From: Saprospiraceae bacterium
GTDB lineage: Bacteria > Bacteroidota > Bacteroidia > Chitinophagales > Saprospiraceae
DNA length: 47,918 nucleotides
Direction of reading: 5' to 3'
NCBI GenBank assembly: GCA_022841745.1
Contig: JALHQW010000037.1
Span: forward strand, 29,436 to 77,353
This document shows positions 1 to 47,918 of this stretch, piece after piece. Both the position numbers and the translations under genes were made by a program. The notes under the pieces were generated by a model. It saw nothing but the letters and a program-made list of their open reading frames with translations, was not told the DNA's origin and searched no databases. The stretch's first letter is position 1. Each line of letters opens with the position of its first letter.

Positions 1-72
1 ACACGGATTCGAACCGCGGACCCTCCCGACTTCTCAAGTCGGGATGCCCTGAACCAGCTGAGCTATGCGCTG
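1..72 (-). pseudogene. tRNA-like unit A (truncated by window edge)
   Basis: Read on the minus strand this has a tRNA D-arm (GCTCAGCTGGTTCAGGGC), a hairpin in the anticodon position and a T-arm with GGTTCGAATCC. The anticodon arm is 21 nt instead of 17: a 7-bp stem TCCCGAC/GTCGGGA around the loop TTGAGAA, which would present GAG. The first two acceptor positions no longer pair with the 3' side seen in the complete copies. The 3' end lies outside the window. It is identical to unit C and looks like a decayed or duplicated tRNA copy rather than a working tRNA. Confidence 0.55.
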
Positions 73-83
73 AACCCCACCAA

Positions 84-120
84 CAAAAAAGCCTCCAAGG
101 AATCATCCTTGAAGGCTTTA
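84..120 (-). terminator. hairpin terminator between tRNA-like units
   Basis: On the minus strand GCCTTCAAGGA and TCCTTGGAGGC form a stem followed by a run of T, the form of an intrinsic terminator for transcription coming from unit B. The same hairpin recurs at 351-386. Confidence 0.6.
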
Positions 121-127
121 ATCAGGG

Positions 128-204
128 TGGGCGCACACGGATTCGAACCGCGGACCCTCCCGACTTCCCAGTCGGGATGCCCTGAACCCGTTGGGCGATG
201 CCCA
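128..204 (-). pseudogene. tRNA-like unit B (altered D-arm)
   Basis: The 3' half (acceptor TGCGCCC, discriminator A, T-arm, hairpin in the anticodon position) matches units A and C. The anticodon arm is TCCCGAC / TGGGAA / GTCGGGA, a 7-bp stem with a 6-nt loop, so no standard anticodon can be placed. The 5' half is rearranged: the D-arm and acceptor read GGGCATCGCCCAACGGG and cannot pair properly with the 3' acceptor strand. Most likely a tRNA pseudogene. Confidence 0.5.
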
Positions 205-260
205 GTCCTTCAAACAACGAAGCCTCCAAGGAATTTATCCTCGAAGGCTTTGTATAAGGT

Positions 261-339
261 TGGGCGCACACGGATTCGAACCGCGGACCCTCCCGACTTC
301 TCAAGTCGGGATGCCCTGAACCAGCTGAGCTATGCGCTG
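261..339 (-). pseudogene. tRNA-like unit C
   Basis: A complete copy of unit A. Minus-strand reading gives a D-arm like that of the adjacent tRNA-Val, a 21-nt anticodon arm (7-bp stem, loop TTGAGAA, apparent anticodon GAG) and an intact T-arm and 3' acceptor strand. The 5' acceptor strand is CAGCGCA instead of GGGCGCA, leaving two mismatches at the top of the acceptor stem. A tRNA finder might score it as tRNA-Leu(GAG), but the over-long anticodon stem argues against normal function. Confidence 0.5.
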
Positions 340-350
340 AACCCCACCAA

Positions 351-386
351 CAAAAAAGCCTCCAAGGAATCATCCTTGAAGGCTTT
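351..386 (-). terminator. intrinsic terminator after tRNA-Val
   Basis: On the minus strand the stem GCCTTCAAGGA/TCCTTGGAGGC is followed by TTTTTT. It lies 9 nt downstream of the canonical tRNA-Val and would end the promoter-driven transcript F-E-Val before units C, B and A. Confidence 0.65.
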
Positions 387-394
387 AATCAGGG

Positions 395-469
395 TGGGCG
401 CACACGGATTCGAACCGCGGACCCTCTGCTTGTAAGGCAGATGCTCTGAACCAGCTGAGCTATGCGCCC
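395..469 (-). tRNA. tRNA-Val (anticodon TAC)
   Basis: A canonical 75-nt tRNA without encoded CCA. The acceptor stem GGGCGCA pairs with TGCGCCC, the D-stem is GCTC/GAGC, the anticodon stem is TCTGC/GCAGA around loop CTTACAA (anticodon TAC, valine GUA codons), and the T-arm is CGCGG-TTCGAAT-CCGTG. The three bases after the discriminator A are CCC, so CCA must be added after transcription. It is the only fully canonical tRNA in the array and shares its D-arm, T-arm and acceptor with the aberrant copies, so it is the probable parent of the family. Confidence 0.93.
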
Positions 470-483
470 TTTTTATTTTGAAC

Positions 484-559
484 GATAAAAACGAATCGAA
501 CCGCTGACTCTCCCGACTTGAAAAGTCGGGATGCTCTGAACCAGCTGAGCTATGCGCCC
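484..559 (-). pseudogene. tRNA-like unit E (5' two-thirds only)
   Basis: The 5' acceptor strand GGGCGCA, D-arm and a 21-nt anticodon arm (TCCCGAC / TTTTCAA / GTCGGGA, apparent anticodon TTC) are intact. The T-arm is degenerate (GCGGTTCGATTCG with two unpaired stem positions) and no 3' acceptor strand TGCGCCC follows. It is a 90-bp direct repeat of unit F. Probably not chargeable as a tRNA. Confidence 0.5.
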
Positions 560-573
560 CTTTTATTTTGAAC

Positions 574-649
574 GATAAAAACGAATCGAACCGCTGACTC
601 TCCCGACTTCTCAAGTCGGGATGCTCTGAACCAACTGAACTATGCGCCC
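574..649 (-). pseudogene. tRNA-like unit F (first in transcript)
   Basis: Promoter-proximal copy. The 5' part resembles an Asp/Glu/Val-type tRNA (GGGCGCATAGTTCAGTTGG). The anticodon arm again has a 7-bp stem, here with loop TTGAGAA. The T-arm and 3' acceptor are decayed in the same way as in unit E. The period between F and E is 90 bp. Confidence 0.5.
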
Positions 650-684
650 CTTTACTCGTTTTTGCTTTTCTTCAAAAGCGGGTG

Positions 685-715
685 CAAAGATACGGACGAA
701 TGGCAAACTTCAAAA
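685..715 (-). promoter_or_regulatory. Bacteroidota-type promoter of the tRNA locus
   Basis: The minus strand reads TTTTG (715-711), an 18-nt spacer and TATCTTTG (692-685). This matches the Bacteroidota primary-sigma consensus TTG / TAnnTTTG. Transcription would start about 25-30 nt before tRNA-like unit F. Confidence 0.7.
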
Positions 716-916
716 TGTCGGGTAGAGTTTTTTTAAAATATTTTTTGGTAGGCAGCGGTTGTTGGGAAAAACAGCCGGACAACCTTCACAAACAATTGAA
801 TATCAAAATTCCATCCATTCTACCGGTTGTTTTTATAAAATTGCGTCAGAATAAGTAGCCTATAACTGAATTCAGCGGGCAATAAAATATTTCACCATGC
901 CATAAACACAGACATT

Positions 917-2338
917 ATGATAAAAAGCAAATTCATCACCCTCCTGCGTACCCTTGAAAAGCAGGAACTACAGGGGTTCGGCAAGCACTTGAAACAGCTA
1001 CACCCCAATGATGAAGCCCCCTTGGCTGTTTTTGAATATGTCCAAAAAGTAATTTCTAAAGAAGGTGCCGATAAGAAACTGGTCATCGGCTATGCTTACC
1101 AAAAAATATTCAAAAAGGACATCGAAGATAGCAAGGCCAACCGGCTGAACATGCTGAATGCTTTGTCGGACCTGCACATTTGGTTGAAGCAGTTCCTGCT
1201 GCTCGAAAAAATAAAGTCCGATTCATTTGAGGGCCGTACGTTTTGGATGTCTATCTTAAAAGAGCGGGGCCTCATGCCCGAATATTCAAGGAAGGCGGCG
1301 CTCTTGCAACGGGAGGTGGAAGAAATGCCCAAGTCGAGCATCCCGGACTATATGAAGGGGATGGTAGCCAATCATTACTTCTACTACCATTTGACGCAGG
1401 ACAAGGAAAAGGAGGACATAGTGACACTGATGGACTGCGCCAGGGACTTGGACCTGTTCTACACTGTTTCAAGGCTAAAGATTGCCTGTGAGGTGGCCAA
1501 CAGGCGGCAGTTGATGGTGCAATCGTTCGAAATAGAGCCACTGCCCGCTATCGTGGAACTTTCTAAAAACCATTTGCCGTCTGATAACCCGCTGCTGGCC
1601 CTCTATTTAAGGGTTTATGAACTGATTTCCAGCCAGAACGGGGCGCTGTATCCGGAGATAGAATCCTTGCTTAAGGCCAATATCGCCATAATAGATCCTG
1701 AGGAAGTACATGCTATTCTCGGCTACCTGCACAATTACCTTGCGTACAGCCTACGTCGGGGGGACAATGCCTACTTGGCCATGACGCACAGCTTGAACAA
1801 ATTTACCATTGAGCACAATATTATCTCGAAGAGTGGGGGGATTTCCGTCAACCAATTTGCCAATATCGTAAGCGTTTCTTGCGCCGTTGGCGAGATAGCA
1901 TGGGCCAATTCATTTATTGTGAACAGCCAAGTGTCGCTGCCAAATGACCTGAGGAAGGATGCCATCGGCTTGGGGAAGGCAATTGTGCATTTTGAAAAAA
2001 AGGAATTTGATGAAGTCTTGATGGACCTACGTGAAACAACCTACCACGACCTGTTCTTCAACATCCGTGTAAGGTCCCTGGTGCTAAGAAGCTATTATGA
2101 GCTATTTGGCAAAAAAACTTCGGTTGTTTTAGATTACTGCGTTGCCTTTGAAGCCTTCCTGAAAAGGCAACGAACCCCAAGGCGGGAGGCGGTGGAGGCG
2201 TCAAGGAATTTTATCGGTATCGTCAAAAAAATGGCCATTGGCAAAGCCAGTAAGGAATCCATTCTCGATTTGATTCAGCATACAAGTCCGTTATACCATA
2301 AGGACTGGTTGCTTGAAAAGGCGCTGATCTACCAATAA
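917..2338 (+). CDS. Conserved hypothetical protein (Saprospiria type)
   Basis: 473 residues, starting at ATG with MIKSKFITLLRTLEK. No signal peptide or membrane segment is visible. The whole chain looks alpha-helical, with many Leu/Glu/Lys-rich amphipathic stretches and a central segment (MDCARDLDLFYTVSRLKIAC) of a kind I associate with large, unnamed paralogous families in Saprospiria. No catalytic motif is recognisable. It stands alone between the tRNA locus and a convergent secreted-protein gene. It may be a repeat-type helical scaffold, but the function is unknown. The coding call rests on its length and on good codon structure without a competing frame. Confidence 0.85.
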   Translation: MIKSKFITLLRTLEKQELQGFGKHLKQLHPNDEAPLAVFEYVQKVISKEGADKKLVIGYAYQKIFKKDIEDSKANRLNMLNALSDLHIWLKQFLLLEKIKSDSFEGRTFWMSILKERGLMPEYSRKAALLQREVEEMPKSSIPDYMKGMVANHYFYYHLTQDKEKEDIVTLMDCARDLDLFYTVSRLKIACEVANRRQLMVQSFEIEPLPAIVELSKNHLPSDNPLLALYLRVYELISSQNGALYPEIESLLKANIAIIDPEEVHAILGYLHNYLAYSLRRGDNAYLAMTHSLNKFTIEHNIISKSGGISVNQFANIVSVSCAVGEIAWANSFIVNSQVSLPNDLRKDAIGLGKAIVHFEKKEFDEVLMDLRETTYHDLFFNIRVRSLVLRSYYELFGKKTSVVLDYCVAFEAFLKRQRTPRREAVEASRNFIGIVKKMAIGKASKESILDLIQHTSPLYHKDWLLEKALIYQ

Positions 2339-2344
2339 AAAAAG

Positions 2345-2382
2345 GATTTCCTGCACGTGGAGCTACCCATGTGCAGGAAATC
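2345..2382. terminator. hairpin between convergent genes
   Basis: GATTTCCTGCAC and GTGCAGGAAATC form a 12-bp stem. On the minus strand it is followed by CCTTTTTTT, giving a second terminator for the gene at 2475-2840. It also closes the plus-strand gene ending at 2338. Confidence 0.6.
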
Positions 2383-2410
2383 ACAACATCAACTATGCCA
2401 TAACATTTTC

Positions 2411-2463
2411 TAAAAAAAGCCCAATGGGTTTCAGTGCTCAGGCAGCCAAAAACCCATTGGCTC
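2411..2463 (-). terminator. intrinsic terminator of the FN3 protein gene
   Basis: AGCCAATGGGTTT pairs with AAACCCATTGGGCT around an interior loop and is followed on the minus strand by TTTTTTT. It lies 12 nt after the stop codon at 2475. Confidence 0.65.
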
Positions 2464-2474
2464 ACCTAAAAACA

Positions 2475-2840
2475 TTAAATCATAATCAAATCTTCGGTGA
2501 TGTAAATGTTGGAACCCTCTCCACCGCAGATGGCCTTGAAGTAGAACTTGTAAGTCCCAGCAGAAAGATTGCTGAAATTCATGGACGTACCATTCGTCGT
2601 GGTAGGCTGGCTGGTGAAATTGCCCTCTCGCTTCTCGTACCAAACCTCATAGCTCGTGGCCCCGGATACCGCTCCCCATGAGAAAGCAACGGAGTTGGAG
2701 GACTGCGATGTGATGGTAACGGTAGGTGAGTCGCAATTGCATTGAATGGTTGGCGGCGCTGAAAAACCGTTTACCAACAACCCAAAAACAAAGAACAGGG
2801 TGGCAAGTGCACTCTTGCCTTGTTTGCGCAAAATTTTCAT
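2475..2840 (-). CDS. Small secreted fibronectin type III domain protein
   Basis: 121 residues. Residues 1-28 form a typical Sec signal peptide (basic start, then LATLFFVFGLLV, cleavage near GFSA). Residues 38-115 fit a single FN3 fold: SPTVTITSQSSNSVAFSWGA, then SYEVWYEKREG, then LSAGTYKFYFKAICGG. The Trp in the B strand and the Tyr in the YEVWY strand are the usual core residues. It lacks a type IX C-terminal sorting domain, so it is probably periplasmic or exported by Sec alone. Its partner is unknown. Two terminator-like hairpins follow it. Confidence 0.8.
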   Translation of the reverse strand: MKILRKQGKSALATLFFVFGLLVNGFSAPPTIQCNCDSPTVTITSQSSNSVAFSWGAVSGATSYEVWYEKREGNFTSQPTTTNGTSMNFSNLSAGTYKFYFKAICGGEGSNIYITEDLIMI

Positions 2841-3693
2841 TGCTCAAAAATTAAAATGATTTAAGGATTTAATGAACAGGTGGTAGGCAAGCGTTTTCAG
2901 GGTAAAGCAATCCCATGCCTTTCAGGGCAACGCCCCGGAAAGCAAAGCCAATGCGACACTGCCTTTTCCGGTGCATCGTCCGAAAAAGCGGAGGCCGCCT
3001 GGGCCTGAAAACACAACCACACTTGTCAGGAAAAACGGTAGGCCATCTTTAACGGGTTAACTCCAACCAACCTTTTGCCCCGCAGTGCCCAACCTGATCA
3101 TCAATTATCGGGGCAAAGTTCTGCGGCAAAATTGGGCGCCGCCCAGCCTTCTTTGTTCACAATTGTTTACATGAATTCACGTGAATTCACGACTTGAGGC
3201 TCGTACCCATGCCAAATTGAGCTTTGAAATGTTGTTAGGGATTGAGAAAGCCTTTTCTCTGCCGCACAATCTTCCTGTTACCGAATTCGTTTCAAGTCTC
3301 TTAGCTACCAAAATGTGGTTATGGGGAGAAGGGAGAATGAAATTTTTTCTTCCCACTATCGTACCGCTTGGGTTGGATTTTGAGGGAGAAGGATAGTTTT
3401 CCGAAAAAATACCCGCTGCGAAATAGCCACAAAAAAAGAAGCCCGGCACACCAGGTGGCCGGGCTTCAGTGTTCATAGTATTGTTCTTGCTTGCGGAATA
3501 ACGCTAAACTGGATTTTAGGAGCTTTGATCCAAGGGATTATGAGAGTGGGTACACTAAAAATGTCTTCTGGCGGGGTACTGCTAATTTGGTAGTTTTGCT
3601 GGAAAATACAGAGTGGCCTTGTGACGCAAACCTCTCTGTCAGATAACACAATTTTTTCACACACATATTCAAACCTTTGCAAACCATTTATTT
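2841..3693. other. 853-bp gene-poor interval upstream of porX
   Basis: No convincing gene. It holds a perfect 18-bp palindrome TGAATTCACGTGAATTCA (3172-3189), a partial copy of the purine/pyrimidine hairpin family (about 3333-3357), a minus-strand terminator-like hairpin (3431-3467) with no clear gene before it, and the porX leader. Short ORFs at 3177-3476, 3181-3396 and 3473-3682 have no recognisable features. Confidence 0.5.
3431..3467 (-). terminator. orphan intrinsic terminator
   Basis: GAAGCCCGGC and GCCGGGCTTC form a 10-bp stem with loop ACACCAGGTG. On the minus strand it is followed by TTTTTTT. The only possible source is the doubtful 69-residue ORF 3473-3682 or a short RNA divergent from porX. 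Confidence 0.6.
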
Positions 3694-5250
3694 ATGGACA
3701 AAATAAAGATTCTCTGGGCCGACGATGAGATTGATTTGCTGAAGCCCCAATTGCTCTTTCTGGAAAAAAAAGGCTACGATGTGGTCACGGTCACCAATGG
3801 CCACGATGCGCTGGACGAGGTCAATACCAACAACGACTTCGATGTGGTTTTTTTGGATGAGAGCATGCCCGGCCTGACCGGATTGGAGACGCTGTCCAAG
3901 ATCAAGGAGGGCAATCCCCTGATGCCCGTGGTGATGATTACCAAGAACGAGGCGGAGGACATCATGGAGGAGGCCATCGGTTCGCAGATTTCGGACTACC
4001 TTATCAAGCCTGTGAACCCCAACCAAATCCTGCTCACCCTCAAAAAAATCATTGACAACAAGCGCCTCGTGCGGGAGAAGACCACCTCAGACTACCAGCA
4101 GGAGTTCCGAATGCTCTCCATGCAAATCAATAGTGGCCCCAAGTTCGAGGAATGGGTGGAGGTCTATAGGAAGCTCATTGGCTGGGAAATAAAAATGGAC
4201 CACTCCGAGTCGGTGGCCATGAGCGACATCCTGAGCACGCAAAAGCAGGAGGCCAATTCGGAGTTCTGCCGCTACGTGGCCAAGAACTACGAAAAATGGG
4301 TGAACGAACAGGCGCAAGCGCCCACCATGTCGCATAACTTGATGCGCCGCAAGGTGTTCCCGAACCTAACCGAGGAGCGCCCGACCATCATGCTCCTGCT
4401 CGACAACCTTCGCTTCGACCAATGGAAGGTCATTGAACCCATCATTTCTGAATTGTTCCGAGTGGAGGAGGAAGATTTTTTCTTCAGCATTTTGCCAACG
4501 GCAACGCAGTACAGCCGCAACGCCATCTTCGCAGGCCTTATGCCCGCCGACATAGAGAAAAACCACCCCACGCTCTGGAAAAACGACACGGACGAGGGCG
4601 GCAAGAACCTCCACGAGGCCGATTTCCTGGAGGCGCAACTGAAGCGCACCATGCGCAAGCCTATCAAGTTCGACTATATCAAGATCACCAACGTGGCCCA
4701 TGCCAAGGAACTGAACGATAACATCCTCAACTACCTGCGCAACGACTTGACAGTCATCGTCTATAATTTCATAGACATGCTCTCCCACGCCCGCACGGAG
4801 ATGGAGGTGCTCAAGGAACTGGCCGGCGACGAGAAGGCTTACCGCTCGCTTACCCGCTCTTGGTTCCTCAATTCTCCGCTCTGGACGGCCCTGCAACGTG
4901 CCGCCGAGAAGGATATTCAACTCATCGTCACCACCGACCACGGCACCATCCGGGTGAACACGCCAAGTAGGGTAGTGGGCGATAAGGAAACGACCACTAA
5001 CCTACGCTACAAAGTGGGCCGCAACCTACAGTTCGAGAAGCGGGACGTGCTCGACTTTCGTGACCCGAAACTGGTCGGCCTTCCACGCCCGAACATCAGC
5101 TCGACCTTCATTTTTGCCAAGGAGGACGCCTTCTTCCTCTACCCGAACAACTACAACCATTACAACAATTATTACAAGAACACCTTCCAGCACGGCGGTA
5201 TCTCGCTGGAGGAGATGATATGCCCCGTGGTGAAGCTTCGGTCGAAGTGA
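3694..5250 (+). CDS. porX: PorX: response regulator with PglZ/alkaline-phosphatase-like effector, type IX secretion regulator
   Basis: 518 residues. Residues 1-125 form a receiver domain: acidic pair ADDE (10-12), phospho-acceptor Asp55 in FLDESMPG, conserved Thr in MITKNE and Lys in YLIKPVNP. After a helical linker (about 130-210) comes a PglZ/alkaline-phosphatase-superfamily domain with IMLLLDNLRFDQW, NAIFAGLMP, VYNFIDMLSHAR and TTDHGTIRV, the expected metal-ligand Asp/His positions. This architecture and length are those of PorX, which together with the sensor PorY controls type IX secretion genes in Bacteroidota. It has no neighbouring kinase, which is usual. It ends convergent with the mevalonate kinase gene. 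Confidence 0.93.
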   Translation: MDKIKILWADDEIDLLKPQLLFLEKKGYDVVTVTNGHDALDEVNTNNDFDVVFLDESMPGLTGLETLSKIKEGNPLMPVVMITKNEAEDIMEEAIGSQISDYLIKPVNPNQILLTLKKIIDNKRLVREKTTSDYQQEFRMLSMQINSGPKFEEWVEVYRKLIGWEIKMDHSESVAMSDILSTQKQEANSEFCRYVAKNYEKWVNEQAQAPTMSHNLMRRKVFPNLTEERPTIMLLLDNLRFDQWKVIEPIISELFRVEEEDFFFSILPTATQYSRNAIFAGLMPADIEKNHPTLWKNDTDEGGKNLHEADFLEAQLKRTMRKPIKFDYIKITNVAHAKELNDNILNYLRNDLTVIVYNFIDMLSHARTEMEVLKELAGDEKAYRSLTRSWFLNSPLWTALQRAAEKDIQLIVTTDHGTIRVNTPSRVVGDKETTTNLRYKVGRNLQFEKRDVLDFRDPKLVGLPRPNISSTFIFAKEDAFFLYPNNYNHYNNYYKNTFQHGGISLEEMICPVVKLRSK

Positions 5251-5260
5251 TTTAAAGTAA

Positions 5261-5423
5261 CAATGGTTCGTGAAGTTTTAAGGTTCTATGGTTTTCGGGA
5301 TTTGGGGCAAAACCTAACTGTAAATCATTTTTGACAAGGTTGGAAAAGCAACCGATCTTTTCAAAAACGGCAACTGTGCCGCAACCTTAGAACTCGAAAA
5401 CCCGAAAACTTCACGAACCATTG
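5261..5423. repeat. inverted repeat with 7/8-base submotifs
   Basis: Arms CAATGGTTCGTGAAGTTTT (5261-5279) and its exact reverse complement (5405-5423) flank further degenerate repeats (AAGGTTCT, GGTTTTCGGG, AACTCGAAAACCCG). It starts 10 nt after the porX stop, between convergent genes. Same class as the other degenerate short-repeat inverted repeats in the window. Confidence 0.75.
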
Positions 5424-5431
5424 AAGTAAAG

Positions 5432-5465
5432 CGGGTAATCGGAAATAAAAATTTCCAATTACCCG
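5432..5465. terminator. hairpin between convergent porX and mvk
   Basis: CGGGTAAT...ATTACCCG encloses a second stem GGAAAT/ATTTCC with an A-rich loop. Likely a bidirectional terminator 31 nt from the mvk stop. Confidence 0.5.
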
Positions 5466-5496
5466 TTCTATCAATGTTTTATGCACCTGAAAATTG

Positions 5497-6456
5497 TCAA
5501 AGGCTAAAAACAGGAATCAGTTTTTGTCCCACCAGCGCCGCTTTTGCCCCTTCCCAATCCTTCGTCATTCCCAAGATAAAGCCACCGCCGCCAGCACCGC
5601 AGACTTTCAATTTGTACAAATCGCCTTCCGTGCTGGCAGCCCACAGCTTTCGGTACTTAACCGGAATAAGCCCCCTCAAGAACTTGTACTGAAACAGGCC
5701 AATTGCTCTAAAGTATTTATAAACCGCTGCTGAATTTCCGTTCAAAAAGCTGTGGATGGCGTCCTGGACATCGGGTATCAAAGAGAAATCTATTCGGGAT
5801 GAAAGTGTCATTCCTTTTGATTGGTTCATAAAATACTCAATCAATGGAGTCGCTGAACGCTGAATGCCCGTATCGAGTAGGAAAATGGTATAGCTGCCTT
5901 TTTTCGGTACTTCGCCTTCCCCAAAGGGGCTAGCGGTAATGGGTTGTATGCCGCCTGGCAATTTCACCACCAGCGCACCTTCTTTTCCACCGAGTAGCAC
6001 GGGCTTTTGCAGGTAGCAAACCAGTGGGTCGGTACCGCTGCTCGTGCCATGGAAGAAGGCCTCCATTTGCGCCAGCACTTTTTTGAACTCAACAACAGGC
6101 CACTCCCTAGTTTCTTTCACCCAGTGCTTCAACACCGAAGCGACCAGCGCTCCAGAACTCCCTGCACCATATCCCGTGGGGATATTTGACTCGAAGACCA
6201 ACCCGTTTTGCAGTTCCTTTTTGAATGCTGAAATGTCAAGTTTCACGAGCAATTCGCCCCGTTGCTGCAAATCGTCGAGGTAGTCGGCGAACTGCGGCAA
6301 CTGCTGCTGCCGGGCCGCCAGTTCCGAGGGGCTGAGTTGCGGAGCATGTGCCCATTTACCCGAAAACAAGGGCAACGGTACGGCCAAGGCATGGCTGCCG
6401 AGGTTGACGGTGTGCTCCCCGAAGAGGAGGAGCTTGGCGGGGAAGGTGGAGGCCAT
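5497..6456 (-). CDS. mvk: Mevalonate kinase (GHMP kinase family)
   Basis: 319 residues. Predicted to phosphorylate mevalonate with ATP in the cytosol, in the mevalonate route to isoprenoids. Evidence: N-terminal AKLLLFGEHTVNLGSHALAVPL (GHMP N-terminal strand with GEH), the ATP-binding motif PTGYGAGSSGALVA at 93-106 and the C-terminal GHMP motif KVCGAGGGGFILG near 285. Length fits bacterial mevalonate kinases. A conserved TSSGTDP segment (HGTSSGTDPLVCY) fits the substrate loop. ATG start MASTFPAKLL. No other mevalonate-pathway gene is adjacent. The related diphosphomevalonate decarboxylase and phosphomevalonate kinase families are less likely because of the GEH start and TSSGTDP loop. Confidence 0.85.
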   Translation of the reverse strand: MASTFPAKLLLFGEHTVNLGSHALAVPLPLFSGKWAHAPQLSPSELAARQQQLPQFADYLDDLQQRGELLVKLDISAFKKELQNGLVFESNIPTGYGAGSSGALVASVLKHWVKETREWPVVEFKKVLAQMEAFFHGTSSGTDPLVCYLQKPVLLGGKEGALVVKLPGGIQPITASPFGEGEVPKKGSYTIFLLDTGIQRSATPLIEYFMNQSKGMTLSSRIDFSLIPDVQDAIHSFLNGNSAAVYKYFRAIGLFQYKFLRGLIPVKYRKLWAASTEGDLYKLKVCGAGGGGFILGMTKDWEGAKAALVGQKLIPVFSL

Positions 6457-6476
6457 TCTTTCTTCGTGTAGTAGTT

Positions 6477-6576
6477 TTTGATATAAGATATAAGATGTAC
6501 GATATAAGATTTTAGATTTCGAGCACGGCCCCCAAATCTAAAATCTTATATCGTACATCTTATATCTTATATCAAA
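6477..6576. repeat. perfect 43-bp inverted repeat of GATATAA-type heptamers
   Basis: Arms 6477-6519 and 6534-6576 are exact reverse complements with a 14-nt spacer. Each arm is a run of degenerate heptamers (GATATAA, GATATAA, GATGTAC, GATATAA, GATTTTA). It lies 20 nt upstream of the mvk start codon, inside its expected leader. Confidence 0.9.
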
Positions 6577-6678
6577 TCCGAGTTGATATAGTGGTTCCTA
6601 TTTTTCCCCGTAAAAGTATGGCTGCTTCTCCTACTTTTGCTTTCCCGATGGGAAACAAATCGTAACAACTTGAGCGGG

Positions 6679-6720
6679 TGTGGGAGGAGAGAAAAAATGA
6701 ATTTTTTCTCTCCTCCCACA
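6679..6720. repeat. GGGAGGAG palindrome, copy 1
   Basis: Perfect palindrome with 20-bp arms (6679-6698 and 6701-6720) and a 2-nt centre. Arms contain GTGGGAGGAGAGAAAAAAT. It has close relatives at 10959-11000 and 38874-38918. Here it is followed 4 nt later by another palindrome. Confidence 0.9.
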
Positions 6721-6724
6721 TTTT

Positions 6725-6771
6725 GAGGCTGTTTTGGGTGAAAATTTTCAATTTTCACCCAAAACAGCCTC
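6725..6771. repeat. companion palindrome of copy 1
   Basis: Perfect 22-bp arms (6725-6746 and 6750-6771), centre TTC; the arms start GAGGCTGTTTTGGGTG. It ends 29 nt before the start of the oxidoreductase gene, so it would lie in that gene's promoter or leader. Confidence 0.9.
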
Positions 6772-6800
6772 AAACAGCCAGTTGCGACAAATCAAACATT

Positions 6801-7814
6801 ATGCAACGCAAAGCCTACCGCCTCAAAGCGGGAAACATCAACAACCTGAAGCTCGTCAGCGACGAACTGCCGGAACCCGGCCCCAAGGAAGTGACCGTGG
6901 AGGTGAAGGCCATCGGCCTCAACTTCGCCGACGTGTCGGTCATCATGGGCCTGTACTCGGCCACGCCCAAGGGCGAGTTCACGCCGGGCTTGGAGGTTTC
7001 GGGCGTGGTGGTGAAGGCTGGCAAGGAAGTGGAAAACGTGAAGGTCGGCGACCGGGTGATGGCCGTTTGCCGCTTCGGGGGCTATGCCACGCACCTCAAC
7101 ATGGGCGAGCAGTACGCCATGCCCATTCCCGAAGGTTGGAGTTTCGAGGAGGGTGCGGCCTACCTCGTGCAGGTGCTCACGGCCTATTATGCGCTGCGCC
7201 CGTTGGGCAATTTGCAGCCGGGGCAGACTGTGCTCATCCACAGCGCAGCGGGCGGCACGGGCATCTTCGCCAACCGCATTGCGAAGCAACTGGGTGCGAC
7301 CACCATCGGCACGGTGGGCAGTACGGCCAAGCTCGATTTGCTGAAACAGGAGGGCGTGGACTTCCCCATCGTCCGGGACGAAAACTTCTTTCCCAATCTG
7401 GATAAGATATTGAAAGACAGGGAGTTGAACCTTATTTTGGAGACGAATAACGGCAAAATCCTCATGGGCGACTTCAAGCGGCTGGCCCCGATGGGGCGCA
7501 GCATCGTCTATAGCGCCGCCGATTTCATCACGCACGGCAACCGCCCGAACCTGTTCAAAATCATTTGGCTGTACTTGCGCCGCCCGCTCATTGACCCAAT
7601 GAAACTGACTGATGGCAATCGGGGCATGCTGGGCTTCAACCTCATTTACCTCTATGAAAAATCGCACCTGCTGCACCAGTACGTACAGGAGATAAAAGCG
7701 CTGGACATCGGTAGGCCGAGGTTGGGGCATGTGCTCACGTTTGACAAAATGCCCGATGCGGTGCGACTGCTCCAGTCCGGTAAAACAACGGGGAAGGTTG
7801 TCGTAAAAATTTGA
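6801..7814 (+). CDS. Zinc-independent quinone oxidoreductase-like MDR dehydrogenase
   Basis: 337 residues from ATG MQRKAYRLKAG. Medium-chain dehydrogenase/reductase: N-terminal GroES-like domain (EVTVEVKAIGLNFADVSVIMGLY, GLEVSGVV, VGDRVMAV) and a Rossmann domain with the NADPH motif HSAAGGTGIFANRIAKQLGA near 160. The catalytic-zinc Cys/His residues of alcohol dehydrogenases are absent, which fits the NADPH:quinone reductase / VAT-1 branch. A longer frame open from 6678 would translate the palindromic element and is rejected. It is 6 nt from the DUF4177-like gene and probably co-transcribed with it and the acetyltransferase. Substrate unknown. Confidence 0.88.
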   Translation: MQRKAYRLKAGNINNLKLVSDELPEPGPKEVTVEVKAIGLNFADVSVIMGLYSATPKGEFTPGLEVSGVVVKAGKEVENVKVGDRVMAVCRFGGYATHLNMGEQYAMPIPEGWSFEEGAAYLVQVLTAYYALRPLGNLQPGQTVLIHSAAGGTGIFANRIAKQLGATTIGTVGSTAKLDLLKQEGVDFPIVRDENFFPNLDKILKDRELNLILETNNGKILMGDFKRLAPMGRSIVYSAADFITHGNRPNLFKIIWLYLRRPLIDPMKLTDGNRGMLGFNLIYLYEKSHLLHQYVQEIKALDIGRPRLGHVLTFDKMPDAVRLLQSGKTTGKVVVKI

Positions 7815-7820
7815 TAATCA

Positions 7821-8069
7821 ATGAAATACAAAACCGTATTCGTGGATGCGCCGATGGCCAAGGCCAAAGGGACTTGGGGCGTAAGTTTTGAGGAACCCAA
7901 CGGTGACCAACTCGCAAGGGATATTCAGGCCGTTATCTTGGAGAATGCAATGGCGGGGTTTGAACTCATGCAGTCTATGTCCGTAACAGCTTCAAGTACC
8001 ATTTCGGGAGCTTATGCCTATTCGTTCACATCTGGCGTGATTTTGATTTTTAAACAGCAAAACCCATGA
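7821..8069 (+). CDS. Small DUF4177-like protein
   Basis: 82 residues: MKYKTVFVDA, a central helix (QLARDIQAVILENAMAGFELMQ) and a C-terminal pair of strands (SVTASSTISGAYAYS, GVILIFKQQ). The pattern, with a 'GFEL' turn and a terminal 'LIFK', is that of DUF4177 proteins, small cytosolic proteins of unknown function. It starts 6 nt after the oxidoreductase stop; the start codon overlaps a TTGATAATCAA motif. It overlaps the next gene by 4 nt (ATGA), so translational coupling is likely. Confidence 0.7.
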   Translation: MKYKTVFVDAPMAKAKGTWGVSFEEPNGDQLARDIQAVILENAMAGFELMQSMSVTASSTISGAYAYSFTSGVILIFKQQNP

Positions 8070-8512
8070 TTTCCTTCCGCTGCAAATCCTTTTACGAACT
8101 ACCTGCCCACCAGCTTTACGCCATCATGGCGCTGCGCCAAGAGGTGTTCGTGGTGGAGCAAAACTGTGCCTACCTCGATGCCGATGGCAAAGACCTGAAG
8201 GGCTACCATCTTTCCGGCCACGATGATGATGGCAAGCTCGTGGCCTATGCCCGGCTGCTGCCCAAGGGCGTTTCCTACGATAATTTTGTATCCATCGGGC
8301 GCATTGTCACGTCTCCATCGGTACGTGGCACGGGCGCTGGGCAGGCGTTGATGAAGGCCGCCTTGGACAATATGGATTTGCTCTTCCCCGGTGAAAGCAT
8401 CAAAATCAGCGCCCAGAGCTATTTGCGCAATTTTTACGAGAGCTTTGGCTTTGTGGTGAGCGGCGATGAATACATGGAAGACGATATCCCGCACCTGCCA
8501 ATGGTTAGGTAA
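8066..8512 (+). CDS. elaA: ElaA-like GNAT N-acetyltransferase
   Basis: 148 residues. The order FYELPAHQLYAIMALRQEVFVVEQNC, then DLKGYHL, AYARLLP, SIGRIVTSPSVRGTGAGQALM and FYESFGFVVSGDEYMEDDIPHLPM matches the ElaA branch of the GNAT fold. The acetyl-CoA pyrophosphate loop is VRGTGAGQALM (variant of RxxGxG/A). The acceptor is unknown. It overlaps the upstream DUF4177-like gene by 4 nt. Confidence 0.88.
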   Translation: MISFRCKSFYELPAHQLYAIMALRQEVFVVEQNCAYLDADGKDLKGYHLSGHDDDGKLVAYARLLPKGVSYDNFVSIGRIVTSPSVRGTGAGQALMKAALDNMDLLFPGESIKISAQSYLRNFYESFGFVVSGDEYMEDDIPHLPMVR

Positions 8513-8520
8513 TTCATTGT

Positions 8521-8645
8521 TTCATTTACAAGCCCCGCTCAATATTGACGCCATTGTGATGAAGGGCAACGTGGTGCTAAGTGAGTACCTCTACGAAGCT
8601 CGGCTTAAAGGCTACTTGCATCGCTATTTCCATATAGAGGGTTAA
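8521..8645 (+). pseudogene. Possible gene remnant
   Basis: An open plus-strand frame ends at TAA 8643 and reads PLNIDAIVMKGNVV, then LSEYLYEARLKGYLHRYF, HIEG; an ATG at 8559 would give 28 residues. The composition looks like real protein rather than chance, but there is no gene start upstream in this frame. It overlaps the 3' end of the minus-strand gene at 8642. Could be the C-terminal scrap of a lost gene. Confidence 0.3.
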
Positions 8646-8998
8646 CACTGAAGGATGAGCGCTGGCTCACTTGGTTCTATTCGGGCGGCTTGGAGCGCCT
8701 GCCATTCTTGTATGATGGCGGCGATGTACTGTTCCAATTTGTCGGTAGGGGTATGCTCCGGCAAGGTGTTCAAGACGGAGACGATGACGAGTTTAAGGCC
8801 CTGCTCCGGGTTTTCGGCGAAGGCTTTGCGAGTTAGGTCAACGACGGACTCGGCCTTTCTGCGCCAGAACTTGGAGGAGTGGATTTTGCCTTGTTTTACA
8901 AGCTCAAAGAAACGAATAGACTCTTCACTAAAGAGATGCTTGTTCTCTTCTGAATATTCTACCACGTCTGGTTTTAATACTTCTTTGGTCGCAACCAT
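8642..8998 (-). CDS. Hypothetical protein
   Basis: 118 residues from ATG at 8998 (MVATKEVLKPDVVEYSEENKH); a TTG at 9019 would add seven residues. Mostly helical and charged: HLFSEESIRFFELVKQGK, KFWRRKAESVVDLTRKAF, then GLKLVIVSVLNTLPEHT. No known motif. It directly follows the DUF6934 gene on the same strand with about 20 nt between stop and start, so the two probably form an operon and may act together. Bicistrons of DUF6934 with a small helical partner suggest a toxin-antitoxin-like unit, but that is only inference. Confidence 0.6.
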   Translation of the reverse strand: MVATKEVLKPDVVEYSEENKHLFSEESIRFFELVKQGKIHSSKFWRRKAESVVDLTRKAFAENPEQGLKLVIVSVLNTLPEHTPTDKLEQYIAAIIQEWQALQAARIEPSEPALILQC

Positions 8999-9020
8999 CT
9001 GGATATTATTTAAAGGCAAG

Positions 9021-9458
9021 TTAAGCCCGTTTCAGACTAATTTCAAATTTTGTACAAAAAGAACTTGGAGTATAGGCTTCCTTGATGCCATCCATGTAAC
9101 CATAAACATCAAAGTCGCTGATAATCTCAATGTACCTCTTCGAAAAAATCCTGTTGTACAATTTAAGTCGTCGCTCGTCAACGCCATCAAATTCAACTTT
9201 GGCATCGGGATTTTCTTCGAAAAACAATCGAATCGCCAAGACAACTGTTGAAACAGTTTTCTCAATGTCATGGTTATTTGAAACTACGTTGTCAACTGTT
9301 CGTCCTTCAATAATATCTCCGAAGGCGAGGTTGAAATTGCCATTTTCCATCTTCTCAAAAAGGACAAATTTCTGAATCACGCCACGTACGCCAATGCTAT
9401 TAAACCTGTAAGCATTGTAAGGATTCAATCTTTCCAACGTGTAATGTTCCCTTATCAT
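9021..9458 (-). CDS. DUF6934 family protein
   Basis: 145 residues. It matches the DUF6934 pattern of Bacteroidota: N-terminal beta strands with KFVLFEKMENGNFNLAFGD, then SNNHDIEKTVSTVVLAIRLFFEENPDAKVEF, then RRLKLYNRIF and a C-terminal strand pair. Function of the family is unknown; members are often found in accessory regions. ATG start at 9458. Followed at once by the helical 118-residue protein. Confidence 0.75.
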   Translation of the reverse strand: MIREHYTLERLNPYNAYRFNSIGVRGVIQKFVLFEKMENGNFNLAFGDIIEGRTVDNVVSNNHDIEKTVSTVVLAIRLFFEENPDAKVEFDGVDERRLKLYNRIFSKRYIEIISDFDVYGYMDGIKEAYTPSSFCTKFEISLKRA

Positions 9459-9495
9459 AGCATGTCTTTTTAAAGTAGTCTAACCCAAATATCCC

Positions 9496-10881
9496 TCATT
9501 CCCTCAACCCCTCCACCTCCTCCACCGTCTTCGGCACGGGCCGCCCCAGCAACTTGTGCCCATCCTTGGTAATCAGCACATTATCCTCGATACGGATGCC
9601 GCCGAACGAGCGCCAATCCTTGAGCGCCCCATAGTTGATGAAATCGGTGAACTTGCCCTCGGCCTCCCATTGGTCCATCAGTTCGGGGATGAAATAGAGG
9701 CCCGGTTCCACCGTCAGCACGAAGCCCGGCTCCAAGGCCCGGCCCAAGCGCAGGTAGGCCGTGCCAAACTGTGTGCTGCGCTGCACGTCGTCGGAGTAGC
9801 CAACGTATTGTTCGCCGAGGTCTTCCATATCGTGAACGTCCAGCCCGATCATGTGGCCGAGGCCGTGCGGGAAGAAGAGCGCATGGGCACCTTGTGCCAC
9901 GGCCTCGTCGAGGTCACCCTTCATCAGGCCCAATGATTTCAAGCCCTCGGCCATGCGGCGGGCGGCGGCCAAGTGGACTTCCTTATAGGTCAGGCCAGGT
10001 CGCAACGAGGCGATGGCGCTTACCTCGGCATCCAGCACGATATTGTAAACGTCTTTTTGGCGCTGAGTGAAACGCTTGTCAACGGGGCAGGTGCGGGTGA
10101 GGTCGCCAGCGTAGTGAAGGTGCGTTTCGGCACCGTGGTCGCCGAGCAACAGTTGGCCGCTTTGTAGGGTGTTGTAGTGGTGGTGGTTGTGCAGCACCTG
10201 CCCATTGATGGTCATGATGATGCCGTAGGCTAATGCCCCACCCATGCCAGTGGCGATGCCCGCAGCGATGCCCGCTAATTCCGCCTCTTTTTTGCCAGCG
10301 GCGGCGGCCTTCATCACTGCTACGTGCATGGCCCCGCTGATGTCCACGGCCCGTTCCATCTCGGCCACTTCTTCTGGCGTCTTGTATGCCCGCTGCGCCA
10401 CGATGGCCTTTATGAGCGGCACGGAGGTCATTTCTTTCAGCTTCGCAACGGGGTGGCCGAGCATTTCCGACAGGGCAATCATATTGTCGTGGCGGTAAGG
10501 CGGCGTGAAGTGGACGGTGCGACCTTGTTCCGCCGCTTTTTTTACGAAGGCAATTAAATCGCCGAATGGCAATGTTTTATGCACACCTACCCTGTGGGCT
10601 TGCTCCGCAATGGTCGGCATCGGCCCCGTCCAAACGATGTCCTCCATCGTGAGTTCGTCGCCGAAGATGATGTCCTCCCCGGCGTCCATGTCCAGCACGG
10701 CGGCGAGGCTTGGCTGGTCGAGGCCGAAGAAGTAGAGGAAGTTGGAGTCCTGCCGGAAGTGGTAGGTATTGGCCCGATAGTTCATCGGGGCTTCGTTGTT
10801 GCCGAGGATGAGGACGAGGCCGGAGCCGAGGTCTTTGCGAAGCCGCTCACGGCGGGCGGTGTAGGTGGTGGATGCGAACAT
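9496..10881 (-). CDS. pepP: Xaa-Pro aminopeptidase (M24B)
   Basis: 461 residues. Removes N-terminal residues that precede proline. N-terminal creatinase-like domain (residues 1-170: YRANTYHFRQDSNFLYFFG), then the M24 pita-bread domain. Dinuclear metal ligands are visible: Asp in GDHGAETHLHYAGDLTRTC (two Asp), His in FFPHGLGHMIGLDVHD, Glu in LTVEPGLYF and Glu in GGIRIEDNVLI. Full length for the family. ATG start MFASTTYT. It stands alone, with the palindromic elements 10913-11000 just upstream in its promoter region. Confidence 0.93.
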   Translation of the reverse strand: MFASTTYTARRERLRKDLGSGLVLILGNNEAPMNYRANTYHFRQDSNFLYFFGLDQPSLAAVLDMDAGEDIIFGDELTMEDIVWTGPMPTIAEQAHRVGVHKTLPFGDLIAFVKKAAEQGRTVHFTPPYRHDNMIALSEMLGHPVAKLKEMTSVPLIKAIVAQRAYKTPEEVAEMERAVDISGAMHVAVMKAAAAGKKEAELAGIAAGIATGMGGALAYGIIMTINGQVLHNHHHYNTLQSGQLLLGDHGAETHLHYAGDLTRTCPVDKRFTQRQKDVYNIVLDAEVSAIASLRPGLTYKEVHLAAARRMAEGLKSLGLMKGDLDEAVAQGAHALFFPHGLGHMIGLDVHDMEDLGEQYVGYSDDVQRSTQFGTAYLRLGRALEPGFVLTVEPGLYFIPELMDQWEAEGKFTDFINYGALKDWRSFGGIRIEDNVLITKDGHKLLGRPVPKTVEEVEGLRE

Positions 10882-10912
10882 TGGTTAAGTGCTTTTGCAA
10901 TTACTTAGCAAA

Positions 10913-10955
10913 GGTTGTTTTTGTAGGAAATTGGAATTTTTCCACAAAAACAACC
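10913..10955. repeat. companion palindrome of copy 2
   Basis: GGTTGTTTTTGT...ACAAAAACAACC, a 17-18-bp stem with one bulge around an AAATTGGAATTT centre. It lies 4 nt before the GGGAGGAG palindrome copy 2 and 32 nt upstream of pepP. Confidence 0.75.
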
Positions 10956-10958
10956 AAA

Positions 10959-11000
10959 TGAGGGAGGAGAGAAAAAAGGAATTTTTTCTCTCCTCCCTCA
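10959..11000. repeat. GGGAGGAG palindrome, copy 2
   Basis: Perfect 19-bp arms (10959-10977 and 10982-11000) with a 4-nt centre GGAA; arms TGAGGGAGGAGAGAAAAAA. Paired with the palindrome 10913-10955. Confidence 0.9.
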
Positions 11001-11008
11001 TCTATTTT

Positions 11009-11258
11009 AACGTGAGGTTTGGATTAAAACCTGGCATCAAGCCGTCCCGTTAGGGACACAACGTGGGTAGAAAGGTAATAAAACATCGACCTTCGTCCCG
11101 TTAGGGACGCAACATGGGTAGGCTTCAATCCCTTTTGCTACCCATGTTACGTCCCTAACGGGACGGAGGTCGAGGGGAACGTTCAAATCTACCCACATTG
11201 AGTCCCTATGGGACTGAAAATCAGGCATTTATGTCAATTCTAATCCAAACCTCACGTT
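11009..11258. mobile_element. REP/MITE-like element with terminal inverted repeats
   Basis: A 250-bp unit bounded by AACGTGAGGTTTGGATTA (11009-11026) and its exact reverse complement (11241-11258). Inside are three copies of a GTCCCGTTAGGGAC-type palindrome: CCCGTTAGGGACACAACGTGGG, CGTCCCGTTAGGGACG and the inverted ACGTCCCTAACGGGACG, plus a diverged fourth (GAGTCCCTATGGGACT). No transposase is inside. The palindromes are like REP sequences mobilised by RAYT transposases in Bacteroidota. It sits between divergent transcription units (pepP upstream region and susCD 3' end). Confidence 0.7.
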
Positions 11259-11323
11259 ATTTTAATAACTGAGTACTTTTTGAACAATGCGTAAAGAAAG
11301 TGAGAATCTATTAAAACTTTTAT

Positions 11324-11362
11324 AAAAAACAAAAGGCGCTACCGAGGTGGCAGCGCCTTTTG
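11324..11362 (-). terminator. terminator of the susCD operon
   Basis: CAAAAGGCGCT and AGCGCCTTTTG form an 11-bp stem around a short loop, followed on the minus strand by GTTTTTT. It is 24 nt after the stop of the last operon gene. Confidence 0.8.
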
Positions 11363-11385
11363 AAAAGGCAATTGATTTGCTTTGA

Positions 11386-12444
11386 TTAACCGCCTTTGAG
11401 GGATGGCCAATCTTTGCCATCCTTGCGGGTCAATACTACTGTACCAGCATCGCCGTATGTGTTCTGCCACTTGATGGTAGCAGTTGCACCGTTAATGCTG
11501 GAGAAATTGTACTTGTAAGTGTCTCCATACTGGTCAGCGCCAGTTAGGGTGATTACGTTACATGCGTCCACGATTGTTGGGAGCACTACTGGGGTGTCTC
11601 CCCAAGCAAAGGCAAACTGACCAAAGGTAATATCAGTGGAAGTGTACTTGCCTGACAAGACATTGCCATTGGCATCCGTTGCTGGCGACCAAGTAACTGT
11701 TCCAGAAATTTCGCCAGGGAATGCCGCACCAGCACCGCCGCCAGCACCTTTAATCATTTCCGTTTGAACATAATCAAACTCACCGGCCAAATCAGACACG
11801 CAGATAACTGCCCACTCCACGTAGCAAGAAGAGTTCGGGAATTCCGCTGCGCAAATGGATGGCGACCAAGCGTCAAACTTGCGGTCGTCAGCGGTGTAGA
11901 TAATCCAACCGAGGCGGAACTTGTCACCAGCCACGAAGGGGTTATCTGGTGAGCGGTCCGGCTTCTCTGGGTTCTCGAACACCTTAACGGAACCGTCACC
12001 ATAGTCGTAGGTGGCATCTTTGTAAAGCTGGTAGATGTCGTTCTGGGTAACCGAGAAGGTGATGTCCTTGCGGTTGGCCGGAATTTCGCCGCCTTCAACG
12101 ACCTTGAACAGTTTTCCACGGGTAGTGGTATAGTCAAAATAATCGCCACCGTGCTGGGCGGTGCGGTCGTTGCCTTCGTTGTCTTCGTATGCTTCGTCGA
12201 AGAAGGCATAAAACTCAATACGGTTGGCGGTGTTGGCACCCTCAATGGAGTTCCATTGGAAGGCTACTTCCAAAGCTTCATCGCCTTGGAACACGAAATC
12301 GGCGGGCGAGCCAGCGGCAACCCTGCCCCAGCCGTGTACGGCCGTTTCCGGCTCGAAGAAGGGACTGGTTTCCTCGTCCTCGCAGGCGGCAAAGAAAAGC
12401 AGGCCCATTGCCAAGAAGAGATATGATAATTTAAAGATTTTCAT
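11386..12444 (-). CDS. SusCD-associated outer-membrane lipoprotein, third gene of the locus
   Basis: 352 residues from ATG at 12444 (a TTG at 12450 is also in frame). Signal peptide II with lipobox LLFFAAC (Cys21) followed by acidic EDEE, the usual surface-export pattern of Bacteroidota lipoproteins. The rest is beta-rich (EVAFQWNSIEGANTANRIEF, GKYTSTDITFGQFAFAWGD, ATIKWQNTYGDAGTVVLTRK), with no enzyme motif. As last gene of a susC-susD set it is probably a SusE/F-like surface glycan- or peptide-binding protein, but the family is not recognised. A 29-bp imperfect inverted repeat separates it from susD. Confidence 0.75.
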   Translation of the reverse strand: MKIFKLSYLFLAMGLLFFAACEDEETSPFFEPETAVHGWGRVAAGSPADFVFQGDEALEVAFQWNSIEGANTANRIEFYAFFDEAYEDNEGNDRTAQHGGDYFDYTTTRGKLFKVVEGGEIPANRKDITFSVTQNDIYQLYKDATYDYGDGSVKVFENPEKPDRSPDNPFVAGDKFRLGWIIYTADDRKFDAWSPSICAAEFPNSSCYVEWAVICVSDLAGEFDYVQTEMIKGAGGGAGAAFPGEISGTVTWSPATDANGNVLSGKYTSTDITFGQFAFAWGDTPVVLPTIVDACNVITLTGADQYGDTYKYNFSSINGATATIKWQNTYGDAGTVVLTRKDGKDWPSLKGG

Positions 12445-12480
12445 TTTCAAAAAGATTTGATAATCAAATAAAGAATGATT

Positions 12481-12564
12481 GATTGTTAGATTGTTGAATT
12501 GTTAGATTGCTAAATGGCCCACGCAATACGGGCAACAATCAAACAATTCAACAATGTAACAATC
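12481..12564. repeat. inverted repeat of GATTGTTA-type octamers
   Basis: Arms 12481-12509 and 12536-12564 (29 bp, two mismatches) are made of GATTGTTA, GATTGTTG, AATTGTTA units. The element lies inside the operon, between susD and the third gene. Confidence 0.85.
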
Positions 12565-12572
12565 CTGCCCAT

Positions 12573-14282
12573 TTACTCCGTGTCCCAGAACAGGCGGCTG
12601 CTTGGGTCGTCCCAAATCACGTCCTTCCAAGGGGCTGCACTGGGGTTCAGCGTCAACTCGGTAGAAGGATAGGGGAACCTGTGTGGCCACTTCCTCGGCG
12701 TAGGGCTGACGGGGTTCTGCAAGGTGCTTGGCAGGCCGTTGTAGCCATAGTTGTTGGAAGCGTTCGGATCGTGGGTACGGCGCATGGCATTGTATATTTC
12801 ATAGCCATTGCCCCAAGAAGAGAACCAAAGTTGCTTCATCACCACGTTCAGCTTGGCACGGTTGCTAGGCGCATTGTCGAACCTTTCGAGCCAGAGGGCC
12901 ACATAAGCGTCAGTTGTTGCAGCATCGGGTGCTACGGAGCCGCCACCTGTTGCCAAACCAAAGCCCACCACCTTTGCGATATGGCTGCGGATGGCCTGCT
13001 CGAATAGCGCACGGGCGTCGCCTCCGATGGCGAGTTGGTCTTCGAGAATGGCCTCAATTTGATAGTACAGCACGTTTACATGCGACAAGATTGGGAAGAT
13101 ACCGCCGCCAGGTGCAGTATTTGGCGAAGGAGTAGCAGGAGCGCCCGAATCGTGGAATCCACCAGCTGGATAAACACCAGGAATGGTGCGCAATGTACCG
13201 TCGTTGGGTACACCAGAAGCATCGGCACGGTCTCGCCCGAAAATGCCCGCAGCAAAATCAATCTGGTCTTGGGTTGGGTTAGGGCCGTACAAGTCCTCCA
13301 TGATTTCGGTGTTCAGCACCACATAGCCATAGTTGCAGCCAGGGGTAGTCCAGCAGGGTATGGTACCAGCTTCCGTCGGGTTGGTGATGTCCAAAACTTT
13401 CTTGTTTTGGCGTTTGAAATAGAAAGGCCAGCGAGGGTCGCCATCTTCCAACATTTCCACCATCAGCTGGTGTGAGATATAGGTAAACTCGTCGCCAGTA
13501 TATGGGCCTTGGTACCAAGGATGGCGATTGTCCGGGTTGATGGTCTTGCTGAACTTGAACTCGAAGTCGCCAGAGGCGGCTGTAATCAGGGCTCCGCTCA
13601 ATAGATTGCTGATTTCAGCCTTCGCCTTGGAAGGGTCTGCTTTCCACGACTCAATGACGAGCTTCAGTTTCAACGTATTTGCGAAAGCCTTCCACTTGTC
13701 AATATTTCCACTGTAAATAAGGTCAGTGGTAGCCTTTGCCCCGCTGGTGAGGTTAAGGTTGGCGATGGCTTGGTCAATCAGTGCGATGCAATCATTGAAC
13801 ACCACTTCATCAGCGTCGAAAGTTGGTGCACGGGAGGTGATGTCCTCACCTTTGAATGCCTCCGAGTAGGGCACGTCGCCAAAAAGGTTGACCATGCTGC
13901 TAAAAGCATAAGCCTTCAGGAGTTGGCCAATAGCCAAGTGGTGTGGCAAGTTGTCTGCTTCGGCCTTGGTGATGAGACCTTCGATGTCCTTCAATGGCCC
14001 GGCGTACATATTGTCCCAAAAACCGCTAAAAGAGGTATTGGCCACCCCAAAATTGTCGAAGGAAGTGATGAGTCCAACAAACCCGTGCGCAGCATTATTT
14101 GCACCACCGGCCATCGTGTTTGCCAGTGTATATTGTATCTGTGGGATAAGCAGGTCCACAGAAGCGTCTGCAGGGTTGTTCGGGTCAACGTTCACCCCTT
14201 CGAAATCGGTGAAGCACCCTCCCATGGCCAATGCAAACACTGGCAGGATGATGTATTTTGAAAATTTATGAAAGAATTTCAT
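12573..14282 (-). CDS. SusD/RagB-like nutrient-binding lipoprotein (SusD-like_2 type)
   Basis: 569 residues from ATG at 14282; the open frame extends upstream to 14354 but the signal peptide begins here. Lipobox FALAMGGC (Cys23). N-terminal FTDFEGVNVDPNNPADASVDLLIPQIQYTLA and the helical TPR-like core with HHLAIGQLLKAYAFSSMVNLFGDVPYSEA are the standard SusD signature. C-terminal ERFDNAPSNRAKLNVVMKQLWFSSWGNGYEIYNAMRRT is the conserved final helix pair. It caps the SusC barrel and binds an unknown ligand at the cell surface. It is 75 nt downstream of susC. Members of this subfamily are often linked to peptide or non-starch substrates, so glycan use cannot be assumed. Confidence 0.92.
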   Translation of the reverse strand: MKFFHKFSKYIILPVFALAMGGCFTDFEGVNVDPNNPADASVDLLIPQIQYTLANTMAGGANNAAHGFVGLITSFDNFGVANTSFSGFWDNMYAGPLKDIEGLITKAEADNLPHHLAIGQLLKAYAFSSMVNLFGDVPYSEAFKGEDITSRAPTFDADEVVFNDCIALIDQAIANLNLTSGAKATTDLIYSGNIDKWKAFANTLKLKLVIESWKADPSKAKAEISNLLSGALITAASGDFEFKFSKTINPDNRHPWYQGPYTGDEFTYISHQLMVEMLEDGDPRWPFYFKRQNKKVLDITNPTEAGTIPCWTTPGCNYGYVVLNTEIMEDLYGPNPTQDQIDFAAGIFGRDRADASGVPNDGTLRTIPGVYPAGGFHDSGAPATPSPNTAPGGGIFPILSHVNVLYYQIEAILEDQLAIGGDARALFEQAIRSHIAKVVGFGLATGGGSVAPDAATTDAYVALWLERFDNAPSNRAKLNVVMKQLWFSSWGNGYEIYNAMRRTHDPNASNNYGYNGLPSTLQNPVSPTPRKWPHRFPYPSTELTLNPSAAPWKDVIWDDPSSRLFWDTE

Positions 14283-14357
14283 GCGATATTTCTTTTTTGA
14301 TTTGAAAAAAAGCTTGATGGCATCGCCTGTTCTGGCAGCTGCCATTGAAAGCATTTT

Positions 14358-17300
14358 TTAGAACGTCACCTGCAGGTTGATACCAAATCGCTTGGTCGTT
14401 GGCGTGGAGCCATACTCGAAACCTTGCACGTTGGAGTCTGCTACCTCGGTCAACACCTCTGGGTCCAGGTTGAGGCCCTCCAGCATGTTGGGCACTTTGA
14501 ACCAAAGGTTACGGCCAGAAACGGAAAGACGAAGGCTGCCAAACGGCGTCCTGTCCATCAACTTCTGTGGGAAAGAGTAGGACAAGGAAACCTCCCTCAA
14601 ACGGATATTGGTAATATCATATACCATCGTTTCATCGGCACCGTAGTACCCAAAGCCGTTGGAGAAGTGGTAGTCGAAGGCTGTGATGGGCACGGTGTTG
14701 CGGATTGGCTGACCGTTTTCATCGGTGATAGCCTCAAAAGTCTGGGGGTTGCCAATGTAACCAGGAATAACCCGGAGCGCCTCACGGTCTTCCGATTGCT
14801 TGATTACACCACGGGCCTGCAAGGCACCTGCCGTGATGGAGTACATATCGCCGCCTTGCCTCCAATCCAAGATTGCCCTAAGTGTCAACCCTTTGAAAGT
14901 AAATGAGTTGGTAACGCCCAGCATGAAGTCTGGGTTCGGGTCACCGATAATATCGGATTCGGGCAGGAAGATAGTCGTGCCCGTGGAGCGGTCAATGAGC
15001 AGGTACTCCTTGCCATCAATGGTGGTACGGGCGTTCTGCGAGCCGAAAATCTGGCCATAAGGCTGGCCTGTGCGGTGGATAACACCTGTAGCTTGGCCAG
15101 GACCACCAAGGAAGATGTCATCTGCAAAACCTGCGTCAACAATCTTTGACCGGTTCCTTGTAAATGCAAAATAAGTGTTCCAAGTAAAACCGCTGGCTGT
15201 TTTGATGGGCGTGATGTCAACGCCGATTTCCCAGCCCTTGTTCTCCACTTCGCCAGCATTCACGACTGCCCTGAAATAACCCGTAGAGGAAGGTACTTGG
15301 GCTTCGGTGATTTGGTCAGTCGCATTGCGCTTGTAATAAGTAACGTCTAGACCAAGGCGGTTGCGGAAAAACCGTATATCAGAACCGAATTCGATTTCCG
15401 TGGTCAACTCGTTCTTCAAAGATGGGTTGCCCACTACGTCAGAAAGTGATTCACGGTTGACGACAGTGCCACCAGCTGTTGTGAATGGTGTGCGGAAATT
15501 GTAAGGTGTGTTCGTCTGGTAGGGTTTGGCCTCATTGCCCACTTGTGCCCAAGAGGCACGCATCTTCCAGAAACCCAAAGTGTTGCTTTCAAGGCCGAGC
15601 ACATTGGTCATATCGGCGGCAAGGCTGAAACCAGGGTAAAAGAAGCTGTTGTTGTTGTCGGGCAGTGTGGAAGACCAGTCGTTGCGGGCAACGATGTCGA
15701 GGTACAGCCAGTTGTCATAGGAAAGCAACAGGTCAGCATAAACTGCATAAAGGCGCTGCTTGCGGCGGAAATCTTCCCGTACGATTTGGGTGGAAGTACC
15801 TTGGATATTGTATAGGTTCTTGTCAATCAGGCCGTCGCCATCCACGAAGCGGTTGTTGAATGTGCGCTGGTTTTGGTTGAAACCGGTGATGAGCCTTGCG
15901 TCGAACTTATCGCTGAACTTGTGCGAAACCGTAGCGAGATAGTTGATGTCAATCTCCATATTGTTCAAGTCATCCGTCCAAACGCCACCGTTGAAATCAG
16001 CAACACCGCCTGGACGGCGGGCATTGCGGCGGGATTCGGAGTAGGTGTTTATACCGCCACGAGCAGCGAGGTTGAGCCAAGGCGTCACGTCATAGCCAAG
16101 GCTGATATTCCCAAATACCCTGTTCAGGCTGCTGGTATAGCGGTTGTTCTTCACGAGCCAGTAAGGATTGTCCAAGGCACGGTAGAACACGTTGTCGCCA
16201 GTGCCAGGCACCTCGAATGGGTAGTCAATCAAGTTATAGTTACGTGGCAGGTAGAACAAGCGGGAATAAATAGAGCCTTCCAACAAGCCGCCAAAATTGG
16301 TGGCACCGTCAAAGATGGCACCGTTGATGGGCGGGGAGGCTTGGTTGGTGTTCACATAGTTCACGTTACCCCCTACGGTAAGGCCATTCGCCAGTTTGGA
16401 GGAGCCACCAAATGCCAACGTGGTACGGTCAGCACTAGACTCGGGTACGATACCCGTGTTGTCCATCCTTGAAATAGATGCATTGATGGAGGAATTGTCG
16501 CCTCCTGCGCTGATGTTCAAGGAATTTTCACGCAATGTGCCTGTTTCAAAGAATTCAGAGACGAAATTATGGGGCTGGTAAGGTACCGGAATAGCCCGCT
16601 TGGTACCGTCAGGCATGGTTTCCAGCAATTCGGGGAAGAAGGCTGGGTAATTCCGAGCAGCAGCAGTCGCATAAGCATTGGAAGTAAGCGGGTGTGGAAC
16701 TGTGCCCTCTGGGTAGTTCGGCACGATGGTCTTTGAATAAGTCGTTCCAAACTGGCTGTTCAGTTCGTCAACGTATTCAGGGAACGGGGCGCCCCAGTTG
16801 CCCACAAATGCGCCATTGTAAACTTGGTTCGAGCCTTGTCCGTACTTGTTTTGGTACTCTGGCAGGTTCGATACCTCTTCCCAGTTCATCGAGCTGTTGA
16901 AGGTTACTTCGAGGCCCTTGCGGGTCTTCTGGCCAGCCTTTGTGTTAATGACCACAACGCCATTCGCAGCCCGTGAGCCATAAAGTGCTGCAGCAGCAGC
17001 ACCTTTGAGGATGGACATTGAGGAGATGTTGTTCGGGTCAATGTCGTAGGCACGGTTGGAGAATTGGGTACCACCCGACGCGCCTACCGTTGAGTTGACG
17101 GAGTTGTCGAAGGGCACACCGTCCACGACGAAGAGCGGCTGCGTGTTCCCCGTCAGCGAGGAGTAGCCCCGAATGTTAATACGGGTACTCTGGCCAGGAG
17201 AGCCGCCACCGCCCTGAATCACAACACCAGGTGTCTTGGCAGACATGGAGCGCAGCACATCGGTCTCCGAGCGCTGGGCCAACTGGTCGGCAGTCAGGTC

Positions 17301-17666
17301 TGACACCGAGTAGCCGAGCGCCTTCTTTTCGCGCTGGATTCCGATGGCTGTCACCACTACTTCCGATAGTTGTTCCGACGATTCCTGCATTTGGAGGTCA
17401 ATGACGTTGGAGGCACCCAACGAAACGTCCTGTGTCGTAAAACCAGTGTAACTGAAAACGAGGGTGTTCACACCCGCGGGCACTTGCAGTTCATAGGTTC
17501 CGTCAACGTCCGTCACGGTACCTACCGCAGTCCCTTTTGCAAAGATACTGACCCCAATCAGCGTCTCGCCTTTTGGGTCGGTCACTGTACCTTTGATGGT
17601 GCGCTGGGCCAGCATAGCGGATATGCTGAGCAACGCTAGCACGAGGGCTAGTGAGAGTTTTTTCAT
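14358..17666 (-). CDS. SusC/RagA-like TonB-dependent outer-membrane transporter
   Basis: 1102 residues. Signal peptide MKKLSLALVLALLSISAMLA; residues 22-105 carboxypeptidase-regulatory-like domain (RTIKGTVTDPKGETLIGVSI); TonB-box region ending SEVVVTAIGIQREKKALGYS; plug domain with INIRGYSSLTGNTQPLFVVDG and DPNNISSMSILKGAAAAALYGSRAANGVVVI (both SusC-family hallmarks); then a long beta-barrel ending in GINLQVTF with terminal Phe. Imports the substrate bound by the adjacent SusD-like lipoprotein, energised by TonB-ExbBD. No sigma/anti-sigma pair or hydrolases are adjacent, so the substrate is open. Confidence 0.95.
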   Translation of the reverse strand: MKKLSLALVLALLSISAMLAQRTIKGTVTDPKGETLIGVSIFAKGTAVGTVTDVDGTYELQVPAGVNTLVFSYTGFTTQDVSLGASNVIDLQMQESSEQLSEVVVTAIGIQREKKALGYSVSDLTADQLAQRSETDVLRSMSAKTPGVVIQGGGGSPGQSTRINIRGYSSLTGNTQPLFVVDGVPFDNSVNSTVGASGGTQFSNRAYDIDPNNISSMSILKGAAAAALYGSRAANGVVVINTKAGQKTRKGLEVTFNSSMNWEEVSNLPEYQNKYGQGSNQVYNGAFVGNWGAPFPEYVDELNSQFGTTYSKTIVPNYPEGTVPHPLTSNAYATAAARNYPAFFPELLETMPDGTKRAIPVPYQPHNFVSEFFETGTLRENSLNISAGGDNSSINASISRMDNTGIVPESSADRTTLAFGGSSKLANGLTVGGNVNYVNTNQASPPINGAIFDGATNFGGLLEGSIYSRLFYLPRNYNLIDYPFEVPGTGDNVFYRALDNPYWLVKNNRYTSSLNRVFGNISLGYDVTPWLNLAARGGINTYSESRRNARRPGGVADFNGGVWTDDLNNMEIDINYLATVSHKFSDKFDARLITGFNQNQRTFNNRFVDGDGLIDKNLYNIQGTSTQIVREDFRRKQRLYAVYADLLLSYDNWLYLDIVARNDWSSTLPDNNNSFFYPGFSLAADMTNVLGLESNTLGFWKMRASWAQVGNEAKPYQTNTPYNFRTPFTTAGGTVVNRESLSDVVGNPSLKNELTTEIEFGSDIRFFRNRLGLDVTYYKRNATDQITEAQVPSSTGYFRAVVNAGEVENKGWEIGVDITPIKTASGFTWNTYFAFTRNRSKIVDAGFADDIFLGGPGQATGVIHRTGQPYGQIFGSQNARTTIDGKEYLLIDRSTGTTIFLPESDIIGDPNPDFMLGVTNSFTFKGLTLRAILDWRQGGDMYSITAGALQARGVIKQSEDREALRVIPGYIGNPQTFEAITDENGQPIRNTVPITAFDYHFSNGFGYYGADETMVYDITNIRLREVSLSYSFPQKLMDRTPFGSLRLSVSGRNLWFKVPNMLEGLNLDPEVLTEVADSNVQGFEYGSTPTTKRFGINLQVTF

Positions 17667-17988
17667 ACTAATTCAATTTTTGTATTAAAGAAAAAAATAA
17701 AATCCAAAATCCTACTCGAACCAGTGCACTCAGCTTAAAACCACCGTTCTATCCTAACCTAATACCTGCTGTGGAGCACAGTTCATTTCATTTCTGTTGA
17801 ATGCGTCATTCAGCTGAACAATCCTGAAAAGCTACAATCCTTGTTATTTCACTGGGGTTGCTGATGATTCTCCCTTGAGTTTTGGGAAATGAATGGGATT
17901 ATTTGTGTTTGGATGGGGCAAAGGTGTTAATATTTCCTTAACAAACGTAGGTGTTGTTTCAAATGCGGCCTTAGAAGGAAAAAAAACA
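17667..17988. other. leader/promoter region of susC and 3' flank of pdxJ
   Basis: 322 bp without a gene. A weak promoter candidate for the minus-strand susC operon is CACCTTTG (17928-17921) with an upstream TTTG at 17945-17942, implying a leader of about 250 nt. No riboswitch or repeat is recognised. Confidence 0.35.
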
Positions 17989-18702
17989 TCAGCGAAGTTG
18001 CCTCAAGTACATTTGAATAGTGTTGCCGAGACCATAGTAGAGCGCATCGGAGATTAGCGCATGGCCGATGGACACTTCGAGCAAGCCCGGCACGTTTTCC
18101 TTATAAAATCGGAGATTTTCGAGGTTCAAATCATGCCCAGCGTTGATGCCCAAGCCGATTTGGTTCGCAAGTATAGCACATTGGCGGTGAGCTTTCACAG
18201 CTTTGTCCCTATTTTTTGAAAAATCTTGTGCATACATGCCAGTGTATAGCTCAATGCGGTCAGCGCCAACGGCCTTGGCCCCTTCCACGAAACTTTCAGA
18301 TGCATCAACGAATAGCGAAACCCTGATGCCTGCCGCTTTTAATTCTGACACCACTTCTTTCAGAAAAAAGGCATCGGCGACGGTATCCCAACCCCTGTCG
18401 CTGGTAAGTGCCCCTGGTGCGTCGGGCACGAGAGTCACTTGGTGAGGCTTGTTGTCCAACACCAAGGCCATAAAGTCGAGAGTAGGATTCCCTTCGATGT
18501 TGAACTCCGTTTTCACCACTTCTTTCAATTGTGGGATATCGTCATAGCGGATATGCCGCTGGTCGGGCCGTGGATGTACGGTGATGCCTTGTGCACCATA
18601 CTCCTCGCAATCTTTCGCCACTTGTACGAGGTTCGGCAGGTTGCCGCCACGGGAGTTCCGTATTAGGGCGACTTTGTTAATGTTTACGCTGAGGGTTGTC
18701 AT
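17989..18702 (-). CDS. pdxJ: Pyridoxine 5'-phosphate synthase
   Basis: 237 residues. Condenses 1-deoxyxylulose 5-phosphate with 3-amino-2-oxopropyl phosphate to pyridoxine 5'-phosphate (DXP-dependent vitamin B6 route), cytosolic TIM barrel. Visible hallmarks: LSVNINKVALIRNSRGGNLP at the start, GITVHPRPDQRHIRYDD, TLVPDAP, RVSLFVDAS, ELYTGMYA, INAGHDLNLENL and EVSIGHALISDALYYG. Full length. ATG start MTTLSVN. Neighbours are unrelated. A repeat-rich intergenic stretch separates it from the divergent CPBP gene. Confidence 0.95.
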   Translation of the reverse strand: MTTLSVNINKVALIRNSRGGNLPNLVQVAKDCEEYGAQGITVHPRPDQRHIRYDDIPQLKEVVKTEFNIEGNPTLDFMALVLDNKPHQVTLVPDAPGALTSDRGWDTVADAFFLKEVVSELKAAGIRVSLFVDASESFVEGAKAVGADRIELYTGMYAQDFSKNRDKAVKAHRQCAILANQIGLGINAGHDLNLENLRFYKENVPGLLEVSIGHALISDALYYGLGNTIQMYLRQLR

Positions 18703-18708
18703 CTTATA

Positions 18709-18788
18709 GGTTTGCAGTTTAACAGTTGGCAGTTAGCGATGAGTTAGCAGCTAATGACCGCAAACTCCAAACTGACGAACTGCAAACT
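18709..18788. repeat. imperfect inverted repeat of GCAGTTA-type repeats
   Basis: GGTTTGCAGTTTAACAGTTGG at one end and CGAACTGCAAAC at the other form an imperfect hairpin built of degenerate 7-8-base units (CAGTTTAA, CAGTTGG, CAGTTAG). It fills the gap between divergent pdxJ and the CPBP gene. Confidence 0.6.
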
Positions 18789-18793
18789 AAAAC

Positions 18794-18801
18794 TATCTTT
18801 G
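18794..18801 (+). promoter_or_regulatory. -7 element for the CPBP protease gene
   Basis: TATCTTTG fits TAnnTTTG exactly and lies 26 nt before the ATG at 18828. No clear TTG is present at -33, where the repeat element ends. Confidence 0.5.
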
Positions 18802-18827
18802 GCGCAAAATTATAAACTCGCTACCGA

Positions 18828-19760
18828 ATGAACGAACTCCACTTGGAGTCGAATACCGAATCGGAGGTTTTCGAGCCGAAGCCCTCCATGGTCTTGATGA
18901 CCATGCTGTTGCTGATTGGCCTTTGTGCCATCGTTGGCAGCGGTTTGCTCCTTTTGGGCGCCCACCTGCGTGGGATGGAGTTGCAAGCAGCCCTTGAAAT
19001 TGACGAACACAGCAGCCTTGGTAGCCGCTATTTCGTCAGGGCGGCGCTATTCGTAAACCATACAGCAAGTTTTCTGCTGCCCGCCTTGCTGACGCTCTGG
19101 CTTTTTTATAAAAAAAAGGCACTAAAAGCTGCTTCACTTCATATTGCTCCCAATCTCAATACCCTACTGATAGGCTTGCTCTTCGTGATGTCCGCTTTTC
19201 CACTGGCGCAGGTGGCCTTCGTGGCCAACAAGTGGCTGGTGGAGCAGTTCCCAGTTTTAGACGCCTTGGTGCAAACGGAAAAAACGACGATCAAGCTGAT
19301 GGAAGGCCTGCTCGTGATGCAATCCCCGTGGGAAATGTTGGCCAGCCTGCTGGTCATGGCCATCGTGCCAGCCTTGGGAGAAGAATTGGTGTTCCGTGGA
19401 ATCGGCCAACGAAAGCTGATTGAAATTACTGGGAAGCCCGCCCTGGGCATTTTGCTTACTGCCCTGATTTTTAGCATCACCCATTTCGAGATTCAACGCT
19501 TCTTGGCCATCATGCTCCTCGGCGGGGTACTAGGGCTATTGTTCCATTGGACAAAAAACCTGTGGATACCCATTGCGGCGCATTTCATCAACAATGGCGT
19601 CCAAGTCATCATCACTTGGCAAAACCAAGGCAAACTCAAAGAACTGAAGGAAGGAAATATAGAAGACTTGCCCATTACAATTGTATTGGCATCGGCAGTT
19701 GTGTTCGCCACTTCGGGGTATTTCCTTTGGAAAGAAAGACGATATACGGTTGACGGTTAA
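18828..19760 (+). CDS. CPBP-family intramembrane metalloprotease
   Basis: 310 residues with about eight hydrophobic segments. The CPBP (Abi/Rce1-like) motifs are in order: EELVFRGIGQRKL (EExxxR), then ITHFEIQRFLAIMLLGGVLG (FxxxH-type motif with His) and WIPIAAHFINN (motif-3 His/Asn). The family includes CAAX-type prenyl proteases and bacteriocin-immunity proteins; substrate unknown. ATG start with a short cytosolic acidic N-terminus (MNELHLESNTESEVFEPKPS). It is followed, after a repeat element, by the symporter gene on the same strand. Confidence 0.88.
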   Translation: MNELHLESNTESEVFEPKPSMVLMTMLLLIGLCAIVGSGLLLLGAHLRGMELQAALEIDEHSSLGSRYFVRAALFVNHTASFLLPALLTLWLFYKKKALKAASLHIAPNLNTLLIGLLFVMSAFPLAQVAFVANKWLVEQFPVLDALVQTEKTTIKLMEGLLVMQSPWEMLASLLVMAIVPALGEELVFRGIGQRKLIEITGKPALGILLTALIFSITHFEIQRFLAIMLLGGVLGLLFHWTKNLWIPIAAHFINNGVQVIITWQNQGKLKELKEGNIEDLPITIVLASAVVFATSGYFLWKERRYTVDG

Positions 19761-19832
19761 CGGCTTACGGTTGACGGTATTGATTGCCACTCCGTCTGCC
19801 GTCCACCGTCTGCCGTCCACCGTCAACCGATA
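19742..19832. repeat. inverted repeat of GGTTGAC / CGTCCAC heptamers
   Basis: Left arm ATATACGGTTGACGGTTAAC and right arm ending CCACCGTCAACCGATAT pair imperfectly over about 40 bp. Both arms are tandem degenerate heptamers. The left end overlaps the stop of the CPBP gene and the right end reaches 3 nt before the symporter start codon. Confidence 0.8.
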
Positions 19833-19835
19833 TTA

Positions 19836-21371
19836 ATGAACCTCTCACCGACCCTCATACTCAGCATCATCATCGCCTATTTTGCGATGCTCATCGGCAT
19901 TTCCTGGTACACCAGCCGCAACGCCGATACCTCCGATTTTTTCATTGCTGACCGTAAAAGCCGTTGGTGGGTCATTGCCATCGGCATGATAGGCACGTCC
20001 ATTTCGGGCGTCACCTTCATCAGCGTGCCGGGCTACGTGAACTCATCGGCCATGAGCTATATGCAGGTGGTGTTGGGGTACATGGTCGGTTACTCGGTCA
20101 TTGCCCTCGTGCTACTGCCCATGTACTACAAGCTGCATTTGGTGTCCATTTATGGCTATTTGGAGCAGCGTTTTGGGCCAGTGTCGCATAAGACTGGGTC
20201 TGCATTTTTCCTGCTCAGCCGCACGGTAGGCTCATCGCTTCGCTTGTTTTTAATGGCCAAAGTGCTGCACGCCTTCGTCATAGAACCTATTTTCCATATC
20301 CCATTCTTCATAACTGTGCTGGTGACCATCCTGCTCATTTTTACCTATACTTATAAAGGCGGTGTGAAGACCATCATTTGGACGGACACCCTCCAGACCC
20401 TGTTTCTCATCAGTTCGCTGGTGCTTACCATTATCCTTGTCGGGCAGCACATGAACCTCGGCCTTGGCGACCTCGTGAGCACGGTCACGCAAGATGAGCG
20501 CTCGCAAATATTCTTCTTTGAAGGCGGCTGGAGCGACCCCAAGAACTTCTTCAAGCAGTTCACCGCCGGGGCATTCATCGCCATCGTGATGAGCGGCCTC
20601 GACCAAGACATCATGCAGAAAATCCTAACGGTGAAGACCCTCAAGGGAGCTCAGGTCAATATCTTTTCCTACTCCAGCCTACTGGTTTTGATGAACCTGC
20701 TCTTTATGGCGCTTGGTGTTTTGTTGTTTATTTACGCTTCGCAAAACGGCATAGACATCCCCACAAAGGAAGTGACCAAGTTTGTCGAGGGCGTTGCCAG
20801 TACCGTCTCCGTGCCAGACACCGATTTGCTCTTCCCGACCATTGCTTTCAAATATGCCCCCGCAGCAGTGGGTATCCTGTTCATCCTTGGTATCACGGCC
20901 AGCAGCTACGCCAGTGCCGACTCGGCGCTCACTTCGCTCACCACGGCATGGTGCGTTGACTTCCTTGGTTTCGGAAAAACGGAGGTGAATACGCCCGAAA
21001 ACGCCCGTGTTCGACACTGGGTTCATATCGCTTTCTCGGCCATCTTCTTTGTACTCATCATGGTTTTCCACGTAGCCGCCACAGGCGAGGTCATCAAGCT
21101 CGTCTTTGATTCCGCCAGCATTACCTATGGGCCATTGCTTGGCTTATTCGCCTTCGGCTTCTACACCAAGCGCCAAATCGCCGACCGCCATTCGCTGATG
21201 GTCTGCATCGCATCGGTGCTCATCACGGCTGGGGTCTATCTTTACAATGGCTATTTCGGCTACCCGATTTTCGGCTACAAGTTCGGGTTCGAGTTGTTGG
21301 TGCTGAATGGGGCGCTGACGTTCTTTGGCTTGTTGGCCATTTCGCATCGCAGCTCCACAGCACAAATTTGA
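19836..21371 (+). CDS. Sodium:solute symporter (SSS family)
   Basis: 511 residues, about thirteen transmembrane segments starting LILSIIIAYFAMLIGISWY. Typical SSS N-terminus: SRNADTSDFFIADRKSRWWVIAIGMIGTSISGVTFISVPGYV. The conserved GGVKTIIWTDTLQ in TM5-6 and ITASSYASADSALTSLTTAWC (Na2-site Ser residues) in TM8-9 are present. Couples sodium entry to uptake of an unidentified small solute. No substrate-specific enzymes are adjacent. ATG start MNLSPTL. Confidence 0.92.
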   Translation: MNLSPTLILSIIIAYFAMLIGISWYTSRNADTSDFFIADRKSRWWVIAIGMIGTSISGVTFISVPGYVNSSAMSYMQVVLGYMVGYSVIALVLLPMYYKLHLVSIYGYLEQRFGPVSHKTGSAFFLLSRTVGSSLRLFLMAKVLHAFVIEPIFHIPFFITVLVTILLIFTYTYKGGVKTIIWTDTLQTLFLISSLVLTIILVGQHMNLGLGDLVSTVTQDERSQIFFFEGGWSDPKNFFKQFTAGAFIAIVMSGLDQDIMQKILTVKTLKGAQVNIFSYSSLLVLMNLLFMALGVLLFIYASQNGIDIPTKEVTKFVEGVASTVSVPDTDLLFPTIAFKYAPAAVGILFILGITASSYASADSALTSLTTAWCVDFLGFGKTEVNTPENARVRHWVHIAFSAIFFVLIMVFHVAATGEVIKLVFDSASITYGPLLGLFAFGFYTKRQIADRHSLMVCIASVLITAGVYLYNGYFGYPIFGYKFGFELLVLNGALTFFGLLAISHRSSTAQI

Positions 21372-21379
21372 TGGACTAA

Positions 21380-24300
21380 TCAGCCTTTTATGAACTTTAT
21401 CAAGGACTGGTAAACGGTGTTTTTCATCAAAATCTCCTCGTTGCCCAGCACCACTACCCGCTCCCGTGCCCTCGTGAGCGCAACATTTAGCTTGCGGTCA
21501 ACGCCCTCCTCCGAAAGCGAGACCAATGTCTCCATCTGCGAGGCGGCGTTGGTGCAGAGCGAGATGAGGATGATGTCCCTTGCCCCGCCTTGGTAGCGCT
21601 CCACCGTGTCAATGGTGATGCTGCTGCAATCAATGCCTTCCCGCTGCATCACCTCCTGTATTTGGGCGATTTGCGCCCGGTAAGGCGTTATCACGCCAAT
21701 TGATTGCGGATTGCGGATTGCGGATTGCTTGCCCCTTTGGGGCGGATTGGGGGTGCCCTCCTGAAAGAACTTGACGAGTTGGGCCAAAAGCTCCGCCTCG
21801 TGTCGGTTGGTCTTGCGGCTGGGGCTTTGGCGGTCGGCCGGGGTGTCGAGGAAGGCGATGCGGCGGCCTTCGATTTTTGCCAGCCAATCTGGTTGATTTT
21901 CAATGGTTTGTGAGGATAAAGCTGCCAACTGTTTTTGCGAAGCGGGTATTTCCTTCGGTAAAATGCGGAGCTTGCCTTCGTAAAAATGCTCGCCGGGGAA
22001 GCGCATGATGTCCTCGTGCATGCGGCCTTGGTGGCTCAGGTGGCCGATGGCCCAATGCCAGCCCTGCTCGGTGCAGCGTCGGTAGAGCCGCTCGAACAGG
22101 GAGTTGCGAAGGTTTTGCAGGCCTATTTCATGCAGTTTTTCGTCCAATACAGCCGATGCTTCGGGCGGCTGCACCACCACGGCGGGCAGTTGCTTGTGGT
22201 CGCCTATGAGCACCCACTGCTCGAATTGCGGCAGCAGCCCGACCAGCCCCGGCTCCAGTATCTGCGATGCCTCGTCAATGGCCACCCGCCTGAATTTTTT
22301 CAGTTGGAGCAATTCGAGATTATTGGACAGTGAGGCCAGCGTTGCCACGAAAATGCGGTGGCGTTCCAGCACTTCTTTCAAGCCTTTGCGAGTGGTCACT
22401 TCCTCGATTTTCTTTGCCAGCAATTGATTTTCAAACTGTTGCCCCGTCGAGTAGCGGGAGCCAATGCGCAGGTAGGCGCTCTTCACCTCATTGCCGAGGC
22501 TGTCCAATGCCTCGCAGATTTCGTCCACGGCCCGGTTGGTGTAGGCCAGTAGCAGTAGGTTTTCATCGGTGTTTTCAAAAATATGCTTCGCAAAATGGCG
22601 CAACACTTGGCTGGTTTTGCCCGTGCCTGGCGGCCCCCAGAGCAGGAAGTAGTCGGGGGCGGAGAGCATTTTGGCAAGGATTTCCTCTTGCTCGGAGGTT
22701 AGCTGCGAGTTTCGAGTTTCGAGTTTCGAGTTAGGGGTGCCAAACTCCACTTCGACGACATTGGGTGGCAGTTTTGGGGCCGATGTTCCCAACAGCAAAT
22801 CCCGCTTGCGCTGTTCAGCACCTGCCCAACGAAAGAGACCTTGGTAGAGGGCATTGTAGCCGGAATCCATCAGGTCGTGTTCGAGGTTCCATAGCTCGAA
22901 TTCCTTGAAAATCAGCGTATTGAATTGACGATAGCGTAGCCGCACGGTGATGGTCTCGGGGGTGATTTCGAGTAGGGTGACTTTGAAGATTTGGGTTTGA
23001 AGGGTTTGAGTTGTTCGAGGGGTTTGAGTTGCTTCCAGGCCCTGACTGCCAACTGCCAACTGCCAACTGCCAACTGGATAGAGCACCCCAATATCCCCCA
23101 CCCGGAAGTTGGCCAACAGGCTGGTGTCGGCGGTTTTTTCAAAAACGATGATGGGTTCGTCCTCGAAGGCCCGGTTTTCCTTGATTTTAAGGGATTTGAA
23201 CAAATCAAAACAGGCTTCTTTTTCAGCGGGGGTGTCGAGCCAAAGTGCGGCGAGGCCATTGGAAGCGGCGCTGCCTTGGTCGCCCGTTTTGGCCAATTGG
23301 TGCTCCCGTGCGATGAGTCCCGTGAAGGCATTGAAATAGCGGCGCTCCAAGTCGTTCATGGCGGCGTAAGTGGCCTCGAAACGGCTGATGCTTTCCGCCA
23401 GATAGCCCTTCAGGTGCGGGAAGCGACCACGGGCGATGCGCTCCAGCAGGGGCACTTGCGACACGTTTTCAGCGCCAACGGCAGCCAACCTTCGGTCAAT
23501 GGCCACGAGGCGGTTGCGGATTTGGAGGGCTTCGTGTTGCTCCGCAACGATGGGTGGTGCATATTTCAACTGGTTCATTTCCAAGCCACTATAGAGGATG
23601 TAGCTTGCTGGCTCCACCTCCTTGCCAAAGACCGAGCGCACCATCAGATCGTAGAGCAAGGTCTGTATGTAGTGGCTGGCGCCAATGCCGTGGCGGTTGG
23701 GCATGAAGGCTTGCCCGCTCTTGAGTTCGATGATGGCGCTTCGGTTTTCTTTTTTGTAAAAAACGTCAAGGCGGCCCTGCAAGCCGTGCTTTTCATCGTA
23801 AAAACTGGGTTCGAGGTAGGTCTCTTTCGGCTCGATGTCGAACTTTCGCATGCCCGTGCGCACCATCGCTTGCAGCGTCACCCAGTGCTTTTGTGACTGG
23901 TCATGGATTTCCCGAATCTCGGCATCGGCCAGCAACGAGAAGGCCAGCGGGCTGGTGCGGAATACTTTCGGGAAGGTCTCCTTGAAGCTGGCCTCGGGGT
24001 TGTGCATCAACTCATCCAAGAAAAAGTTGGCGCAGTTCCCGAGCAGCATGGCCTTTGTCTGGGCCACGGGCAGGAATTTTTGCAACAAGTAAACGACTGG
24101 CTCGGCGCTATTCCCTTGGTAACAGTTGGCCACGGTGGACACGTCAAGGAGGTAGTCGGGGCAGACGACGATGGCCTTCGGACGGTAAACGGTGATTAGT
24201 GATTGGTGATTAGTGATTAGTGATTGGGGGGCACCGATTGCGGATTGTTGATTGCGGATTGCGGATTGGGGGGCTGCTTCGGCGCTTGTTTCATTTTCAA

Positions 24301-24931
24301 TTATCTGGACATCGAGGAGACTGAGGATGACAGGGAATCCGAAGGTGCTACGGATTTCCCGGATGGTGGGGCCGAAGTTTTCGTTGCGATCGGGGATATT
24401 GTACTGGATGCCAATGAGTTGCGAGGGGTTGTCTTCATCTTGGGCGAGGAGTAGGTCGTTCTCCTCGTCGTCGGCGAGGGCAACGACCCGTACCTGTGGG
24501 CGGCGTTCGCTGACCTGTACTGCCGCATAGGTATAAGGGATTTTTTTGGGTAAAATGGCACTGACCTCGTCGGGCAGCGCTATGCCAAAGAGGCCCTCTA
24601 TGCTCTCTGCAATGGCTTTCAGGCCAAGGCCGTACACGCCCTTTGCCTCCTTTTCCGGCACGATGCCCCGCATTTTCTTTCGGAAAAGATGCACCCAATA
24701 CTGTGTCTGCTTTTCCACTTGGTGGCGGTGGCAGGCATAGGCAATCCGGGCAAACAGCGTGGTAAACTGGATTCCTTCGGCCTTGGTGGCTTCAATAAAA
24801 AGCAGCTCCAGAAGACGGGCCAAAGCATCTGCCTTGGCAGCAGGTGCCCAGTCGGGGTTGGCGTCCACCTTTGTCAGTTCAAGGTAAAACAAGCGGGCCA
24901 GTTCCGTTGATTTGTGGTCAGTGTTGTTCAA
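21380..24931 (-). CDS. Dna2-like PD-(D/E)XK nuclease-SF1 helicase with in-frame heptamer insertions
   Basis: About 1183 residues. No ATG lies near the 5' end; I choose TTG at 24931 (reading MNNTDHKSTELARLFYL) because a promoter element lies at 24987-24980; the frame is open to a TTG at 25003. N-terminal half (to ~330) unassigned. Around residue 400 a Cas4/RecB-like nuclease core: GRLDVFYKKE then IIELKSGQ. C-terminal half: SF1 helicase with Walker A LLWGPPGTGKTSQ (~765), Walker B RVAIDEASQ, GDHKQLP (motif III), ITPYRAQI and a final VALTRARERVVVLG. This is the Dna2/NAM7 arrangement; likely DNA repair or defence. Odd: four runs of degenerate heptamers are read in frame (see findings). Single gene, convergent with the symporter. 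Confidence 0.85.
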   Translation of the reverse strand: MNNTDHKSTELARLFYLELTKVDANPDWAPAAKADALARLLELLFIEATKAEGIQFTTLFARIAYACHRHQVEKQTQYWVHLFRKKMRGIVPEKEAKGVYGLGLKAIAESIEGLFGIALPDEVSAILPKKIPYTYAAVQVSERRPQVRVVALADDEENDLLLAQDEDNPSQLIGIQYNIPDRNENFGPTIREIRSTFGFPVILSLLDVQIIENETSAEAAPQSAIRNQQSAIGAPQSLITNHQSLITVYRPKAIVVCPDYLLDVSTVANCYQGNSAEPVVYLLQKFLPVAQTKAMLLGNCANFFLDELMHNPEASFKETFPKVFRTSPLAFSLLADAEIREIHDQSQKHWVTLQAMVRTGMRKFDIEPKETYLEPSFYDEKHGLQGRLDVFYKKENRSAIIELKSGQAFMPNRHGIGASHYIQTLLYDLMVRSVFGKEVEPASYILYSGLEMNQLKYAPPIVAEQHEALQIRNRLVAIDRRLAAVGAENVSQVPLLERIARGRFPHLKGYLAESISRFEATYAAMNDLERRYFNAFTGLIAREHQLAKTGDQGSAASNGLAALWLDTPAEKEACFDLFKSLKIKENRAFEDEPIIVFEKTADTSLLANFRVGDIGVLYPVGSWQLAVGSQGLEATQTPRTTQTLQTQIFKVTLLEITPETITVRLRYRQFNTLIFKEFELWNLEHDLMDSGYNALYQGLFRWAGAEQRKRDLLLGTSAPKLPPNVVEVEFGTPNSKLETRNSQLTSEQEEILAKMLSAPDYFLLWGPPGTGKTSQVLRHFAKHIFENTDENLLLLAYTNRAVDEICEALDSLGNEVKSAYLRIGSRYSTGQQFENQLLAKKIEEVTTRKGLKEVLERHRIFVATLASLSNNLELLQLKKFRRVAIDEASQILEPGLVGLLPQFEQWVLIGDHKQLPAVVVQPPEASAVLDEKLHEIGLQNLRNSLFERLYRRCTEQGWHWAIGHLSHQGRMHEDIMRFPGEHFYEGKLRILPKEIPASQKQLAALSSQTIENQPDWLAKIEGRRIAFLDTPADRQSPSRKTNRHEAELLAQLVKFFQEGTPNPPQRGKQSAIRNPQSIGVITPYRAQIAQIQEVMQREGIDCSSITIDTVERYQGGARDIILISLCTNAASQMETLVSLSEEGVDRKLNVALTRARERVVVLGNEEILMKNTVYQSLIKFIKG
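21702..21728. repeat. GATTGCG heptamer run inside the helicase gene
   Basis: Three and a half tandem GATTGCG units, encoding GKQSAIRNPQS directly before the helicase segment IGVITPYRAQI. Confidence 0.9.
22705..22732. repeat. CGAGTTT heptamer run inside the helicase gene
   Basis: Three to four tandem CGAGTTT units, encoding NSKLETRNSQLTS just before the helicase Q-motif region. Confidence 0.9.
23045..23076. repeat. ACTGCCA heptamer run inside the helicase gene
   Basis: Four tandem ACTGCCA units, encoding SWQLAVGSQ in the linker between nuclease and helicase domains; preceded at 22990-23040 by GGTTTGAG-type units (encoding TQTPRTTQTLQTQ). Confidence 0.9.
24191..24269. repeat. GTGATTA/GATTGCG heptamer run inside the helicase gene
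   Basis: Tandem degenerate heptamers GTGATTA, GTGATTG and GATTGCG, GATTGTT. On the coding strand they are read as SAIRNQQSAIG, APQSLITNHQSLIT. Similar runs in the same gene are at 21702-21728, 22705-22732 and 22990-23076. Confidence 0.9.
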
Positions 24932-24979
24932 TGTTGCGAAGCAAAGGATGGGTATGCGTTGGGTGCGTTTTAAAGAAGG

Positions 24980-25005
24980 CAAAAGTAGAAAGTAAAAAGG
25001 CAAAA
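24980..25005 (-). promoter_or_regulatory. candidate promoter of the helicase gene
   Basis: Minus-strand TTTTG (25005-25001) and TACTTTTG (24987-24980), the latter an exact TAnnTTTG; the spacer of 13 nt is shorter than usual. It supports a start codon downstream of 24975. Confidence 0.4.
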
Positions 25006-25087
25006 GTGGCAGGCTTCCGAAAATGAGCTAAAAACGGGAAAAGTGCAAAAAAAAAGTGCAAAAATTTTTAAAACAGAAAAAAGTCTG

Positions 25088-25095
25088 TAAATTTG
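25088..25095 (+). promoter_or_regulatory. -7 element of the ParS/RES operon
   Basis: TAAATTTG, an exact TAnnTTTG, 16 nt before the ATG at 25112. Upstream sequence is A-rich without a clear TTG. Confidence 0.5.
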
Positions 25096-25111
25096 GGACA
25101 AATAACCGAAA

Positions 25112-25591
25112 ATGAAAAAACAAAGCACAGAAAAGGCCGTTTCAAGAAAGCCCAGGGCCTATAAGCAACTAGCAAACGAAGCAAACAACGCAAACATGGT
25201 CAACGACATCGCCTACCAACCAGCCTACATTGTGAGCACAAGCCGCAGTGGGGTCAGCAGCCTTCGATTCTTTGGATTGGCAGATTTTACTGGGCTTACA
25301 CGGGAATGGCTCGCCACCGAATTTTTAGGGCTTTCGCTCAAAACTCTCCAACGTTATGTGCAAGAAGCCAAAACCCTTGCTCCACGGGAGGGGGAGGCTG
25401 TCTTGAAATTGGAAGCCCTTTATAAAAAAGGAATTGAAGTATTTGGAAACAGGGACGAGTTCAACGGTTGGCTGAAAGAACCTGCTTTTGGGCTTGGGGG
25501 GCAAGTACCCTTAGAGCTATTGAACATGTCAACGGGCATTGACCTCGTCATGGAGGAGCTTGTCCGCATTGAATATGGCGCAACCGCTTAA
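25112..25591 (+). CDS. ParS/Xre-MbcA-type antitoxin of a RES toxin-antitoxin pair
   Basis: 159 residues. N-terminus basic and unstructured (MKKQSTEKAVSRKPRAYKQ). Residues ~60-105 hold a helical Xre-like segment (FTGLTREWLATEFLGLSLKTLQRY) and the C-terminus is the DUF2384 toxin-binding domain: GIEVFGNRDEFNGWLKEPAFGLGG...PLELL, then GIDLVMEELVRIEYG. This is the classical organisation of ParS/MbcA antitoxins. It precedes a RES-domain gene and overlaps or abuts it, and probably autorepresses the operon. Confidence 0.88.
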   Translation: MKKQSTEKAVSRKPRAYKQLANEANNANMVNDIAYQPAYIVSTSRSGVSSLRFFGLADFTGLTREWLATEFLGLSLKTLQRYVQEAKTLAPREGEAVLKLEALYKKGIEVFGNRDEFNGWLKEPAFGLGGQVPLELLNMSTGIDLVMEELVRIEYGATA

Positions 25592-25601
25592 ATCCCTGCC
25601 C

Positions 25602-26054
25602 ATGCTGGTTTACCGCATTGTCTTGGAGAAATGGGCACAATCACTGACCGCCTCTGGTCAAGCAGCCCGTTGGAACAGCCCTGGGCGGTTTGTGCTCTAC
25701 ACAGCCGGGACGAGGGCGCTGGCTTGCCTCGAAAACGTGGTACACCGGAACAGCCGAGGCCTGAACCAGTTGTTCAGAACAATGGTGATTGAGGTGCCAG
25801 AAACACTTTTCATCGAAAAAATAGGGGAAATAGATTTGCCGGGAAGCTGGCACGATTTCAACAATTACCACCTCACACAGCAACTGGGCGACGCTTGGTT
25901 GGATGGAATGAGGAGTGCAATACTGGCCGTGCCCTCAGCCATAATCCCTGCTGAGCAGAATTTTTTGTTCAACGTGCAGCATCCTGATTTCAAAAAAATA
26001 GCATTGCTAAGGACGGAGGCGTTCGTCTTTGACCCTAGGATAAAAACACCTTGA
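25602..26054 (+). CDS. RES-domain toxin (NAD+-degrading or ADP-ribosylating family)
   Basis: 150 residues from ATG at 25602 (MLVYRIVLEKWAQSL); an ATG at 25575 would overlap the antitoxin gene by 17 nt. RES domain hallmarks: VYRI with Arg, RWNSPGRFVLYTAGTRALACLENVVH containing the conserved Arg, Tyr and Glu, and a late Ser/Asn segment (VPSAIIPAEQNFLFNVQHPDF). Known RES toxins (MbcT, Res of ParS/Res) consume NAD+ or modify a biosynthetic kinase, so growth arrest is expected. Convergent with ybeY, 6 nt apart. Confidence 0.88.
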   Translation: MLVYRIVLEKWAQSLTASGQAARWNSPGRFVLYTAGTRALACLENVVHRNSRGLNQLFRTMVIEVPETLFIEKIGEIDLPGSWHDFNNYHLTQQLGDAWLDGMRSAILAVPSAIIPAEQNFLFNVQHPDFKKIALLRTEAFVFDPRIKTP

Positions 26055-26059
26055 GGAAT

Positions 26060-26527
26060 TTATAACAATATAGGCGAAATCCTCATTGCACCATCCTCTT
26101 TGCTCCGCATCAGCTTCTTTTCAGCTTGGGTCTTGTCGCCATAGCCGCATAAATGGAGCACTCCATGCGCCATCACCCGTTTCAGTTCCTGCTCAAAGGA
26201 AACCTTGAAATCGGCGGCGTTGTCATTTACCCGGTCAATGCTGATAAAGATGTCTCCATGGATAGTGGGTGATTCGTCGTAGGGGAAGGTGATGATGTCG
26301 GTGAGGGTGTCGTGGTCGAGGTATTCGACGTTGAGGCGGTGGAGGTATTCGTCGGAGCAGAAAATAAAATTGAGCAAGTGGAGCATACAGCCCTCTTGCT
26401 CAATTATGTTTTGCAGCCATTCCATTGCCGCTTTTTCGTCCTTCAAGGCAAAATCAACGTCCTCAGCAGCAAATTCTATCGAAGGTTCATTTTCCTGAAA
26501 AGGAAGCGGGAAGGGCGGCTGCGACAT
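26060..26527 (-). CDS. ybeY: Endoribonuclease YbeY, rRNA maturation
   Basis: 155 residues. Metal-dependent RNase needed for 16S rRNA 3'-end maturation and ribosome quality control. Evidence: LNFIFCSDEYLHRLNVEYLDHDTLTDIITFPYDE, GDIFISIDRV and the zinc motif MAHGVLHLCGYGDKTQAEKKLMRSKED. The third ligand of the usual H-xxx-H-xxxxx-H motif is Asp here (GYGD), as I recall for other Bacteroidota YbeY. ATG start. A GATTGTT-type inverted repeat lies just upstream. Confidence 0.92.
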   Translation of the reverse strand: MSQPPFPLPFQENEPSIEFAAEDVDFALKDEKAAMEWLQNIIEQEGCMLHLLNFIFCSDEYLHRLNVEYLDHDTLTDIITFPYDESPTIHGDIFISIDRVNDNAADFKVSFEQELKRVMAHGVLHLCGYGDKTQAEKKLMRSKEDGAMRISPILL

Positions 26528-26544
26528 TTAAAGTTGGTGAAAAT

Positions 26545-26620
26545 GATTGTTCGATTGTTGTAATTGTTTGATTGTTGAACAATGCGCAATAACAATCAAA
26601 CAATTTAGCAATCAAGCAAT
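26545..26620. repeat. inverted repeat of GATTGTT-type octamers
   Basis: Arms (about 26546-26576 and 26591-26620) pair imperfectly and consist of GATTGTTC, GATTGTTG, AATTGTTT units. Same sequence family as 12481-12564. Lies between the RsbW-like gene and ybeY on the minus strand. Confidence 0.75.
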
Positions 26621-26622
26621 TA

Positions 26623-27009
26623 CTACAGCATAAACCGCATTTCAACAGTACTGCCGTTGTCGTAGAAACTAACATGGTCAGAAAGTTGACGCATGAGGAA
26701 GACGCCACGCCCGCCACATTCACAAAGGTGCTCTGCACGGGTTGGGTCAGGAAGGTTGTCATAGTCGAAACCCTGGCCTTCGTCCGAAACCCTCAAGGCG
26801 ATACAGTTCTTTTCTTTCCTTGACCTAACCTGTACCGTCTTGGTTTCCATTTCGCAATTGCCGTGGACGATGGCATTGGTAACTGCCTCTGTTAAGCTGA
26901 TGAGGATGTTACATTGCTTGCCTGGGTCTAAGTTGTACCGGTTGACTAATTTCTCAACAAAGGGCTCAACTGCTGAAACGCTTCCGGTTGTAGATAAAAG
27001 TTTTAACAT
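26623..27009 (-). CDS. RsbW-like anti-sigma factor / histidine-kinase-type ATPase
   Basis: 128 residues from ATG at 27009 (MLKLLSTTGSVSAVEPF); the frame is open to 27045. HATPase_c_2 fold: N-box LTEAVTNAIVHGN, G1 box VSDEGQGFDYDNLPDP, G2 box CGGRGVFLMRQLSDHV. Short single-domain kinases of this type act as anti-sigma or anti-anti-sigma switch kinases (RsbW/SpoIIAB). No sigma factor or STAS antagonist is adjacent. Probably transcribed from the promoter at 27182-27212. Confidence 0.85.
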   Translation of the reverse strand: MLKLLSTTGSVSAVEPFVEKLVNRYNLDPGKQCNILISLTEAVTNAIVHGNCEMETKTVQVRSRKEKNCIALRVSDEGQGFDYDNLPDPTRAEHLCECGGRGVFLMRQLSDHVSFYDNGSTVEMRFML

Positions 27010-27181
27010 GTGTATCCTGTATTGAAGAACGGTAGGGCTCCTCAAGTATGTTGTGAACGAATAATGGGTTTATGACAGTTCGTTTCGGATACGTTCTTGG
27101 ACTGGAATTCAGTAAGCGGGTGAGTTTTTTAGGGACTATCTTACTTTTTAGATGGGATAATTCTTAACTTCTTTCGAGGTA

Positions 27182-27212
27182 CAAAGGTAAGGGCAAACGT
27201 GGCGCTTGTCAA
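27182..27212 (-). promoter_or_regulatory. promoter of the RsbW-like gene
   Basis: Minus strand TTG (27212-27210), 20-nt spacer, TACCTTTG (27189-27182), a good fit to the Bacteroidota consensus. Leader about 165 nt. Confidence 0.6.
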
Positions 27213-27296
27213 GGGGCAGTCAGAAAAAAGTTGAAAACGCAGGCAACCTTTTCAAAAAATACTGCACATATAACTTTTTTGCGCCAAGGCCGATTC

Positions 27297-28013
27297 CTAC
27301 CAATCCTTACTTGACCGCCCCTTCTTCGCTTGTGCCTTTTTCAGCTTTTGCTGTACTTTTTGCTCTTCTTGGTCCATGATTTCGAGCAGTTCCTTAGCTT
27401 CTTGCTTGCTTAAATCTTGGGGTTGTTCCTTGCTGTTTGAGTTTTGGCTCTGCTTGTCATTTTGTTGCGGATCTTTTTGTTCTTCTTGGTTTTGTTGGTC
27501 TTGCTGTTGCTGGTCTTTTTGGTCTTTTTTATCCTTGTCGTCGCCCTTTTGGTTTTGCTGATCCTGTTGCTGAGGGGGAGGTGGTGGCAATCGGCGCATG
27601 GCGTTGGTGAGGTTGCGCTTGGTTTCAAGGTCGTTTGGGTTTTGGCGGAGGGCGTTCTTGTAGGCTTCCACACTTTCCTTGAACTGGCCTTTTTGGTAGT
27701 GGGCATTGCCGAGATTGTGGTAGGCACGGGCCTTCGTGGTGCGGTCTTTGGCGGCATCGGCGGCAGCTTGGTAATGCTTTACCGACTCATCAAAGCGCTC
27801 TTGGCGATAAGTCGAGTTACCGAGGTTATAGTTGCCCTTTGTGGAATTGTCCTTCTCCAGTGCTTTGCGGTAATTTGCCTCCGCATTGGCATAATTGCCC
27901 GACTTGTAAGATTTGTCAGCCTGTCGCAATTCTTTGTGTGCAGTCTGTGCATCCATTGCGACAGCACAAAAAACTAACAAAATCACCGTGTTTATCTTCA
28001 AAAACTGTTTCAT
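27297..28013 (-). CDS. BatC-like TPR protein with low-complexity tail
   Basis: 238 residues from ATG at 28013 (MKQFLKINTVILLVFCAVAM); an ATG at 28028 would add five residues. Signal peptide of about 22 residues, then three to four TPR units (YKSGNYANAEANYRKALEK; NLGNSTYRQERFDESVKHYQ; NLGNAHYQKGQFKESVEAYK), then a poly-Pro/Gln/Asp/Lys stretch and a basic helical end (QQKLKKAQAKKGRSSKDW). This is the layout of BatC proteins of the Bacteroidota bat (aerotolerance) cluster; no other bat gene is in view. Periplasmic. Confidence 0.8.
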   Translation of the reverse strand: MKQFLKINTVILLVFCAVAMDAQTAHKELRQADKSYKSGNYANAEANYRKALEKDNSTKGNYNLGNSTYRQERFDESVKHYQAAADAAKDRTTKARAYHNLGNAHYQKGQFKESVEAYKNALRQNPNDLETKRNLTNAMRRLPPPPPQQQDQQNQKGDDKDKKDQKDQQQQDQQNQEEQKDPQQNDKQSQNSNSKEQPQDLSKQEAKELLEIMDQEEQKVQQKLKKAQAKKGRSSKDW

Positions 28014-28041
28014 CGTCAAATATTTCATCGAATTGAAAACA

Positions 28042-28049
28042 CAAAAATA
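28042..28049 (-). promoter_or_regulatory. -7 element of the BatC-like gene
   Basis: Minus strand TATTTTTG, an exact TAnnTTTG, 28 nt before the ATG at 28013 (13 nt before the one at 28028). Confidence 0.5.
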
Positions 28050-28143
28050 CCTTCGTGGTGTTTTGTACGGGTAAAAATTTTCTGCCCCACTCCTCAAACT
28101 TATCAAACCAATCAAACTCATCAAACAACTCAATTCAGTCTTT

Positions 28144-30840
28144 GTGTCAAATACATCCTTTTCTTGGCTGCTAAAAATGGCCTGGCGTGACAGTCGCCGC
28201 AACCGTGGCCGCCTCCTGCTTTTCATTTCTTCCATTGTCATCGGCATAGCAGCTCTTGTGGCCATCAACTCCTTCAGCGAAAACCTCTTCAAGGACATAA
28301 ACAAAGAGGCAAAGACGCTCACTGGGGCCGACCTCATCATTCAGGGCGGCCAGCCCGCCACCGATTCTATCCAGCAGCTATTCGACCTGCTTGGCGAGGA
28401 GAAGCGGGCCGAGACCTGGAGCCTCGTCTCGATGGTTTATTTCCCCAAGAACGGCGGCACCCGTCTCTCGCAGGTGAGGGCAATGGAGGGTGGTTTCCCG
28501 TTTTATGGCAAACTTTCAACCGAACCCAAAGAAGCAGCCGTCAAGTTCAACGAGGCGGCGGCACCGCCATCGCCCGTGGAGGGGCAACCATTGCCTGTTG
28601 AAAAATCGCAGATTGCATTGGTGGAGAAGACTTTAATGCTCCAGTTCGACCTGAAAGTGGGCGACACCGTGCGGGTGGGCACAACGCCCTTCCTCATCGC
28701 CGGTCAACTGAACTCCGCACCGGGCCGGGCGGGCATTGCGGGCAGCATCGCCCCCGTCGTTTACATCCCAAAGCAGTACTTGCAGGAAACGGGCCTTGTG
28801 CAGCCGGGCAGCCTCGTCTGGTACCAATATTTTTTCAAGTTCAATGAAAAAACGAATATCAGCGACCTCGTGACCACCATTGTTGACCCCGCCCTCGACA
28901 AAAAGCCGTGGGAGTACGAGACCGTGGAAGCCCGCCGAGAGCAGTTGGGCGAGGCATTTGGCAATATGAGCACCTTCCTCAACCTCGTCGGCTTCATCGC
29001 CCTGCTGCTGGGTTGTATTGGCGTGGCGAGCAGCGTGCATATTTACATCAAGGACAAAATGCCCAGCATCGCCGTGCTGCGCTGCATCGGGGCGAGCGGC
29101 GGGCAGGCGTTCCGCATTTACCTGCTGCAAGTGGTGGCGCTGGGCCTGGCCGGGGGCATCCTCGGCGCACTGGTAGGGAGCGGGCTGCAAATACTGCTGC
29201 CGCAAGTGGTGGGCGATTTTTTGCCCATCGAAAACATCAGTGCGGACGTGAGCTGGCGGGCCATCCTGCTCGGCGTGGCCACGGGCTTCGGCATCACGGT
29301 GCTGTTCGCCATGCTGCCGCTGCTGGCCATCCGGCGGGTGTCGCCGCTACGTACCCTGCGGGCCAGCTACGAGGAGGACACCAACACCCGTGACCCTTGG
29401 CGATGGCTCGTTTATGCGCTCATTTTCCTTTTTATTTGTGGTTTTACGCTGGTGCAAACGGGTTGGTCGTTCAATGCACTGTTTTTCCCCTTGGGCGTCG
29501 GGGTGGCGTTCCTCGTGCTGGCGGGCGTGGCGAAGGCGCTCACTTGGGCCGTGCGACGCTTTTTCCCCACCAACTGGAGCTATATCTGGCGGCAGGGCAT
29601 CGCCAACCTTTACCGCCCCAACAACCAGACCCTTATCCTCATTGTGACCATCGGCCTCGGCACGGCGCTGATTTCCACGCTGTTTTTGACCCAAGACCTT
29701 TTGTTGAAACAGGTGGCCTACACGGGCAGCGGCGATGTGCCGAACATGATTGTCTTCGACATACAACCGCCCCAAAAAGAAGGCGTTGCAAAGCTCACTG
29801 CCGAAAGCGGGCTACCCGTGAAGCAGGTCGTGCCCATTGTCACCATGCGGCTGGAAAGCATTGATGGCATCACCAAGGCCATGAACGAGCGGGACACCAC
29901 TGGGAAATGGGAACGTGACCAATGGGAAAAGGAAAACGAGGGCAGGAGCAGGCGCCAACGCCGTGGCGACGATGACGACGATGGCCCCCGCCAGCCCGAA
30001 ACCGGCCCCCGCCGTGGCTGGGTCTATGAGCGGGAGTACCGCACCACTTACCGTGACTCGCTGATTGACACCGAGGAAATCACAGAGGGTGAATGGCATG
30101 GCACGGTAGGGCCAGACGGAATCATCTACGTCTCGCTGGCCGACAACGTGGCAAAGGGGATGCGGGCAAAAATCGGCTCGAAACTCTTGTTCAACGTGCA
30201 GGGCGCACTCGTGGAGACGGTCGTCGGGAGCATCCGCAAGGTGGACTTCCGAAGGGTGCAGACTAATTTTTTCATCGTGTTCCCAAAAGGCGTGCTGGAA
30301 GATGCGCCGCAATTCTATGTCGTGATTTCGAGGGTGGAGTCGGAGGCGCAGTCGGCGAAGTTCCAGCAAAAATTAGTGGAGCAGTTCCCGAACGTCTCCG
30401 TGGTTGACCTGACGCAGATTCTGAAATCGGTGAAAACAGTGCTCGACAAAGTCTCCTTTGTAATCCGTTTCATGGCGCTGTTCAGTATATTGACGGGCTT
30501 GGTGGTGCTGATTAGCTCTGTGGTTTTGAGCAAGTTCCAGCGCATACAGGAGAGCGTGCTGCTGCGCACACTGGGAGCGCACCGACGGCAAATCACCCGC
30601 ATCAACCTCGTGGAGTACTTCCTGCTGGGCACCCTCGCCACGCTGACGGGCATTGGCCTGTCCATCGTCGGCAGCTTTGCCTTGGCGAAGTTCGCCCTCG
30701 AAATCCCCTACGAGCCGAACCTCTGGCCTGCGCTCATCACTTTCGTGGCCATCACGGGCCTCACGGTGCTGATTGGCTTGCTGAACAGCCGGGAGGTGTT
30801 GAGGAAGCCGCCGCTGGAGGTGTTGCGGAAGGAAGTGTAG
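28144..30840 (+). CDS. Double-FtsX ABC transporter permease
   Basis: 898 residues starting at GTG (MSNTSFSWLLKMAWRDSRRNRGR). First membrane anchor LLLFISSIVIGIAALVAI, a large periplasmic MacB-like domain, FtsX domain 1 (~280-400, FLNLVGFIALLLGCIGVASSVHIY), further membrane segments, a second periplasmic part with an Arg/Asp-rich linker (RSRRQRRGDDDDDGPRQP), and FtsX domain 2 (~780-890, FMALFSILTGLVVLISSVVL). This is the YbbP-like arrangement of permeases for lipoprotein or hydrophobic-compound export. The partner ATPase is not adjacent. Divergent from the BatC-like gene. Ends with a heptamer run directly at the stop codon. Confidence 0.9.
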   Translation: MSNTSFSWLLKMAWRDSRRNRGRLLLFISSIVIGIAALVAINSFSENLFKDINKEAKTLTGADLIIQGGQPATDSIQQLFDLLGEEKRAETWSLVSMVYFPKNGGTRLSQVRAMEGGFPFYGKLSTEPKEAAVKFNEAAAPPSPVEGQPLPVEKSQIALVEKTLMLQFDLKVGDTVRVGTTPFLIAGQLNSAPGRAGIAGSIAPVVYIPKQYLQETGLVQPGSLVWYQYFFKFNEKTNISDLVTTIVDPALDKKPWEYETVEARREQLGEAFGNMSTFLNLVGFIALLLGCIGVASSVHIYIKDKMPSIAVLRCIGASGGQAFRIYLLQVVALGLAGGILGALVGSGLQILLPQVVGDFLPIENISADVSWRAILLGVATGFGITVLFAMLPLLAIRRVSPLRTLRASYEEDTNTRDPWRWLVYALIFLFICGFTLVQTGWSFNALFFPLGVGVAFLVLAGVAKALTWAVRRFFPTNWSYIWRQGIANLYRPNNQTLILIVTIGLGTALISTLFLTQDLLLKQVAYTGSGDVPNMIVFDIQPPQKEGVAKLTAESGLPVKQVVPIVTMRLESIDGITKAMNERDTTGKWERDQWEKENEGRSRRQRRGDDDDDGPRQPETGPRRGWVYEREYRTTYRDSLIDTEEITEGEWHGTVGPDGIIYVSLADNVAKGMRAKIGSKLLFNVQGALVETVVGSIRKVDFRRVQTNFFIVFPKGVLEDAPQFYVVISRVESEAQSAKFQQKLVEQFPNVSVVDLTQILKSVKTVLDKVSFVIRFMALFSILTGLVVLISSVVLSKFQRIQESVLLRTLGAHRRQITRINLVEYFLLGTLATLTGIGLSIVGSFALAKFALEIPYEPNLWPALITFVAITGLTVLIGLLNSREVLRKPPLEVLRKEV

Positions 30841-30877
30841 TGGATTTACGATTGCGGATTTACGATTTACGATTGGG
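30841..30877. repeat. GATTTAC/GATTGCG heptamer run
   Basis: Five tandem degenerate heptamers (GATTTAC, GATTGCG, GATTTAC, GATTTAC, GATTGGG) immediately after the TAG of the permease gene. No opposing arm is seen. Confidence 0.85.
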
Positions 30878-30896
30878 GGCGAAAATCAACGCCAAG

Positions 30897-30928
30897 TTTT
30901 GTTGTTAAATAAGCTATCCCTATTTTTG
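30897..30928 (+). promoter_or_regulatory. promoter 1 of the DUF4258/YgiT-type operon
   Basis: TTTTG (30897-30901), 19-nt spacer, TATTTTTG (30921-30928): full match to the Bacteroidota consensus. Leader about 65 nt. Confidence 0.7.
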
Positions 30929-30988
30929 TAAGCAAACGTTATGCTTATGTCCAAAACGCAACAAATACCCTGGATGACGAATTCCCCG

Positions 30989-30996
30989 TAACTTTG
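30989..30996 (+). promoter_or_regulatory. possible second promoter, leaderless
   Basis: TAACTTTG matches TAnnTTTG and lies 4 nt before the ATG at 31001, so a transcript from it would be almost leaderless. No TTG at -33. Confidence 0.35.
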
Positions 30997-31000
30997 ACCA

Positions 31001-31282
31001 ATGCGATGCGACCAGATTTTCTATTCAGAGCATGCCATTCAGCAAATGGCAAACAGAAAAATATCCACTGAGGAAGTGGAGGAGGTCGTTCAATTTGGGG
31101 AAGTTGTCAAGCATTATCCAAACGAAGAACCTTCTCCTTGTTGGCTAATGTTGGGGTTTCCGAACGGAATGCCACTGCATGTGGTATTTTCAAGGGACGT
31201 GGTGACTGATTTTTGCATCATTATCACGGCCTATCACCCTATCCCAACTGCTTGGCATTCAGATTTTAAAACTAAAAAATGA
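31001..31282 (+). CDS. DUF4258 protein, putative toxin of a toxin-antitoxin pair
   Basis: 93 residues. DUF4258 hallmarks: YSEHAIQQMANRKISTEEVEEVVQFGEVV (helix with HA..RM/R-type motif), then PCWLMLGFPNGMPLHVVFSRD and a final strand ITAYHP. The fold is of the RelE/BrnT-like kind, so an mRNA-targeting toxin is plausible. It overlaps the downstream zinc-finger gene by 4 nt (ATGA), with toxin first and antitoxin second as in mqsRA-like pairs. Confidence 0.8.
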   Translation: MRCDQIFYSEHAIQQMANRKISTEEVEEVVQFGEVVKHYPNEEPSPCWLMLGFPNGMPLHVVFSRDVVTDFCIIITAYHPIPTAWHSDFKTKK

Positions 31283-31518
31283 CAAGCATGAAATGTGCAA
31301 TTTGCAAGACAGGTGAGACCCAGCCAGGGAAAACGACGGTTACGCTCAACCGGGAGCAGACCGTTGTTGTAATTGAGGCTGTTGATGCTTTGGTATGCGA
31401 CAACTGTGGGCATTATTACCTCGATTCCGCTACTACCAAAAAGGTGATGGCTACGTTGGATGATGCCATTGCAAGGGGGACAAAACTGGAGATTTTGGCG
31501 ATGAGGGCGGCGGCGTGA
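31279..31518 (+). CDS. YgiT-type zinc finger protein, putative antitoxin
   Basis: 79 residues. Two CxxC pairs (KCAICK and VCDNCG) form the YgiT/MqsA N-terminal zinc ribbon, with the typical TLNREQTVVVIEAVDALVCDNCGHYYLD arrangement. The C-terminal helix TTKKVMATLDDAIARG resembles the family's link region. No HTH follows, so it is the short form. Overlap with the DUF4258 gene suggests it neutralises that protein. Confidence 0.85.
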   Translation: MTSMKCAICKTGETQPGKTTVTLNREQTVVVIEAVDALVCDNCGHYYLDSATTKKVMATLDDAIARGTKLEILAMRAAA

Positions 31519-31840
31519 TTTGCACCCAAAATTGGCGGCAGCATGAGATATGGATTATTGATAGTGCCCCATCATTCTCCATTTTTATTTCCCCCTTCTT
31601 GCAAGATAACATTACAATTTTTACCTTAGCACCGCACTTTTCACACAGTGCCCCACACATACGACCCGGCGATATTTGGAGGCCGGGGTTTTACGGAACA
31701 TACATTTGAGAAAACCTGAAAAACGAGTTGGCTTCGTGCCTTGCCGGACGGTGGCGGTGGGCTGCTGGGCGGGGAGGATGGGGCGGTAGGCAGATGCAAC
31801 TGGCTACAACTGAGTTTTTATAAACTATAAAAAATAATCA
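31519..31840. other. intergenic region with probable terminator
   Basis: 322 bp. A hairpin at about 31663-31690 (ACCCGGC...GCCGGGGT) is followed by TTTT and could end the toxin-antitoxin transcript. The rest shows no gene; a G-rich stretch occurs at 31760-31795, and composition turns AT-rich just before the next gene. Confidence 0.4.
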
Positions 31841-32704
31841 ATGAAAAATTTCAATTCCATCTTTCTGCTATTCATCTTGTTTTTAGGTGCTTGCAAACCT
31901 AATGATAATAAGTCACAAGAAAAGCTGATAGAACAACCAGCAAGCAGCAATAAATTAGATGAATTAATCAGTGAAGTTCAAGAGCAAAATAAAAATATTT
32001 ACGTGGCTATTGTAGATAATTTAAGAATCAGAGAAGTCCCTGATGAAAAAGGGGCGGTATTGGGAAAAGTGTACTGGGGACAAAAATTGATATTTCTTGG
32101 AGAAGAAAGTGAGTTTAAAGAGAAAATTAGTCTTCGTGGTAAAGTGAGATATGACTCGTGGAAAAAAGTAAAATTCATTACGAGCGATTCACCAAAAGAG
32201 GTTACAGGATGGGTGTATGGTGGTGGATTGATTAAACAAAGCGAAATTTATAAAAAAACATCTGAGAGTAAATACGAAAGAGAAATTGTTCGTGCAACTA
32301 AAGAGGAAGTGGGGGAACTGCTTGACATGGTAATAGACGAAAAATTTTTCTACGACGGTGTAATTCGATATAAAAAAGGAGTGGACGAAAAAATGATAAA
32401 GGATGGGAAATTCTTATTAAAAGGGCAAACAAATGTTGATATTTCAAAAGGAAATCCAGTAGAAATAAGTATCGAAATTAGTGGAAATTATACTGAAGGC
32501 AAACCCAATGGTATTTTTGAAATGAAAATTGAAGGCTATGAAAGTACAAGTGTAATAACGGTAAACTATGAAGATGGGAAATGCTTATGGTCATCATTTA
32601 TCGGAAATAGCGAAGGTGCTGATTATAGTCATAGAGAAGAAAAACCCAAAGATTGTTCATTCAAGTACGTGATAGAAAAATTTAACGAAACTCAAAATTA
32701 TTAA
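31841..32704 (+). CDS. SH3b-like lipoprotein, AT-rich
   Basis: 287 residues. Lipobox LFLGAC (Cys18) after a hydrophobic signal. Residues ~53-130 resemble a bacterial SH3 domain (VAIVDNLRIREVPDEKGAVLGKVYWGQKL ... VTGWVYGGGL). The C-terminal part has MORN-like strands (DGKFLLKGQTNVDISKG, YTEGKPNGIFEMKIEGYE, VNYEDGKCLW). Base composition is clearly more AT-rich than its neighbours and codon choice favours A/T endings, suggesting recent acquisition. Role unknown, likely a cell-surface or periplasmic accessory protein. Confidence 0.8.
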   Translation: MKNFNSIFLLFILFLGACKPNDNKSQEKLIEQPASSNKLDELISEVQEQNKNIYVAIVDNLRIREVPDEKGAVLGKVYWGQKLIFLGEESEFKEKISLRGKVRYDSWKKVKFITSDSPKEVTGWVYGGGLIKQSEIYKKTSESKYEREIVRATKEEVGELLDMVIDEKFFYDGVIRYKKGVDEKMIKDGKFLLKGQTNVDISKGNPVEISIEISGNYTEGKPNGIFEMKIEGYESTSVITVNYEDGKCLWSSFIGNSEGADYSHREEKPKDCSFKYVIEKFNETQNY

Positions 32705-32824
32705 TCTTGTTGTTGCTAATTTTCAATAAACTCTCAATTTAAAACCCCCAACCAGCGTCTTTCACCCCGCCCCCGGAACCCCCTTCCTTCGGCGGATATT
32801 TATCACCATATTAAATAGTATATT

Positions 32825-33565
32825 ATGGCAAGCACATCCGAAACTGGCCATGCCAAAAACATTTCCAACTTCCAACTCGTCATTGACGCCTGCACGGGCT
32901 ACGGCGACAGCTACAAGCCCTCCGACAAAGACTTGGAACTGCCCGCCCTCAACACCAAGAAGGCCGCCTGCGCCCAGGCCCACTCAGCGGTGAAAGACCC
33001 CTTGGCCATCTATGGCCAAGCAGTGGGCGACCGGGAGGCACTTTATGCGACCGTTGACCCACTGACGACCAGTATCCTCAACATGTTCCAACTGACAGAT
33101 GCCCCGGCCAATGTCAAGAAGAGCGCCAAGACCATTGCCGACAAAATCAGGGGCGCAAACCGCAAGCGCAAATCGCCCCCGCCGCCCGGCGAAGCACCCG
33201 AAGCCAACGACCACTCGACCTCCCAGCGCTCCTTCGTGATGATTGCCGACAATTTCGAGAGCCTTATCAGCATCGTGAAGGCAGAACCCACTTACAACCC
33301 TGCCGAAGATAACCTGAAAGTAGCTGTCCTCGAAACCCTGCACGCCCAGATGCTCAGCCTTAATACGACTACCGACAATGCCTTCAAGGCCCTCAACACG
33401 GTGCGCACCGTCCGCAACCAACTGCTCTATGCAACAGGAGGGCTGGTTGACACAGTATTGGACGTCAAAAAATACGTGAAAGCTGCATTCGGCGCCCGCA
33501 GCGCAAAGTACAAGGAGATAAGCGGCCTGGAATTCAGACGGATAGGTAAAAGACCTGCCCAGTGA
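32825..33565 (+). CDS. Conserved hypothetical protein of Bacteroidota
   Basis: 246 residues, starting MASTSETGHAKNISNFQLVID. No signal peptide. Helical throughout, with a central basic/Pro-rich stretch (RGANRKRKSPPPPGE). N-terminal GHAKNISNF and STRTV/NQLLYATGGLVD-type C-terminal segment (TVRTVRNQLLYATGGLVDTV) match a family I have seen widely in Bacteroidota with no assigned function. It ends at a strong hairpin terminator. Single gene. Confidence 0.75.
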   Translation: MASTSETGHAKNISNFQLVIDACTGYGDSYKPSDKDLELPALNTKKAACAQAHSAVKDPLAIYGQAVGDREALYATVDPLTTSILNMFQLTDAPANVKKSAKTIADKIRGANRKRKSPPPPGEAPEANDHSTSQRSFVMIADNFESLISIVKAEPTYNPAEDNLKVAVLETLHAQMLSLNTTTDNAFKALNTVRTVRNQLLYATGGLVDTVLDVKKYVKAAFGARSAKYKEISGLEFRRIGKRPAQ

Positions 33566-33894
33566 GCATCCGCTGCTGCCGTTAAAACTTGTGGGCTGGC
33601 CATCTGGCATTCCGCCCGCAAATTCGATATAAAATAGGCTTGTGGGAAAACCCACAAGCCTATTTTTTTTACATTTGTCTTATGTGCTGTTACATTTGAC
33701 TTGTGTGCCGTTACATCCGCTTTGTGTGCCATTACATCCGCATTGTGTGCTGTTACATCCGCTTTATGTGCCGTTACATCTGCCTTGTGTGTCGTTACAC
33801 CTGCTCTATGTGCTGTTACATCCGCCTTGTGTGCCGTTACATCCGCCTTATGTGCTGTTGTACCCGCCTTGTGATATTGGAAATGAGTCGGCAT
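33427..33894 (-). CDS. Doubtful ORF encoding TAHKADV heptapeptide repeats
   Basis: From ATG 33894 (MPTHFQYHKAG) the minus frame reads ten heptapeptide units, then runs through the terminator hairpin (KKIGLWVFPQAYF) and antisense to the upstream hypothetical gene. It begins 90 nt after the end of the OmpA-family gene on the same strand. Repeat proteins of this flavour occur in Bacteroidota, but the tail is antisense to a good gene, so expression is uncertain. Confidence 0.25.
   Translation of the reverse strand: MPTHFQYHKAGTTAHKADVTAHKADVTAHRAGVTTHKADVTAHKADVTAHNADVMAHKADVTAHKSNVTAHKTNVKKIGLWVFPQAYFISNLRAECQMASPQVLTAAADAHWAGLLPIRLNSRPLISLYFALRAPNAAFTYFLTSNTVSTSPPVA
33635..33669 (+). terminator. 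intrinsic terminator
   Basis: TAGGCTTGTGGG and CCCACAAGCCTA form a perfect 12-bp stem with an AAAA loop, followed by TTTTTTTT. It ends the transcript of the gene at 32825-33565. Confidence 0.9.
33669..33878. repeat. 21-bp tandem repeat (minisatellite)
   Basis: Nine 21-bp units plus a diverged tenth, consensus TTACATCCGCCTTGTGTGCCG, starting directly at the terminator T-run. On the minus strand every unit is read as the heptapeptide TAHKADV with few substitutions (H, K and D positions best kept). On the plus strand it would give a Leu/Cys/His/Pro repeat. Confidence 0.95.
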
Positions 33895-33983
33895 AAAATG
33901 GCCAAGCCCTGTCAGGTTTTTTGAAACCTGATTGGTCTGTGGTGCAACTGCCCAATGCACCGTCCGCAATGGTTTTGAATCGG

Positions 33984-35912
33984 CTATTTCACCACCACAT
34001 ACTCCGTCCTGCGGTTCATCCGACGCCCCTCCTCCGTCTCGTTGCTCCCCGCAGGCACCGACTCGCCGAAGCCCTTGAATCGCAGGCGGCTGGCATCGGC
34101 ACCGTTTTGCACGAGGTGGTCGAACACGGCCTTGGCCCTGGCCTCGGAGAGTTTCAGGTTGTCGGCCTCGGAGCCAACGTTGTCGGTGTGGCCGTTGATT
34201 TGGATTTTTAGCGTGGGGTTTTCGGCCAGCAGCTTTTTCAGTTGGGCGAGTTCGGAGCGGCTCTCCTTTTGCAGCGTGGCAGACCCCGTTTCAAAGAAGA
34301 TATTTTTCAGGACAATGGGCCGGGCGGCGGCGGCATCGCTCATGGGCGATAGGGCGATGGCCAGCTTGAAGGGCTTGTCGAGCGTGCCTGGCTCGGTGAG
34401 GGCGAAGTTTTCGGAATAGAACAGGTATTTTTCCTTGGAAACGTTCAGGGCATAGTTGCCGCCAGCGGGCAGCGTGAAGAGGAATTCGCCGTTGGCGTCG
34501 GTCGTTGCGGTAGCAAAGGGCTTGCCCGACGACAGCTCGATGATATCGGCGGTGGCCACAAGCGGCTTCTGGCTGAGGGCGTCGGACACGACGGCCTTTA
34601 CGAAGGTGACGGGCTTGGGCTTGGCGGCATCGTGCAGCGCAAAGGAATAGATGTCGTTCTCGCCCTGGCCGCCCTCCATCGTGCTGGAGATATAGGCCGT
34701 GCTGCCGTCGAGGCTTATGAAAACGGCGCCCTCGCTGCCCGCCGTGTTGATGGGGTAGCCGATGTTTTCGGGAGCGCCCCATTTGCCATCGGGTTGTTTT
34801 CTTGCGAAAAATATGTCGAAACTGCCCATGCCGATGTGCCCTCGTGAGGTGAAATAGAGCGTCTGGCCATCGGGGTGGATGAACGGGCTTTGCTCCTGGT
34901 CGGGCGAGTTGATGGTGCTATCGAGGCGCACGGGCTGGCCCCATTTGCCGTTGGGCTGGCGGTCGCTCTGCCAGATGTCGCTGTTGCCCTTCCAGCCCGA
35001 TTCGGCCCGCACGAAGTAGAGCGTTTTTCCATCGGAAGAAAGCGAGGGTTGCGTCTCTATCATGCCCGTGTTGATGGGGGCGCCGAGGTTCTTCGGCGGC
35101 ATCACCTTGCCGTTGACGGTCTCGGAAAAGTAGAGGTCGCAGCCGCCGAGGCCGCCGGGCCGGTTGCAGGCCGTGAAAATGATGAGTTTGCCATCGGCAG
35201 AAATGGCTTGGGAGCCTTCGCTGTCCTCAGTGTTAAGGTGTTCGATAGGGGTGCCCTTTTGCCACTGGCCGTCCACGAGTTTGCTGATGAAGAAGTCTTC
35301 TTGTCGGTTGTAGCGGCTGTCCCCGAGTAGGGTGCAGTAGATGAGCGTTTCGCCGTCGGCGGTGAGGGTGGGCAGGTACTCCGATTTTGGGGTATTGATG
35401 TTCGGGCCCAGGTTTTTTGGCTCGTATGGCACCGGATTGGCAAACGCCTTGGCAGAGAACCTCGCATTTTCGAGGTATTTCTTGGCGGTGGACTTGCGGC
35501 TTGCGCTGATTTTGGGTGCTTTTTTTAGAAAATAATCCATCAAAACAGCCGCCTGCCCAAAGTTTTTCAACTCAAACTCGACGATGCCTAAGCTGTAAAA
35601 AACGTTCGGCTCGTACACGGAATCAATGGCGATGGCTTTTTCGTAACCTGTTCGTGCTTCCTCCAACTTCTCCTGCACGTTTTTCGTGTTGGCCCATTGG
35701 ATTTGTGCATCAATGAAGGTCGGGTCCATTTTCAGCGCCTTTTCGAAGTCCTCGATGGCATCGTCGAACTGCTTGAGGTCGAACATGCGGTTGCCCCGGT
35801 CAAAGACGGTCTTCAACTTGTCGTTGGCGGTCTTGGCGGTCGTGAACTTCTTCTGGGCAAATGCTTGCGAGCAAACAAAAACAAGCAGTAACAGGCTAAG
35901 TATGCGAGTCAT
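33984..35912 (-). CDS. PorE-like OmpA-family protein (TPR, PD40 propeller, CRD, OmpA)
   Basis: 642 residues from ATG at 35912, with signal peptide MTRILSLLLLVFVCSQAFAQ. Domains in order: TPR repeats (~30-135, NRMFDLKQFDDAIEDFEKAL), a WD40/PD40 beta-propeller (~160-430, repeated YFSE/LYFTS and DGKTLYFV motifs such as SSDGKTLYFVR), a carboxypeptidase-regulatory-like domain (~435-520, ANGEFLFTLPAGGNYAL), and OmpA C-terminal domain with INGHTDNVGSEADNLKLSEARA and peptidoglycan-binding Asp/Arg. This four-domain layout matches PorE, the type IX secretion component that ties the PorP/PorK ring to peptidoglycan; paralogues with the same layout are common, so assignment to secretion is inference. Confidence 0.85.
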   Translation of the reverse strand: MTRILSLLLLVFVCSQAFAQKKFTTAKTANDKLKTVFDRGNRMFDLKQFDDAIEDFEKALKMDPTFIDAQIQWANTKNVQEKLEEARTGYEKAIAIDSVYEPNVFYSLGIVEFELKNFGQAAVLMDYFLKKAPKISASRKSTAKKYLENARFSAKAFANPVPYEPKNLGPNINTPKSEYLPTLTADGETLIYCTLLGDSRYNRQEDFFISKLVDGQWQKGTPIEHLNTEDSEGSQAISADGKLIIFTACNRPGGLGGCDLYFSETVNGKVMPPKNLGAPINTGMIETQPSLSSDGKTLYFVRAESGWKGNSDIWQSDRQPNGKWGQPVRLDSTINSPDQEQSPFIHPDGQTLYFTSRGHIGMGSFDIFFARKQPDGKWGAPENIGYPINTAGSEGAVFISLDGSTAYISSTMEGGQGENDIYSFALHDAAKPKPVTFVKAVVSDALSQKPLVATADIIELSSGKPFATATTDANGEFLFTLPAGGNYALNVSKEKYLFYSENFALTEPGTLDKPFKLAIALSPMSDAAAARPIVLKNIFFETGSATLQKESRSELAQLKKLLAENPTLKIQINGHTDNVGSEADNLKLSEARAKAVFDHLVQNGADASRLRFKGFGESVPAGSNETEEGRRMNRRTEYVVVK

Positions 35913-35979
35913 TTTTTGGATTTGAAAATTCAGTGTTGAAAACGCTGGAAAAATAGGAAGGATTGCGGCAAGTAAAAGA

Positions 35980-36014
35980 AAAAAGGGCCACCGCATCAGC
36001 GGCAGCCCCTTTTA
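35980..36014 (-). terminator. terminator of the TPR protein gene
   Basis: AAAAGGGGCTGCCGC and GCGGTGGCCC form an imperfect GC-rich stem followed on the minus strand by TTTTTT. 22 nt after the stop at 36036. Confidence 0.6.
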
Positions 36015-36035
36015 TTTTCATTTTGTCATGTAAGT

Positions 36036-37064
36036 TCAAGCGATGGCTTCCAACATGGCGGCGGCTTTCTTTGAGCCGAGTACGGCAGCTTCCTTGATGT
36101 CGTTCACGTAGCCGCTCTCGCCAGCTTTTTGGCGGGCAACGCCCCGGCTGAAGAGTTGGTCAGCTTTGGACGGCGTGTACTCACGCTGCACATTGAACCC
36201 CATCATGTTGTTATAAACCTTCACGGCATCGGTATATTGGCCAATTTCACAAAGCGCCTTGCCGTAGTTGAAGAACACGTTCGGCTGCCATTTGTAGTTC
36301 GGGTCATCCTCCGTGAACTGGCGGTTGGTGACCAGTTTCAGCTCAAAAATGGCCTTCTCGAACTCGCTCAGGCCGAGGTGGAGTTCCCCTTTCAAGCGGC
36401 GGGCGCTCCAATAAACAGGCTGGTGCGGGATTGACTTTGAAATGGCCAATTCCAAATCGGCCAAGGCACCCTGAATATCGTTCTTTTTTACCCTTGTATT
36501 GGCCCGGCCCCAGTAGGCATCGGGCATGTTCGGGTTGATGTCAATGCTTTTGGAGAAGTCGTACATCGCATCGTCATAGTTGCGAAGGCGATAGTTCACA
36601 TAGCCACGGCGCTCGTAGGCGAGGGCATTCCGCTCGAATTTCTCAATTGCCCGGTTCAGTGCATTCATCGCCTCCTCTTCGAGGCCCTTTGTCTTCACCA
36701 TTTCCCGGCCTTGTATGAAAGCCTGCGTGGCGGACTTGTCCCCAACAGGTTCTATCACACGCTGGTCAATGATCTTGCCGTCCTGGATGACCCATGCTTT
36801 CAGGTCGCCAGCAATGGCGTACTCCGCCATGTACTCCAACATGTTGAGCATGTTCTTCCAACTTTTTTCCGGGCACTCCTTGATGTAACGAGGGATGGAA
36901 AGGATGAAGGTGTCTTCCTGGAAAACTTCTTCCGCCTTGAGGAGGATGTCGTTGCGGTAATAGTTTTCCGTTCGATGCAGGTACAGTTTAAGCACTTGCT
37001 CGTAACTTCTGGCGTTGCCAAACTCTAGGCAACCGGATACAATTGTCTTGTACGTGGCGTTCAT
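36036..37064 (-). CDS. TPR-repeat protein
   Basis: 342 residues, no signal peptide. N-terminal helical region with NYYRNDILLKAEEVFQED, then from ~130 four TPR-like units: EEAMNALNRAIEKFERNALAYERRGYVNY, YDDAMYDFSKSIDINPNMPDAYWGRANT, IQGALADLELAISKSIPHQPVYWSARRLK and YGKALCEIGQYTDAVKVYNNMM. Probably a cytosolic scaffold for protein-protein contacts; partner unknown. ATG start MNATYKTIVSG. Monocistronic with its own terminator. Confidence 0.82.
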   Translation of the reverse strand: MNATYKTIVSGCLEFGNARSYEQVLKLYLHRTENYYRNDILLKAEEVFQEDTFILSIPRYIKECPEKSWKNMLNMLEYMAEYAIAGDLKAWVIQDGKIIDQRVIEPVGDKSATQAFIQGREMVKTKGLEEEAMNALNRAIEKFERNALAYERRGYVNYRLRNYDDAMYDFSKSIDINPNMPDAYWGRANTRVKKNDIQGALADLELAISKSIPHQPVYWSARRLKGELHLGLSEFEKAIFELKLVTNRQFTEDDPNYKWQPNVFFNYGKALCEIGQYTDAVKVYNNMMGFNVQREYTPSKADQLFSRGVARQKAGESGYVNDIKEAAVLGSKKAAAMLEAIA

Positions 37065-37631
37065 TTCGCTGCTGTTTTGCTGTTGTTAAACGTTTTGTTT
37101 TTAGACCGTTGTGTAGTTCCTCAAGCACCGGTTGAGTTGAAATCCTTGTCATAAGTCTTGGTTCTGGTTTGCTGTTTTGCTGTACCGGGTAAGCATAAAA
37201 CTGAACTCTTTACAGCCAAGTTGTATCAGTAAAAATCAAACTCTTCACAGTCTTCTCTATAGTATTTCTTAGTCAAAACCCCCTATGGGAGAGGGGAACA
37301 TTTAGGTGTGTAGTCGTAAAAAAAGAAACGACATAGCATAGGATGCACAAAAGTCGAAAAAAAAATCAACCCACCAAATTTTTTATCAAAAAAAATGGAA
37401 AAAACTCAAAAAAAATACGCCAAGATTCGTCCCATATTTGCGGGTAATAGGAAAACAGGGCTTTTCACTGCTTTTCAACTGCTTCAATGATACGGCATTG
37501 CTTTGTTTATCTTTCTCATTTACAGGACTTCATCTGAAATTTGGGTTACGAATGCTCGACTTTTATTCGTTGATGGCGTTGCCAAATTAAATATCGAACG
37601 TCCTTAGCCCGGTTCAAAATCAATCAAAAAG
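37065..37631. other. gene-free interval upstream of mtnA
   Basis: 567 bp, A-rich around 37340-37420. A weak plus-strand -7 candidate is CATATTTG (37433-37440). No gene, repeat or RNA element is recognised. The mtnA start region has no clear ribosome binding site, as is usual here. Confidence 0.4.
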
Positions 37632-38798
37632 GTGAAAATAAACAACATCCCCTTCCGCACCATTTGGCTGCACCCCGAAAATGAGCGTATCGTCCAAATC
37701 ATTGACCAGCGCCATTTGCCGCACTGCTTTGTCGTTGCGGATTTGAAAACCTTGGAAGACTTCGAGATGGCCATCCGGGACATGCTCGTGCGGGGCGCTC
37801 CGCTCATCGGTTCTGCTGCTGCTTATGGCATATACATAGCGGCGCTGTCGGCTGTTGCTCCTCAATTCATGGACTTGCCACAATTTGATGAAAAAATACG
37901 AGAAGCCGCCGCCCGCCTGAAAGCTACCCGCCCCACCGCCGTCAACCTTGTATATGCCGTTGACCGAGTTTTGGCAGAAATGGCTGTTGGTAAGAGCATA
38001 GTCGAGCAAATCGCCCAAATACGCCAAACTGCCAGCGACATTACCGAAGAAAGCGTCGCCCACTGCCGTTCCATCGGCGAGTACGGCCTGAAGCTCATCG
38101 AAGCCATTCACGAAAGGAAAATAAAGCTGAAGCTTCCGTCCACCGTTGGCCGTCCACCGTCCACCGTCAATATTCTGACCCACTGCAACGCTGGCTGGCT
38201 CGCCTGCATAGACCACGGCACGGCCACCTCCCCTATATACGCTGCCCACGACCGAGGCATACCCGTCCACGTCTGGGTGGACGAGACCCGCCCCCGCAAC
38301 CAAGGCGCCTCGCTCACCGCCTTTGAGTTGAAGGAACATGGCGTGCCCCACACCGTCATCGCCGACAACACGGGCGGCCACCTCATGCAGCACGGGCTGG
38401 TGGACATGGTCATCGTCGGCACCGACCGCACCACCCGTACGGGCGACGTGGCCAACAAAATTGGCACCTATCTCAAGGCTCTCGCCGCTGCTGACAATGG
38501 CGTGCCTTTCTACGTGGCCGTTCCATCATCCAGCATTGATTGGTCGCTGCGCAATGGCCTGACCGACATCCCCATCGAGCAACGGGATCCGACAGAGGTA
38601 CATTTCATCATTGGCTTGGATGAAAAAACGGGCGAGGTGAGGGAGGTCCGGCTGACACCGCAGGGCAGCCCTGCTGCCAATTACGCCTTCGACGTGACGC
38701 CCGCACGGTTGGTGACGGGGCTGATAACGGAAAGGGGCGTCTGCGAGGCGAGCGAGCAAGGATTGTTGGGGCTTTTTGAAGAACAATCAAATAGCTGA
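37632..38798 (+). CDS. mtnA: S-methyl-5-thioribose-1-phosphate isomerase
   Basis: 388 residues, GTG start (MKINNIPFRTIWLHPENER). Converts methylthioribose 1-phosphate to methylthioribulose 1-phosphate in methionine salvage. Hallmarks: RDMLVRGAPLIGSAAAYG, RPTAVNLVYAVDRV, catalytic Cys185 in ILTHCNAGWLA, VDETRPRNQGA and catalytic Asp near 267 in VGTDRTTRTGDVANKIGTY. Longer than the usual ~345-370 residues: a heptamer run (38136-38170) inserts a KLPSTVGRPPSTVN linker directly before the catalytic-Cys strand. No other salvage gene is adjacent. Confidence 0.95.
   Translation: MKINNIPFRTIWLHPENERIVQIIDQRHLPHCFVVADLKTLEDFEMAIRDMLVRGAPLIGSAAAYGIYIAALSAVAPQFMDLPQFDEKIREAAARLKATRPTAVNLVYAVDRVLAEMAVGKSIVEQIAQIRQTASDITEESVAHCRSIGEYGLKLIEAIHERKIKLKLPSTVGRPPSTVNILTHCNAGWLACIDHGTATSPIYAAHDRGIPVHVWVDETRPRNQGASLTAFELKEHGVPHTVIADNTGGHLMQHGLVDMVIVGTDRTTRTGDVANKIGTYLKALAAADNGVPFYVAVPSSSIDWSLRNGLTDIPIEQRDPTEVHFIIGLDEKTGEVREVRLTPQGSPAANYAFDVTPARLVTGLITERGVCEASEQGLLGLFEEQSNS
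38136..38170. repeat. CGTCCAC heptamer run inside mtnA
   Basis: Degenerate heptamers CCGTCCA, CCGTTGG, CCGTCCA, CCGTCCA, CCGTCAA, read in frame as PSTVGRPPSTVN. Same sequence family as the right arm of the intergenic element 19742-19832. Confidence 0.9.
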
Positions 38799-38854
38799 AA
38801 CTTTGGCTGTCCCCATTTGTTTGCTTCGCAAAAATTTGATAATCAACCTTTTGG

Positions 38855-38978
38855 GGTAACTACTTAGGAGGGTGTGGGAGGAGAGAGAAAAAATTTCATT
38901 TTTTCTCTCTCCTCCCACGTATTGGGGTGTTTTTGGCAAAAATTGAAAATTTTTACCCACCCCTGCCAAGTAGTTACC
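38855..38978. repeat. nested palindromic element with GGGAGGAG palindrome, copy 3
   Basis: Outer arms GGTAACTACTT (38855-38865) and AAGTAGTTACC (38968-38978) enclose a perfect palindrome with 21-bp arms (38874-38894 and 38898-38918, GTGGGAGGAGAGAGAAAAAAT, centre TTC) and a companion hairpin GGGGTGTTTTTGGCAAAAATT...AAATTTTTACCCACCCC. It ends 19 nt before the CoA-binding protein gene. Third member of the 6679 / 10959 family. Confidence 0.85.
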
Positions 38979-38997
38979 ATTTTTGATAAAAATATCC

Positions 38998-39357
38998 ATG
39001 AAAAAGACCCTCGTCATCGGCGCATCCACCAACCCGGAACGGTACTCGTACCTGGCCATCAATTCATTGAAAAGCCATGGCCACGAGGTAGTAGCCATTG
39101 GCCGAAGGGAAGGTGAGGTGAACGGTGTGAAAATCCAAACAGGGCATCCTCCGCTTACTGGTGTTGACACGGTAACGATGTACCTGAACCTGTCCCACCA
39201 AGAAGAATACTACGATTATATATTGGAAATGAAACCCCGGCGTATCATCTTCAACCCTGGTGCCGAGAACTACGACCTGCTGGACAGGGCCAGCCGTGAG
39301 GGAATCGAATGCCTCGAAGCCTGTACGCTGGTTATGCTGGCCACGGGGCAATACTGA
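38998..39357 (+). CDS. CoA-binding domain protein (YccU-like)
   Basis: 119 residues from ATG at 38998 (a TTG at 38983 is in frame). Rossmann-type CoA-binding domain: KKTLVIGASTNPERYSYLAINSL (GAS-N-R loop), HEVVAIGRREGEVNGVKI, DTVTMYLNLSHQ and RRIIFNPGAENYDLLDRASREGIECLEACTLVML. Typical size for single-domain YccU/HcgD-type proteins. The bound ligand is presumably CoA; the role is unknown. An inverted repeat begins 1 nt after its stop codon. Confidence 0.88.
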   Translation: MKKTLVIGASTNPERYSYLAINSLKSHGHEVVAIGRREGEVNGVKIQTGHPPLTGVDTVTMYLNLSHQEEYYDYILEMKPRRIIFNPGAENYDLLDRASREGIECLEACTLVMLATGQY

Positions 39358-39442
39358 GGTTGATAAGGGTCTATGAAGTTGATAAGGGTTGATGGCTGCA
39401 ACGCCTATCAACCCTTATCAACTTCATAGACCCTTATCAACC
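39358..39442. repeat. perfect 36-bp inverted repeat between convergent genes
   Basis: Arms 39358-39393 and 39407-39442 are exact reverse complements around 13 nt. Arms contain GGTTGATAAGGG repeated with a shift (GTTGATAAGGGTC, GTTGATAAGGGTT). It fills the gap between the CoA-binding gene and korB and has no T-run; it may act as a bidirectional terminator. Confidence 0.9.
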
Positions 39443-39448
39443 AATATT

Positions 39449-40498
39449 TTAGCCAATCTGCCAGGTGCTGCTTCCGGCAATCAACTTGTCCAAGTCTCCC
39501 TCGCCCATGCTTCCCTTGATAGCGTCCAATTGCTCATGCAACTGCGCCTCGTAGCTGGGCCTTTCCGTCCGGTAAAACACACCAAATGGCCGGGGCAAAG
39601 CATCAGGATTCGCCGAAGGATTATCGAAGAAACGGGCGAGGATGCCAGCCTTAACATGGTCGGTATTGTCATGCACCCAAAGGTCGTCCTTTGTGAAGCC
39701 GCCCGTGTTCAGGTCAACCACTTGTGGGGTGAAACCGTCGAGGCGAACGCCTTTTTCGCCTTCTTTTCCAAAAACAAGCGGCTTGCCTTGCTCCAAAATC
39801 AGCGTAGTATCTGGCTTGGAGTCCTTCTCCGTGAAGACTTCAAATGCCCCGTCGTTGAAGATATTGCAGTTTTGATAGAGCTCAATGAACGAGGTGCCCC
39901 GGTGCGCATCGGCCTGTTGCAGCATGTCCTTCATGTGCTTGGGGTCACGGTCCATCGTGCGGGCCACGAAGGTGGCGTCGCAGCCCAAGGCCAGTGCAAT
40001 AGGGTTCACTGGGTGGTCAATCGAGCCGAAGGGCGTCGAGGGCGTCTTTTTATGTTCCTCCGAGGTAGGGGAGTATTGACCTTTGGTCAGCCCGTAAATC
40101 TGGTTGTTGAACAAGAGGAAGTTCAAATCAAAATTGCGGCGCAACAGGTGCATGAAATGGTTGCCGCCGATAGAAAGCGCATCGCCGTCGCCCGTGATGA
40201 CCCAAACGCTGAGGTTCGGGTTGGCAATCTTCAGCCCCGAAGCAAATGCCGGGGCACGCCCGTGGATGCTGTGCATCCCGTAGGTTTCCATATAATAAGG
40301 GAAGCGGGACGAGCAGCCAATGCCTGACACAAACACCGTCTCATGCGGCAGCTTGCCAAGGTCGGCAAGGGTCGTCTGCACCTGCTTCAGGATGGAGTAA
40401 TCGCCACAGCCGGGGCACCACCGCACGTCTTGGTCGGTGGCGAAGTCCTTGGCTTTTAGTGTGTACGGAATCCCAGATGGGTTGGATTCGATGGCCAT
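39449..40498 (-). CDS. korB: 2-oxoacid:ferredoxin oxidoreductase beta subunit
   Basis: 349 residues. Thiamine-diphosphate subunit of a 2-oxoglutarate (or related) ferredoxin oxidoreductase. Hallmarks: [15 protein letters not shown] at the start, [30 protein letters not shown], and the TPP/Mg site [17 protein letters not shown]...LLFNN. The C-terminal part ([22 protein letters not shown]) is typical of the KorB group. Follows korA with a 134-bp gap that holds an inverted repeat. Works with KorA to make acyl-CoA and reduced ferredoxin in the TCA cycle. Confidence 0.93.
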
Positions 40499-40502
40499 AT
40501 TT

Positions 40503-40646
40503 TTATGCTTGATAAGGGTTGAAAATGGTTGATTTGGGGTTGATAAGGTTTGAAAATGGTTTATGGAAGTTGATTTCAGCTGCCGCCTATCAACCCGTAT
40601 AAACTTTTATCAACCCTTATCAACCCCAAAAATCAACCTTTATCAA
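40503..40646. repeat. imperfect inverted repeat of GGTTGAT/AAGGGTT units
   Basis: Left part CTTGATAAGGGTTGAAAATGG, right part CAACCCTTATCAACCCC pair imperfectly. Units are those of the 39358-39442 element. It occupies the korA-korB intergenic space and overlaps the korA 3' end. Confidence 0.75.
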
Positions 40647-42483
40647 CCAAGTTCAAAATAAACTCAAACAACTCTTCGTGCGCAATCGGCGTGCCCTGTA
40701 TCTTGTTGAACGGCACGGCGGGCAACAGGAACTTGTCCCGGATGATTTTCACCAACTGCCCGTTGTTTATTTCGGGAATCACCACCGTTTTGAAACCACG
40801 CATCATCGCCTCCAAATTGGCGGGGAATGGCCGCAGGTAGCGCAAGTGCGCATGACCTACCTTGTGGCCCATCTCCGTTAGTATGTGGGTCACCGACTCA
40901 CATACCCCGTAGGTACTGCCCCAGCCGAGCAGCAGCACGTCGCCGCTTTCGTGGCCCGATTCTATTTTTTGTTCGGGAATGTAGTTGGCAATCAACTCCA
41001 CCTTGCGCTCACGGGTCTTCACCATGTGCTCGTGGTTGGCGGCGTCATAGCTGATATTGCCCGTCACGTCCTCCTTCTCGATGCCGCCGATGCGGTGCAA
41101 AAGGCCGGGCGTGCCCGGGATGGCCCAAGGCCGGGCCAGTTTTTCGTCCCGCTGGTAGGGCATGAATTGGTTGGCTTCGCCGTTTTGCTTCGCAAATTCG
41201 ACCTTCATTTCTGGCATGTCGGATGCCTTTGGGTAGCGCCAAGGCTCGGCACCATTGGCGATATAGCCGTCGCTGAGCAGCAACACTGGCGTCATGTGTT
41301 GCACGGCAATGCGGCACGCCTCCATCGCCGCTTCGAAGCAATCGGACGGCCTGCTGCAAGAGACGATGGGCAAGGGACATTCTCCATTTCGGCCATACAT
41401 GGCTTGCAAGAGGTCGCTCTGCTCCGTTTTGGTGGGTAGCCCCGTGGAAGGGCCTCCCCGCTGCACGTCAATGACCACGAGCGGCATTTCCAGCATAACG
41501 GCAAGGCCCATCGCCTCGCCCTTGAGCGCAAGGCCTGGGCCGGAAGTGCCCGTCACGCCAAGGTTGCCGCCATAGCTGGCACCTATTGCGGAAGCAACGG
41601 CGGCAATTTCGTCCTCTGCCTGGAAGGTGCGCACCCCGAAATTTTTATGTTTGGAAAGCCCATGCAAAATGCTCGAAGCGGGTGTGATAGGGTAGGAACC
41701 ATAGAAAAGTGGTATCCCCAATTTTTTGGAAGCCACAATGAGGCCGAGCACGATGGCGTCGTTGCCGTTGATGCTTCGGTAGCTGCCTTTTTCCAGTTCT
41801 GCTGGCGCAACGGTGTAACGGTCGCTAGCAAGCTCCATGGTATCGGCGAGGTTGTAGCCTGCTTGCAATGCCTTTATGTTGGCGTCCAGGATGTCCGGTT
41901 TGCTCTTGAACTTGGCATTGAGGAATTTCAGCGTCGTGTCCAAGGAGCGGCTGTAGCGCCAAAGCAGGAAACCCAGCACGAACATGTTCTTGCAGCGATC
42001 CCTTTCCTTGGTGCCAAGCGGCGATTCGCCAATGGACTCACGGGTCATCTTCGTCACCTGAATCTTGAGCACTTCATAGCCTTCCAAGGTGTCATCCTCC
42101 AAGGGGTTCTGCGTCTCCTCGTACTTGGCGAGGCGCAGGTTTTTGGAATCAAAACCATCCTCGCTGAGGATGACCGTGCCGCCTTTTTTCACCATTTTCA
42201 GGTTCGACTTGAGTGCAGCGGCGTTCATGGCCACCAGCACGTCGAAGCGGTCGCCGGGCGTGAAGATGCGCTGGCTGCCAAAGTGCAACTGGAAACCGGA
42301 GACGCCCGCCAAAGTGCCTATCGGGGCACGGATTTCGGCTGGGAAATCGGGGAAAGTGGAAAGGTCACTGCCCGTGAAGGCAGTGTCGTCGGTAAAAAGA
42401 CCGCCCGTGAGCTGCATCCCGTCGCCGGAGTCGCCAGCGAACTTGATGATGACGGACTTTTTTTCTTGCGCTTGAGTGGCCAT
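40633..42483 (-). CDS. korA: 2-oxoacid:ferredoxin oxidoreductase alpha subunit (gamma-alpha fusion)
   Basis: 616 residues. N-terminal gamma domain (~10-185: IKFAGDSGDGMQLTGGLFTDD) fused to the alpha pyrimidine-binding part: GSYPITPASSILHGLSKHK, FQAEDEIAAVASAIGASYGG, TGTSGPGLALKGEAMGLAV and VIDVQRGGPSTGLPTKTEQSDLL, then a C-terminal domain ending NKIQGTPIAHEELFEFI. This fused form is usual for KorA in Bacteroidota. First gene of the korA-korB pair. An imperfect GGTTTCA-type inverted repeat lies 20 nt upstream of its ATG. Confidence 0.94.
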   Translation of the reverse strand: MATQAQEKKSVIIKFAGDSGDGMQLTGGLFTDDTAFTGSDLSTFPDFPAEIRAPIGTLAGVSGFQLHFGSQRIFTPGDRFDVLVAMNAAALKSNLKMVKKGGTVILSEDGFDSKNLRLAKYEETQNPLEDDTLEGYEVLKIQVTKMTRESIGESPLGTKERDRCKNMFVLGFLLWRYSRSLDTTLKFLNAKFKSKPDILDANIKALQAGYNLADTMELASDRYTVAPAELEKGSYRSINGNDAIVLGLIVASKKLGIPLFYGSYPITPASSILHGLSKHKNFGVRTFQAEDEIAAVASAIGASYGGNLGVTGTSGPGLALKGEAMGLAVMLEMPLVVIDVQRGGPSTGLPTKTEQSDLLQAMYGRNGECPLPIVSCSRPSDCFEAAMEACRIAVQHMTPVLLLSDGYIANGAEPWRYPKASDMPEMKVEFAKQNGEANQFMPYQRDEKLARPWAIPGTPGLLHRIGGIEKEDVTGNISYDAANHEHMVKTRERKVELIANYIPEQKIESGHESGDVLLLGWGSTYGVCESVTHILTEMGHKVGHAHLRYLRPFPANLEAMMRGFKTVVIPEINNGQLVKIIRDKFLLPAVPFNKIQGTPIAHEELFEFILNLVDKG

Positions 42484-42503
42484 AAAACCAAGGTGGTATT
42501 ATT

Positions 42504-42559
42504 GGTTTCAGGTTTCAAGTTTCATGGGACACCTGCCCTGAAACTTAAAATTTGAAACC
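42504..42559. repeat. imperfect inverted repeat of GGTTTCA heptamers
   Basis: GGTTTCAGGTTTCAAGTTTCA (42504-42524, here given as three heptamers GGTTTCA, GGTTTCA, AGTTTCA) pairs with TGAAACTTAAAATTTGAAACC-type sequence at 42539-42559, about four mismatches. In the korA leader. Confidence 0.75.
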
Positions 42560-42645
42560 CCGGAATTGCCTTCTGGGCAAAAACGGGCGGAAATTTAGGC
42601 AAGTGAAACGAAAATATTGCGTGATTTTCCGCACAGCGGGAAATA

Positions 42646-42675
42646 AAAAAACCTGTCCAGTAATCCGGACAGGTT
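42646..42675 (-). terminator. terminator of the small membrane protein gene
   Basis: AACCTGTCC and GGACAGGTT form a 9-bp stem (loop AGTAATCC); on the minus strand it is followed by TTTTTTT. Located 108 nt after the stop at 42783. Confidence 0.8.
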
Positions 42676-42782
42676 TCGCAATTTGAAAATTTGTTACCAA
42701 AAAATGTTTTTTGGCCCTCACCGCAAGAAATGAGGGGCCTTGCAATTTGTAATCCTTATTCTTGTTTGAATGGATAATCTCT

Positions 42783-43004
42783 TTAATTGACAGCGTAGGC
42801 ATCCAAGTCGAGCAACCCAGCGATCAGCTGGGAATTGTCCTTTAGCACGTACAACACGATTGCCAAAGCCAACATCAAGGTCGCTTTGATGATACGGCGC
42901 TGGTAGTGCACAGCATCGGCCTTTTCATTGGCAAGCCACTCCGAAAATTCAGGGGAAACGTTGGAAGGATGGTAGGATGTGCTGGTGATAGTGTTTGAAT
43001 GCAT
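42783..43004 (-). CDS. Small single-pass membrane protein
   Basis: 73 residues. Polar N-terminus (MHSNTITSTSYHPSNVSPEF), basic patch HYQRRIIK, then one transmembrane helix ATLMLALAIVLYVL and a short tail. Not recognised. It has its own downstream terminator, which supports a real gene. Between korA and ftcD, divergent from ftcD. Confidence 0.6.
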   Translation of the reverse strand: MHSNTITSTSYHPSNVSPEFSEWLANEKADAVHYQRRIIKATLMLALAIVLYVLKDNSQLIAGLLDLDAYAVN

Positions 43005-43152
43005 CGTTGTTCTAGTTTTGTTTTTTTACCTTGAATTGTAAGCCCAAAACCGTGCCAAAAAATGTGGTTCAGGTATTTTTTTTCGAGGCACACGGAAAAA
43101 AAGAGCATAACTGGCCTGTTTTTCCACAATTTCGGGATCTTGGGAAAACCGC

Positions 43153-43160
43153 TAACTTTG
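43153..43160 (+). promoter_or_regulatory. -7 element of ftcD
   Basis: TAACTTTG, exact TAnnTTTG, 47 nt before the ftcD GTG start and 6 nt before an ATG that opens a 14-codon ORF. Confidence 0.5.
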
Positions 43161-43165
43161 CCGAC

Positions 43166-43210
43166 ATGAAAATCAAGCGCCTTTATATCAACAACTACCA
43201 ACAATCGTGA
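43166..43210 (+). CDS. Possible 14-residue leader peptide of ftcD
   Basis: ATG at 43166 reads MKIKRLYINNYQQS and stops with TGA at 43208-43210, overlapping the GTG start of ftcD (43207) in a GTGA junction. If translated it would couple ribosomes onto ftcD. The ATG lies where transcription from the 43153 element would begin, so it could be leaderless. Chance cannot be excluded for so short an ORF. Confidence 0.3.
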   Translation: MKIKRLYINNYQQS

Positions 43211-44892
43211 ACAATCAACTCATCGAATGCGTCCCCAATTTCTCCGAAGGCCGGGACATGGCCATCATCAAGCAAATCACCGACGAAATCGAAACCGTGG
43301 AGGGCGTAAAGCTCCTTGATGTTGACCCCGGCAAGGCCACCAACCGCACGGTCGTCACCTTCGTGGGCGCACCGGAGCCTGTGATTCAGGCTGCCTATCT
43401 GGCCATTAAAAAAGCGGCGGAGGTCATAGACATGAGCCGCCATAAAGGCGAGCACCCCCGCATGGGCGCCACCGATGTCTGCCCGCTCATCCCCATCGCC
43501 AATATCACGATGGAAGAAACAGCGCAATGGGCGCACCGCCTCGCCGAGCGGGCGGGCGCTGACCTAGGCATACCATTCTATATGTACGAAGCTGCCGCAA
43601 CCTCGCCAGAACGCCGCAACCTCGCCACCATCCGGGCAGGCGAGTATGAGGCATTGCCGGAGAAGCTGAAAAAGCCAGAGTGGAAGCCCGACTACGGCCC
43701 CGCCGCCTTCCATGCGAGGGCGGGCGCAACGGTCATCGGTGCAAGAGACTTCCTCGTGGCCTACAACGTGAACCTGAACACGACCTCCGAGCGCCGAGCC
43801 AACTCTGTGGCCTTCGACGTGCGGGAGCAGGGGCGGGTGCTGCGCAAGGGAGACCCCATTGACGGTGAGATTGTGAAGGACGCAAACGGAGAGCCTGTGA
43901 GAGAAGCAGGTACGTGTAAAGCCGTGAAGGGCATCGGTTGGTACATCCCAGAGTACGGCGTGGCGCAGGTGAGCATGAACCTGACGAACATCAACGTGAC
44001 GCCGCTGCACATCGCCTTCGAGGAGTGCTGCAAGAGCGCTGACCGCCGTGGGATGCGAGTGACTGGCTCGGAACTGGTGGGCCTAGTTCCACTGAAAGTG
44101 ATGACCGATGCGGGGCGCTATTTCCTCCAAAAACAAAAATGGAGCACGGGTGTGTCGGAAGAGGAACTCATCCACATCGCCGTGAAATCGCTGGGCCTGG
44201 ACGAGCTTGCGCCGTTTGACCCCCAGAAAAAAATCATCGAGTACCAGCTGGCCGGTGAGAATTCGGCCCCGCTCATCCACTTAAACCTCCGGGCCTTCGC
44301 CAACGAGACGGCCAAGGACTCGCCCGCCCCCGGCGGTGGCTCCATCTCGGCCTACGTGGGTGCGCTCGGTGCTGCCCTCGGCACGATGGTGGCCAACCTC
44401 AGCGCTGGCAAGCGGGGCTGGGACGAGCGCCTGGAGGAGTTCTCCACGTGGGCGGAAAAGGGCCAAGCCCTAAAAGATAGTTTGCTAAAACTCGTGGACG
44501 AGGACACCGCCGCCTTCAACCAAATCATGGCGGCCTTCAAGCTGCCAAAGGAAACTGCTGAGGATAAAGCCGCCCGCAAGGCCGCCATCCAAGCTGCTAC
44601 GCAATACGCCATCGAAACGCCACTGCGCACGATGGAGTCGGCTTTCGCAGTCTTTGAACTCGCCGAGGCAATGGTGCGGAACGGCAACCCCAACTCCGTG
44701 ACCGACGCTGGCGTGGGTGCGCTCTGCGCCCGTGCCGCCGTGCATGGTGCCTGGATGAACGTGAAGATCAACACGGGCAGTCTCGCCGACAAGGAACTGG
44801 CCGCCAGCTTCCTGCATCGTGCCGCCGCCATTGCGGAGCAAACGGATGAATGGGAGCGGCGGATTGTGGGGATGGTGGAGGAGCGGATGTGA
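43207..44892 (+). CDS. ftcD: Bifunctional glutamate formimidoyltransferase / formimidoyl-THF cyclodeaminase
   Basis: 561 residues, GTG start (MNNQLIECVPNFSEGRD). N-terminal formiminotransferase (1-~325): ECVPNFSEGRD, HRMG-type HKGEHPRMGATDVCPLIP and FMYEAAAT-like region, with catalytic His in the HKGEHPRMG loop. C-terminal cyclodeaminase (~350-561): FANETAKDSPAPGGGSISAYVGALGAALGTMVANLS, the folate-binding glycine motif, and NPNSVTDAGVGALCARAAVHGAWMNV. The fused form resembles animal FTCD. Moves the formimino group of histidine breakdown to tetrahydrofolate and releases ammonia. No hut genes are adjacent. A 14-residue leader ORF overlaps its start. Confidence 0.94.
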   Translation: MNNQLIECVPNFSEGRDMAIIKQITDEIETVEGVKLLDVDPGKATNRTVVTFVGAPEPVIQAAYLAIKKAAEVIDMSRHKGEHPRMGATDVCPLIPIANITMEETAQWAHRLAERAGADLGIPFYMYEAAATSPERRNLATIRAGEYEALPEKLKKPEWKPDYGPAAFHARAGATVIGARDFLVAYNVNLNTTSERRANSVAFDVREQGRVLRKGDPIDGEIVKDANGEPVREAGTCKAVKGIGWYIPEYGVAQVSMNLTNINVTPLHIAFEECCKSADRRGMRVTGSELVGLVPLKVMTDAGRYFLQKQKWSTGVSEEELIHIAVKSLGLDELAPFDPQKKIIEYQLAGENSAPLIHLNLRAFANETAKDSPAPGGGSISAYVGALGAALGTMVANLSAGKRGWDERLEEFSTWAEKGQALKDSLLKLVDEDTAAFNQIMAAFKLPKETAEDKAARKAAIQAATQYAIETPLRTMESAFAVFELAEAMVRNGNPNSVTDAGVGALCARAAVHGAWMNVKINTGSLADKELAASFLHRAAAIAEQTDEWERRIVGMVEERM

Positions 44893-44920
44893 GGGCTTGA
44901 AAAGCCTAAATAGGATAAAC

Positions 44921-44957
44921 GAAAAAAGCCGTCGCTGCATAGTGACGGCTTTTTTTA
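44921..44957 (+). terminator. ftcD terminator
   Basis: AAAAAAGCCGTC and GACGGCTTTTTTT form a stem around a short GC-containing loop and end in a T-run, 30 nt after the ftcD stop. Confidence 0.85.
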
Positions 44958-45030
44958 GCTTAGTGATAATTGGGGCGTTTTGTACGCTGCTTTTTCTGTT
45001 TGAGAAAACGCTAAAGGAAGGTGCACTTGT

Positions 45031-46063
45031 TTAGCCCAAAACCTCCTTCCAAGCATCCTTCACCTCCTTCCCTCCCAAGATGGCCTCCACGATTCCCCAG
45101 CGCCGGTCTATGTCTGGGTTGTTATGCTCACGGGGGGCTTCCTGTGCCAGTTTTAGTGCAGCGAGGGCCATTGCTGGTTTGCCTGAATCGAAGCCGAGAC
45201 AGGCTTTTTGGAGCATGAATAGGTGCCAGTTTTGCGCCCCCAAAACAGTTTTTTTTCTAATGCTTTCGCCAAATTCAATTCTGCCTCTGCATACCGCCCC
45301 AACCTCGTCAAAATTGGCGTCATTCGAAATTGGAGGTTGAACATAGCCCCCTCTGGAAGTACCTGCCCAGTCACCTCGTATGCCATCATCGTTTCTCGAA
45401 GCACCGTTAAAAGTGCAGCTGTTTTTCCCTTCCTTTCATACCATGCAGCCAACGCCGAAAGCCTGAACCGCAGATAAGTAACTGAACCCTCGTTTTTTAT
45501 TGATAAATCAGCTATTTCTCCTTCCAACTCCACCATGTCACGACCGCGCTCAATACCCATGACCACCCTCGCTTGAAGTGCCTTTACCCACAACTCATCC
45601 TCGTACATCTGTGCTGCATCCTTCCTGATTTTCCGATACCGTAACCAGCGCCTCGTATCGATATCCAACCCTCCGAAATGCACCTCCAAAAAACTCGATA
45701 CACCCACCAGCACCTCCATATTGCCTACTTTCTGTGCCTGCCCGACAAGTTCTGTTCCCAGTGTCACAGCAGCCCTTTTCTTACCAACTATCAGCAGCTG
45801 GTTCACCACCTTCCATTTCTCCCAAACCTCCATCCTTGCAGCTATTCCACCAGTTTTGCGTTCCAAAAAAGCCATCCTAACCAAATCATCCTTCAATACC
45901 TTACAAGCCCTATAGAAGCTCCCTTCAGTCCGCCCAGTGCCACCCATTTTTCCAGTGCCTCAGCGCGCCCCAAACCAGCTTTGGCCATCTTCGCCAAGTC
46001 CAGCGAGTAGCCCGAAGTCGGCACGTACGCCGACACTTCCATCAGTTCCCGTAGAGTGTGCAT
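45031..46063 (-). pseudogene. Frameshifted Saprospiria-type hypothetical gene
   Basis: Three minus-strand frames join into one protein of about 344 residues. Frame 1 starts at ATG 46063 (MHTLRELMEVSAYVPTSGYS ... RAEALEKW), frame 2 continues from about 45940 (EGSFYRACKVLKDDLVRMAF to EAELNLAKALEKK near 45250), frame 3 continues from about 45240 (GAQNWHLFMLQKACLGFDSG) to the stop at 45031. Both junctions behave as loss of one base and lie at short homopolymers (A5 near 45950, A8 with GGGG near 45250). Helical, TPR-like in feel. Decay or assembly error are both possible. Function unknown. Confidence 0.7.
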
Positions 46064-46223
46064 ATGTGAAATTGTGCTTTTGTTTGATTATCAATTGGTT
46101 ATAATCCTATTCTTTTCGTGCAAAACTGCTAATTCCTATCCATAAATGTTCACCTATCCCATTTCTCGGCATATTTTTTTCTCAGAAGCGCTTGAAATAT
46201 TTCAATCACCAAACAGATGTGTC

Positions 46224-46337
46224 ATGAAAAAGCAATTCAGCGACTTCCAACACCTCGAAATTACAAACGCAGGTGCCATCAAGGGAGGCGAAGACAAGCC
46301 TATCATCATCATTGATGAACAGGTTCACAAGGGCTAA
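46224..46337 (+). CDS. Putative double-glycine-leader peptide (RiPP/bacteriocin-like precursor)
   Basis: 37 residues from ATG at 46224; an open frame extends upstream to 46146 but the peptide pattern starts here. Sequence pattern: charged leader MKKQFSDFQHLEITNAGAIKGG ending in Gly-Gly (given in two parts: MKKQFSDFQHLE, ITNAGAIKGG), then a short core EDKPIIIIDEQVHKG. Leaders of the form KxFxxFxxLExxNAxxIKGG are typical of Bacteroidota natural-product precursors cut by C39 peptidase transporters. No maturation enzyme or transporter is in the window. A GC-rich hairpin follows directly. Confidence 0.55.
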   Translation: MKKQFSDFQHLEITNAGAIKGGEDKPIIIIDEQVHKG

Positions 46338-46342
46338 CAGAA

Positions 46343-46368
46343 ACGGGGCCGCCGAATGGCGGCCCCGT
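46343..46368 (+). terminator. hairpin after the leader-peptide gene
   Basis: ACGGGGCCGCC and GGCGGCCCCGT form a perfect 11-bp stem with loop GAAT, 6 nt after the stop codon. A T-run is missing, so it may act as a mRNA-stabilising or pausing hairpin. Confidence 0.6.
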
Positions 46369-46385
46369 CCCTAAGTCCTTGTAAT

Positions 46386-46505
46386 TCAAGGCTTTTTGCT
46401 TTTTTTAAGGAGGAAAATCAAGTAGTCAATTGCTTCTTGGAAGAACCGCTCCAACAGCAATTTATCCTTCTCATCGGGTTTTGTGTTCAAGTCTGTACGT
46501 GACAT
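46386..46505 (-). CDS. Small 39-residue hypothetical protein
   Basis: ATG at 46505 to TGA at 46386: acidic/basic N-terminus (MSRTDLNTKPDEKDK), amphipathic LLLERFFQEAIDYLIFLL and a lysine-rich end KKSKKP. It lies 49 nt after the XRE gene on the same strand, so could be its cistron partner. Too short to assign; amphipathic helix with a cationic tail could bind membranes. Confidence 0.45.
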   Translation of the reverse strand: MSRTDLNTKPDEKDKLLLERFFQEAIDYLIFLLKKSKKP

Positions 46506-46553
46506 ATACCATCGTTTTCGTGTGTTCGATGGTACAATTTACAAACAAAACCC

Positions 46554-47069
46554 TTACTTCAACCCGCCCTCATCCAGCAGCGCCGCCAGCCGCCCGATGA
46601 AGGCCTCTTTTTCGGCCTTGAAATCTTTTTCGTCGAGCCCTGCTTCCAGGCGCTCTATCAATTTTGCAACCAGCCCCATCAGTTCCACCTTCCGAACGGC
46701 GTTCGCATCCAGTTCACGGTACATCAAATCCAGGTCACGGACCTTCTCAACCAGTGCCCGCAAGTCCCACAGCTCCCCCGCTTCCGGGTTTGCGATTGGA
46801 GACTGCGCATTCGGCGCCAGCTGCTCCCCATCCCCGCTAATCGGCAGTTTGGGTATCATCCCGCCTGCAAGGTCCTTCCTCACCAAATCATTCACCGAAA
46901 TCCCGCTCATTTCGCTCAACAGCATCAGCGTCTCGATGGCCACGGCATAGTCGCCTACCTCCATCCTCGCATAGTTCGATCGCTTCAGGCCGAACCTCGA
47001 AGCAAATTCTTCCTGGGTGTCACCCCACCGTAGGCGGATAGCCTTCATGTTTTTATGTAAAAATTCCAT
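46554..47069 (-). CDS. XRE-family helix-turn-helix regulator
   Basis: 171 residues. N-terminal HTH (~8-62): IRLRWGDTQEEFASRFGLKRSNYARMEVGDYAVAIETLMLLSEMSGISVNDLV. A linker with Pro/Ala/Asn, then a coiled-coil-like C-terminal region (EKVRDLDLMYRELD ... KLIERLEAGLDEKDFKAEKEAF) suited to dimerisation. ATG at 47069; a second ATG at 47048 is possible. Divergent from the hypothetical gene at 47185, whose promoter it could control. Confidence 0.85.
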   Translation of the reverse strand: MEFLHKNMKAIRLRWGDTQEEFASRFGLKRSNYARMEVGDYAVAIETLMLLSEMSGISVNDLVRKDLAGGMIPKLPISGDGEQLAPNAQSPIANPEAGELWDLRALVEKVRDLDLMYRELDANAVRKVELMGLVAKLIERLEAGLDEKDFKAEKEAFIGRLAALLDEGGLK

Positions 47070-47130
47070 TTTGTAAAACTGTATTTTTTAAAATTTCCAC
47101 TAAGGAAAGAATTTTGCTGCAATTAGTCGC

Positions 47131-47138
47131 TATATTTG
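47131..47138 (+). promoter_or_regulatory. -7 element of the 47185 gene
   Basis: TATATTTG, exact TAnnTTTG, 46 nt before the ATG; TTTTG at 47112-47116 is a possible upstream element with a short 14-nt spacer. Confidence 0.5.
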
Positions 47139-47184
47139 CACAGCATCACACAATTATAGTGATTCAAACTCAAACTGAAGCCTT

Positions 47185-47610
47185 ATGCAAATCGGCATAA
47201 AAAACGCAATACTCATCACTGGTGGCCCGACAGTGTACAAGAACATTCTGGCTTTCACCATTGCCAACGAAATCAGCCCCGACAAAAGCACCTGGCTGCT
47301 GGGGCCCAAGGCTTCCGACCTGAACCTTAGTGACGAAACCAAGGTTGTGGTTGTGGACAGCATCCGAAAAATCGAGGCCATTGAACCCTTCCTCGAACTG
47401 CTGGATAAGGGTCCCTTTTTTATCTTTCTTTCAACGAAAATCGCGCGCCTGCCCGATGAGGAAAAATGGACGAAGCGCCTTGCCCATTTCCATATGACCA
47501 GCTTCTACGATGGCACCTTCTACTTCGACCACGAGAACGGTTCGCTCCCGGCAAAAATAACAGAAACCATCAAGCTTGAAATGGGGAAGCGGCAGGCTGG
47601 GCGGCAATGA
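47185..47610 (+). CDS. Hypothetical protein
   Basis: 141 residues, not recognised. Alternating strands and helices (NAILITGGPTVYKNILAFTIANEI; TKVVVVDSIRKIEAIEPFLELLDKGPFFIFLSTKIARLP) look like an alpha/beta Rossmann- or P-loop-derived fold, but the glycine loop lacks the GK[ST] of Walker A. C-terminal helix basic (KLEMGKRQAGRQ). Divergently transcribed from the XRE gene, so possibly under its control. Confidence 0.7.
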   Translation: MQIGIKNAILITGGPTVYKNILAFTIANEISPDKSTWLLGPKASDLNLSDETKVVVVDSIRKIEAIEPFLELLDKGPFFIFLSTKIARLPDEEKWTKRLAHFHMTSFYDGTFYFDHENGSLPAKITETIKLEMGKRQAGRQ

Positions 47611-47871
47611 GTGGAAATAGGTAGGGTCGGCCTAAAGTGACGGATGCCATGATAGCCTTCCTTCGTGGGGGGAATCGTTTGTGGCAACCGAAAATAAATA
47701 AGATTCCGAAGAAGGCAATGTAAATAAGTGTAGCACAGTATGAAATAAAATGTAAAATTAAAAATAAGCACAAACCGAGTACAACGAACCTTTATGAATC
47801 AGGGTAAAAGTATCAAAGTATTGTTAGGGAATAGATGCCAACTTTGCGGGTAAAAATAGGACACCACCCGC
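47611..47871. other. intergenic region before the last gene
   Basis: 261 bp, AT-rich near 47680-47780. A CAACTTTG sequence (47839-47846) with TTG at 47821-47823 may be the promoter of the gene starting at 47872. Nothing else recognised. Confidence 0.4.
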
Positions 47872-47918
47872 ATGAAAAAGGACGTTCAAACAGTATTTTC
47901 GGGGATTGAGGACCCCCG
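47872..47918 (+). CDS. Start of a gene cut by the window edge
   Basis: ATG at 47872 opens MKKDVQTVFSGIEDP and continues past the end of the window. A promoter-like CAACTTTG lies 25 nt upstream. Too short to identify. Confidence 0.5.
   Translation, partial: MKKDVQTVFSGIEDP

Follow-up and report, generated by a model that had tools for sequence, protein, structure and literature searches.

Dozens of different repeat units of 7-8 nt, all found in one genome of the Saprospiraceae, obey a single rule of place and polarity: the tandem arrays which they build are mostly intergenic, are scarce between divergent genes, and, when they follow a stop codon, mostly carry their G/T-rich strand as the sense strand. 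Since related species also carry different units in one slot, constraint can be placed in position, strand and sometimes pairing, and freedom in the letters. Gene-boundary and polarity rules were absent from the first-pass annotation of the window (the whole stretch of 47,918 nucleotides analysed here), and the G/T polarity after stops is new here. Heptamer repeats are known from bacteria, but neither what they do nor what generates them has been established; two questions become testable, namely what makes the 7-8-nt arrays and what role a G/T-rich array or a stem-loop plays after a stop codon.

The reading which we prefer, and to which we give about an even chance, is that these are slippage arrays of the STRR type, copied into inverted pairs, filtered by selection at gene ends and in some cases kept as intercistronic RNA hairpins. 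Units of 7-8 nt would arise and expand through a replication slippage that prefers this length. An array would then often be recopied nearby in inverted orientation, the G/T-rich arm coming first, which gives stem-loops; the pattern is observed and the copying is presumed. Gene structure would filter the survivors, so that arrays last where translation tolerates them. Past a stop the sense strand is then the G/T-rich one; ahead of a start, or in a variable protein linker, it is mostly the C/A-rich one; divergent genes seldom have an array between them. Again the distribution is observed and its cause supposed. Lastly, a useful RNA hairpin would be retained at some co-directional junctions while its sequence is replaced, as is indicated at the junction between two pyruvate:ferredoxin oxidoreductase-like subunit genes and may be the case elsewhere. 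Units would turn over between species because any function sits in place, polarity and pairing and not in the letters.

Arrays of the window and of the genome sample

The first-pass annotation had listed about fifteen sites of degenerate short units. Fourteen of the 15 are indeed degenerate short tandem arrays, with a period of 7 or 8 (near 10 at two sites); the exception, at 5261-5423, is a non-periodic inverted repeat between convergent genes (25-nt arms, 92%) in which no convincing heptamer period was found. That the sites share period and style while using different units was borne out. That they are mostly long inverted repeats holds for eight of the 15 (nine with 5261), the other six being direct arrays, five of them inside ORFs.

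The eight inverted repeats, to which no strand is assigned, are the following (z refers to the RNA fold). The repeat at 6477-6576 has 43-nt arms of degenerate GATATAA units with period 7 and 100% complementarity, and stands ahead of ORF 5497-6456(-), 20 nt from its start (z -17.3). At 12481-12564, GATTGTTA octamers with period 8 form arms that are 93% complementary, between the co-directional genes 12573-14354(-) (SusD-like) and 11386-12450(-) (z -6.5). The repeat at 18710-18787 (79%, degenerate 7/8 period, units of the GGCAGTT family) separates the divergent genes PdxJ(-) and CAAX-protease(+) (z -3.9), and the one at 19746-19829 (84%, period 7, GGTTGACGG/CCGTCCACCG units), between CAAX-protease(+) and SSF transporter(+), overruns the stop codon at 19758-19760 (z -8.9). 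Period-8 TGATTGTT units build the repeat at 26544-26620, between HATPase(-) and YbeY(-) (z -4.0). At 39358-39442, perfect (100%) arms of 36 nt with period 10 and GGTTGATAAG-type units form a repeat that almost fills the interval between the stop codons of the convergent genes 38983-39357(+) and 39449-40498(-) (z -17.7). Units of the same GGTTGATAAG type, with a period of about 10, recur at 40505-40630 in a repeat which fills the gap (40499-40632) between the pyruvate:ferredoxin oxidoreductase-like genes 40633-42483(-) and 39449-40498(-), and GGTTTCA units with period 7 form the repeat at 42504-42559, upstream of ORF 40633-42483(-) (z -5.3). The arms at 26544-26620 and 42504-42559 are absent among the 25 inverted-arm pairs listed.

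The direct arrays are given on the + strand. Four sites are housed by one helicase ORF (AAA_11/AAA_12), 21380-25003(-), in variable protein linkers: GATTGCG at 21702-21728 (linker slot 4), CGAGTTT at about 22705-22732 (slot 3), a period-9 GGGTTTGAG stretch followed by a period-7 ACTGCCA array at 22993-23076 (the ACTGCCA part being slot 2), and GTGATTA followed by GATTGCG at about 24191-24274 (slot 1). The fifth coding array, CCGTCCA at 38136-38168, lies inside the IF-2B-family gene 37632-38798(+). The GATTTAC array at 30841-30876 begins 1-2 nt past the stop of ORF 28144-30840(+).

We counted such arrays in 60 stretches of the genome (1.198 Mb; 1.25 Mb with the window, i.e. 15% of the genome). 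Period 7 was found at 59 sites and period 8 at 35, where one order-3 Markov control gave 2 for each period; a run of N in one stretch, L039, adds one site per period to the 60-stretch counts, and probably accounts for the constant 1-2 sites of the control. The enrichment in period 7 that the first-pass annotation had proposed to look for is thus strong in this sample. With N excluded and the window included, there are 49.8 sites per Mb for period 7, 27.3 for period 8, 1.6 for period 9, 3.2 for period 10 and none for periods 4-6. The octamer class is as real as the heptamer class. Three genomes were sampled, and each sample has the peak at 7/8 with nothing at 4-6. Inverted repeats whose arms measure at least 20 nt number 155 (one being the N run) against 1 in the control; 47 have periodic arms (25 with period 7, 11 with period 8; one of the four with period 3 is the N run), against 5 after shuffling of the arms. 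The strict genome-wide detectors recover nine of the 15 sites of the window and miss 5261, 18709, 26545, 30841, 39358 and 40503, so that the genome counts are low for degenerate sites.

The 1.25-Mb sample holds 43 unit classes of 7-8 nt, the top units being GCGGATT, GGTGATT, CAATCCTT, GAGAGGGT and GGATGCT. The units do not vary freely: 72 strict period-7 arrays fall into only 29 classes, and GCGGATT alone makes 14 of them. Read from the letters, GGG is present in a minority of units (e.g. GAGAGGGT, CGGGTTTT) and most lack G runs.

Gene boundaries and inverted pairing

Among 111 elements, 82 are intergenic, 23 are coding and 6 lie at the edges of stretches. Divergent gaps hold 4 of the 82 intergenic elements, though 122 of the 567 gaps are divergent (p = 1.4e-4); the comparison of periodic with non-periodic inverted repeats in this respect (2/39 against 12/69) is not significant (p = 0.08).

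Pairing is often inverted. Within 800 nt, 44 pairs of period-7 arrays include 21 that are compatible with inversion and 2 with direct repetition; for periods 7-10, the pairs are GT-first in 28 cases, CA-first in 5 and direct in 18. Some arms of the same unit are separated by 182-463 nt in which no gene was called, a distance too great for a simple hairpin. The comparison of species, with one genome for each, showed no slippage event. In it, the GGCAGTT family is recognised by eye at slot 18710 in 7 of 13 species, where it has been kept by descent, and the arms are well matched (score 11 or more) in five of these seven. An arm is closer to the orthologous arm than to its own partner in 5 of 6 species, and hence the arms are not always copied from each other.

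It is possible, without being probable, that the hairpins are selected parts of gene expression throughout, that is REP-like intercistronic stem-loops which stabilise or separate cistrons after stops, the heptamer arrays being their raw material. The stems are stable in all eight window sites that were folded (z -3.9 to -17.7), and periodic inverted repeats lie at a median of 2.5 nt from a stop codon (44 distances), 30 of 43 being between co-directional genes. For slot 40505, 11 of 13 species have more structure than shuffled sequence (z <= -2) in spite of unlike sequences, which counts for this reading as well as for the preferred one. Between G013 and G001, the arms of slot 26544 show two paired double changes, which point the same way, but also two unpaired changes. 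Moreover, that slot is cleanly empty in 7 of 14 species (a gap of 26-49 nt, against 88-104 nt in the six with a repeat or a remnant) and slot 19746 is unstructured in 3 of 12, so that many hairpins are dispensable. No partner arm was found by the inverted-repeat search for 68 of the 111 elements, and a hairpin function is not expected of the 23 coding ones. As to intrinsic terminators, none of the eight inverted repeats was returned by the terminator scans (loops of 3-8 only), and no run of five T occurs on either strand in the 14-nt tails of eight sites (TTTT at two).

Polarity and distance to the stop codon

Counting one array per gap end, we found the arrays after stops to be G/T-rich on the sense strand at 61 of 76 gap ends, against a composition baseline of 197 of 397 array-free gaps (p = 5e-8), so that composition does not explain it. 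Split by gap type, the 3' polarity holds at 41 of the 54 co-directional ends and at 20 of the 22 convergent ones; in G347, which belongs to another class, it holds in 8 of 8 cases. Before starts, 52 of 62 arrays are C/A-rich (43/52 co-directional, 9/10 divergent); this 5' bias does not exceed the composition baseline (p = 0.14), and the composition there could be its cause. The sense strand of coding arrays is C/A-rich in 20 of the 23 cases under strict criteria and in 24 of the 35 under loose ones.

Of 86 arrays situated at most 45 nt past a stop, 40 overrun it or have their first letter no more than 6 nt away, which is closer than free slippage followed by tolerance suggests and counts against the slippage reading. 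Some process anchored at the stop might instead write arrays with a fixed polarity, for instance copying or repair tied to translation or transcription at gene ends. The 3' polarity agrees with this, and so does the fact that the units of these 40 arrays, extrapolated backwards, match the stop letters at 1.30 positions out of 3, against 1.06 for shuffled stops (reached in 8 of 5000 trials) and 0.88 at random phase (4 of 5000). However, all three letters are matched by only 5 of the 40 and none by 10, and inverted elements of co-directional gaps show no significant preference for the stop over the start (19/28 nearer the stop, p = 0.087; just 9/28 once 25 nt are allowed for the start region). 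Direct-only arrays show no preference for either side (15/29), and arrays in coding sequence or before starts have no stop as an anchor. We regard such anchoring as unlikely. A shade less unlikely is the broader proposal that a widespread bacterial process writes 7-8-nt arrays of fixed polarity onto gene ends, anchored at stops and copied into a mirrored partner, the repeats of Xanthomonas, Nostoc and Saprospiraceae being one phenomenon. Intergenic DNA would then be written anew time and again with few and changing words, its punctuation (place, polarity and pairing) staying constant.

Mutation and purging alone are more doubtful still. The arrays would here be neutral and the hairpins by-products, and polarity would reflect the loss of arrays which create starts, stops or G-rich stretches. 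ATG, GTG or TTG occurs in 26 of the 43 units on the G/T strand against 3 of 43 on the C/A strand, in line with such losses, as are the 5' bias that stays within composition and the C/A richness of coding arrays. But avoiding start codons does not account for the 3' polarity, which is at its strongest where no start is present, in the convergent gaps; this weighs against the slippage reading too. These 20 of 22 ends and the maintained structure of slot 40505 are both left without a reason.

Exchange of units at the same slots and known repeats

In 13 species, the four variable linkers of the helicase each hold different units or are empty. Over the same number of species, slot 19746 has GGTTGACGG in two, GGGAATTG-type units in five and GTTTCATTG in one. 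CAATCCG-type arrays replace CCGTCCA at slot 38136 in G004 and G006, the GTTTCA units of slot 42504 were not seen in G006, G008, G011 or G004, and slot 30841 of G011 holds about 0.6 kb of a different sequence, in which a frame of 192 codons is open. Some slots of congeners thus swap their unit and stay an array or a hairpin, and others keep it by descent or are empty. Full conservation by descent, which the first-pass annotation had named as refuting, was not found: conservation is partial (slot 18710 as above; slot 26544 in 3 of 14 species). On these alignments, the swapping of units at a kept place and direction speaks for a process that generates arrays under the filter of gene structure, and not for one jumping sequence. 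This agrees with the annotation, which had also thought of a process, and we infer that the arrays are generated by one.

Accordingly, an origin of the arrays from one family of mobile elements (REP/RAYT, MITE or similar) which settled at gene ends is disfavoured and very improbable. Sites are found empty and filled, and the same units occur at many loci; however, no sequence is common to the sites (the 29 classes mentioned above), units differ at the same place between species, and neither constant termini nor a common motif was seen by eye in the sites examined. REP elements are small intergenic palindromes with a hypothesised role in termination or mRNA stabilisation (PMC3733652), and as far as that source describes them most have GTAG or CGTC tags, whereas the 72 strict arrays are spread over 29 classes and no constant motif was seen here. 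Least credible of all is phase variation: slipping units of 7-8 nt do shift the frame, and five window sites are in ORFs, but arrays are mostly intergenic, the neighbouring or host genes include YbeY, PdxJ and the helicase, which are not typical surface genes, and the aligned helicase orthologs (some cut by contig ends) keep their arrays inside open frames.

The STRRs of cyanobacteria are degenerate 7-nt tandem units, multicopy, with several units per genome. The likeness suggested by the first-pass annotation stands in this broad sense, since degenerate 7-nt tandem units are enriched genome-wide here, mostly intergenic and multicopy; in the strict sense it does not, the host being no cyanobacterium and the units differing from the published STRR units. 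We know of no inverted pairing, gene-end polarity or unit exchange in STRRs.

The closest published case found is that of the GGGAATC heptamers of Xanthomonas and Nostoc. The GGGAATC / GGGGA(C/T)T heptamers are degenerate and mostly intergenic, lie in Xanthomonas near the upstream ORF, with 70 and 75 cases of inverted pairing there, are under-represented between divergent ORFs, and vary in length and sequence among related species (Rehm et al. 2015, PMC4692102). Their G-rich strand is on the sense strand downstream of ORFs and on the antisense strand upstream; the report, which mentions heptanucleotide repeats of Calothrix as well, deals with one unit type, read as a G-quadruplex, and found few inverted pairs in Nostoc (PMC4692102). 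Polarity and scarcity in divergent gaps are as in our case, with G/T-rich replacing G-rich and with the upstream half within composition here. As far as that report goes, the differences are our 43 unit classes, the exchange of units at slots between species and the arrays in protein linkers; our top units, moreover, do not follow the GGGANTN pattern with its quadruplex-forming runs of three or more G, though a minority of units such as GAGAGGGT do hold GGG.

TAACTGA direct repeats occur in Beggiatoaceae, Cyanobacteria and five Bacteroidetes, with a patchy distribution, near gene boundaries, and with indels mostly in 7-nt steps between close strains (MacGregor 2015, PMC4679880). The main genome has 169 direct sets and one indirect repeat, proposed to be bound, upstream of starts, by a post-transcriptional regulator (PMC4679880). 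In that account there is one unit, nearly always direct, whereas here there are many, often inverted; TAACTGA is absent among the 60 of 86 unit classes listed here.

Finally, the tandem repeats of Borgs, which are archaeal extrachromosomal elements, are found in gaps and ORFs, create disordered protein regions and evolve fast; they are perfect and A-enriched, and those in ORFs all have units divisible by three (PMC9879509). To judge from this description, ours resemble them by occurring in both gaps and ORFs and differ from their perfect copies. The variable 7-residue peptide echoes in protein linkers (e.g. NPQSAIR) are explained as repeats at the level of DNA.

Abundance and pairing of the arrays

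The window sites were examined by Tandem Repeats Finder, inverted-repeat searches and folding. Short tandem arrays were borne out at 14 of the 15 places where the first-pass annotation had seen degenerate repeats of 7-8 bases; at the remaining one, 5261, the inverted repeat has no clear period. These arrays had been described as mostly inverted, which is correct for the eight sites that are inverted repeats of short units and not for the six that are direct arrays.

The host assembly comprises 8.43 Mb in 178 contigs (the window lies at C37:29436-77353), and we sampled 60 stretches of it (1.198 Mb) from 8 contigs picked among those with listed repeat matches, so that the densities may be somewhat high. 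The check set beforehand was the enrichment of period 7 over a control: the sample contains 59 such sites and the Markov-3 control 2, while for period 8 the counts are 35 and 2. The strong basic periods are 7 and 8, with harmonics at 14, 16, 21 and 24, and the host densities are 49.8/Mb for period 7 and 27.3/Mb for period 8 (N excluded, window included). With a minimum arm length of 20 nt, there are 155 inverted repeats (one being an N-run) against 1 in the Markov control, a single control run having been made each for the period counts and for the inverted-repeat counts; arms are periodic in 47 inverted repeats, against 5 after arm shuffling. The strict genome-wide detectors recover 9 of the 15 noted window sites. 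Periods 7 and 8 also stand out in the congener G004, at 16 and 10 per Mb (0.5 Mb sampled, five of the stretches having been selected for window-gene orthologs). The genome G347, from another class, likewise shows them, with 28.5 and 14.2 per Mb (0.28 Mb sampled, including two stretches, C56 and C171, chosen for repeat matches).

Neighboring arrays of the same unit, at most 800 nt apart and of periods 7-10, form 33 inverted pairs (28 GT-first and 5 CA-first) against 18 direct ones; for period 7 alone, 21 of 44 pairs are compatible with an inverted arrangement and 2 with a direct one. The seven direct pairs separated by more than 60 nt all lie within one cluster of the sampled stretch L038. At L023:9455-9978, L051:13115-13375 and L002:207-476, same-unit inverted arrays stand 182-463 nt apart with no called gene between them; at the first two places the arrays flank an intergenic gap on both sides, bracketing it rather than folding it.

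Unit vocabulary and exchange of units

Among 72 strict period-7 arrays we distinguished 29 unit classes, and ten of these, the most frequent, account for two thirds of the sites. Three consecutive copies of GATTGCG are matched 35 times in the host genome (overlapping matches within one array counted) and are present in 7 of the 13 congeners. Across the phylum, they occur in 3 of 395 genomes including the host, or 2 of 394 without it, hence a single unit is no tracer of the phenomenon. Four copies of GATTNNN are present in 30 of 60 relatives' genomes; this pattern was rejected as a clean marker, as some genomes have many matches to the reversed control pattern as well (148+153 against 40+24 in G028). 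Relatives have words of their own, such as GATTTTT mixed with GATTTGC in G033, or GATTTAA and GATTTGA in G050 (from the places listed). The host and G004 have 10 seven-letter units in common when 1.4 are expected (1170 classes); for the distant G347 it is 3 of 11 units against 0.7 expected, too few to argue from.

We then compared the same places in the thirteen congeners (G001-G013). The helicase ORF at 21380-25003 (minus strand), aligned with 12 orthologs, has four variable linkers, each with different arrays or none depending on the species. The first holds CGCAATC and CACTAAT in the host (G000), GGCAGTT in G011, AATACCTC in G001 and CCAACTAC in G004, and is empty in G009, G005, G003 and G010; the fourth holds CGCAATC in G000 and G011, GGCAGTT in G008 and GGATTTC in G007. 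Once translated, a unit of 7 nt leaves an echo of 7 residues in the peptide (NPQSAIR, LAVGSWQ). In the IF-2B-family gene at 38136, the units are CCGTCCA in the host and, in degenerate form, in G011, and of CAATCCG type in G004 and G006.

At the orthologous intergenic slots, named here by window coordinate, units were assigned by eye. At 19746 (between CAAX-protease and SSF transporter genes) the inverted repeat consists of GGTTGACGG in two species and GTTTCATTG in one, and five others have GGGAATTG-like units; G010 has a direct array, still with z -4.1 (RNA fold z-score against shuffled sequence), the repeat is absent in three species, and in G011 the place is taken by an insertion of 0.95 kb that contains an open frame of 216 codons. 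The slot at 26544 (HATPase/YbeY) is cleanly empty in 7 of 14 species, with a gap of 26-49 nt; the gap is 88-104 nt in the six species which have a repeat or remnant, and 244 nt in G003, which has a GTTGAGAGG-type pair. Units are exchanged at some places (19746 and the helicase linkers) and kept by descent at others, the GGCAGTT family at 18710 (PdxJ/CAAX-protease) in 7 of 13 species and GTTGATAAGG at 40505 in 6 of 13, again as assigned by eye. One mobile sequence was rejected, in line with the first-pass proposal, because the units vary from site to site and, at a given place, from species to species.

Gene ends, folding and origin

Genes were called with a simple codon-score caller (861 genes in one set, 837 in another), which places starts only to within some codons. 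When direct and inverted elements were merged, 111 were obtained in 1.245 Mb, of which 59 lie in co-directional gaps, 19 in convergent gaps, 4 in divergent gaps, 23 in coding sequence and 6 at edges. Divergent gaps are depleted (4 of 82 intergenic elements, against 122 of 567 gaps; p 1.4e-4), also for inverted elements alone (2 of 39, p 0.012); the difference between periodic and non-periodic inverted repeats in this respect (2/39 against 12/69) is not significant (p 0.08). Neither is the tendency of inverted elements to lie nearer the stop than the start (19 of 28).

Polarity was counted on a looser set of arrays, with one array taken for each gap end and no farther than 60 nt from it. In co-directional gaps the sense strand is G/T-rich after the stop in 41 of 54 cases and C/A-rich before the start in 43 of 52; the corresponding counts are 20 of 22 for stops in convergent gaps and 9 of 10 for starts in divergent gaps. 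Gaps free of arrays have a G/T-rich stretch of 40 nt directly downstream of the stop in 197 of 397 cases and directly upstream of the start in 126 of 507. Measured against this baseline, the 3' rule exceeds composition (61/76, p 5e-8), and the 5' rule does not (G/T in 10 of 62, p 0.14). G004 agrees (3' G/T 12/15, 5' C/A 16/16), and in G347 the 3' count is 8/8. There are 86 arrays in the 45 nt downstream of a stop, and 40 of them overrun the stop or start no more than 6 nt away. In these 40 the back-extrapolated unit agrees with the stop letters better than is the case for shuffled stops or phases, all three letters agreeing in only 5.

The best-supported account of the arrays is a mutational origin followed by filtering through gene structure. 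Slippage would produce the 7-8-nt arrays and inverted copying the array pairs, constraints of translation and transcription would decide where and in which direction arrays survive, and a hairpin would be retained at some junctions. Slippage and filtering leave two features unaccounted for: in convergent gaps the arrays that follow stops are G/T-rich, and arrays lie close to stop codons.

A general role as hairpins has in its favor that all eight inverted repeats of the window fold into stems (z -3.9 to -17.7). The best sign that structure is kept rather than sequence comes from slot 40505, between two pyruvate:ferredoxin oxidoreductase-like subunit genes of the same direction, where 11 of 13 species show more structure than shuffled sequence (z <= -2). 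Six of them have GTTGATAAGG units, G007 has other units, and G011, G001, G002 and G003 have plain hairpins; G005 (z -0.4) and G009 (z 0.7) do not exceed the shuffles in this way. At 26544, G013 and G001 have matched arms of weak periodicity which differ by two paired double changes, G001 also having two unpaired ones. However, z <= -2 is reached in only 6 of 14 species at 26544, 6 of 13 at 18710 and 9 of 12 at 19746, and arms of the same unit occur up to 463 nt apart. Arms are more similar within a species than to the partner arm of another species in 20 of 29 cases (p 0.0014), while at 18710 the orthologous arm is closer than the partner arm in 5 of 6 species; with this mixed outcome, arm similarity was rejected as a demonstration of selection.

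The nearest published case that we found is that of the GGGAATC and GGGGA(C/T)T heptamers of Xanthomonas and Nostoc, for which PMC4692102 gives matching rules of place and polarity and, in Xanthomonas, the same frequent inverted pairing. There the heptamers are read as G-quadruplexes, whereas many host units have no G runs (by eye, most of them); since the 3' rule holds for many of these, quadruplexes are not needed and were rejected. The paper also cites an older hypothesis in which heptamers mirror the length of DNA that the polymerase holds. TAACTGA repeats (PMC4679880) and Borg repeats (PMC9879509) have other aspects in common with the host arrays. Beyond these papers, the matches listed in the open-access literature include no description of repeats of this kind from Saprospiraceae, Haliscomenobacter or Bacteroidota. 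The host arrays are a many-unit, exchangeable, polarity-bound form of heptamer repeats already known elsewhere.

Three-frame stops were dropped as the explanation of periods 7, 8 and 10: of 43 oriented units, only 14 carry a stop on the G/T strand, compared with 12 on the C/A strand, and the most frequent unit lacks one altogether. Intrinsic terminators were dismissed, for there is no U-tract and the inverted repeats are absent from terminator scans.

Other repeats and motifs

Perfect inverted repeats of 20-21 bp with GGAGGAGAGAAAAAAT-type arms and tiny loops were found by the inverted-repeat search at 6679-6720, 10958-11001 and 38874-38918, and may be the ordinary bidirectional terminators of this genome. 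The middle one appears in a terminator scan. A REP- or MITE-like cluster of GTCCCGTTAGGGAC repeats at 11008-11259 is bracketed by inverted TAACGTGAGGTTTGGATTAAAA ends; its exact core has no second place in the 1.2-Mb sample. The tRNA genes for Leu (gag) and Val (tac) and a third one (Rfam, 128-203) are embedded at 1-653 in tandem units of 134 bp and 90 bp, and 9.3 copies of a 21-bp unit (33679-33873) occupy the gap between the ORFs 32825-33565 and 33984-35996.

Elsewhere in the sample, the palindrome ACGTTTACTAAAC..GTTTAGTAAACGT occurs in several copies of partly regular spacing (L011:13590-17988), and a dispersed inverted-repeat family with the core GGGTTATCAAACCC, or close to it, is found in L047, L031, L038, L058, L037, L059, L048 and L019, the core itself having 13 exact matches in 1.2 Mb. 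Finally, TATCTTTGG at 18794-18802 is what we take to be a match to the Bacteroidetes -7 promoter motif; in 11 of 13 species the gap contains TATCTTTG or TATATTTG.
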